DNA from: Lachnospiraceae bacterium
GTDB taxonomy: Bacteria; Bacillota; Clostridia; Lachnospirales; Lachnospiraceae
Assembly: GCA_017962105.1 (NCBI GenBank)
Contig: JAGCVY010000092.1
Location: 1-33,807, forward strand
Reading direction: 5' to 3'
Length of the DNA stretch: 33,807 nt
Both the position numbers and the translations under genes were made by a program. The first letter of the stretch is position 1. Every line of letters starts with the position of its first letter. Below the pieces are notes generated by a model that worked only from the letters and a program-made list of their open reading frames with translations, was not told where the DNA came from and searched no databases. Shown here in pieces: positions 1 through 33,807 of the stretch.

Positions 1-531
1 GACGATCCGCTCGGCGAGTCCACCGGTGCAGCTGGTATCTTCGGCGCTACCGGCGGTGTTATGGAGGCAGCTCTCCGTACCGCAGTTGAGGTTATCACCG
101 GTGAGGAGCTCACCGCTGTTGACTTCAAGGAAGTCCGCGGTATGCAGGGTATCAAGGAAGCTACGTACAACGTAGGCGGCCTTGAGGTTAAGGTTGCTGT
201 TGCATCCTCGCTTTCGAACGCACGTATCATCATGGATCAGATCAAGGCCGGCACTTCGCCGTACACCTTCATCGAGATCATGGCATGCCCGGGCGGTTGC
301 ATCAACGGCGGTGGCCAGCCGTTGGTTGACTCCGAGGTACGCAACTTCGTTGATGTACGCGGTCTTCGTGCGAAGGCTCTGTACGACAACGACGCTGCCA
401 AGACGCTCCGCAAGTCTCACGAGAATCCTTCCATCAAGAAGGTTTACGAGGAGTTCTTCGGTGAGTTCGGCAGCCACAAGGCTCATGAGATTCTCCACAC
501 CAAGTATGTGAAGAGAAGCATCAACGGCTAA
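1..531 (+). CDS. hydA: [FeFe]-hydrogenase, C-terminal part (5' end outside window)
   Basis: The reading frame is open from base 1 to the TAA at 529-531, so the start lies upstream. The encoded 176 residues are the end of the catalytic H-cluster domain and the small-subunit region of an iron-only hydrogenase, which evolves H2 from reduced ferredoxin or NAD(P)H in the cytoplasm. The H-cluster motif MACPGGCINGGGQP is intact; its first Cys bridges the [4Fe-4S] and diiron subclusters. An upstream FGATGGVMEAALRTA segment and the C-terminal helical tail ending AHEILHTKY are also typical. A hairpin terminator follows closely. Whether it is a monomeric HydA or the HndD subunit of an electron-bifurcating complex cannot be decided without the N-terminus. 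Confidence 0.95.
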   Translation, partial: DDPLGESTGAAGIFGATGGVMEAALRTAVEVITGEELTAVDFKEVRGMQGIKEATYNVGGLEVKVAVASSLSNARIIMDQIKAGTSPYTFIEIMACPGGCINGGGQPLVDSEVRNFVDVRGLRAKALYDNDAAKTLRKSHENPSIKKVYEEFFGEFGSHKAHEILHTKYVKRSING

Positions 532-579
532 GTGATTTAGCGGTTCGACGTTTTGTCGGATCAAACTACGGAAATGACG

Positions 580-593
580 CGTAAGCGCTTACG
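580..593. repeat. perfect 14-bp palindrome
   Basis: CGTAAGCGCTTACG is perfectly self-complementary. It lies between the hydrogenase stop codon and the terminator hairpin. It may be part of the 3' processing or termination structure, or a protein-binding site. Nothing else in the window repeats it. Confidence 0.45.
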
Positions 594-596
594 GCA

Positions 597-628
597 AAAA
601 GGGATCGGGTGACCGGTCCCTTTTGCTT
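597..628 (+). terminator. intrinsic terminator of the hydrogenase gene
   Basis: Twelve-base-pair stem (597-608 with 613-624, one G-T wobble), GTGA loop, descending into TTTTGCTTGTTT. It lies 65 bases after the hydrogenase stop codon. Confidence 0.85.
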
Positions 629-693
629 GTTTATGAATAATGCATTTCAAATGTAAATAAACCGTTAATTCTTGACTAATAATTGATTCTTCC

Positions 694-722
694 TTGCCTT
701 TTCGCATAAAACACAGTACAAT
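694..722 (+). promoter_or_regulatory. sigma-A-type promoter of the alpha-oxoamine synthase gene
   Basis: TTGCCT (694-699), 17-bp spacer, TACAAT (717-722), about 100 bases before the ATG at 829. The stretch 532-828 holds this promoter, the palindrome and the terminator, and no gene that I can support. Confidence 0.6.
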
Positions 723-828
723 GGATTCGTGCGTGTTAGGGGAATACGGTCTGCCGAACCGGCCGTATGGTACGTATTTTACGTTGGACTGAAAAATACA
801 ATTGTACAGGAAAGTGGGGAAGGGCAGG

Positions 829-2013
829 ATGAATGATTTATTCGAAAAATGTTTCAACTTTACCAAGGTAGAGGAGATTAAAGAGCTGGGAGTTTACCCT
901 TACTTTCATGCGCTTGAGAGCCGTCAGGATACGGAAGTGATCATGGAAGGGAAGCGCCGGATCATGCTCGGCTCCAACAACTATCTCGGACTGACGACAC
1001 ATCCGGAGGTAGTGGAGGCCGGAATCAAGGCGTTTGAACAGTACGGCAGTGGCTGCTCGGGCTCCCGTTTCTTAAACGGAACCCTGGAACTTCACCTCGA
1101 GCTTGAGGCAGAGCTTGCAAAGTTCCTGCGCAAGGAGAGCGTTGTGACATTTTCCACGGGATTCCAGAGCAACTTGGGAATCATCAGCGCGGTTGTCGGG
1201 AGACACGACTATGTGATCTGTGACCGCGAGAACCACGCGAGCATTTATGACGGTTGTAAATTGAGCTACGGCACGATGCTTCGGTATTACCACGCCGACA
1301 TGGAAGACCTGGAGAAGCAGCTGCAGAAGGTGCCGGAGTCGGCAGGATGTCTCATTGTGACCGACGGTGTCTTCAGCATGGGCGGTGACATCGCCAAACT
1401 TCCGGAGATCGTTGCGCTTGCCAAGAAATACGGTGCGCGCGTCATGGTGGATGATGCCCACGGACTCGGCGTCATCGGCGAGGGCGGCCGCGGAACCGCA
1501 AGTTACTTCGGACTTGAGGACGAGGTTGACATTTATATGGGAACCTTCTCGAAGTCCTTAGCATCCCTCGGCGGCTATATGGCGACGAGCGAGAGAGTGG
1601 CCAACTTTGTCCGCCACAACTCCCGTCCGTTCATTTTCTCGGCAAGCATCACACCTGCAAGCTGCGCGGTGGCGCTTACGGCGCTTCGGATCCTTGAGAG
1701 AGACCCGTCTCTCCCGGAGAAACTTCGTGCAATCTCCGCAAGAGCCCGCAAGGGTCTCCTTGACCGCGGCATCCGCATCCGCATGAGCGATACGCCGATC
1801 ATTCCGATTTACACCTACGACACCGAAACAACGCTTACGCGCGCGAAGCAGCTCTATGAGGCAGGCGTGTATGTCAACCCGGTTCTTCCGCCGGCAACTG
1901 CACCTACCGAATGCCTGCTGCGCACCAGCTACATGGCGTCCCACACCGAGGCTCTGGTGGACGAGGCGGTGGAGATCATCGCCGATGTTCTCAGCAAGCC
2001 GGCGATGGTATAA
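829..2013 (+). CDS. PLP-dependent alpha-oxoamine synthase, serine palmitoyltransferase/KBL/BioF family
   Basis: A 394-aa fold-type I PLP enzyme that condenses an amino acid with an acyl-CoA and releases CO2. The ATG at 829 follows a purine-rich GGGGAAGGGCAGG and is preferred over the in-frame TTG at 802. Visible: the GSNNYLGL entry motif (48-55), His136 that stacks on PLP, the VDDAHG motif (Asp208, His211), and the Schiff-base lysine K242 in GTFSKSLASLGG. BioF and Kbl usually read GTLGKA(L/F)G here. GTFSKS and the C-terminal ALLRTSYMA-like segment (here CLLRTSYMASHT) match, from memory, bacterial serine palmitoyltransferases better. The gene is monocistronic, with no acyl carrier or biotin gene beside it. 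The substrate is therefore open: L-serine, glycine or L-alanine with an acyl-CoA are all possible. Family certain, specificity not. Confidence 0.88.
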   Translation: MNDLFEKCFNFTKVEEIKELGVYPYFHALESRQDTEVIMEGKRRIMLGSNNYLGLTTHPEVVEAGIKAFEQYGSGCSGSRFLNGTLELHLELEAELAKFLRKESVVTFSTGFQSNLGIISAVVGRHDYVICDRENHASIYDGCKLSYGTMLRYYHADMEDLEKQLQKVPESAGCLIVTDGVFSMGGDIAKLPEIVALAKKYGARVMVDDAHGLGVIGEGGRGTASYFGLEDEVDIYMGTFSKSLASLGGYMATSERVANFVRHNSRPFIFSASITPASCAVALTALRILERDPSLPEKLRAISARARKGLLDRGIRIRMSDTPIIPIYTYDTETTLTRAKQLYEAGVYVNPVLPPATAPTECLLRTSYMASHTEALVDEAVEIIADVLSKPAMV

Positions 2014-2038
2014 ACTGCATTTTCGAAAAATACGGAGA

Positions 2039-2074
2039 AACGCCTCCCTCGGTTATCGGGGGAGGCGTTGCTTT
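2039..2074 (+). terminator. hairpin terminator after the oxoamine synthase gene
   Basis: Perfect 10-bp stem AACGCCTCCC/GGGAGGCGTT (2039-2048, 2060-2069) 25 bases after the stop. The T-run is short (GCTTTA). It sits between convergent genes, so it may serve both strands. Confidence 0.6.
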
Positions 2075-2115
2075 ACGTTCGGATGAAACCATCCGATGTT
2101 TTTGTGATTCGGGCT

Positions 2116-2925
2116 TTACTCCACGGGGAAGCATACTTCCGTGACGTACTCGTCAGGGTTCTGCGTCTGTGCGGGACTCACGTGGTAGATGTTGAACATC
2201 GGCCCGTTCATCTTGTAGCCGTTGGCGTCAATCCAGGACGCCACGTTGGCACAGGCGTCGCCCATCTGGTCGTAGCTGCCCTTGATGATACAGCTTGCGA
2301 CCTTCACCGCCGGAAGCGTCTTGAACTTAACGTGCTCCGTATCGCTGTAGGTACCCTTCACCGTCATCCACGCAAGTATTTCCACATTTTCCTCTTTATA
2401 CTCGGGGTCGAGGAACTGCGCTGCCACAAGGCAGGGATCCGTCTGCACAAGGGGCGTTGCCGCCGTCTCGGCGAACATCGTTGTCCATAGCAGGCCTTCG
2501 TCCGCATACCCCGGAACCGTCATCTGTACCGTAGCGGCATAGCGCTCCGGGATCGTCTTAACCGTAACATCAAAATTCATAATCTGCTCCTTCCTTAGCC
2601 TCATTCTGGCTGAGTCGAGAAGCATCCTCCGGTACTCCATCTGTGCGGCAAGCGCGTCAAGCTCTTCCTTTCGTTTTGTAAGAAATGCGTCCAGCTTGTC
2701 GGCATCGTCGTAGACGTCCAACATCTTGACGATTTCCGCGAGGGAAAATCCCATATCCTTGAGGGCTGTGATCCTTGCGATCGTGAAGAGCTGATCCTCA
2801 CGGTAGTAGCGGTATCCCGTAAAATCATCGGTCTCCGCAGGCTTCAGAAGCCCGATATCGTCGTAGTGACGGAGCATTCGGATGCTCACTCTTGATAGTT
2901 TTGAAAAATCACCGATCTTCAGCAT
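2116..2925 (-). CDS. MerR-family transcriptional regulator with GyrI-like effector domain (BmrR type)
   Basis: 269 aa. The N-terminal winged helix-turn-helix begins MLKIGDFSKLSRVSIRMLRHYDDIGLL and contains the GYRYYREDQL wing typical of MerR proteins. A coiled-coil dimerization helix follows (about residues 75-110). The C-terminal half (about 120-269) resembles the GyrI-like/SOUL small-molecule-binding domain of BmrR-type multidrug-sensing regulators. The start at 2925 has GGGAG seven bases upstream; a longer reading frame from 2985 has no such site. There is no Cys pattern for metal binding. No efflux pump is adjacent, so the target is unknown; autoregulation is usual in the family. Confidence 0.9.
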   Translation of the reverse strand: MLKIGDFSKLSRVSIRMLRHYDDIGLLKPAETDDFTGYRYYREDQLFTIARITALKDMGFSLAEIVKMLDVYDDADKLDAFLTKRKEELDALAAQMEYRRMLLDSARMRLRKEQIMNFDVTVKTIPERYAATVQMTVPGYADEGLLWTTMFAETAATPLVQTDPCLVAAQFLDPEYKEENVEILAWMTVKGTYSDTEHVKFKTLPAVKVASCIIKGSYDQMGDACANVASWIDANGYKMNGPMFNIYHVSPAQTQNPDEYVTEVCFPVE

Positions 2926-3041
2926 ATTCTTTCTCCCTTGGGTTCGCTGCTTTGCTGTTTCGCAGCGGCATTTTCCTGAGCTCAACCCAACTATAAACCC
3001 TCACACAGTGGGAGAGTCAAGCATTATTTTATACTTTTTTT

Positions 3042-3066
3042 CGGAAAATGAAAACCGCATTTTCCG
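3042..3066. repeat. inverted pair of the CGGAAAATG nonamer (9-bp stem)
   Basis: CGGAAAATG (3042-3050), 7-base loop AAAACCG, CATTTTCCG (3058-3066). The perfect hairpin lies between the divergent merR and HEAT-repeat genes, just upstream of the latter's -35 box. It is one of two hairpins in the window built from the dispersed nonamer. Confidence 0.8.
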
Positions 3067-3067
3067 A

Positions 3068-3097
3068 GTGACAAAACAAAAACCGGTATGGTATAAT
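3068..3097 (+). promoter_or_regulatory. promoter of the HEAT-repeat gene
   Basis: GTGACA (3068-3073), 18-bp spacer, TATAAT (3092-3097) with an extended TGG before the -10. The promoter at 14656-14685 has nearly the same sequence and spacing. Confidence 0.7.
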
Positions 3098-3132
3098 TCC
3101 CGTTGCGTAATTTGGGAAAACGGGGGGATTAT

Positions 3133-3738
3133 ATGAGTGAATCAGAACTATACAAAGATCTCGGAGCGTTGACGAAGGAGAAGACAAAGTGGAAAGAGAA
3201 TATTCCCTTTGTAACGTCGCTTCTTGATCACGGATCGTCGAAGATCCGGGCGAAGGCGCTGTGGCTTTTAGGCGAGATGGGGCTTTTGTACCCGAATACA
3301 GTGAAGGACTCGGTGTCTTCAATTGCGGCTTTCCTTGACAGTGAAGACGCGCTTCTCCGGGAGCGCGCAATCAATGCCCTCGGTAGGATCGGCAGAGGCG
3401 ACTACGCATTGATCGAGCCGTATTGGGAAGGCTTGTTCCGCTTTTCGGAGGATCCGGAAGCAAATGTCAGATTGAACTTCATCTGGGCTTCGGAAAATGT
3501 GGCGACCAACACGCCGGACATCTATGAAACCCATATGGAAGTCTTTGCCAAGTTGTTGGACGATGCGGATGACAAAGTACGCATGGAGTCACCGGAGATT
3601 TTCCGGGTGCTCGGGAAGCGCAGACCGGAGTTTGTACTTCCGTATATAGAGAAACTTCGGAAGATGGCGGAGACCGACGAAAACCGCGTCGTGCGGATCC
3701 ACAGCTCAGGTGCGATCAAGGCGGCGGGGATAAAGTGA
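3133..3738 (+). CDS. HEAT-repeat domain protein
   Basis: 201 aa, soluble, no signal peptide. It consists of helical repeats visible as LLDHGSSKIRAKALWLLGEMG, FLDSEDALLRERAINALGRIG, FSEDPEANVRLNFIWASE and LLDDADDKVRMESPEIFRVLG. Each has the D-x-x-x-x-R-x-x-A pattern of HEAT/PBS-lyase-like repeats. Such proteins are usually protein-protein scaffolds. The catalytic features of DNA glycosylases (AlkD) or phycobilin lyases were not recognised. The ATG at 3133 follows GGGGGGATT. It has its own promoter and a strong terminator, so it is monocistronic. Its function cannot be told from the sequence. Confidence 0.85.
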   Translation: MSESELYKDLGALTKEKTKWKENIPFVTSLLDHGSSKIRAKALWLLGEMGLLYPNTVKDSVSSIAAFLDSEDALLRERAINALGRIGRGDYALIEPYWEGLFRFSEDPEANVRLNFIWASENVATNTPDIYETHMEVFAKLLDDADDKVRMESPEIFRVLGKRRPEFVLPYIEKLRKMAETDENRVVRIHSSGAIKAAGIK

Positions 3739-3773
3739 GTATTCAGTTGAATCAAGAGTAAATATATGGCGGA

Positions 3774-3815
3774 AAAAACAGGAGCCGGCACGTTTGTGTC
3801 GGCTCTGCTTTTTTG
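3774..3815. terminator. bidirectional terminator between the HEAT gene and dtxR-like gene
   Basis: Ten-bp stem GAGCCGGCAC/GTGTCGGCTC (3782-3791, 3796-3805, one G-T pair). A TGCTTTTTT tract follows on the + strand and a TGTTTTTT tract on the - strand. It serves both convergent genes. Confidence 0.88.
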
Positions 3816-3831
3816 CTTGGATCAGTATCTA

Positions 3832-4206
3832 TTACTTCTTCGAGTATTTCTCCATATGCCGCTTGATGGCATCGAAGGTTTCATCACTGATATAGTGCTC
3901 AACCCGGCAGGCATCCTCGGATGCAATCTTCTCGTCAACGCCCAGGCGGATAAGCAACTGGGAGAGGACCGTGTGCCGCTCGTAGATCCGCTTGGAAAGA
4001 ATCTTGCCTGCTTCGGTTAGCTTGAGATAACCGCTGTCATCAATCTTGACCAACCCCTCGCTTTTTAATAAGCCGATCGCCCGGCTCACGGAGGGCTTGG
4101 AGAAGCCCATCTCTTCCGCGACGTCAATGCTGCGCACCGCGGAGGACTTCAACGACAGAACATAGATGGTTTCCAGATACATTTCCCCTGATTCCTGCAA
4201 CGCCAT
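3832..4206 (-). CDS. DtxR/IdeR-type iron-dependent transcriptional repressor
   Basis: 124 aa: winged helix-turn-helix (about 5-65) plus dimerization/metal domain, without the SH3-like third domain of DtxR. The DtxR primary metal ligands are all present as Met9, Cys100, Glu103 and His104 (motif ACRVEH), with His78 for the ancillary site. Cys at this position points to Fe(II) rather than Mn(II); MntR has Glu there. The start at 4206 has AGGGGG upstream on the - strand. It is divergent from the feo operon, whose promoter carries two dyads of DtxR-box type. It most likely represses feo when iron is replete. Confidence 0.93.
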   Translation of the reverse strand: MALQESGEMYLETIYVLSLKSSAVRSIDVAEEMGFSKPSVSRAIGLLKSEGLVKIDDSGYLKLTEAGKILSKRIYERHTVLSQLLIRLGVDEKIASEDACRVEHYISDETFDAIKRHMEKYSKK

Positions 4207-4238
4207 GGCAAATACCCCCTTCTCAACCTGTTAGGAAG

Positions 4239-4267
4239 ACTTTACCACAAAATCACCAAAATATCAA
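4239..4267 (-). promoter_or_regulatory. promoter of the dtxR-like repressor
   Basis: Read on the - strand: TTGATA (4262-4267), 17-bp spacer, TAAAGT (4239-4244), 33 bases before the start codon. Confidence 0.6.
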
Positions 4268-4311
4268 CTTTATGTTTTGCCTTTTTGGTAAAAATGAAGT
4301 CAAAAACAGCC

Positions 4312-4340
4312 TTGACAAGTTAGATAAGGCTAACTATAAT
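4312..4340 (+). promoter_or_regulatory. consensus promoter of the feo operon
   Basis: TTGACA (4312-4317), 17-bp spacer, TATAAT (4335-4340): a perfect sigma-A consensus. Operator 1 fills the spacer and operator 2 covers the likely transcription start. Confidence 0.93.
4318..4335. promoter_or_regulatory. feo operator 1 (DtxR-type dyad)
   Basis: AGTTAG-N6-CTAACT, perfect 6-bp arms. It lies exactly between the -35 and -10 boxes. The TTAG...CTAA core matches the IdeR/DtxR box consensus (TTAGGTTAG-C-CTAACCTAA). Confidence 0.85.
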
Positions 4341-4346
4341 ATTGGT

Positions 4347-4364
4347 AGTTAGAATATGCTAACT
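4347..4364. promoter_or_regulatory. feo operator 2 (DtxR-type dyad)
   Basis: Second AGTTAG-N6-CTAACT with the same arms as operator 1 but a different centre. It starts 29 bp downstream (about three helical turns), so dimers on both sites would lie on nearly the same face of the DNA. Confidence 0.85.
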
Positions 4365-4410
4365 CAACAGGGAGTGAACAATTCTGATAATAAAGGCAGG
4401 GAGGACACAT

Positions 4411-4623
4411 ATGATGCCTCTGATTTTTGCAGAAGCGGGACAGCCGCAGATCATCCGAAAGCTCGGAGGAAACCCTGAGGTGCGGAAGCACCTGGAGGAC
4501 CTTGGCTTTCATGTCGGCGGGGAAGTCAGCATCGTCAGTACGCTGGGCGCAAACCTGATCGTGAAAGTTAAGGAGAGCAGGGTTGCCGTCAGCGAGGAAC
4601 TGGCACGGAAAATAATGGTTTAG
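4411..4623 (+). CDS. feoA: FeoA-family ferrous iron transport protein (first copy)
   Basis: 70 aa, a single SH3-like FeoA domain with the pattern VRKHLEDLGFHVGGEVSIVS, then AVSEELARKIMV. FeoA is a small cytoplasmic partner needed for Fe(II) uptake by FeoB. The first ATG (4411) follows GGGAGG at good spacing; a second ATG is the next codon. It is first gene of the operon, 50 bases before a second feoA. Two tandem FeoA paralogues are frequent in Clostridia. Confidence 0.93.
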   Translation: MMPLIFAEAGQPQIIRKLGGNPEVRKHLEDLGFHVGGEVSIVSTLGANLIVKVKESRVAVSEELARKIMV

Positions 4624-4673
4624 AACTAACCGGGAACAAAAAGCTCCCGAACAAACGGCAAGGAGGAACAGCA

Positions 4674-4895
4674 GTGAAAACATTACGGGATGTTAAAGTC
4701 GGTGAAACGGTAACAGTAGTGAAACTGCACGGCGAAGGCGCGGTAAAGCGCCGCATTATGGACATGGGAATCACGAGACGCACTTCGTTGTTCGTTCGCA
4801 AGGTGGCACCTCTCGGTGATCCGATCGAGGTTACGGTTCGCAACTACGAACTGTCCATTCGCAAGGCTGATGCAGAAATGATTGAAGTCGAATAA
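4674..4895 (+). CDS. feoA: FeoA-family ferrous iron transport protein (second copy)
   Basis: 73 aa FeoA SH3-like domain (KRRIMDMGITRRTSLFVRKVAPLGDPIEVTV) with the ELSIRKADAEMIEV ending typical of FeoA. It starts with GTG at 4674, seven bases after AAGGAGGA; no ATG fits. It differs clearly in sequence from the upstream copy, which it follows by 50 bases, and precedes feoB by 23 bases. This copy has the canonical GDP motif (LGDPIEV), so it is probably the direct FeoB partner. Confidence 0.93.
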   Translation: MKTLRDVKVGETVTVVKLHGEGAVKRRIMDMGITRRTSLFVRKVAPLGDPIEVTVRNYELSIRKADAEMIEVE

Positions 4896-4918
4896 GAAAA
4901 GAAAGGCGAGGATAAAAC

Positions 4919-7402
4919 ATGAGTACGCGAATTGCTCTTGCGGGAAACCCGAACAGCGGTAAGACAACACTTTTTAACGCTCTCACGGGTTCCAACCAAT
5001 TTGTCGGAAACTGGCCCGGCGTTACGGTGGAGAAGAAGGAAGGAAAGCTGAAGAAGCACGATGATGTCGTCATCACCGACCTTCCCGGTATTTATTCCCT
5101 CTCTCCGTACACGCTGGAAGAGGTAGTTGCGAGAAACTACCTGATCGGAGAGAGACCGGATGCGATCCTGAACATCGTAGACGGTACGAACCTTGAGAGA
5201 AACCTGTATCTGACGACACAGCTGACCGAACTGGGAATTCCGGTGGTCATCGCCATCAACATGATGGATGTCGTGAAGAAAAACGGCGACAAGATCAACA
5301 AGGAGGAATTGTCCCGTCAGCTCGGCTGCAAGGTTGTGGACATTTCGGCTCTGAAGGGCGATGGCGTCATGGAGGCCGCGGAGACAGCTGTTGAGGCCGC
5401 TGCGAAGACGAAGACCGTACCGCTGCACACGTTCTCCGGTCCCGTTGAACACGCGATCGCACACATCGAGGAGGCTGTCGTACATGACATGCCTGAGGAA
5501 CAGCAGAGATGGTACGCCATCAAGGTGTTCGAGAGAGATGACAAGGTTTTAGAGCAGCTGAACATCCCGAAGGATACGCTGAATCACATTGAGAAGGACA
5601 TTCAGGCTGCGGAGAAAGAACTGGATGACGATGCCGAGAGTATCATCACCAACGAGAGATATATCTACATTGCAGATGTTATTAAGTCCTGCTATAAGAA
5701 GAAAAATGCCGGCGCACAGACAAAGTCGGATAAAATCGACCGGATTGTCACGAACCGCTGGCTCGGACTTCCGATCTTCGCTCTTGTGATGTTCCTTGTG
5801 TACTGGATTGCCATGGTCGGTGTCGGTGCTCCGGCGACCGATTGGGCGAACGACGGACTGTTCGGTGACGGCTGGCATCTTCTCGGAATCGGTTCCGGTG
5901 ACACGGAAGACGCCGAGGAAGAGTACGGCGATACCGATGCGATCATCGAAGGTCTTCTTGCGAAAGCCGAGGAGGACGGGATCGACATTGAGGCTGTAGA
6001 GACTGCGCTGGATTCCGAGGCGGATGATTACGATTCGGCGGCAGCTGTGACGGCTCTCCGCGCGATCGTTGCGAATTATGAGGGAAAGAGTGCAGAATTC
6101 CCGTATACGCTGGTGGACGAGGAGACCCTGGAGGAGACCGATGAAACGGCTTCCCTTGCGGATGTAAACGATGCCATCGCGATGTACGAAAAATACGAGG
6201 GCGGCGTGGATCCGGCCAACTATGGCGTGTGGGTTCCGGGTATCCCGTCCCTTGTAGAGTCACTGCTTGATAAAATCGGCTGTGCGGACTGGCTGAAGGG
6301 TTTGATCCTTGACGGTATCATCGCCGGCGTCGGCGCGGTACTCGGATTTGTTCCGCAGATGCTTGTCCTGTTCCTGATGCTCGCGTTCCTTGAGGCGTGC
6401 GGCTACATGGCACGTATCGCCTTCGTTCTGGACCGCATTTTCCGCAAATTCGGTCTGTCCGGCAAATCCTTCATCCCGATGCTGATCGGCGTTGGCTGCG
6501 GTGTGCCCGGTATCATGGCATCGCGTACGATCGAGAATGAGCGCGACCGCCGTATGACAATCATGACAACGACCTTCATTCCCTGCAGCGCCAAGATTCC
6601 GTTCATCGGCATGGTGGCGGGCGCTATCTTCGGCGGCAGTGCTTGGATTTCGACTTCGGCATATTTTATCGGTATGGCGGCGATCATCGTCTCCGGTATT
6701 ATCTTAAAGAAGACGAAGATGTTCGCCGGCAACCCGGCACCGTTCGTTATGGAGCTCCCGGCATATCATTGGCCGACCATCGGCAATGTGCTTCACTCCA
6801 TGTGGGAGCGCGGCTGGTCCTTCATCAAGAAGGCCGGAACTATCATTTTGCTCTCCACGATCGCAGTGTGGTTTACTTCCCGCTTCGGATGGCTTGACGG
6901 CAAATTCGGAATGCTCGAGGAAGACGAGATCGGCAGCTCGATCCTTGCAAAGATCGGAAACGGTATTGCCTGGATGTTCGCACCTCTCGGATGGGGCAAC
7001 TGGCAGGCAGCTGTCGCCAGCGTGACCGGTCTTGTTGCGAAGGAGAATATCGTCGGTACTATGGGAATCCTCTACGGAGACATCGCATCCATCGGCGAAG
7101 CGTTCACCAAGATTGCGGGCTTCTCGTTCCTTGTGTTCAACCTTCTGTGCGCACCGTGCTTCGCAGCTATCGGCGCAATCCGCAGAGAGATGAACAATCC
7201 CAAGTGGACATGGTTTGCCATCCTGTATGAGTGCGGTTTCGCGTATGTGATCGCCCTGATGATCTACCAGTTCGGCAAGATCTTCGCCGGCGGCGTGAAT
7301 GTGATCGGCCTGATTTTCGCCATCGCGTTCCTTGCGGGAATCGTTTACATGCTGTTCTTCAAGAAGTATCAGGAAGCTAAGAAACTGACCAAGATCAGCT
7401 AA
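4919..7402 (+). CDS. feoB: ferrous iron transport protein B (FeoB GTPase/permease)
   Basis: 827 aa. N-terminal cytoplasmic G domain with G1 GNPNSGKT (9-16), G3 DLPG (54-57), G4 NMMD (114-117) and G5 SALKG (143-147). A helical GDI-like region follows, then the membrane part from about residue 281 with Gate domains (GYMARIAFVLDR, GVGCGVPGIMASRTIENERDRR, PCSAKIPF). It imports Fe(II) across the cytoplasmic membrane. Between the first membrane helix (282-305) and the next Gate helix lies an acidic segment of roughly 120 residues (about 322-440), predicted outside the cell. It is rich in Asp and Glu, has no Cys, and is absent from E. coli FeoB. RBS GAAAGGCGAGG. Repressed, by inference, through the two dyads at 4318-4364. 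Confidence 0.97.
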   Translation: MSTRIALAGNPNSGKTTLFNALTGSNQFVGNWPGVTVEKKEGKLKKHDDVVITDLPGIYSLSPYTLEEVVARNYLIGERPDAILNIVDGTNLERNLYLTTQLTELGIPVVIAINMMDVVKKNGDKINKEELSRQLGCKVVDISALKGDGVMEAAETAVEAAAKTKTVPLHTFSGPVEHAIAHIEEAVVHDMPEEQQRWYAIKVFERDDKVLEQLNIPKDTLNHIEKDIQAAEKELDDDAESIITNERYIYIADVIKSCYKKKNAGAQTKSDKIDRIVTNRWLGLPIFALVMFLVYWIAMVGVGAPATDWANDGLFGDGWHLLGIGSGDTEDAEEEYGDTDAIIEGLLAKAEEDGIDIEAVETALDSEADDYDSAAAVTALRAIVANYEGKSAEFPYTLVDEETLEETDETASLADVNDAIAMYEKYEGGVDPANYGVWVPGIPSLVESLLDKIGCADWLKGLILDGIIAGVGAVLGFVPQMLVLFLMLAFLEACGYMARIAFVLDRIFRKFGLSGKSFIPMLIGVGCGVPGIMASRTIENERDRRMTIMTTTFIPCSAKIPFIGMVAGAIFGGSAWISTSAYFIGMAAIIVSGIILKKTKMFAGNPAPFVMELPAYHWPTIGNVLHSMWERGWSFIKKAGTIILLSTIAVWFTSRFGWLDGKFGMLEEDEIGSSILAKIGNGIAWMFAPLGWGNWQAAVASVTGLVAKENIVGTMGILYGDIASIGEAFTKIAGFSFLVFNLLCAPCFAAIGAIRREMNNPKWTWFAILYECGFAYVIALMIYQFGKIFAGGVNVIGLIFAIAFLAGIVYMLFFKKYQEAKKLTKIS

Positions 7403-7413
7403 AGAGGAAACCT

Positions 7414-7587
7414 ATGATTACCTGGCTTACAGAGAACATCGGAACTATTATTGTTCTTGTCATCGTGCTGGCCTGTGCCGGTTTGGCGGCATGGAAGATC
7501 GTGCGCGACCGAAGAAACGGAAAATCGTCCTGCGGTTGCGGATGCGCGAACTGTGCCATGCACGAGATGTGCCACAAAGTAAAGTAA
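7414..7587 (+). CDS. FeoB-associated Cys-rich membrane protein
   Basis: 57 aa, starting 11 bases after feoB stops (RBS AAAGAGGAAA). One N-terminal transmembrane helix (about residues 10-28) is followed by basic residues and a Cys cluster, SCGCGCANCAMHEMCH, with six Cys and two His. Short proteins with one helix and this CGCG-x2-C tail regularly follow feoB in Firmicutes. Their role is unproven; metal binding at the cytoplasmic mouth of FeoB, replacing FeoC, is the usual suggestion. There is a second Cys in the helix. Confidence 0.88.
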   Translation: MITWLTENIGTIIVLVIVLACAGLAAWKIVRDRRNGKSSCGCGCANCAMHEMCHKVK

Positions 7588-7616
7588 CCGCTTCCGGAGA
7601 ATGTATTGTGAGTACT

Positions 7617-7658
7617 AAGGGGGATATTGCAATGTTTTTACGGCGCAATATCTCCCTT
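7617..7658 (+). terminator. long stem-loop after the feo operon
   Basis: Fourteen-bp stem AAGGGGGATATTGC with GCAATATCTCCCTT (7617-7630, 7645-7658, one G-T pair), 14-base loop. The T-tract is short, so it may be a weak terminator or an mRNA-stabilising 3' end. Confidence 0.6.
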
Positions 7659-7706
7659 TAAATGTAAATAAGTAACATGCGAAAAGAACGGAGGAAAAGA
7701 AACACT

Positions 7707-8663
7707 ATGGGAATTGTTGAGTTCCAAAACGTGTCCCGCGTGTACAAGAGCGGAGATCACGAGCAGTGGGCACTGAACCATGTAAATCTCTCCCTGGAGG
7801 AGGGGAAATTTGTCGTTATTCTCGGCCCCAGCGGTGCAGGGAAGAGTACGCTTCTGAATCTTTTAGGCGGCTTGGACAATCCGACGGAAGGCACCATCGT
7901 CGTGGACGGCCGCGACATCTCTACGCTGAACAACAACGAGATGGCGGATTACCGTGCGGCGAAGGTCGGCTTTGTGTTCCAGAGCTATAACCTTATCCGG
8001 GAAGGTGACACCATCGAGATTGATAACAAACTGACACTTCACAAATGGAGTGCAAAGGTGGCAAAAGTCGTTGATTTCGAACTCGGAGTGTATGTGTTTA
8101 CATCCCAAAAGACATTGAATTCGTATCTGGAAAAAGACGAAGACTACTACAATACGGTCTTCTCCGACAATGAGATTTCGGGAATTGATGAACGTTTCGT
8201 CTCCACGGTAGTGACAAAAGATAAGGTTGCGGACAGCGCCAAGCAGATGAAGACGCTCATGGCCTCGTTGATCGTGATGCTTACCGCAGTTGGTATCATC
8301 TGTTATGTCATTGTCATGTTCATGCTCACGAAGATGGTCATCGACAAAAATGCTCTGAACATCTCTCTTCTTAAGGTGTTCGGATACCGGAATAAAGAGG
8401 TCAATAAGCTGTATCTTTCCCAGACCCAGTGGATCATTATTCTCTCGGTGATCGTATTCCTGCCTCTTCAGTATTTCCTCATCGGAAAGATATGGCCTGG
8501 AATGCTGAACTCGATGAGCGGTTTCTTCTACTTCCGGGTAACGCCGCTTGTTATGGCAATCATCGTGGTACTCGGTACGGCGACATGCCTGATCACCAAT
8601 ATGATCCATGTAAAGCATGTTCGCAAGATCGATATGACAGAAGCATTGAAAAACAGGGAGTAA
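7707..8663 (+). pseudogene. in-frame fusion of ABC ATPase N-terminus and FtsX-like permease C-terminus (deletion remnant)
   Basis: 318-aa open frame; ATG 7707 follows CGGAGG. Residues 1-97 are the first half of a MacB/LolD-type ATPase: Walker A GPSGAGKS (40-47) and Q-loop GFVFQSYNL (about 88-96). At about base 7998 it switches to REGDTIEIDN, and the rest is the C-terminal part of an FtsX/MacB-type permease, with an extracytoplasmic segment and then helices at about 180-210, 245-265 and 280-305. The ABC signature, Walker B and H-loop are missing, and so is the permease N-terminus. The simplest reading is one in-frame deletion spanning an ATPase gene and its downstream permease gene. It cannot hydrolyse ATP by the normal mechanism. 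A functional role for the fusion is not excluded because the frame is intact. Confidence 0.85.
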
Positions 8664-8680
8664 AAATACAAAAAACATCT

Positions 8681-8708
8681 TGACATTCGGGATTTAAGGA
8701 AGTATACT
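8681..8708 (+). promoter_or_regulatory. promoter of the zinc-efflux operon
   Basis: TTGACA (8681-8686), 16-bp spacer, TATACT (8703-8708), directly followed by the SmtB-type dyad. Confidence 0.75.
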
Positions 8709-8716
8709 TCAGTTGG

Positions 8717-8740
8717 ATATATGAACAAGTGCTCATATAA
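8717..8740. promoter_or_regulatory. SmtB/CzrA/CadC-type operator
   Basis: Imperfect dyad ATATATGAACA-AG-TGCTCATATAA located just after the -10 box. It fits the 12-2-12 pattern of ArsR-family metal sensors (TGAACA...TGTTCA core; here one half reads TGCTCA). The likely ligand is the ArsR protein at 11095-11466. Confidence 0.75.
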
Positions 8741-8764
8741 TACAACGAGAAAGGGAGAACGACA

Positions 8765-8983
8765 ATGAAGAAATCGTACAAGATTGATGTGGATTGCGCA
8801 AACTGCGCGAATAAGATGGAAGAGGCTGCGAACAAGACGGCCGGTGTGAAAAACGCGGTTGTGAACTTCATGGCGCTCAAGATGGATGTGGAGTTTGAGG
8901 ACGGTGCGGATGTAAAGGCCGTGATGAAGGACGTTCTCAAAAACTGCAAGAAAGTTGAGGATGACTGCGAGATATTCCTGTAA
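8765..8983 (+). CDS. free heavy-metal-associated (HMA) domain protein
   Basis: 72 aa, one ferredoxin-like HMA domain with metal motif DCANC (Asp10, Cys11, Cys14). Asp before CxxC is typical of the Zn(II)/Cd(II)/Pb(II)-binding N-terminal domain of ZntA-type ATPases; copper HMA domains usually have Thr. The P-type ATPase encoded downstream lacks any N-terminal HMA domain. This protein therefore looks like that domain encoded separately, either handing metal to the pump or regulating it. RBS GGGAG. The tail CKKVEDDCEIFL carries two more Cys. Confidence 0.88.
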   Translation: MKKSYKIDVDCANCANKMEEAANKTAGVKNAVVNFMALKMDVEFEDGADVKAVMKDVLKNCKKVEDDCEIFL

Positions 8984-8993
8984 GTTAAATTAT

Positions 8994-9026
8994 CTTGCCG
9001 GGGCGGAACAAGCTGACCCCGGCAAG
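8994..9026 (+). other. intra-operon stem-loop between the HMA and ATPase genes
   Basis: Perfect 10-bp GC-rich stem CTTGCCGGGG/CCCCGGCAAG with a 13-base loop. No T-tract follows, so it is more likely an mRNA-processing or stability element giving more HMA protein than ATPase. Confidence 0.65.
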
Positions 9027-9066
9027 TATTGATGAGATAACACCGGTCTGACGGAGGAAACAGTTC

Positions 9067-11052
9067 ATGAACAGGAAACAACGGAAAATGTTGATCCGCA
9101 TTCTGGTCGCGGCCGCACTTATGGTCGTGATCCGTGTTTTGTATGCCTTCCTCGGCGAGGGCGAAGATGCGGCGATCAAGGAGCCGTTCTGGTTTCTGAT
9201 GTACATGGTTCCTTACCTGACGGTCGGTTATGACATTTTACGAAAAGCGGTTAAAGGCATTCGAAATCGTCAGGTGTTCGATGAGAATTTCCTGATGGCA
9301 GTCGCGACCGTCGGCGTTATCGCGTTGGCGCTGATCAAGAAAAACGGCGATTATACGGACGGAATCGCGGTCATGTTGTTCTACCAGGTCGGCGAGCTGT
9401 TCCAAAGCTACGCGGTGGGAAAGAGCCGCAGAAGCATCAGTGCCCTAATGGACATCCGACCCGACTATGCGAATCTTGAAAAGGACGGGGAAATCGAGCA
9501 GGTGGATCCCGACGAGGTGGAAACGGGCAGCATCATTGTTGTAAAACCGGGCGAGAAGGTTCCGATTGACGGCGTTATCATCGACGGAAAGACAACGCTT
9601 AATACAAGCGCCCTGACGGGTGAGAGCGTCCCGAGAGAGGCGGATGTGAACGATGAGATCATCAGCGGCTGCATCAACCTGACGGGCGTTATCCGGGTTC
9701 GCACGACGAAGGCCTTCGGGGAATCCACGGTGTCGAAGATCCTCGAGCTGGTGGAGAGTTCGTCCTCGCGGAAATCGCGCTCGGAGAACTTCATTTCCCG
9801 CTTTGCCAAATACTACACCCCGATCGTATGCTTCAGCGCGCTTGCCCTTGCACTGTTGCCGCCGGTGGTGCTATTGATCCTCGGTAAGGCTCCCCGGTGG
9901 GGCATGTGGGTGTACCGCGCTCTGACCTTCCTCGTTATCAGCTGCCCGTGTGCACTGGTCATCAGCATTCCGCTTACATTTTTCGCCGGAATCGGCGGAG
10001 CAAGCCGTGCCGGAGTTTTGGTTAAGGGTTCGAATTACCTGGAGCAGCTGGCGAAAACCGGAGTTGTCGCGATGGATAAGACCGGCACGATGACGAAGGG
10101 CGTGTTCGAGGTTTACGGCATTCATCACAGCACCATGGACGGCGCGAAGCTGCTGGAGATCGCGGCGCACGCGGAGTGCTTTTCCACGCACCCGATTGCT
10201 CTGAGCATCCGGCGGGCTTACGTTACGGGGCAGATGTGGGGAATCGATGAGGCGACCGGGGAGACGGTTCTTCTCAGTTCCAATTCGGAAAATGTTCACA
10301 CGATTGCCAAAGAGCGCGTCGGAAGCGTCGAGGAGATCGGCGGAAACGGAATTGCCGCTTTGGTGGACGGACACGAGGTTGTGATCGGAAATGCGCGCCT
10401 GATGGAGCGGTACGGCGTTGAGTATATCCCATGCCATCATGTCGGAACGATCGTGCATGTTGCGATTGACGGCGCATATGCGGGCCACATCCTGATTTCC
10501 GATGTCGTGAAACCAACGGCCGCACAGGCAATCCGTGAGATGCATGAAGCGGGAATCCGAAAGACAGTCGTCCTCACCGGCGATGCGAAAGCGGCTGCCG
10601 AGGCGGTTGCGAAGGAGCTCGGCGTCGATGAGGTTCGCTCGGAACTGCTGCCTGCCGACAAGGTGACGGCGGTGGAGGAGCTGCTGGCGCGGAAGAGCGC
10701 ACGGGAAGTGCTCGCATTTGTCGGAGACGGAATCAACGATGCGCCGGTCCTTTCGCGGGCGGACATCGGTATCGCCATGGGAGCTCTCGGCTCCGATGCG
10801 GCGATTGAGGCAGCGGATGTCGTCCTGATGGACGATGATCCCGTGAAGATTGCAAAGGCCATCCGCATCGCCAGAAAATGCATGCGGATCGTGAAGGAGA
10901 ATATCATTTTCGCACTCGGGATTAAGGTATTGTGTCTCATACTCGGTGCGTTTGGAATCGCCAATATGTTGATGGCAATCTTCGCCGATGTGGGAGTCAT
11001 GGTTCTTGCGGTTCTGAATGCGATTCGCGCACTTTACGTAGATTCTGTGTGA
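9067..11052 (+). CDS. P1B-type Zn(II)/Cd(II)/Pb(II)-exporting ATPase
   Basis: 661 aa. Phosphatase motif TGES (184-187), metal-site CPC (293-295), phosphorylated Asp337 in DKTGTMT, HP dipeptide (His375-Pro376) and GDGINDAP (553-560). Lys620 in the seventh core helix and Asp641 in the last helix (ADVG) correspond to the ZntA residues that coordinate zinc. This places it in the Zn/Cd/Pb group rather than the copper group. It has a hydrophobic N-terminus and no HMA domain; that domain is the separate gene just upstream. It exports toxic metal from the cytoplasm. It is in an operon with the HMA protein and, 42 bases on, an ArsR-type sensor. RBS GGAGGAAA. Confidence 0.95.
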   Translation: MNRKQRKMLIRILVAAALMVVIRVLYAFLGEGEDAAIKEPFWFLMYMVPYLTVGYDILRKAVKGIRNRQVFDENFLMAVATVGVIALALIKKNGDYTDGIAVMLFYQVGELFQSYAVGKSRRSISALMDIRPDYANLEKDGEIEQVDPDEVETGSIIVVKPGEKVPIDGVIIDGKTTLNTSALTGESVPREADVNDEIISGCINLTGVIRVRTTKAFGESTVSKILELVESSSSRKSRSENFISRFAKYYTPIVCFSALALALLPPVVLLILGKAPRWGMWVYRALTFLVISCPCALVISIPLTFFAGIGGASRAGVLVKGSNYLEQLAKTGVVAMDKTGTMTKGVFEVYGIHHSTMDGAKLLEIAAHAECFSTHPIALSIRRAYVTGQMWGIDEATGETVLLSSNSENVHTIAKERVGSVEEIGGNGIAALVDGHEVVIGNARLMERYGVEYIPCHHVGTIVHVAIDGAYAGHILISDVVKPTAAQAIREMHEAGIRKTVVLTGDAKAAAEAVAKELGVDEVRSELLPADKVTAVEELLARKSAREVLAFVGDGINDAPVLSRADIGIAMGALGSDAAIEAADVVLMDDDPVKIAKAIRIARKCMRIVKENIIFALGIKVLCLILGAFGIANMLMAIFADVGVMVLAVLNAIRALYVDSV

Positions 11053-11057
11053 AAATA

Positions 11058-11066
11058 TGGTATAAT
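11058..11066 (+). promoter_or_regulatory. possible extended -10 promoter for the arsR-type gene
   Basis: TGG-TATAAT just after the ATPase stop codon, 28 bases before the start; no convincing -35. It would allow extra expression of the repressor. Confidence 0.4.
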
Positions 11067-11094
11067 GGGGTCATGAAATTTGAGGAGGTGTGGC

Positions 11095-11466
11095 ATGAAC
11101 GATTTGGAACGAGGCACTTGTGAAACCTGCGAATCGACGGAGGTTCATGAAAATCTGGTGAAGTTCGTAGAGGAGTCGATGCCGGCAGAGACGGAGCTGT
11201 ATGATCTGGCGGAACTTTTTAAAGTGTTCGGTGACTCGACGCGTATTCGGATTCTGTTCGTTCTGTTCGAAGCGGAAGTGTGCGTCTATGACATTGCTGA
11301 GGCGCTTAATATGACGCAGTCGGCGATCTCGCATCAGCTGAAAATCCTGAAGCAGAGCCGTCTGATCAAGGGACGCCGCGACGGAAAGCACATTTTCTAT
11401 TCGCTGGCCGATGATCATGTCCGCTCGATCATTGCGGAAGGAAGAGAACATATCGAAGAACTGTAA
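11095..11466 (+). CDS. ArsR/SmtB-family metal-sensing repressor
   Basis: 123 aa winged helix protein; helix-turn-helix VYDIAEALNMTQSAISHQLKIL. The alpha5 zinc site is complete: Asp106, His108, His119 and Glu122, the same D-x-H-x10-H-x2-E spacing as in SmtB. It also has Cys9 and Cys12 in the N-terminal tail and Cys63 in the EVCVYD segment, partly matching the alpha3N Cd/Pb site of CadC, which has a second Cys where this has Tyr65. It may thus sense Zn through alpha5 and soft metals through the Cys site. ATG 11095 follows GAGGAGGTG. Likely repressor of the operator at 8717-8740. Confidence 0.93.
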   Translation: MNDLERGTCETCESTEVHENLVKFVEESMPAETELYDLAELFKVFGDSTRIRILFVLFEAEVCVYDIAEALNMTQSAISHQLKILKQSRLIKGRRDGKHIFYSLADDHVRSIIAEGREHIEEL

Positions 11467-11533
11467 TGCCCCGAGCGGGCTGCAGAGTATAGCTCAGATG
11501 ATTTAAACAAAACAATTGAAGAGGGTGAATACC

Positions 11534-12280
11534 ATGATGAAACTGGTTTTGGTGAGACACGGAGAGAGCGAGTGGAACAAGTTGAATCTCTTTACCGGCT
11601 GGCACGATGTTGATCTTTCGGAGAAAGGTCATGAGGAGGCCAAGCAGGGCGGAGAGATCCTGAAACAGGAAGGATTTGATTTTGATGTGGCATACACTTC
11701 CCGTCTGAAGCGGGCGATCCATACGCTGAATCATATCCTTGACGAGATGGACAGAAACTGGATTCCCGTACATAAGGCGTGGGAGTTGAATGAGAGACAC
11801 TACGGTGCTCTGCAGGGTCTGAATAAGTCCGAGACCGCCGCGAAATACGGCGAGGATCAGGTGAAAATCTGGAGACGCTCCTTCGATGTGAAGCCGCCGG
11901 CACTTACACCGGACAGTCCGGAGGCTCCCTGCAATCAGGAGATGTACCGCGATGTGGATCAGTCGGTTCTGCCGCTTCACGAGTCTCTGGCTACCACGAT
12001 CGAGCGTGTGGTTCCGTTCTTCAACGAGGTCATTAAAAAGGATATGGAGGCCGGAAAGCGCGTGATCATCGCGGCTCACGGCAATTCCTTACGCGCCCTC
12101 GTAAAATACTTCGACAATATCTCCGACAGTGACATTATCGGCGTGAACATCCCTACCGGCGTCCCGCTTGTGTATGAATTTGACGATAACTTCAATGCTG
12201 TTCAGCATTATTACCTCGGTGACCAGGAAGCCCTGAAGGCGAAGATGGAGGCCGTGGCCAATCAGGGGAAGGCGAAGTAA
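11534..12280 (+). CDS. gpmA: 2,3-bisphosphoglycerate-dependent phosphoglycerate mutase
   Basis: 248-249 aa. It interconverts 3- and 2-phosphoglycerate in glycolysis. Contains [10 protein letters not shown] with the phosphohistidine His9, the [12 protein letters not shown] segment, [12 protein letters not shown] and [12 protein letters not shown] with the second catalytic His. Length and the long insert ([13 protein letters not shown]) identify the cofactor-dependent GpmA type rather than a small histidine phosphatase. Either of two adjacent ATG codons (11534, 11537) can start; GAGGGTG lies upstream. It is separated by 67 bases from the arsR gene and ends at a strong terminator. Confidence 0.96.
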
Positions 12281-12315
12281 ACCCTCCGAATATCGATAAT
12301 CAGACCTACGGGATT

Positions 12316-12356
12316 TCAAAAAGCAGGAATCGGTTTTCATCGGTTCCTGCTTCTTT
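12316..12356. terminator. bidirectional terminator between gpmA and the LysR gene
   Basis: Twelve-bp stem (12321-12332, 12341-12352, one G-T pair) with an 8-base loop. A CTTTCTT tail follows on the + strand and a TTTTT tract on the - strand, suited to both convergent genes. Confidence 0.85.
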
Positions 12357-12390
12357 CTTGCGTAAGGTTTTCCGTATTGTGAAATGACTC

Positions 12391-13293
12391 TCAGTATTTC
12401 GAAGTTGTTTTCAGTATCTCGATATAGTTTGCGGTGAGCGGCGATATCCTTGCGTTGCCGGGAAGAATGTACCCGATTTCCATGTAATCGTCGACGTCAA
12501 GAGGTCTTGCGATAATATTCGGCCCGTTCAGTTCCTCACTGATGACGCCGCTGCAGATAGTGTATCCGTTTAAACCGATCAGCATATTAAACAGCGTAGC
12601 GCGGTCGCAGACGATCAACTCCCTGTCACAGTCCACGGTGCTCAGGATCTCCTCCGAGAAATAGAAGGAATTGTGGCTTCCCTGCTCGTAGGCAAGACGC
12701 GGATACGACTTCAGATCTTCCAGGGTGATCGTCTTTTTGGATGCAAGAGGATTCCCCTTGCCAACGAACACATGGGGCTTCGCGGTGAATAGGGGAGTGA
12801 AGGTTAAGTTGTTGTCCCGCAGGGTCTTGCGGATGACTGTCTCGTTGAAGCGGTTCAGATACAGAATACCGATTTCGCTGCGCAGATGCGCCACATCGTC
12901 GATGATGTCATAGGTTTGTGTCTCGCGCATGTGGAATTCGTATTTGTCGCCTCCATGCTCCTTGAGAAGCCGGACAAAAGCCTCCACAACGAAAGAGTAA
13001 TGTTGGGAGGAAACACAGAAGCGCAGCTTCCCCTTGTTGTCTCCTTTGTACCGTTCTTTTATCAGGTTGGCCTGTTCCAGGACCTGTCTGGCATACCCTA
13101 AGAATTCATCGCCCTCCGGGGTGAGCTCGATTCCTTTGCCGGAGCGGGTAAAGAGCGTGATGCCGAATTCATTTTCCAATTCATGGATCGCCGCGGTGAG
13201 ACTGGGCTGTGCGATGAACAGTTTGCCCGCCGCCTCAGTGATACTTCCGGCCTCGGCCGTGGTCACGACATATTGGAGTTGTTTCAGGGTCAT
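12391..13293 (-). CDS. LysR-family transcriptional regulator (CysB/MetR-like)
   Basis: 300 aa. Typical N-terminal helix-turn-helix (MTLKQLQYVVTTAEAGSITEAAGKLFIAQPSLTAAI), then a periplasmic-binding-protein-like effector domain (about 90-295). The start at 13293 has GGGAGGA upstream. It is divergent from a MetE-like gene across a 159-bp region with two dyads of LysR type. This layout suggests it controls that gene and itself in response to a sulfur or methionine metabolite. The effector is unknown. Confidence 0.9.
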   Translation of the reverse strand: MTLKQLQYVVTTAEAGSITEAAGKLFIAQPSLTAAIHELENEFGITLFTRSGKGIELTPEGDEFLGYARQVLEQANLIKERYKGDNKGKLRFCVSSQHYSFVVEAFVRLLKEHGGDKYEFHMRETQTYDIIDDVAHLRSEIGILYLNRFNETVIRKTLRDNNLTFTPLFTAKPHVFVGKGNPLASKKTITLEDLKSYPRLAYEQGSHNSFYFSEEILSTVDCDRELIVCDRATLFNMLIGLNGYTICSGVISEELNGPNIIARPLDVDDYMEIGYILPGNARISPLTANYIEILKTTSKY

Positions 13294-13331
13294 GGTGGTG
13301 TCCTCCCGATCGAGTTATAGATTCCGCGACA

Positions 13332-13362
13332 AGTATACCATAAAACATAGAAAATATCTATG
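13332..13362 (-). promoter_or_regulatory. lysR promoter with overlapping LysR-type dyad
   Basis: On the - strand a TGG-extended TATACT -10 box (13332-13337). Immediately upstream the dyad CATAGA-N5-TCTATG (13346-13362), which contains the T-N11-A LysR signature, overlaps the -35 region. ATAG-N7-CTAT has the same spacing as the streptococcal MetR-type box. Confidence 0.65.
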
Positions 13363-13384
13363 GCAAATCGGCAAAAAGATGTAT

Positions 13385-13413
13385 TTTACCTATTGAGTTG
13401 ATAGGCTTATAAT
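13385..13413 (+). promoter_or_regulatory. promoter of the metE-like gene with second dyad
   Basis: TTTACC (13385-13390), 17-bp spacer, TATAAT (13408-13413). A CCTAT-N7-ATAGG dyad (13389-13405) sits inside the spacer. The weak -35 fits an activator-dependent promoter. Confidence 0.65.
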
Positions 13414-13452
13414 CACCAACATAAAATCAACCAAACCAAGGAGATCAGGAAA

Positions 13453-14568
13453 ATGAGTAAAATTACAACACCGTACCGTTATGATTTTGTGGGGAGCTTC
13501 CTCCGTCCGCAGAGACTGAAGGATGCGAAGGAGGCATATCAGGCAGGCAAGCTTGAGCAGGAAGAGTTTGATCAGATTGTCAACGAGGAGATTACCAAGG
13601 TCGTTGCTAAGCAGAAGGAACTCGGGTTCCATGTGATCACTGACGGCGAATTCCGCAGAACATTTTGGCACCTCGATTTCATGTGGGGATTCGAGGGAGT
13701 CGGCCATCAGCATACAGGAAAGGGCATTCCCTTCAACGGCGTGCTCGCTGTTTTGGATGACACGTACCTGACCGGGAAAATCAAGGCAAAGCCCCATCCG
13801 TTCGTGGAGTATTTCAAGTTCTTAAAGCAGTTTGAGGACGAGAACACCGTGGCAAAATACACGATCCCCGCGCCGGCACAGACATTCCAGCAGATGATCG
13901 TTCCGTTTAACTACGAGAACACCAGAAAGTACTATGCAACAAACGAAGAGTTGATTCAGGACATCGCTAAGGCTTACCAGGATGTGATCCGTCAGTTCTA
14001 CGATGCCGGCTGCCGGAACCTGCAGCTTGATGACTGCACCTGGGGCGCTGTTGTCGGGGACGCTGCGGCTCACCGTTACAAGGCCCTCGGCATTGATATC
14101 GAGGAGGTCAAGGCACAGCTTCTTGAGGTGAACAATCTCGCTCTCGAGGGCAAGCCGGAGGATCTGATCGTCAACACCCACATTTGCCGTGGAAATTACA
14201 ACTCGGCGTTCTTCTGCAGCGGTCCGTACGATTCGGTCGCGGATTATGTGTTCGCAAAGGAAAATGTCAACGCGCTCTTCCTTGAGTACGATGACGAGCG
14301 CTCGGGCGGCTTTGAACCTCTTGCCAAGGTGTCGCCGGATAAGAAGGTGGTGCTCGGACTGATCACCACGAAGACGCCGAAGCTGGAGGACAAGGAGAGC
14401 GTGATCGCGCGGATCCGTGAAGCGGCCAATTATGTTCCGATGGATCGCTTGTACTTAAGCCCGCAGTGCGGCTTCGCTTCCTGCGAGATCGGAAACAAGC
14501 TCACGGATGAAGAACAGTGGGCAAAACTTCGCCTGGTGAAGGAAATCGCCGAGGAAGTCTGGGGATAA
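13453..14568 (+). CDS. MetE-like cobalamin-independent methyltransferase (YxjG/YxjH type)
   Basis: 371 aa, equal to the C-terminal catalytic barrel of MetE alone. Starts MSKITTPYRYDFVGSFLRP, as in the YxjG/YxjH family. Candidate zinc ligands of the methionine synthase site are His and Cys in NTHICRGN, Glu in FLEYDD and Cys in SPQCGFAS near the C-terminus. LQLDDCTWG forms part of the homocysteine site. It transfers a methyl group to homocysteine (or a related thiol) to make methionine; the methyl donor of the short family is not settled. RBS AAGGAG. Controlled, by inference, by the divergent LysR protein. Confidence 0.9.
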   Translation: MSKITTPYRYDFVGSFLRPQRLKDAKEAYQAGKLEQEEFDQIVNEEITKVVAKQKELGFHVITDGEFRRTFWHLDFMWGFEGVGHQHTGKGIPFNGVLAVLDDTYLTGKIKAKPHPFVEYFKFLKQFEDENTVAKYTIPAPAQTFQQMIVPFNYENTRKYYATNEELIQDIAKAYQDVIRQFYDAGCRNLQLDDCTWGAVVGDAAAHRYKALGIDIEEVKAQLLEVNNLALEGKPEDLIVNTHICRGNYNSAFFCSGPYDSVADYVFAKENVNALFLEYDDERSGGFEPLAKVSPDKKVVLGLITTKTPKLEDKESVIARIREAANYVPMDRLYLSPQCGFASCEIGNKLTDEEQWAKLRLVKEIAEEVWG

Positions 14569-14586
14569 TAACCGGAGATAACTACG

Positions 14587-14626
14587 AAACGAGAAGATAT
14601 CATTTTAGATTTCTTCTCGTTTTTCT
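14587..14626 (+). terminator. intrinsic terminator of the metE-like gene
   Basis: Perfect 11-bp stem AAACGAGAAGA/TCTTCTCGTTT (14587-14597, 14612-14622), running into TTTCTG. Confidence 0.85.
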
Positions 14627-14655
14627 GTCGTGCTTCGGCCATTCCTGTTTTGCAA

Positions 14656-14685
14656 GTGACAAGGAACCGTTCTGTATGGTATAAT
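14656..14685 (+). promoter_or_regulatory. promoter of the birA-like gene
   Basis: GTGACA (14656-14661), 18-bp spacer, TGG-extended TATAAT (14680-14685), 36 bases before the start. Confidence 0.7.
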
Positions 14686-14721
14686 TACACAAATTGTTTG
14701 GTACGGAATAAGGGGTGAACA

Positions 14722-15525
14722 TTGAAGAAGATGAATACATCGGAAAATGTTTTGTTTCTGTTGGAATCCAACAAAGAGAGCTACATTTCCGGAGAGGAAA
14801 TGGCGAAGCAGTGCGGCGTTTCGAGAAATGCCGTCTGGAAAGCCATAAGGGATCTTCGAGGGAAGGGCTATGACATAGAGGCAATCAGTAACAAGGGCTA
14901 CCGGCTGGCCGGCAATACCGACATTATTTCCGCCGAGGGAATAAAAGCCGGACTGACGGAGGAACTCAGAAAAGCCGACATCTTTGTGTATGACAGTCTC
15001 GGGTCCACAAGCGATAAGGCAAAAGAACTGGCCGTGAAGGGCGCGCCTCACGGAACTGCCGTCGTTGCCGTGACACAGACCGGCGGGAGAGGCAGGAAGG
15101 ATCATTCCTTCTTTTCCCCTGAAGGCGGCCTTTATATGAGCGTTGTGCTGAGGCCTGACATGTTGACTCTTACCGACAGCAAAGCGGTCACGGCTCATGT
15201 GGGAAATGCGGTGATCAATGCGATCCGGGAGCTCACCGGCGTTGAGTCCTATATTGAAGGTATCAACGATCTCTATGTTGAGGGAAAGAAAATCTGCGGG
15301 ATTCTTCTTGAGTCGGGCAGCGAATTTGACAGTAACACCCTGCAGTGGATCGTGGCGGGGATCGGGATCAACTTTGATTCGGATTTAAACAGTTTTCCAG
15401 AGGATGTAAAAGACAGAGCCACCGGGTTGTTTGCTCCCGGGAAAGCCACGATTGCCAAAAACACACTCATTGCCGGCATCCTTGAGAGAGTGCTGATTGT
15501 CAACCAAACAAACGAAATAGGTTGA
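14722..15525 (+). CDS. birA: BirA-like biotin operon repressor/biotin-protein ligase, lacking the C-terminal domain
   Basis: 267 aa, starting with TTG 14722, six bases after AAGGGG (the ATG at 14731 is too distant). N-terminal winged helix (about 8-62; CGVSRNAVWKAIRDLRGKGY) and BirA catalytic core: GSTSDKAKEL, GRGRKDHSFFSPEGG (122-136), INDLYVEGKKICGILLE and VAGIGINF. Typical BirA proteins have 320-330 residues and end in an SH3-like domain; this one stops just after the core. Two core motifs deviate: GRGR(x)GR is GRGRKDH, and the WPND motif is GIND, though the active-site Lys after it remains. It may be mainly a biotin-sensing repressor of bioY. Its stop codon lies inside the operator at 15496-15529. 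Confidence 0.85.
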   Translation: MKKMNTSENVLFLLESNKESYISGEEMAKQCGVSRNAVWKAIRDLRGKGYDIEAISNKGYRLAGNTDIISAEGIKAGLTEELRKADIFVYDSLGSTSDKAKELAVKGAPHGTAVVAVTQTGGRGRKDHSFFSPEGGLYMSVVLRPDMLTLTDSKAVTAHVGNAVINAIRELTGVESYIEGINDLYVEGKKICGILLESGSEFDSNTLQWIVAGIGINFDSDLNSFPEDVKDRATGLFAPGKATIAKNTLIAGILERVLIVNQTNEIG

Positions 15526-15529
15526 CAAT
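15496..15529. promoter_or_regulatory. BirA operator
   Basis: Perfect 10-bp inverted repeat ATTGTCAACC-N14-GGTTGACAAT. It fits the Gram-positive BirA site (TTGT-AACC, about 14-16 bp, GGTT-ACAA). The left arm is within the birA-like coding sequence and the right arm contains its stop codon and the bioY -35 box. Confidence 0.92.
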
Positions 15530-15550
15530 GTGACGCTATTGTGCTACCTT
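15522..15550 (+). promoter_or_regulatory. bioY: bioY promoter
   Basis: TTGACA (15522-15527) inside the right operator arm, 17-bp spacer, TACCTT (15545-15550). BirA binding would hide the -35 box. Confidence 0.8.
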
Positions 15551-15611
15551 CTTAGAGACGTTTTTCGAACGAGGTTCGCAAAATGCGGAAACTATCGGAG
15601 GATCATGCACA

Positions 15612-16181
15612 ATGAGCAGCGAAGAGGCAGTTAAGACAAAACCGGGGTTAACGGTTTTAGATCTGGTTTATATTTCAATCGGAGCATCGCTGATCGCGAT
15701 ATGTTCCTGGATAAGCATACCGACAACGGTTCCGTTTACCTTTCAGACATTTGCCGTATTTTTCGTGCTGCTTCTTCTGGGGGGTGAAAGAGGGACGCTT
15801 GCGACACTGGTATATATCCTGCTTGGAGCAGTCGGAGTGCCTGTCTTCGCAGGATTCGGCGGAGGCGTAGGAATACTTTTCGGGAGCACGGGCGGATACA
15901 TTTTTGGCTTCCTTCTCATCGGACTGATTTATATCCTGTTCATGAGATTGTTCAAAAAGAAAACAGTTGTCAAAGTGGCGGCGCTTATCATCGGGCTTGT
16001 TGTGTGTTATGCATTCGGAACAGCCTGGTTTATGCATGTCTATGTGCAGAACAGCGGAAAGGTCGGGCTGGTCACGGTTCTCGGGTGGTGCGTGTTTCCG
16101 TTCATCATTCCGGATTTCGTGAAGCTGGCGCTTGCCGTTGTAATTGCGAAGCGAATAGAGCCTGCGATCAGGGTCAGATAA
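15612..16181 (+). CDS. bioY: BioY biotin transporter (ECF S component)
   Basis: 189 aa with about six membrane helices. BioY features: ISIPTTVPFTFQTFAVFF near the start, LLLGGERGTLATLVYILLGAVGVPVFAGFGGG and the GSTGGYIFGF segment. It imports biotin, normally with the shared EcfAA'T energising module encoded elsewhere. ATG 15612 follows GGAGG. Repressed by a BirA-type protein through the operator overlapping its promoter; the adjacent truncated BirA is the obvious candidate. No biotin synthesis genes are near, consistent with salvage. Confidence 0.96.
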   Translation: MSSEEAVKTKPGLTVLDLVYISIGASLIAICSWISIPTTVPFTFQTFAVFFVLLLLGGERGTLATLVYILLGAVGVPVFAGFGGGVGILFGSTGGYIFGFLLIGLIYILFMRLFKKKTVVKVAALIIGLVVCYAFGTAWFMHVYVQNSGKVGLVTVLGWCVFPFIIPDFVKLALAVVIAKRIEPAIRVR

Positions 16182-16213
16182 ATGTGATGGACGAGATAAC
16201 AGGATGCTTTGTA

Positions 16214-16242
16214 TTGAAAAAAGAATATACGAAGAGTATGCT
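16214..16242 (+). promoter_or_regulatory. promoter of the ZIP transporter gene
   Basis: TTGAAA (16214-16219), 17-bp spacer, TATGCT (16237-16242), 80 bases before the start. Confidence 0.5.
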
Positions 16243-16321
16243 GTTTTTTGGAAGGGTTCCCTTTCGCTGATGCAGCAGACTTTCGCAGATAATATATGCT
16301 TATGGAATGGAAAGGATTGCT

Positions 16322-17107
16322 ATGTTTACCAAGGATGTAATTCTCGGATTATTAATTCCGTTCGCCGGGACGGCGGGCGGCGCTGCGTGCGTTTTCTTTA
16401 TGCGCGGGCAGCTCAACGATAAGGTACAGCGGGCCCTCACGGGCTTTGCAGCCGGTGTGATGGTTGCGGCTTCCATCTGGAGCCTGCTGATGCCCGCGAT
16501 GAACCAGTCGGAGTCCATGGGCAAATGGGCGTTTGTTCCGGCGGTCGCCGGCTTCTGGCTGGGCGTGCTTTTACTGTTGTTCCTCGACTCTGTGATCCCG
16601 CACCTTCACATGGACAGCGATAAGCCGGAGGGCGTGAAGAGCCATCTGCGGAAGACCACCATGATGGTCCTTGCGGTGACGCTTCACAATATCCCCGAGG
16701 GAATGGCAGTTGGCGTGGTTTACGCGGGCCTTCTCGCGGAAAATGCATCCATCACCGCAGGAGCGGCGCTGGCGCTCTCGGTGGGTATCGCGATCCAGAA
16801 TTTTCCGGAGGGTGCGATCATCTCGATGCCGCTGCACGCCAACGGAAGAAGCCGGCTCGGCGCATTCCGTGACGGCGCGTTGTCCGGCGCCGTGGAGCCG
16901 GTGTTCGGACTTCTGACGATCCTTGCGGCAGGACTTCTGGTTCCGGCGATGCCGTATCTTCTGAGCTTTGCGGCGGGCGCCATGATGTATGTGGTCGTGG
17001 AGGAGCTGATCCCCGAGGTGTCGGCAGGGGAGCACACCAACATCGGTGTGTTGATGTTTTCCTTCGGATTCACTCTGATGATGGCACTGGATGTGGCGCT
17101 TGGATAA
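16322..17107 (+). CDS. ZIP-family divalent metal transporter
   Basis: 261 aa, about eight membrane helices. The binuclear metal site motifs of ZIP proteins are present: HNIPEG (122-127) in helix 4 and QNFPEG (159-164) in helix 5. A short His-containing loop (PHLHMDSD, 93-100) precedes them. Family members import Zn(II), Fe(II) or Mn(II), and the bacterial GufA/ZupT branch fits best. ATG 16322 follows GGAAAGGA; the in-frame ATG at 16307 lacks an RBS. Together with Feo and the zinc-efflux genes it makes the third metal transporter in 13 kb. No Zur or DtxR box was seen upstream. Confidence 0.92.
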   Translation: MFTKDVILGLLIPFAGTAGGAACVFFMRGQLNDKVQRALTGFAAGVMVAASIWSLLMPAMNQSESMGKWAFVPAVAGFWLGVLLLLFLDSVIPHLHMDSDKPEGVKSHLRKTTMMVLAVTLHNIPEGMAVGVVYAGLLAENASITAGAALALSVGIAIQNFPEGAIISMPLHANGRSRLGAFRDGALSGAVEPVFGLLTILAAGLLVPAMPYLLSFAAGAMMYVVVEELIPEVSAGEHTNIGVLMFSFGFTLMMALDVALG

Positions 17108-17121
17108 GACCCGGGAAGAGT

Positions 17122-17138
17122 GTTTATACAGTATAAAC
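17122..17138. repeat. perfect palindrome GTTTATAC-A-GTATAAAC
   Basis: Eight-bp arms around a single A, 15 bases after the ZIP gene stop and upstream of the hydrolase promoter region. It has the look of an operator; it is too AT-rich and lacks a T-tract, so it is not a terminator. The regulator is unknown. Confidence 0.55.
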
Positions 17139-17181
17139 CGTGTGAAAGAGGAAATAGAACATTTTCCGGCCGGGAAACGAA

Positions 17182-17190
17182 TGCTACAAT
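17182..17190 (+). promoter_or_regulatory. possible extended -10 promoter of the hydrolase operon
   Basis: TGC-TACAAT, 36 bases before the hydrolase ATG. The -35 region is poor and contains a copy of CGGAAAATG on the - strand. Confidence 0.45.
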
Positions 17191-17226
17191 AGAAGTACAC
17201 ATTCTGAGAACCGGGAGGAGCGGGAG

Positions 17227-17988
17227 ATGACGAAGGAGTTTTATATCGATTGTGACGGCGTGCGTTTGCACGCAAAGCTTGACCGACCGACAGAGGCGGG
17301 GAGAGGGCCGTTGTGCATTTTGATCCACGGTTTCACGGGCCACATGGAGGAGGATCACATTATCGCAGCGCAGAAGGCCATGAACGATGCGGGCGTGTCG
17401 GTGCTGCGCGCGGAGATGTACGGTCACGGCGGAAGCGACGGGGAGTTCCGGAACCACACGCTGTACAAGTGGGTGACGAACGCTCTTGCGGTTGTCCGCT
17501 ATGCGCAAAAACTTCCTTTTGTGACGGATCTGTACCTGAGCGGACACTCTCAGGGCGGTCTTCTCACGATGCTCATCGGAGGCATGTGCGCAGAGGCCTT
17601 CAAGGCGATCCTGCCGTTGTCGCCGGCGTGGATGATCCCGGAAAATGCAAGGGACGGCTCGCTTCTCGGAATTACATTTGACGAGAACCACATCCCGGAG
17701 AAGATTGTTTCCGACAGCTGGGAACTGTCCGGTGACTATATCCGTGTTGCAAGAGCAATCCATGTTGAGGATGAGATTGCGAGATATGACGGGCCTGTCG
17801 TTATCATCCACGGGGACGATGACGAGACCGTGCCGTTCTCCTATGCGGAGAAAGCAGGCGAACTGTACAAAAACGCCAGGGTAATCCCGATCCATGGGGA
17901 CGACCATTGTTTCACGAGGCATCTGCCGGAGATGGCGGAGGCAATCCGCACATTTTTCGAGGAAGAGAAGTCCGGAGGTGCGGAATGA
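17227..17988 (+). CDS. alpha/beta hydrolase, cinnamoyl (feruloyl) esterase-like
   Basis: 253 aa, cytoplasmic, no signal peptide. Oxyanion motif HGFTG (34-38), nucleophile Ser108 in GHSQGG, Asp199 in HGDDDETVP and His227 in GDDHCF complete the triad. The length and HGFTGH/GHSQGG segments, and an insert of about 50 residues after the nucleophile that could form a lid, resemble the cinnamoyl esterases Est1E (Butyrivibrio) and LJ0536 (Lactobacillus). Those cleave ferulate or other hydroxycinnamate esters taken up from plant material. Substrate is inference. RBS GGGAGGAGCGGGAG. Its stop overlaps the next gene start (ATGA), so the two are translationally coupled. Confidence 0.85.
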   Translation: MTKEFYIDCDGVRLHAKLDRPTEAGRGPLCILIHGFTGHMEEDHIIAAQKAMNDAGVSVLRAEMYGHGGSDGEFRNHTLYKWVTNALAVVRYAQKLPFVTDLYLSGHSQGGLLTMLIGGMCAEAFKAILPLSPAWMIPENARDGSLLGITFDENHIPEKIVSDSWELSGDYIRVARAIHVEDEIARYDGPVVIIHGDDDETVPFSYAEKAGELYKNARVIPIHGDDHCFTRHLPEMAEAIRTFFEEEKSGGAE

Positions 17989-18944
17989 AAGTCGTTGTGA
18001 TCAATAACCTGTTAAAAGAAAACCATATCATACTGTTGCGCGAGACAGCGGAGCAGACGGGTGCGGATCTGTGCTTCGCCGCTTCAGAGGCAGAGATTCC
18101 GGAGGCTTATCGGGATGCCGAAGTGCTGTACGGATTCGGCGTAAACACGGCGCGAACTAGCCAAAATCTTAAGTGGCTTTCCGTGCCGTCGGCAGGCGTG
18201 GATTTTCTGATGAAGCCGGGGGCATTTGCCAACGAAGAGTGCATCCTCACCAACTCCTCGGGAGCTTACGGTGTCGCGATCACGGAGCATATCATCGCCG
18301 TGTCGCTCATGATGATGAGAGGCTTAACGGGTTTTTATCAGGAGACCCTCAACGGGAAATGGGGTGCTCCCAGGCCGCAGAAGTCCCTGAAAAACAGCAG
18401 GATCACGGTGCTCGGGACCGGTGATATCGGGTGCTGCTTTGCGAGAAGGGCGAGGGCGTTTGAGCCGGCCGAACTCATCGGCGTATGCCGAAGCGGGCAG
18501 TGCGAAGAGGCTGCGTTTGACCGGGTGGAGGCGATTTCCGCGTTGGAGAAGGTGCTTCCGACGACGGATCTGCTGGTGATGAGTCTCCCGGATACCCCGG
18601 AGACCGTGGGCATTCTCTCCCGCGAGAGAATTGCGATGCTGCCGGAAGGTGCCTATGTGGTAAATGTCGGCAGAGGCTCCGCCATCGATGAGGACGCGTT
18701 GGCTGACAGTCTGGATGCAGGGCATCTTGCCGGAGCGGCGCTTGATGTGTTCCGCACGGAACCGCTTCCTGCGGACAGCAGGCTTTGGGGCACGAAAAAT
18801 CTTCTGATTACACCCCATGTCGCAGGAGGTCTGACGCTTCCGTACACCCTCGACCGCAATGTGGAAATGTTTTGCGAAAACCTGAAAAACTATGCAGCCG
18901 GGGAACCGCTTTTGCGCGTGGTTGACCGGATCAAAGGATATTGA
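17985..18944 (+). CDS. D-2-hydroxyacid dehydrogenase (NAD(P)-dependent)
   Basis: 319 aa. Rossmann motif TVLGTGDIG (about 139-147) and the catalytic set: Arg in NVGRGSAIDEDAL, Glu in DVFRTEPLP and His in TPHVAGG. The substrate domain has WLSVPSAGVDFL and TNSSGAYGVAITEH. Closest in pattern to the hydroxyphenylpyruvate/glyoxylate reductase-like branch rather than D-lactate dehydrogenase. It reduces a 2-oxoacid to the D-hydroxyacid. ATG 17985 follows GGAGGTGCG and overlaps the esterase stop. Coupling with an aromatic-ester hydrolase may hint at aromatic acid metabolism, but this is only suggestive. Confidence 0.9.
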   Translation: MKVVVINNLLKENHIILLRETAEQTGADLCFAASEAEIPEAYRDAEVLYGFGVNTARTSQNLKWLSVPSAGVDFLMKPGAFANEECILTNSSGAYGVAITEHIIAVSLMMMRGLTGFYQETLNGKWGAPRPQKSLKNSRITVLGTGDIGCCFARRARAFEPAELIGVCRSGQCEEAAFDRVEAISALEKVLPTTDLLVMSLPDTPETVGILSRERIAMLPEGAYVVNVGRGSAIDEDALADSLDAGHLAGAALDVFRTEPLPADSRLWGTKNLLITPHVAGGLTLPYTLDRNVEMFCENLKNYAAGEPLLRVVDRIKGY

Positions 18945-18972
18945 TAACACGATAGGAAACAGGGACAGATAC

Positions 18973-19018
18973 AGCCCCGGAAGGCTTAAATACAGGCCTT
19001 TCGGGGCTTTTTTAATTT
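18973..19018 (+). terminator. strong intrinsic terminator
   Basis: Thirteen-bp stem AGCCCCGGAAGGC/GCCTTTCGGGGCT (18973-18985, 18996-19008, one G-T pair) with a TTTTTT tract. It closes the hydrolase-dehydrogenase operon. Confidence 0.93.
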
Positions 19019-19033
19019 TTTCTGAAATTGGTA

Positions 19034-19062
19034 TTGACAGGCAAGTGTACTAGTCGTATAAT
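19034..19062 (+). promoter_or_regulatory. consensus promoter of the Ytr-like ABC operon
   Basis: TTGACA (19034-19039), 17-bp spacer, TATAAT (19057-19062). Perfect consensus, so the operon should be strong unless repressed. Confidence 0.92.
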
Positions 19063-19092
19063 ACAGTCAACCGTATTACACGACTAATACGG
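19052..19092. promoter_or_regulatory. nested dyads, probable GntR/YtrA operator
   Basis: Two overlapping inverted repeats: AGTCGTATAATAC-N8-GTATTACACGACT (19052-19064, 19073-19085, one mismatch) and CCGTATTA-N6-TAATACGG (19071-19078, 19085-19092, perfect). The first covers the -10 box, the second the early transcript. The shared GTATTA/TAATAC units suggest two or more bound dimers. Confidence 0.8.
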
Positions 19093-19161
19093 TCAGAGAA
19101 ATGCAGCTTGTGGGGATTATAGGATGACAGAACGTAAGAAGATTTAGGAGACGGTAACAGT

Positions 19162-19545
19162 ATGATTTCATTTGACACATTTCACCCGGTTGACGGCGTG
19201 CCGATTTATCAACAGATTCTACTGTTTATAAAGCGCGGTGCGGTCGCGGGAACCATCCGGGACGGCGACGAACTTCCATCGAGAAGAATGCTTTCGGCAC
19301 TTTTGGGGATTAACCCGAACACCGTGCAGAAGGCGTTCCACCTGTTGGAGGACGAGAACCTGATTACATCACAAATGGGGGCGGGGAGTAACATGACATT
19401 ATCGGAAGACAAGATCAGGGAATTGCGGGAAGAACTGCTTGCGGACGACATCCGCAGCATCACGGCTTCCCTGAAACAAATGGGAATTGACAAGGCGGAA
19501 GCGCTGCGATTGATCGAGCGGAACTGGGAGGATACAGAGGCATGA
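19162..19545 (+). CDS. GntR-family repressor, YtrA type
   Basis: 127 aa. GntR winged helix (about 10-75: GVPIYQQILLFIKRGAVAGTIRDGDELPSRRMLSALLGINPNTVQKA) followed by only a short helical tail for dimerization, as in the YtrA subfamily, which typically precedes ABC transporter genes. First gene of the operon; stop overlaps the next start (ATGA at 19542-19545). By analogy with B. subtilis YtrA it represses its own operon through the dyads at 19052-19092. B. subtilis ytr is induced by cell-wall-active antibiotics, so an envelope signal is plausible here, but this is inference. Confidence 0.92.
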   Translation: MISFDTFHPVDGVPIYQQILLFIKRGAVAGTIRDGDELPSRRMLSALLGINPNTVQKAFHLLEDENLITSQMGAGSNMTLSEDKIRELREELLADDIRSITASLKQMGIDKAEALRLIERNWEDTEA

Positions 19546-20897
19546 AAAAGCATTTTTCCGTATATGCATTTGCACTTCGCAGGAAGCTGCCGAAGTTTCT
19601 GATCCGCTTCCTGCTGCTGGCCGTGATCGGACTCGGATGTTACCGGATGTTCGGCGTGAAGAGCGGACAGTACGTATCCTATAAAGCGTATGATGAACAG
19701 ACGGGGGAGTGGATACCGATAGAGGACTCGGAGACCGGCGAGTATACGGATGTTGAGACTTCAGAGAGCGCATACGACTCATTTTCCGGCGGGTACAGCA
19801 AACTGATCCTCACCTGCATCATTGTCGCAGGGTATGTTATCGCTATGGTTTCCTGTCTGTCGCTTCCGTCGAAACGGAGCAGGACGGAGAATCTGCGCGG
19901 ACGTCTCCGCATCTCCGAGGGCAGCGTGTTCCGGTGGGAGCTGGCGGCGAACCTTACGGTGTTTCTGCTGCTGTGGATGTTTTTAATCCTCATTCTCTTC
20001 GGCGCAGGGCAGATTTATCAGAGCGTGAACGGAGGTCTTCAGGGAGCACCGTACATCGTCATATCACTGTACCGGTATTCATTGTTTCACGCCATCGTTC
20101 CGTTCTATGATTTGGGACAATGGCTCCTGACGGGACTCTTCTTCGTCATCAGCGCTTCCCTGTGTCTGGGAATGCTGTTCCGGGACAGAACTGTTCGGAT
20201 CGTATGGATTGTTTTCTTTGCGATCATCGTTTTGATCAACTCCTTTGAGCACATCCGGGATTTTCTGGAAGGAGAAGTACCGCTCAAACTCATCGGCGCA
20301 GTGATTGTCTTCGGCCTTACGCTGCTGATCTGCTGGATGCTGACCGACCGCGAAAAGGGTACGGAGGGGGTCAGGGAAACGGATCCCGCGAAACAGACAA
20401 AGAACTCCGCGGCCAGTCCCGTGCATCCCTTCTGCCGGTATTGTTTTCTTCCGCCGGTCCGGGACATCCGCAGGGAAATTATCCTGTATGCGGTTGCTCT
20501 TTTGGCGATGGTGAATTACAGCCTGCTGTTTTTTATTGACTATTGGAGTAACCCCAAAACAATCATCGACCTGTCATATCGGGATGACATTAAGAGCCTC
20601 AACGAGATGCTGGCTTCCCGGTTTTTCGGGCTGACGCTTTTAGTCATCTTCTGTGTGTGGAAAATAGTTACCTACTATATGCAGTTCTACCGTGCGAGCC
20701 GGTCCGTCTGCGTCATGAGACGCCTGAAAAGCCGCACGGAGATGCATGTCCGCTGTCTGGCTCTGCCGGTGTTATGCATCCTGATCGCAATCATCCTGTG
20801 CGCGTTGCTGTTGACGGGGTACATCGCACTTTACCGCCATAGCGTTCCATATGAATTGAACCAGGAAACGCTTGAATTTTGGAGGATGCTGATATGA
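19542..20897 (+). CDS. ABC transporter permease, full length (module 1)
   Basis: 451 aa, a membrane protein with about eight helices: one at about 20-33, an extracytoplasmic acidic loop (about 38-80), then helices near 85-105, 130-155, 185-215, 220-240, 250-270, and two in the C-terminal part (about 320-340, 365-385, 408-430). No known family motif. The C-terminal 150 residues match the separate protein at 24529-25080 (shared pattern Y-RASRSVCVMRRLKSRTEMHVRCLALPV versus Y-TRSIYVMKRLRSRWELHRRCLAFPV). The N-terminal part is similar in layout to the protein at 23823-24554. It partners the ATPase at 20894. Confidence 0.8.
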   Translation: MKKHFSVYAFALRRKLPKFLIRFLLLAVIGLGCYRMFGVKSGQYVSYKAYDEQTGEWIPIEDSETGEYTDVETSESAYDSFSGGYSKLILTCIIVAGYVIAMVSCLSLPSKRSRTENLRGRLRISEGSVFRWELAANLTVFLLLWMFLILILFGAGQIYQSVNGGLQGAPYIVISLYRYSLFHAIVPFYDLGQWLLTGLFFVISASLCLGMLFRDRTVRIVWIVFFAIIVLINSFEHIRDFLEGEVPLKLIGAVIVFGLTLLICWMLTDREKGTEGVRETDPAKQTKNSAASPVHPFCRYCFLPPVRDIRREIILYAVALLAMVNYSLLFFIDYWSNPKTIIDLSYRDDIKSLNEMLASRFFGLTLLVIFCVWKIVTYYMQFYRASRSVCVMRRLKSRTEMHVRCLALPVLCILIAIILCALLLTGYIALYRHSVPYELNQETLEFWRMLI

Positions 20898-21637
20898 TCA
20901 CGATTAAAAATGTACGCGTGCGGTATCAGGGAGTCGTGAATGCCCTCCGCGGGGTGAATCTTGCGATACCCCGGGGAGAGATCATCGGCCTGTTCGGGGA
21001 GAACGGCGCCGGCAAAACAACCCTGATGAAAAGCATTTTGGGGCTGATCCCGTACGAGGGAACGATCCGGCTTGACGGAGAGCCTGTGGGTACGGCCAAC
21101 ATCGGAAGGATTGCATTCGGAACCTGTGAGCACAGCTTTTATTCCGAACTGTCCGCCGCAGCTCATGCGGAGTTTTACCGGGCACATTTCGAAACCTTCC
21201 GCGAGCGGAGATTTCAGGGGCTGATGAAGTTTTTCAACATCCCGATGCACCGCCCCCTGCAGAATCTGTCTGCCGGACAGCAAAATCAGGTGGAGGTTAT
21301 TCTGGCGCTCTGCCAGGGAGCGGACTACATCCTTTTGGACGAGCCGTTTTCCGCAAGCGATGTGTTTAACCGGAGCGATTTCTACAAGGTGCTGACCGGC
21401 ATTCTGGAACCCGACGAGACAGTGATCCTGTCCACGCACCTGATCGAGGAAATTGAGAGCCTGATCGGACGGGCTGTGTTGATAAAGGACGGAAAAATCA
21501 TCGACAATGTGTCGGTATCGGAGATCGAGGAGGACGGGCAATCCCTGACGGAGTATGTGAAGACTGCATACAACTATCAGGGAGACCGTGTGGGGAAGGC
21601 GATTGCCGATTTTGAGGAGGAAAATACCAATGCGTAA
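20894..21637 (+). CDS. ABC transporter ATPase 1 (module 1)
   Basis: 247 aa. Walker A GENGAGKT, signature LSAGQQNQVE, Walker B YILLDEP and H-loop STHL are intact. A CEHSFYSELSAAAHAEFY segment follows the Q-loop region. It overlaps the permease stop by ATGA and is preceded by GGAGG. It is one of three paralogues in the operon (others at 23043 and 25074), all sharing EVILALCQGA(D/E)YI, (R/N)R-DFYK, LEP-ET, STHLIEE and a C-terminal YVK-YGY-like tail. It energises the adjacent permease, probably ABC-2-like; the substrate is unknown. Confidence 0.93.
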   Translation: MITIKNVRVRYQGVVNALRGVNLAIPRGEIIGLFGENGAGKTTLMKSILGLIPYEGTIRLDGEPVGTANIGRIAFGTCEHSFYSELSAAAHAEFYRAHFETFRERRFQGLMKFFNIPMHRPLQNLSAGQQNQVEVILALCQGADYILLDEPFSASDVFNRSDFYKVLTGILEPDETVILSTHLIEEIESLIGRAVLIKDGKIIDNVSVSEIEEDGQSLTEYVKTAYNYQGDRVGKAIADFEEENTNA

Positions 21638-23015
21638 AATGTTGATCCTGGCGCTGGCGGTCTTCTTGGCTGGTGCCGCCGGAGTTGTATATGCCATGTC
21701 TTCCTGGAAGGCCCAGGCGGAGGATGTCTCCTATGAGGTAACCACGATCCGGGGCGAACGGAGACTCCTTGACGGCCTGCAGATCGATATGTATGACACG
21801 GCTGTAGATGGTCTGCTGTGGCACAATCTGGTGGATTTTACGGCGGATCGGAACACGAGCGCAACGACGCTTAAGAAAACTGATAATGACGAGCTTTTCC
21901 GGATGTTTGATCTCGATGGACTTCGTGATTCCCGCGAAAATGCGGGATCCGATCCGGTTGATGCGGACCGTAATCCGATGTTTGCTGCGATCGATGAAAC
22001 CGGCTTTCAGGACTTGCAGGAGAAGCTGCTGGACAAGAGCAAGGAAACCGATTCCCGAAAGATCCTTCTTTCCGATTATCGCAGTTATATGCCGCTTCGG
22101 TTCGGCCTCGGTGATCTTACTGCCGATCCGGCATCCGCGAAAGCACTCAGTGAGGCTCTTCAACTGCCGATTCCGAAAGATTATGCAGTCTGGCTTCATG
22201 AGGATAGAGTTGAGGTCGATGATGGAGCGCTTTCCGTGGCAAGCGTCTGTACCGGAGATTCGGTATATTTTTCGATTGAGTACCGTCGGGATGCGTATGG
22301 TTGGGATATCGACATGACCAACATGCCCAACGGGTACGGCGTGTACCGGGTTCCGTACTCCGTAAGCGATACGGTTGTTTTTGACACCTCCCGCCTGGAA
22401 CTTTTCTTCGAAATCAATCCGGATGCTTCGGTGCAGAATCTTTACCTGAGCCGGGATCAGCAGACGGTGCTTGTCCTTACACAGAAGAAGAGCGGAGAAT
22501 CCGTGATCTCCGCGGTTTCGGCGTCGACCGGGGAGACGGTTTCCGAGATTCCCATCGGCGACGGGGAATCCCGGATATACTTCCGGTTCACCGAAAAACC
22601 TGTTCAGGGGGAGGACTGCTGCATCATCTATGTTTCCCCGGTACAAAGCAGTGTGGAGGATTCCTTTATCGTCATAGCGAAAAATGACGAAGGTGTATGG
22701 GATAAGGTCATGGAGATCCCGTGGAACCGGGAAAAAGAGGCTTATCCGTGGGGGACTGAGGATATGCTGGAAGGGCGGTTTGCCTATGACGGAGAACGTC
22801 TGGTATGTGTTGTTGCCCCCGGGACTTATGTAGCATATTATTCCCCTCTCGATTCCTCGAGAAAGGATTTTACGGATTGCAAGAGGATAACCCTTTACGT
22901 TATGACCCGGAAGGGAGAGGAGTATGCCGGATATCTGAACGGATCTCTTCAGAAGTCCTGGCTTCCCTCCGATGGTTACGTCCACAACTATTCCCTCACG
23001 GTACAGTGGAAGTAG
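21630..23015 (+). CDS. extracytoplasmic protein anchored by N-terminal helix (module 1)
   Basis: 461 aa. ATG 21630 follows GAGGAGG and overlaps the end of the ATPase gene. The N-terminal MRKMLILALAVFLAGAAGVVYA is a signal peptide or membrane anchor; there is no lipobox Cys. The rest is hydrophilic, beta-rich, with repeated short segments such as LYLSRDQQTVLVLTQ, IVIAKNDEGVWDKV and GRFAYDGERLVCVV, suggesting a propeller-like fold. It is clearly paralogous to the 513-aa protein at 26558-28099 (LYLSQDQKTLLVLYQ, VVIGKNDAGQYGKL, FDGKRLAIVF). I do not recognise the family. Likely an extracellular sensor or accessory subunit of the transporter. Confidence 0.8.
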   Translation: MRKMLILALAVFLAGAAGVVYAMSSWKAQAEDVSYEVTTIRGERRLLDGLQIDMYDTAVDGLLWHNLVDFTADRNTSATTLKKTDNDELFRMFDLDGLRDSRENAGSDPVDADRNPMFAAIDETGFQDLQEKLLDKSKETDSRKILLSDYRSYMPLRFGLGDLTADPASAKALSEALQLPIPKDYAVWLHEDRVEVDDGALSVASVCTGDSVYFSIEYRRDAYGWDIDMTNMPNGYGVYRVPYSVSDTVVFDTSRLELFFEINPDASVQNLYLSRDQQTVLVLTQKKSGESVISAVSASTGETVSEIPIGDGESRIYFRFTEKPVQGEDCCIIYVSPVQSSVEDSFIVIAKNDEGVWDKVMEIPWNREKEAYPWGTEDMLEGRFAYDGERLVCVVAPGTYVAYYSPLDSSRKDFTDCKRITLYVMTRKGEEYAGYLNGSLQKSWLPSDGYVHNYSLTVQWK

Positions 23016-23042
23016 AAAGCTACAGAAAAGGAAGAAAACAAA

Positions 23043-23777
23043 ATGTTGGAAATACAAAAAGTCAGCAAACGATACGGAGCCGTACAGGCGCTTTCGGACG
23101 TCACTTTTTCCGTCGGACCCAGCGAGGTTGTGGGGCTGTTCGGCGAGAACGGATCCGGAAAGACAACGCTTATGAAAAGCATTCTCGGACTGCAGTCCTT
23201 CAAAGGGATAATCCTTTTGGACGGGCAGCCGGTCACGAGGAGTAACGCGAACCGTCTGTCCTTCGCAAGCACGGAGCACAGCTGTTTCCCGTTCCTGACG
23301 GCAGCGGATCACGAGGCGTATTACGCGAAACATTTTCCGAAGTTTCGAAGGGAACGGTACGTGATGTTGACGAAGTTCTTTGAAATCCCTTTAAATCGTC
23401 CGATCGGAAATCTGTCCTACGGCATTCAGAGCCAGATGGAAGTGATCCTGGCCCTCTGCCAGGGCGCGGAGTACATCCTGATGGACGAGCCCTTTGTAAA
23501 CTATGACCTGCTCAACCGGGAGGACTTTTACAAGATAATCCTGGGCCTTCTGGAGCCGGATGAGACGATCCTCCTCTCGACGCATCTGATCGAAGAGGTT
23601 GAGGGCTTCATCAACCGGGCGCTTTTGATCCACGAGGGGAAGCTGGTGGATGACATCTCCACAGAAACCATTGAAGCAAGCGGGACATCGCTGATCGATT
23701 ATGTCAAGAAAACCTACGGGTATCAGTCCGACCGGGTTGGGCAGGCACTTGCCGAGATTACCGGCGATATTGGGTAA
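23043..23777 (+). CDS. ABC transporter ATPase 2, degenerate signature motif
   Basis: 244 aa. Walker A GENGSGKT, Walker B YILMDEP and STHL are intact, but the signature reads LSYGIQSQME where its paralogues read LSAGQQNQVE and LSTGQQNQVE. Gln after Gly is replaced by Ile. CEH in the region after the Q-loop is TEH. In heterodimeric ABC proteins one partner often has such a degenerate signature. This ATPase has no full permease of its own directly upstream. It could pair with ATPase 1 or 3 as a non-equivalent half. RBS is modest (AAAAGGAAG). Confidence 0.9.
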   Translation: MLEIQKVSKRYGAVQALSDVTFSVGPSEVVGLFGENGSGKTTLMKSILGLQSFKGIILLDGQPVTRSNANRLSFASTEHSCFPFLTAADHEAYYAKHFPKFRRERYVMLTKFFEIPLNRPIGNLSYGIQSQMEVILALCQGAEYILMDEPFVNYDLLNREDFYKIILGLLEPDETILLSTHLIEEVEGFINRALLIHEGKLVDDISTETIEASGTSLIDYVKKTYGYQSDRVGQALAEITGDIG

Positions 23778-23822
23778 CACCGGTTCGGAAAATGGGTAGA
23801 GAATGACGGAGGTAATTGCTTT

Positions 23823-24554
23823 ATGAATAAACACAGTTCGGTATTCCTGCTGCTGGTGCGGCAGAAGCTGAAGTGGGCGCTGATTTGCATTGCGGCGATC
23901 CCCGTGGTGAGCCTTTCGGTTTACAAGCTCTTTTTCCTGAACAGGGGAGCCGAGACCGGTTCCTTCCAGACGGGAAAGGAGTATCTGGTGTTCTATATCA
24001 CATTTGCCGTCGCGTCCTTCGGCGTTGCCTTTGCCTGCGCGGGGCTGCTGCCGGGGAAGAGCCGCAGACGATATCTCCTGTCGAGACTGCAGATATCCGA
24101 GCGGATGGTGTATTTCTGGGACGCTGTCGTATGCACGCTTTTCTTCCTGCTTCTCTGGCAGACGGAGGTGATCACGCTGACGGCAGCGGGTCTGATGCAT
24201 GACGCGGCAAGACCGGACAGTACTGTCCCTCTGGACTTTGTGTTTGCGATATACCTGAGGCAGTTTTATCACAGCGTATTCCCGCTTTCCAGCCCGGCAC
24301 TGCTGATCCGGAATGTGTGTTACTTGCTGTGCACCGGAGCAGGGTGTGCCTGCATCTCCACGTACCCGGGGAACAGTTCCTCCCGGGGGCTCGGGATCGT
24401 CTCGTTGGTTGTCCTGGCAGTTTTCTACACCTCCGGCCTGACTCTCGAGGGCATCTTCTTTATCGCACTGTTCACCGCGCTCGCGGTTGTGTTGACGCTG
24501 CGGCACCTTAACAACGGAAAGGCAAGGGATGACAATGAAGCGATGGATTGCTGA
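23823..24554 (+). CDS. ABC transporter permease, N-terminal half (module 2, split)
   Basis: 243 aa with about six hydrophobic helices. ATG 23823 follows GGAGGTAATTG. The pattern VFLLLVRQKLKWALICIA-IPVV, then a long loop and SRRRYLLSRLQISERMVYFWDAVVCTLFFLLLW, aligns with SKRSRTENLRGRLRISEGSVFRWELAANLTVFLLLW of the full-length permease (19542). It therefore equals that protein's N-terminal part. It ends 26 bases inside the next frame, which carries the matching C-terminal part. Either a real split gene or a frameshifted permease. Confidence 0.8.
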   Translation: MNKHSSVFLLLVRQKLKWALICIAAIPVVSLSVYKLFFLNRGAETGSFQTGKEYLVFYITFAVASFGVAFACAGLLPGKSRRRYLLSRLQISERMVYFWDAVVCTLFFLLLWQTEVITLTAAGLMHDAARPDSTVPLDFVFAIYLRQFYHSVFPLSSPALLIRNVCYLLCTGAGCACISTYPGNSSSRGLGIVSLVVLAVFYTSGLTLEGIFFIALFTALAVVLTLRHLNNGKARDDNEAMDC

Positions 24555-25080
24555 TCATTTTCCGGGGGAATGCTCGGGAAGGGCAGGAAGGGAGCAGCGC
24601 ATTGTGATCGCGCTGGCACTGGCTTTCGGCCTTCTGTGGATGGCAGCGACAAGCACGGCTTTCCTCAGCCGGTACCGGAACCAAAGTCCCGATGAAAACA
24701 TCTACCATGAAGTCGATACCTTTTGGAACGGACGGTGGACAACGACGCGGGAGCCGGTGAAGATTGCCTCCCTCAACTCCCTGCTGGAGGGGGTGTTCCG
24801 GCTGCTGCCCCTGCAGGTTCTGCTGGCTGCGGTTCTGGCCGGGATGAATTATCTGAGTTTTTATTATCCGACCAGGAGCATTTACGTGATGAAGCGGCTG
24901 CGAAGCCGATGGGAGCTGCACCGAAGGTGCCTTGCGTTTCCCGTATTCTGGATCCTTGTCTGCGTGGCAGTCTGCGTGATCCTTGGAAGCATATACTGTC
25001 ATATGTATTTTCACAATACGGTTCCGGGCCGGATCCCGGATGGCGTATCTTTGAATATCTGGAGGACACTCGCATGGTAG
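24529..25080 (+). CDS. ABC transporter permease, C-terminal half (module 2, split)
   Basis: 183 aa with about three hydrophobic helices (28-48, 88-108, 138-160). Matches the C-terminal part of the 451-aa permease, down to the end: NIWRTLAW versus EFWRMLI. It has its own ATG (24529) with AAGGCAAGGG nearby and lies in the +1 frame relative to the preceding gene. Its stop overlaps the next ATPase start (ATGGTAG), the same coupling as permease and ATPase 1 (TGGAGGA upstream of both ATPase starts). The two halves may assemble, or be joined by frameshifting. Confidence 0.8.
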   Translation: MTMKRWIADHFPGECSGRAGREQRIVIALALAFGLLWMAATSTAFLSRYRNQSPDENIYHEVDTFWNGRWTTTREPVKIASLNSLLEGVFRLLPLQVLLAAVLAGMNYLSFYYPTRSIYVMKRLRSRWELHRRCLAFPVFWILVCVAVCVILGSIYCHMYFHNTVPGRIPDGVSLNIWRTLAW

Positions 25081-25808
25081 AACTGAAAAATGTCAGAAAA
25101 AAGTATAACGGTCAGGTTGACGCGCTTACCGGGATTGACCTGTCCTTCGGGCAGGGGGAGATCATCGGTCTGTTCGGCGAGAACGGCGCCGGCAAGACAA
25201 CCCTGATGAAGTGTATCCTCGGCCTTTTGGGTTACAAGGGAGAAATCCTTTTGGACGGAGAGCCGATCACGCGGAAAAATATCGCCCGTCTGTCCTTCGG
25301 AACCTGCGAGCACAGCTTCTTCCCGAAGATGACGCTGGCGGAGCACGCCGAGTTTTATGCGAAGCATTTTCCGAAGTTTCGGCAGACCCGGTACCAGGGA
25401 CTTGCGGAGTTTTTCGAGCTTCCTCTGAACCGCCCGGTGCGAACCCTGTCCACCGGCCAGCAGAACCAGGTGGAAGTGATCCTTGCACTCTGCCAGGGAG
25501 CCGATTACATCTTTTTGGATGAACCCTTTGTGGGCCATGACATCTTTAACCGGGAAGACTTCTACAAGCTTCTCCTCGGTGTATTGGAACCCACGGAGAC
25601 CGTGTTTTTGTCCACCCATCTGATCGAGGAGGTGGAGGGACTGATCGACCGTGCGGTGATGATCCGCAAGGGAACCATTATCGGAGATGTCAAAGTGGAG
25701 GAGATTGAGGAGCAGGGCAGTACGCTTGTCGAGTATGTCAAGCAGCTCTACGGCTACAAGTCCGACCGCGTCAGTCAGTCGCTGGCAAAGTTCGGCAGCA
25801 CGGAGTAG
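25074..25808 (+). CDS. ABC transporter ATPase 3 (module 2)
   Basis: 244 aa; start ATG 25074 with GGAGG nine bases upstream (an upstream extension of the frame to 24723 overlaps the permease gene and has no RBS). Walker A GENGAGKT, signature LSTGQQNQVE, Walker B YIFLDEP and STHL are intact, so it should be catalytically competent. It retains the CEHSFFPKMTLAEHAEFYAKHFPKFR segment. Closest in the window to ATPase 1 in motif integrity and to ATPase 2 in the AKHFPKFR region. Confidence 0.93.
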   Translation: MVELKNVRKKYNGQVDALTGIDLSFGQGEIIGLFGENGAGKTTLMKCILGLLGYKGEILLDGEPITRKNIARLSFGTCEHSFFPKMTLAEHAEFYAKHFPKFRQTRYQGLAEFFELPLNRPVRTLSTGQQNQVEVILALCQGADYIFLDEPFVGHDIFNREDFYKLLLGVLEPTETVFLSTHLIEEVEGLIDRAVMIRKGTIIGDVKVEEIEEQGSTLVEYVKQLYGYKSDRVSQSLAKFGSTE

Positions 25809-25868
25809 TGCGTCAAAATCAAAACGATGACGGCGGAACGCGATGCGGCCGCCGCGGGGAGGTTTGTG

Positions 25869-26561
25869 ATGAAACGGAAAGAATACTATCAGATCGGCAG
25901 ATTGCTCTGCGTGCTGGGGTTTCTCTTTTTGGCGCTGGAGGCGTTTGTGAATCCGTTTGACTGGGAGGACCCATATATTTACAAGAAACTGAGCACAGGT
26001 GATATCCAGTCGCTTGCGGCGTATTGGAAGGTGTTGATCCCGGCCGGCTTTTTGGTCATGGGGATCGCGGGGCGGCGGCTGTTTGACATTTACAGCGCGA
26101 TCGCTGCGACTTTGTCCTCATTATTCTTTTTGGTTGCGATGGGTGACGAGGAAAGCTTTCTGGCAGGAGTCTTCGGAACTGTCTTCGACAAATTCATTAA
26201 CGTTGATGAGCCGAGTCTGATCGCTGCGATAATCCTGTCGGTTCTGTGGTTCGGTGTGATTGCCATTGCAGGGCATCGCCTGCTCCTGGTGAAGAAATGG
26301 AAGGTTCCCTGTGTTATCATCGGGATCCTCGTACTCCTGATCTGGATCTTCTATGTTGCCGGCTTTGTGGGACTCCTGAGAGAAAGCACGAATTTCTACC
26401 GGATGACGGACTGGGCATGTGACAAATACGGGGCGGATTTCCTTCACAGCTTTTCCCTTATCGTTTGTAAGGTGATGATGGTGTCCGCGATGGTTGCGGC
26501 AGTACTGGAATGCGTTGTCGACGGGTTGGCAAAGCGTGCGCAGAGGAGGGAGAATGCATGA
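25869..26561 (+). CDS. membrane protein of the ABC operon (module 2)
   Basis: 230 aa; ATG 25869 with GGGGAGG is better than the in-frame ATG at 25827. About five hydrophobic helices (12-30, 55-72, 78-95, 120-142, 150-172, 198-220). The extracytoplasmic loop FVNPFDWEDPYIYKKLSTGD lies after the first helix. No family recognised and no counterpart in module 1. Its stop overlaps the next start (ATGA), so it is coupled to the extracytoplasmic protein and may dock it. Confidence 0.75.
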   Translation: MKRKEYYQIGRLLCVLGFLFLALEAFVNPFDWEDPYIYKKLSTGDIQSLAAYWKVLIPAGFLVMGIAGRRLFDIYSAIAATLSSLFFLVAMGDEESFLAGVFGTVFDKFINVDEPSLIAAIILSVLWFGVIAIAGHRLLLVKKWKVPCVIIGILVLLIWIFYVAGFVGLLRESTNFYRMTDWACDKYGADFLHSFSLIVCKVMMVSAMVAAVLECVVDGLAKRAQRRENA

Positions 26562-28099
26562 AAAAATACGGGATAATCCTGGCGGTATGCCTTGTGGTCG
26601 GTACTTTCGGAAGCCTGTTTGCGCTGGGAAAGGCGAAGAAAATGGAGCGGACGCCGGCAGGGATCGTGTCGGAGGAGGGGAACCCCGCTGCGGCGGAAGG
26701 ACTGGAGATCGTATATTACGACTACCTTTTGCACAAGTATGATGAAGGGTTTGACTGGGTTGAGACGACCCCTATTGACCGGATGAGGGAAAATACGATC
26801 CGGTTTGAAGCGGATGGCATCCATACGGATACGAAGATGGCGGCATATGACAAAACCGCAAAGCGTGAGGAAGAGGAGTGGTTCCGCCGGAATGAGTTGG
26901 TGGAAACAGAGGGCTTTTACGCCGGAATCGCTGTTGAAGCTATGAACGTAAAGAATATCGTTCCGGATGAGATGACGGAGGAACTGAAGAAGAGCGGTGA
27001 GACCGTACAGATTCCGCTGTCGGAGATCACCGAGTACTATCCGATCACATTCCATGTATGTGTTCCGACTCTGGCATTCAGCTATGGGAGGGATACCTGG
27101 TCAACACTCAATTTTTGTGTGGATCACGAATACAGTGATGGGGAAGTAAATGCGAAAAATCTGAGGATCGCCGGCGCCATCAGAGATGCGTTCCGAATTC
27201 CGGTGATCCCCGAGGAAGTGTGGGAACTTCAGTATGAGAAGGAGTCCGATGATTACGGTGAGTATTATAACTTCTATCAGAGTTCTGTAGGAAAGGATTC
27301 GTATACGCCGTCGTTTGTCAATGCTGTGTCGGATTCCGCAATCTATTTCACGTATGATACTCATACGAAAAACGGAGCGATCGTTGACACCTCGAAGGTC
27401 ACCGTACCCGGAGGATACGGTGTCTATATCCTTCCGTATATCATCGACGAAAACATCCCGGCGCAGTGCGATGCCAAGACCGATGAACTCCGTCTGCTTT
27501 ATCCGTTGGATCCTGAGATGGAGGTGAAGGAACTGTATTTGAGTCAGGATCAGAAGACGCTTCTCGTGCTTTATCAGCTCGAGGGTGAGTACTGTGCAAA
27601 GGTGATCGATGTAACAACGGCGGAGTGTGTCTTTGAAACACAGTTTGGGAAAAAGCCGGAGTCTGTACGGAGATTGTATACAATCGTTTCTTCCGGTGAG
27701 GACTGGTTTGCAATTAACCTGCTGTATATGTTCGAATATACCGAAGAAGAATCAACTGCGGAGAGACTCGCCCGAAGTAAACAGATGAGTCCTGTTGTGG
27801 TTATTGGGAAAAACGATGCCGGACAATACGGGAAGCTGCTTGATACAAACGGAGAATTTTGTACCCTGGGCGGAAACGCCAGAAACCTGAATCTTCTTTT
27901 TGACGGAAAGAGACTTGCGATTGTCTTTCAGGACATCGGGTATACCGAATATATCACGGTTCAGATCTTTACCGGGGAGGGTCTTGTCTATTCTGCAACA
28001 CTGAATAACCCTTCTGGAAGCTTGACAGGGGATACACTGTATTCTGAGGATTCCCTGGAAACGGTTTCCTGGGGATTGGAGAGCAGCTGGAAGAAGTGA
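26558..28099 (+). CDS. extracytoplasmic protein anchored by N-terminal helix (module 2)
   Basis: 513 aa; ATG 26558 follows GGAGGGAG. An N-terminal hydrophobic helix (5-23) acts as anchor or signal; LAVC at 8-11 resembles a lipobox but lies very early and inside the helix. Paralogous to the 461-aa protein at 21630: same order of YGVY-(V/L)PY, LYLSQDQKTLLVL, VVIGKNDAGQYGKL and FDGKRLAIVF. Family unknown. Last gene of the operon; it ends four bases from the convergent pflA stop with no obvious terminator between. Confidence 0.8.
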   Translation: MKKYGIILAVCLVVGTFGSLFALGKAKKMERTPAGIVSEEGNPAAAEGLEIVYYDYLLHKYDEGFDWVETTPIDRMRENTIRFEADGIHTDTKMAAYDKTAKREEEEWFRRNELVETEGFYAGIAVEAMNVKNIVPDEMTEELKKSGETVQIPLSEITEYYPITFHVCVPTLAFSYGRDTWSTLNFCVDHEYSDGEVNAKNLRIAGAIRDAFRIPVIPEEVWELQYEKESDDYGEYYNFYQSSVGKDSYTPSFVNAVSDSAIYFTYDTHTKNGAIVDTSKVTVPGGYGVYILPYIIDENIPAQCDAKTDELRLLYPLDPEMEVKELYLSQDQKTLLVLYQLEGEYCAKVIDVTTAECVFETQFGKKPESVRRLYTIVSSGEDWFAINLLYMFEYTEEESTAERLARSKQMSPVVVIGKNDAGQYGKLLDTNGEFCTLGGNARNLNLLFDGKRLAIVFQDIGYTEYITVQIFTGEGLVYSATLNNPSGSLTGDTLYSEDSLETVSWGLESSWKK

Positions 28100-28103
28100 C
28101 AGA

Positions 28104-28862
28104 TCAGCGAAGCGTCTCCGGAATGATGTTCTGAAGTTCGCGGATCGCCGCCTCCGGACATTCCGGGATGTCGGCGCACGGAAAGGGAATCCTGAGGGAC
28201 TCATATTTTGTGATGCAGAGCTTGCGGAACGGGAGGAGCTCGATCCGTCTAAGGTTACGGTATTGCATGGCAAGGGTAACCATGGCGCGCACTTCCTCCT
28301 TGGAGTCCGTGTGACCGGGGACAACCACATGCCGTACCCAAAGGGGCACCGAAGCAGCCTGTGTGAGGGATAGAAAGTACAGAACCGAAGCGAGACTACC
28401 GAGCGTATGTGCGAGGTAGTCTTCTTCGTATGTGAATTTGATATCGCAGATGACGAGGTCCGTGACGCAGAGAAGCGCGGTCAGTATTGCCTCGTCCCCG
28501 TCGGCGGAGTCACCGCTTCCGGCGTGTGTGAGTCCGCTGGTGTCAAGGCAGGTATGGATGCCTTCCGCCTTCAGCCGGCGGAACAACTCCGTGACAAAAG
28601 GGGCCTGAAGCAGAGCCTCCCCGCCGGAGACCGTAACGCCGCCGTCCTCGCCGAAGTAGGTGCGGTAGCGGAGTACTTTGGCGACGACTTCGTCCACGGT
28701 GTACTCGGTACCGCCGGATCGGTTCCAGGTGTCCGGATTGTGGCAGTACATGCACCGGAGAGGGCATCCCTGCAGGAAAATAACGAACCGTAACCCCGGG
28801 CCGTCAACGGCGCCGAGGGACTGGAAGGAGTGGATTCTGCCTTTGATCACGGAATCGGACAT
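28104..28862 (-). CDS. pflA: pyruvate formate-lyase-activating enzyme (radical SAM)
   Basis: 252 aa. N-terminal VDGPGLRFVIFLQGCPLRCMYCHNPDTW with the [4Fe-4S] cysteines Cys33, Cys37 and Cys40 (CxxxCxxC), then VTVSGGEALLQ, the SAM-binding GGE motif. It installs the glycyl radical on PflB under anaerobic conditions. CGGAGG lies upstream of the start on the - strand. It follows pflB by 74 bases containing a terminator-like hairpin, which should lower activase relative to lyase. The middle (about 110-125, AGSGDSADGDE) is a slightly long loop relative to E. coli. Confidence 0.96.
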   Translation of the reverse strand: MSDSVIKGRIHSFQSLGAVDGPGLRFVIFLQGCPLRCMYCHNPDTWNRSGGTEYTVDEVVAKVLRYRTYFGEDGGVTVSGGEALLQAPFVTELFRRLKAEGIHTCLDTSGLTHAGSGDSADGDEAILTALLCVTDLVICDIKFTYEEDYLAHTLGSLASVLYFLSLTQAASVPLWVRHVVVPGHTDSKEEVRAMVTLAMQYRNLRRIELLPFRKLCITKYESLRIPFPCADIPECPEAAIRELQNIIPETLR

Positions 28863-28877
28863 GCTTACCTCCGAAAG

Positions 28878-28909
28878 GAAAACGGGCGGGGCGTTGCGGC
28901 CCCGCCCGT
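28878..28909 (-). terminator. attenuating hairpin between pflB and pflA
   Basis: Perfect 11-bp, very GC-rich stem ACGGGCGGGGC/GCCCCGCCCGT (28882-28892, 28899-28909). On the - strand it is followed by TTTTCC. Likely a partial terminator that sets a lower pflA level. Confidence 0.75.
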
Positions 28910-28936
28910 GTGTTTGCGTGCGAATGTTTCCCGAAA

Positions 28937-31168
28937 TTATACGGCTTCGTGGAACGTTCTGGAGATGACCTCCTTCTTCTGCTCGAGAGTCAGCTTGTTG
29001 AAGGTTACGGCGTATCCCGAGACGCGGATGGTGAGCGTCGGATATTTCTCCGGATGGTTCATTGCGTCAATCAGCGTTTCGCGGTTGAGCACATTGACGT
29101 TCAGGTGGTGGGCCTTCTGCGCAAAATACCCGTCGAGAATGTGGATGAGATTGCTGCAGCGCTCATTTTCCGTATGACCGAGTGCCTGCGGGATGATGGA
29201 GAAGGTGTTGCTGATGCCGTCCTTGCAGGTCTGGTACGAAAGCTTGGCAACTGAGTTGAGGGATGCGAGAGCCCCGCTCTTGTCACGGCCGTGCATCGGA
29301 TTGGCGCCCGGTGCAAAGGGCTCGCCGGCACGGCGTCCGTCGGGCGTGTTGCCGGTCTTTTTGCCGTACATGACATTCGATGTGATGGTGAGGATCGAGA
29401 GCGTATGCTCGGCGTTACGATAGGTCGGCGTCTTCTTAAGAGCAGCTAAGAAGAGCTCGGTCTGCTCCTTGGCAAGAAGGTCGACGCGGTCGTCATCGTT
29501 GCCGTAGCACGGGAACTCGCCGGTGGTCTCGAAATCCTTGATGAGTCCTGTCTCGGGATCGCGGATGGGCTTGACCTTTGCGTACTTGATCGCGGAGAGC
29601 GAGTCTGCGAGAACCGAAAGACCTGCAACGCCGAAGGCCATGTAGCGGTGCACGTTGGTGTCGTGCAGGGCCATCTGGGTCTTCTCGTAGGCGTATTTGT
29701 CGTGCATGTAATGGATCATGTTCATGGCGGTGACGTAGGTCTTCGCAAGCCAGTCGCGGTAGAAGGCCATGCGCTCGCACACCTTGTCGTAGTCGAGGTA
29801 CTCGTCCTCATAGACGGGCATCTCCGGGCCGACCTGCATGTTATAGCGCTCGTCGCGGCCGCCGTTAAGGCTCATCAGAAGAAGCTTTGCGAGGTTTGCG
29901 CGGTCTCCGAAGAACTGCATGTCCTTGCCGAGGCGCATCGCGGAGACGCAGCAGGCGATGCCGTAGTCGTCGCCGTAGATCGGCCGCATCAGGTCGTCGT
30001 TCTCATATTGGATGGCGTCGGTATCGCAGGATACCTTCGCTGCAAAATTCTTGAAGTTCTGCGGCAGATCCTTCGACCACAGCACTGTGAGGTTCGGCTC
30101 TGCGGACGGGCCCAAGGTGTAGAGCGTATTCAGGATGCGGAAGGAGTTCTTTGTGACGAGGGTTCTCCCGTCCTCACCCATGCCGCCTACGGATTCGGTG
30201 ATCCACATCGGGTCGCCGGCGAAGAGTTCGTTGTACTCGGGCGTGCGGAGATGGCGGGCCATGCGGAGTTTCATAACGAAATCATCGAGAAGTTCCTGCA
30301 GCTCGGACTCGGTGTAAACACCGTTTTTCAGGTCGCGCTCGAAGTAGATGTCGAGGAACGTGGAGGTGCGGCCTAAGCTCATGGCAGCGCCGTTCTGCTC
30401 CTTGATGGCTCCGAGGTAGCCGAAGTACAGCCACTGGATCGCCTCCCGGGAGTTCGTCGCGGGCTTGCTGATATCAATGCCGTAGAGAAGCGCCATGTCC
30501 TTGAGCTTCCCGAGGAAGTTGATCTGCTGATAGAGCTCCTCGAGACGGCGGATGGTCTCGGCGTCCATGGGCTGCGAAGCGGCGAGCTCCGCCTTGTCCT
30601 TCGTCTTCTCCTCGATCAGGCGGTCGACGCCGTAGAGGGCCACGCGGCGGTAGTCGCCGATGATACGGCCTCTGCCGTAGGCGTCCGGAAGACCGGTGAT
30701 GATGCCCACGTGGCGGGCCTTGCGGATCTCGTCGCTGTAGACGCGGAAGACGCCGTCATTGTGGGTGGTGCGGTATAAAAACTCCTCTTCAACCTTCTCG
30801 GAGAGCTCGTAGCCGTAAGCCTGGCAGGCTTTTCTGGTCATGTTGATACCGCCGAAGGGGTTGACGCCGCGGCGCAGGGGCCGGTCGGTCTGCAGACCCA
30901 CGATCAGCTCCTTGTCCTTGTCCAGGTAGCCGGGCTTATAGTTGAGAAGTGAGGTTACATGCTGCGTGTCGATGTCGAGGACACCGCCGAACTGCTGCTC
31001 GAGGTCGAAGAGGTGGGAGAGCTTTCCCATCAGCTCCTTTGTGCGGTCGGTTGCCTCCGCGAGAAAACTGCCGTCCCCGTCGTAGGGTGTGTAGTTGTTC
31101 TGAATGAAATCCCGGACGTTGATCTCGTTTTTCCAGGTTTCTCCGACAAATCCTTCCCAAGCTTCCAT
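28937..31168 (-). CDS. pflB: formate C-acetyltransferase (pyruvate formate-lyase)
   Basis: 743 aa. It cleaves pyruvate with CoA to acetyl-CoA and formate. Catalytic Cys406-Cys407 in GIACCVSAM and the glycyl radical Gly718 in RVSGYAV are present; starts [22 protein letters not shown]. The start at 31168 follows GGAGGAAGG; the frame continues upstream to 31435, but that part is the riboswitch leader. Length is normal for true PFL rather than a diol dehydratase or choline lyase. Expression appears to be controlled by a ZTP riboswitch in the 5' leader. Confidence 0.97.
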
Positions 31169-31252
31169 GGTACCTTCCTCCTTTTTGGCAATCCCGCCTT
31201 CGGGATAACATTTTCCGCACTTTGCCGCGGTGATGTGTCGCTGTATAAGAAC

Positions 31253-31284
31253 AAAAAAAGCAACAGTACATAATGAACTGTTGC
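31253..31284 (-). terminator. riboswitch-controlled intrinsic terminator of pflB
   Basis: On the - strand: 8-bp stem GCAACAGT/ACTGTTGC (31277-31284, 31260-31267), 9-base loop, then seven Ts (31253-31259). Its first arm starts within the conserved GGGCA of the aptamer, so ligand binding and termination exclude each other. Confidence 0.92.
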
Positions 31285-31370
31285 CCAGACGGTCGGCTTG
31301 ATGACAGCACGGACGCTGTCCTACGCATTTAACCCCACTGTGGTTGCTTCCACATGAACCGTCAGAGGCT
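31282..31370 (-). ncRNA. ZTP riboswitch (pfl motif)
   Basis: Read on the - strand: CTGACGG (31359-31365), hairpin GTGG-AAGCAA-CCAC (31340-31353), variable hairpin GACAGC-N6-GCTGTC (31303-31320), then the conserved CCGACCGTCTGGGCA (31282-31296). GACGG and CCGTC (31359-31363 with 31288-31292) can form the family's pseudoknot. This matches the pfl RNA motif, which binds ZTP or ZMP (AICAR 5'-phosphate) and signals 10-formyl-THF shortage. Ligand binding should stop the terminator and switch on pflB, supplying formate for one-carbon units. Confidence 0.93.
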
Positions 31371-31391
31371 AAATGTTCTTCATTTGTCCAA

Positions 31392-31420
31392 AGCATACCA
31401 CAAGATATAGGGGCAGTCAA
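31392..31420 (-). promoter_or_regulatory. pflB promoter
   Basis: On the - strand: TTGACT (31415-31420), 17-bp spacer, TATGCT (31392-31397). It lies about 20 bases before the riboswitch, so transcription starts right at the aptamer. The gene-free stretch 31169-31565 holds this promoter, the riboswitch, its terminator, two CGGAAAATG copies and the next promoter. Confidence 0.82.
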
Positions 31421-31493
31421 TATGGCAAATTGCACGAAAACGGAACGATTTCTTCCGCGTCAGAGGACATTATTAATTTTTGCGGAAAATGTA

Positions 31494-31522
31494 TTGCGTT
31501 CCGGAGACAGTGGTGGTATACT
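31494..31522 (+). promoter_or_regulatory. promoter of the zinc-ribbon gene
   Basis: TTGCGT (31494-31499), 17-bp spacer, TATACT (31517-31522) with TGG before it, 43 bases before the start. A CGGAAAATG copy (31483-31491) abuts the -35 box. Confidence 0.6.
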
Positions 31523-31565
31523 GACTCAAATGGTAAATATGCTTTACCAACAAGGGGGTTAGTCA

Positions 31566-32879
31566 ATGGGAACTGTTATGCAGAAAAACTATCGCTGTCC
31601 CGGCTGCGGGGTAACCTTGGAGTTCGATCCGGCGACACAGAAACTGCATTGTGCATACTGCGAAGCATCGTATTCCGTGGCGGAGATCGAAAAAGCGCTA
31701 CAGGAGCTTGCCGCTAAGCTGGAACAGATCGGAATAAACACGGCAGAACCGGAGAAACCGGCGGAGGAGCAGAAGGCAGAGAAGTCTGCTGAGGATATGT
31801 ACCGGGATATGCGGGAGACGATGCAGATGACCATTCTGCACTGCAATGCCTGTGGTGCGGAGCTGGCGATCGACGGGACGGAGGCATCCACATTTTGCGC
31901 GTTCTGCGGTCAGGCGGCCGTGGTCACGGACCGGCTGGAGGGCATGCTGAAGCCGGACTATATCATTCCGTTCAAGGTGACCAAAGAGGAAGCGGAGAAA
32001 ACCATCCGCAAGAGATTGTCCAAGGGATTTTTCGTCCCGAAGAAGGTCAAGAATTTCGAGACCGACTGCCTGCGGGGAATCTATATCCCGTACTGGCTTT
32101 TCGACGTGTACTACGGAGACCGCCAGCTCTGGCGCTATGAGACCGACAAGAAAACCTTTTGGGACGGCAGGGAAAAGATGACCGCCGTCCGCGGCGGGGA
32201 CTGCACGTTCCGCAGTATGACGCTGGACGCTTCGAAAGCGGTGCCGGACGAGTCTTCCAAGAGGCTGGAGCCGTATGATCTGGAGGGAATGGTTCCCTTC
32301 GATGCGGCGTATCTGTCCGGGTTTTACTCGAACAAGCGGGATTACCCGTCGTATCAGATGGAACAGACCGCCATCCGGCGGGCGGCGGAGCTTTTCGATG
32401 AATATGTTGAGAATAATGTAAAGTCAACCCTGAAGCGCAAGAAACCGGAGAAGATCAGCTGCAATCCCATCGGAAAGGCCATGAACCCGAGATATGTGCT
32501 TCTTCCCGCGTGGTTCTTGACCTTTACCTATGACGGGGTACCGCACACAATGCTGATCAACGGACAGACCGGGAAGATGATCGGCGCGGTTCCCTATGTG
32601 AAAGCGAAGGCCTTCACCCTGCTGGCAGCTCTGGCTGCGGTGTTCTGCACCGCCCTCGGTGCGGTGGGAGGGATACAGGTTCCCTGGCTGTTCAAAAGCG
32701 TGAGCGAGATAGATTCGGATGTGATCAAAGCGCTGGGAAACCTCTGTATCGTGGGAGGTCTTTCGGTGACAGCCCTGTGGCACCGCACGGTGAAAAACTA
32801 TAAGAGACTTTCAAAAAGCTGCAAGCTGACGGAGTCGACGGTCACCCGGAGTTTTGCAACGGAAAGGCAGGATCGGTAG
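31566..32879 (+). CDS. zinc-ribbon protein with C-terminal membrane helices
   Basis: 437 aa. Two N-terminal zinc ribbons: CPGCG (11-15) with CAYC (29-32), and CNACG with CAFC about 18 residues later, separated by a Glu/Lys-rich linker with coiled-coil character. A beta-rich domain follows (KPDYIIPFKVTKEEAEKTI, IYIPYWLFDVYYGD, LLPAWFLTFTYDG), then two hydrophobic helices near 350-372 and 385-405. Proteins of this layout are often annotated TFIIB-type zinc-ribbon-containing in Clostridia; function unknown. RBS AAGGGGG. Precedes a small membrane protein by one base. Confidence 0.85.
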   Translation: MGTVMQKNYRCPGCGVTLEFDPATQKLHCAYCEASYSVAEIEKALQELAAKLEQIGINTAEPEKPAEEQKAEKSAEDMYRDMRETMQMTILHCNACGAELAIDGTEASTFCAFCGQAAVVTDRLEGMLKPDYIIPFKVTKEEAEKTIRKRLSKGFFVPKKVKNFETDCLRGIYIPYWLFDVYYGDRQLWRYETDKKTFWDGREKMTAVRGGDCTFRSMTLDASKAVPDESSKRLEPYDLEGMVPFDAAYLSGFYSNKRDYPSYQMEQTAIRRAAELFDEYVENNVKSTLKRKKPEKISCNPIGKAMNPRYVLLPAWFLTFTYDGVPHTMLINGQTGKMIGAVPYVKAKAFTLLAALAAVFCTALGAVGGIQVPWLFKSVSEIDSDVIKALGNLCIVGGLSVTALWHRTVKNYKRLSKSCKLTESTVTRSFATERQDR

Positions 32880-32880
32880 T

Positions 32881-33204
32881 ATGACGAACACCTTATCTAC
32901 GATAATTGCAGTTGTCTTCGGCGGCCTCGGGATTCTGATCGGCGCGGCGCTGGCGATCCTGATCACGGTCTGGCTCGTGCGAAAATCCAACGACGTCGGG
33001 GATTCCAGCGGAACCCTGTATGATTTCCGGGCGAACATCAACCTGTTCGATGATACGAACGATGTGTACGACTTCTCCGAAAAGCGCTCGGAAGAAATTA
33101 TCCGCAACCATCTGAAGGCGGCTATGGAGGAGGCGGCACTGCGGGAGGAAAAAAGAAAGAAAAACCCGGCTGCGGGGATCCCGAAGACACTCACACCGCG
33201 GTAA
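32881..33204 (+). CDS. small membrane protein of unknown function
   Basis: 107 aa; ATG 32881 begins one base after the preceding stop, with AGGCAGGA upstream. One strong N-terminal helix (about 5-30: LSTIIAVVFGGLGILIGAALAILITVWLV) is followed by a hydrophilic, charged tail with likely helices (EEIIRNHLKAAMEEAALREEKRKK). No family recognised. Coupling to the zinc-ribbon membrane protein suggests that they act together. Confidence 0.75.
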   Translation: MTNTLSTIIAVVFGGLGILIGAALAILITVWLVRKSNDVGDSSGTLYDFRANINLFDDTNDVYDFSEKRSEEIIRNHLKAAMEEAALREEKRKKNPAAGIPKTLTPR

Positions 33205-33243
33205 AAGGCAGGCTTTCAACGGCATTTCGGGACAAGTGTAAGA

Positions 33244-33280
33244 GGATGCATTTTCGGAAAATGCATCCTTTACTTTTTTC
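33244..33280 (+). terminator. terminator built around the CGGAAAATG motif
   Basis: Twelve-bp arms GGATGCATTTTC and GAAAATGCATCC around a single G (33244-33268), followed by TTTACTTTTTTC. Its core CATTTTC-GGAAAATG contains one exact nonamer (33255-33263) facing an almost complete inverted copy. Confidence 0.85.
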
Positions 33281-33286
33281 ATCATA

Positions 33287-33295
33287 TGGTATAGA
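33287..33295 (+). promoter_or_regulatory. possible extended -10 promoter of pfp
   Basis: TGG-TATAGA, 83 bases before the ATG. A TTTACT 15 bp upstream is the best -35 and is weak. Confidence 0.4.
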
Positions 33296-33378
33296 ATACA
33301 CATCAAATGGGGTTCGGGGAATTCCGCGAAACTGCGCGGGCCGGGCCCTGTAAGTATGACAAGAAAAGGAGTATCTGT

Positions 33379-33807
33379 ATGAATCTTTCCCCTCTTCAAA
33401 AAGCAAGATATCAGTATCAGCCGAAGCTTCCGGGAATGCTCCGCAACGGTATCGCGGACATCTGCGTGAAGGAAGGCGAGGCTACTCAGAGCGTAGCCGA
33501 TCAGGACAAGATCAAGGCTCTCTTCCCGAACACCTACGGCAAGAAAGAGATTACCTTCGTAAAGGGTTCCAACACCTCGGCACCGAAGAAGCAGGTTGTC
33601 GGCGTTATCCTCTCCGGCGGACAGGCACCCGGCGGACACAACGTTGTCTGCGGTCTGTACGACGCGCTGAAGGCTACCGACAAGGACAATGTACTTCTCG
33701 GTTTTAAGGGCGGTCCCAGCGGACTTTTGGAGGATGATTACGTAACCTTCGATGACGCGTTCATCGATTCCTTCCGCAACACCGGCGGTTTCGATATCAT
33801 CGGTTCC
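33379..33807 (+). CDS. pfp: diphosphate-fructose-6-phosphate 1-phosphotransferase, N-terminal part (runs off window)
   Basis: 143 codons, open to the window end. MNLSPLQKARYQYQPKLPGML and VVGVILSGGQAPGGHNVVCGLYDAL mark the long PPi-dependent phosphofructokinase type, in which the GGQAPGGHN loop binds pyrophosphate; ATP-type PfkA has GGDAPGMN. It makes fructose 1,6-bisphosphate reversibly with PPi. ATG 33379 follows AAAAGGAG. The long N-terminal extension before the GG motif fits the 550-residue clostridial/plant-like form. Confidence 0.94.
   Translation, partial: MNLSPLQKARYQYQPKLPGMLRNGIADICVKEGEATQSVADQDKIKALFPNTYGKKEITFVKGSNTSAPKKQVVGVILSGGQAPGGHNVVCGLYDALKATDKDNVLLGFKGGPSGLLEDDYVTFDDAFIDSFRNTGGFDIIGS

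Follow-up and report, generated by a model that had tools for sequence, protein, structure and literature searches.

Why should a 33,807-nt stretch of a Lachnospiraceae genome (hereafter the window, meaning the whole stretch of DNA analysed) contain 19 exact copies of a single nonamer, CGGAAAATG? All 19 copies listed by the initial annotation were found in place, 10 on the plus strand and 9 on the minus strand (Table 1). The excess over chance is real, since dinucleotide shuffles of the window contained a mean of 0.57 and a maximum of 3 copies (100 shuffles), but the chance expectation of 0.26 first given was about two-fold too low. Non-coding DNA makes up 10.5% of the window according to our gene calls, in agreement with the earlier estimate of about one tenth, and it holds eight of the 19 copies instead of the seven reported previously, the additional one (24556) being located just past a stop codon.

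Table 1 Location of the CGGAAAATG copies within the window
Position	Strand	Context
3042..3050	+	Intergenic; first arm of inverted pair, hairpin
3058..3066	-	Intergenic; second arm of inverted pair with the 3042 copy, hairpin
3491..3499	+	Sense in gene 3169-3738 (+)
6436..6444	-	Antisense in gene 4919-7402 (FeoB-like by eye); kept in relative L023
9082..9090	+	Overlaps predicted start of gene 9088-11052 (by eye a P-type ATPase)
10286..10294	+	Sense in gene 9088-11052
14741..14749	+	Sense in gene 14731-15525 (biotin ligase-like by eye)
16737..16745	+	Sense in gene 16322-17107
17160..17168	-	Intergenic
17639..17647	+	Sense in gene 17227-17988
19780..19788	-	Antisense in gene 19542-20897
23331..23339	-	Antisense in ABC ATPase-like gene 23043-23777; position equivalent to the 25365 copy in the paralogue
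23786..23794	+	Intergenic
24556..24564	-	Intergenic by gene calls, just past stop codon
25365..25373	-	Antisense in ABC ATPase-like gene 25074-25808, paralogue of the gene with the 23331 copy
29164..29172	-	Sense in gene 28937-31168 (pyruvate formate-lyase-like by eye)
31209..31217	-	Intergenic
31483..31491	+	Intergenic
33255..33263	+	Intergenic; inside near-palindrome folding as terminator-like hairpin

The 2.59-Mb draft genome to which the window belongs (G000) contains 1,060 copies, with 537 on one strand and 523 on the other, against 8 copies of the reversed word used as control, and hence the count does not return to expectation outside the window. Within 629 kb, CGGAAAATG was the most over-represented 9-mer, with 245 copies versus 18.2 expected from an order-3 Markov model, which itself contains the word. 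Its density was approximately three-fold higher in intergenic regions (0.94 per kb) than within genes (0.32 per kb), with corresponding values of 0.80 and 0.18 per kb in a second species of the genus (G002). The spacing of copies was near random (CV 0.95), and the 629 kb contained no informative deserts that could reveal a depletion in mobile elements, with 4 gaps of >9 kb versus 7.3 expected.

The word is also conserved beyond the demands of the encoded peptide. At coding sites where a relative has the identical peptide, 9/10 retained all nine bases when equally degenerate sites would predict 2.6 (P = 3.8e-5, for 10 sites in total), whereas 0/8 were kept where the same peptides were specified by other codons. 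The profile of intergenic copies appears recognition-like, with positions 2 and 4–8 almost invariant and positions 1, 3 and 9 looser, and is preceded by T-rich bases just upstream, with no flanking block beyond those. More than 100 copies per Mb were present in 18/22 genomes of the genus. A one-letter variant, CGGCAAATG, constitutes a second dialect which can be mixed with CGGAAAATG in one genome, and the shares of the two forms differ by clade on trees of ComEC (covering 20/22 genomes of the genus) and PilB (17/22), so that word-rich, mixed and nearly empty genomes are all found within one genus.

A search for competence genes, as proposed in the initial annotation, showed that the genus encodes type IV pili, ComEC and DprA. 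The genome of the window has a pilin operon with PilB and PilT, whose pilins lie at 31208-41123 of contig C92 and which includes six proteins with a prepilin signal, as well as ComEC and ComEA, the latter examined in this genome only. ComEC and DprA were each present in 20/22 genomes of the genus, with ComEC broken or split in G011 and G004, and PilB gave a full-size match in 17/22 genomes plus a contig-end piece in G014. No DprA match was obtained in G000 itself, which may perhaps reflect an assembly gap. Two genomes (G013 and G019) have ComEC, DprA, PilB and pilins, yet carry few CGGAAAATG copies. With regard to a potential receptor, no pilin exceeded the cut-off of the ComP_DUS model PF16732 (the best, PilA1, reached 21.7 of 27.3 bits), a FimT-like pilin contains G-[R/K] but does not complete the G-[R/K]-X-[R/K] motif, and comparison of profiles from two pilin alignments with solved structures recovered type IV pilins of a general kind.

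Since a full set of competence genes occurs in the genus, together with dialects that follow its clades, uptake is the best fit among the functions proposed for the word (DNA uptake, repair or nucleoid binding), and we consider it slightly better than an even bet (probability about 0.55) that CGGAAAATG is a DNA-uptake sequence. The best reading of the sequence data would then be an uptake sequence with dialects, which arose separately from the two cases already known, and this suggests that these bacteria may recognise DNA of their kin by such a watermark. Recognition, biased uptake and the receptor are what we infer here, and the following route is proposed. The type IV pili of the genus would bind double-stranded DNA carrying CGGAAAATG, probably via a minor pilin located at the tip, after which PilT would retract the pilus, ComEA would hold the DNA, ComEC would transfer a single strand into the cell, and DprA and RecA would recombine the incoming strand. 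Kin DNA with the word would thus be taken up preferentially, and recombination would copy CGGAAAATG to more places and maintain it there (molecular drive), and therefore the word would accumulate on both strands wherever coding permits. A more specific version, in which a self-recognition watermark for transformation arose for a third time, in rumen and gut Clostridia, as an AAAAT-centred word with at least two clade-shifting dialects, related words elsewhere in the family and a Clostridial type IV pilin as its reader, is put forward more tentatively, at a little short of even chances.

This pilus link does not extend to the rest of the family. We scored PilT against a curated cut-off in 41 genomes outside the genus, of which 7 had an excess of either word (CGGAAAATG or CGGCAAATG), and PilT was found in 4/7 genomes with an excess versus 20/34 others (Fisher P = 1.0), so that the prediction of more frequent piliation in word-bearing genomes fails outside the genus. 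The genomes with an excess were G094, G277, G124 and G110 above the cut-off, and G229, G254 and G064 below it. The hardest case for an uptake function is G229, which has 340 and 177 copies of the two words; codon bias cannot be told apart from a pilus that was lost or missed, the DNA retrieved for this genome consisting of 13 kb of tiny contigs. Pili are widespread in the family, whereas CGGAAAATG is not, and words that may be related were detected in other genera (CGGGCAATG in G094, AGGAAAATG in G110 and CGGCAAATG in G277). A further comparison took 60 kb per genome, or 40 kb in the case of G091 and G093, from seven genera whose PilM match was strong and six scored PilM-negative; G083, meant as a seventh negative, was left out as a single 507-base contig. 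The top iterated-word scores were 5.1–7.7 with PilM and 5.7–6.5 in PilM-negative genera, and only in G277 was the leading sampled word one of the two words (CGGCAAATG). Of the PilM-negative genera, 4/6 have weak PilM matches. The PilM contrast is poor because G106, scored negative, has PilT. Of the earlier proposal of a dispersed signal, the dispersed, non-polar and lineage-specific character of the word stands, while its connection with pili fails across other genera.

The absence of an association with PilT outside the genus favours the strongest rival, in which CGGAAAATG is bound by a protein that organises the chromosome or acts in repair (a nucleoid-associated protein, condensin loader or recombination factor), is distributed throughout the chromosome and is maintained by selection. 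The spread over both strands, the intergenic excess and the conservation fit such a site equally well. Known chromosome-organising sites are polar or regional, unlike the non-polar CGGAAAATG. Two one-letter forms, mixed within genomes and shifting between clades, are a known habit of uptake sequences (PMC3630211), and we regard the organising site as a credible but unlikely alternative, with roughly one chance in four.

Less probable still, and in our view doubtful, is that an orphan methyltransferase targets the word or that the word carries a similar mark. Methyltransferases seldom have long asymmetric targets, and both CGGAAAATG and its flanks are non-palindromic, with a long and strict core. 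The precedent for such a highly iterated, methyltransferase-linked word is HIP1 of cyanobacteria (PMC4390886).

The initial annotation had described the copies as lacking polarity, and GC skew of 15-kb blocks in the draft genomes supports this, with 117 copies on the G-rich strand and 102 on the other in G000 (40/44 blocks with clear skew) and 52 versus 44 in G002 (24/24 blocks). The pooled 169 versus 146 copies (95% interval 0.48–0.59) show no bias to the leading strand, and because polarity is absent we rejected a Chi-like or KOPS-like signal read by AddAB or FtsK as very improbable, although an AddB-like protein (assigned by eye) is encoded and the copy number resembles that of Chi. Least plausible of all is that codon or amino-acid usage generated the word incidentally, an explanation rejected for this genus, together with codon-pair bias, as 60 within-gene synonymous-codon shuffles reached a mean of 14 and a maximum of 23 of the 179 genic copies, sense and antisense copies are balanced (91/88, and 31/31 in G002) and intergenic density is higher, all of which bears out the earlier statement that codon bias is insufficient. 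By inspection of the counts, most genomes in the family sample have somewhat more copies of CGGAAAATG than of its reverse, an imbalance that codon usage could produce, and codon usage may underlie the weak excess in other genera.

Hairpins formed by inverted copies had been cited as a further parallel with uptake sequences, on the basis of two sites. One of these is a true inverted pair (3042/3058), while the other (33255) is a single copy inside a near-palindrome and not a pair. The use of inverted pairs as terminators does not appear to be general: within the 629 kb, 5 neighbouring pairs (4 inverted) were ≤40 bp apart versus 3.9 expected from random spacing, and convergent intergenic regions, the locations of terminators, had the lowest density of the word (0.48 per kb versus 1.03 and 1.19). 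An imperfect inverted partner (at least 7/9 bases, within 40 bp) was present at 95/353 sites, a modest excess over the 64 expected at randomly chosen positions, which were not matched to the copies for intergenic location. The terminator-hairpin argument thus holds at most weakly.

If CGGAAAATG is indeed an uptake sequence, this third, unrelated case in Clostridia would mean that uptake watermarks evolve repeatedly and need no outer membrane. It would also imply natural transformation of rumen Lachnospiraceae, with word-bearing donor DNA as a handle for the genetic tractability of these bacteria, and the origin of uptake bias would become testable because rich, mixed and nearly empty genomes exist in one genus. 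If it is instead the site of a chromosome-organising protein, it would be unusually long, strict and non-polar for its kind.

Among known repeated words, Chi sites are short, have a copy number similar to that of CGGAAAATG and are oriented with replication, an orientation not shared by CGGAAAATG. Like HIP1, CGGAAAATG is highly iterated and lineage-specific, but it is asymmetric, unlike the palindromic HIP1 (GCGATCGC), which is linked to methyltransferases (PMC4390886). In its nine bases and copy number, CGGAAAATG resembles the Pasteurellaceae USS. The USS has a nine-base core and hundreds to thousands of copies. The cores are GCGG for the USS and CTG for the neisserial DUS (PMC12616744). CGGAAAATG contains neither, and differs from the USS in having no flanking block other than its upstream T-rich bases. 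Veillonella parvula is a Firmicute of the Negativicutes, and the bearer of CGGAAAATG is likewise a Firmicute with type IV pilin genes. V. parvula is naturally competent, has type IV pilin genes and prefers genomic over PCR DNA; its authors searched for an over-represented uptake sequence and found no word of at least 10 bp present 100 times, which left 9-bp words open (PMC5397411). The Neisseriaceae DUS is a short word with about a thousand or more copies and dialects that follow phylogeny and are sometimes mixed within a genome (PMC3630211). While CGGAAAATG is unrelated to it, occurs in Clostridia and has perfect inverted pairs at near-chance numbers, it is similarly short, with approximately 1,000 copies and mixed dialects that follow clades, in a bearer with type IV pili and ComEC.

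The iteration of the nonamer CGGAAAATG is real and genome-wide. All 19 copies reported for the window by the initial annotation were found in place, and the excess it described was borne out, although its chance expectation of 0.26 was lower than the 0.57 copies found on average in 100 dinucleotide shuffles of the window (maximum 3). The genome of the window (G000; 2,587,466 bases, 105 contigs, of which the window is C52, 96% complete) contains 537 forward and 523 reverse copies, or one per 2.4 kb, versus only 5 and 3 copies by strand of the control, the same word read backwards, and thus the count is far from chance outside the window as well. When 9-mers were ranked against an order-3 Markov expectation (a model which includes CGGAAAATG itself), it was the most over-represented word in 350 kb (140 copies, 9.7 expected), and again came first in 629 kb of G000 (245 copies, 18.2 expected).

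Gene calls were made with our own simple codon-usage caller, and placed 8 of the 19 window copies in intergenic regions; seven had been counted originally, and the enrichment between genes is confirmed. In G000, 246 sites in 629 kb correspond to 0.94 per kb between genes and 0.32 per kb within genes, and in the related species G002 the 107 sites in 393 kb correspond to 0.80 and 0.18 per kb, respectively. Genic copies were evenly divided over sense and antisense orientation (91 and 88 in G000, 31 and 31 in G002). Codon bias was rejected as the source of the word, as initially argued, since 60 rounds of synonymous-codon shuffling within genes gave a mean of 14 and a maximum of 23 copies versus the 179 present. 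CGGAAAATG is also not polar: in blocks of these draft genomes with a clear skew (40/44 in G000, 24/24 in G002), the G-rich, presumed leading strand had 117 copies in G000 and 52 in G002, and the other strand 102 and 44 (pooled 169 versus 146, 95% interval 0.48–0.59). Spacing was near random (CV 0.95).

A likeness to terminator-forming inverted pairs, as had been suggested, was at most weakly supported, with five neighbouring pairs ≤40 bp apart in G000 (four inverted) versus 3.9 expected, and the lowest copy content in convergent intergenic regions (4 in 8.3 kb). Only one of the two hairpins noted in the window is a true inverted pair, the other being a near-palindrome, and both fold. Imperfect inverted partners showed a modest excess (95/353 sites, 64 expected).

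The favoured context of CGGAAAATG in 350 kb was TTCGGAAAATG followed by T or C. One-base variants at positions 2 and 5–8 were scarce (1 to 11 copies each versus 140 exact copies), and those at positions 1, 3, 4 and 9 were more frequent (up to 45 copies). In the 110 intergenic sites of G000 and G002 with full flanks, position 4 was strict too, leaving positions 1, 3 and 9 loose, and a T-rich run immediately upstream was the sole flanking signal detected. This profile looks like that of a recognition site, unlike a repeat family with common flanks.

Genes of G000 were compared with orthologues from G002, 40 kb of the congeneric G021 and public relatives (L022–L024). Ten coding sites had an identical peptide (5 versus G002, 4 versus G021, 1 versus L023), and nine of these retained all nine bases, where 2.6 were expected from sites of equal degeneracy (P = 3.8e-5). 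The same peptides in other codons retained the nine bases in 0/8 cases, and sites with a differing peptide in 1/14. In aligned coding windows, 7/13 copies of G002 and 3/6 copies of G021 were missing from G000. Copies thus turn over, yet are held where present, albeit in small numbers of sites.

Within the genus, 18/22 genomes (G000–G021) exceed 100 copies per Mb, with densities derived from rounded genome sizes, and the poorest are G019, G013 and G004 (63, 73 and 96 copies). By our reading of the tables, three of 297 sampled other-genus genomes of the family (G094, G229 and G110) exceed 100 per Mb, and none of 244 sampled from the rest of the class exceeds 60. Among public metagenome-assembled genomes, the four whose FeoB genes are closest (L021–L024) are labelled Lachnospiraceae or Lachnoclostridium, two of them being from water-buffalo rumen; they carry 4, 11, 9 and 13 copies in loci of 15–22 kb, from which we infer that the host is a gut or rumen Lachnospiraceae of this group.

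A one-letter variant, CGGCAAATG, forms a second dialect; it and its shifts lead in 140 kb of the congeneric G012, and genome counts were 445 in G001, 431 in G015, 354 in G011, 122 in G000 and 41 each in G013 and G019. The two words sort by clade on trees of ComEC (20 genomes) and PilB (17 genomes, without G001, G009, G014, G016 and G017, and with one of the two G003 copies). Densities of CGGAAAATG and CGGCAAATG per Mb were 272–410 and 44–62 in G000, G002, G008, G010, G021 and G006, 181–372 and 63–172 in G018, G015, G014 and G009, and 96–162 and 70–202 in G001, G012, G007, G020, G005 and G011, while G003, G004, G013 and G019 were poor in both (28–115 and 16–75). In other genera, the top words were CGGGCAATG in G094 (14 copies in 93 kb, where CGGCAAATG has 10 and CGGAAAATG just 5), AGGAAAATG in G110 (15 in 62 kb) and CGGCAAATG in G277 (7 in 60 kb; 134 genome-wide, control 5). 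Their common end AATG suggests that these words form one family.

Other iterated words were also seen. GCGAACAAAA accompanies CGGGCAATG in G094 (L212–L216), with 12 copies where 0.3 would be expected in 93 kb. A different family in G313 (L227–L231), CCGAGTGAGG / AGTGAGGAGC with 9–14 copies in 100 kb, was missing from a count restricted to scattered copies, and hence probably represents clustered repeats. AGTGGCAGA and its shifts in G002 (L173–L176) occur on the sense strand only (11/11 copies genic) and look like a repeated protein motif, and G013 (L199–L204) has a CRISPR-like array of ~23 repeats containing GTGGATTGAAA.

Competence genes, to which the initial annotation had pointed, are present in G000 as type IV pili, ComEA and ComEC. 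PilT, PilM and the prepilin peptidase scored above curated cut-offs, and PilB and PilC were strong family matches, yet under the NCBI equivalog cut-offs. ComEC exceeded its NCBI cut-off (200.7 versus 190.05 bits), and ComEA that of the helix-hairpin-helix model (70.6 versus 53.1), but not that of the full comE model (111.2 versus 152.35, scored from a shortened protein). ComEC and DprA were each found in 20/22 genomes of the genus, with G000 one of the two in which DprA was not found. A full-size PilB match was present in 17/22, with a contig-end piece in G014, and G001, G009, G016 and G017 (79–85% complete) gave only other superfamily ATPases or fragments. Competence may have been lost in the G011 and G004 lineages, given their disrupted ComEC genes.

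Location of pilus, competence and other features in the window and in genomes of the genus
Feature	Location	Description
Pilus run	G000 C92:27033-41123	PilB, PilT, PilC, two PilA-like pilins, prepilin peptidase, PilM; PilN/O-like protein (named from position); PilV-, GspH/FimT- and PilW-like pilins; two larger proteins with pilin-like starts, without Pfam match
Second PilT-like ATPase	G000 C6	
ComEC	G011 C57:53707-54488	Broken by stop codons
ComEC	G004 C63	Split
ABC-transporter-like modules	window 19162-28099	Three diverged copies in one run, with a regulator resembling GntR and with partner proteins, some in the membrane and others large and exported (named by eye)
ABC-transporter-like ATPase	window 20894-21637	Named by eye
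ABC-transporter-like ATPase	window 23043-23777	Named by eye
ABC-transporter-like ATPase	window 25074-25808	Named by eye
Low-GC region	G000 C82:1-11732	GC 0.43, few genes, without CGGAAAATG; possibly acquired DNA

We consider a DNA uptake sequence the most likely reading of CGGAAAATG, at a probability of 0.55, and the main rival is a site for a chromosome-organising protein. In other genera, word excess was not associated with the pilus, as PilT exceeded its cut-off in 4/7 genomes with excess (G094, G277, G124 and G110) versus 20/34 of the others (Fisher P = 1.0), and was under it in G229, G254 and G064 despite excess of either word. The excess is weak in G064, G254 and G124, where it might stem from codon usage. 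The hardest case is G229 (genus g209), with 340 CGGAAAATG and 177 CGGCAAATG genome-wide and no PilT score over the cut-off. Conversely, the machinery is present but copies are few in G013 and G019. Such a pattern is consistent with a young system that is gained and lost, and also with a signal that has nothing to do with pili.

An uptake sequence would presumably be read by a pilin. The FimT/GspH-like pilins of five species end in TGRVSY, TGKVSY, TGKVTY or TGKIST, and so have G-[R/K] but not the whole DNA-binding motif of FimT, which PMC12040237 gives as G-[R/K]-X-[R/K], with PilW more important in Streptococcus pneumoniae. Among the matches listed from a library of 5.39 million open-access papers, none described a word of this sort for Clostridia or any other Firmicutes. 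In the Firmicute Veillonella, an uptake sequence was sought among words of at least 10 bp, none being present 100 times, and the paper (PMC5397411) left open words of 9 bp, the length of CGGAAAATG. Uptake sequences are a known kind of signal, and this case, if true, would be new in its phylum, its word and its cell envelope.
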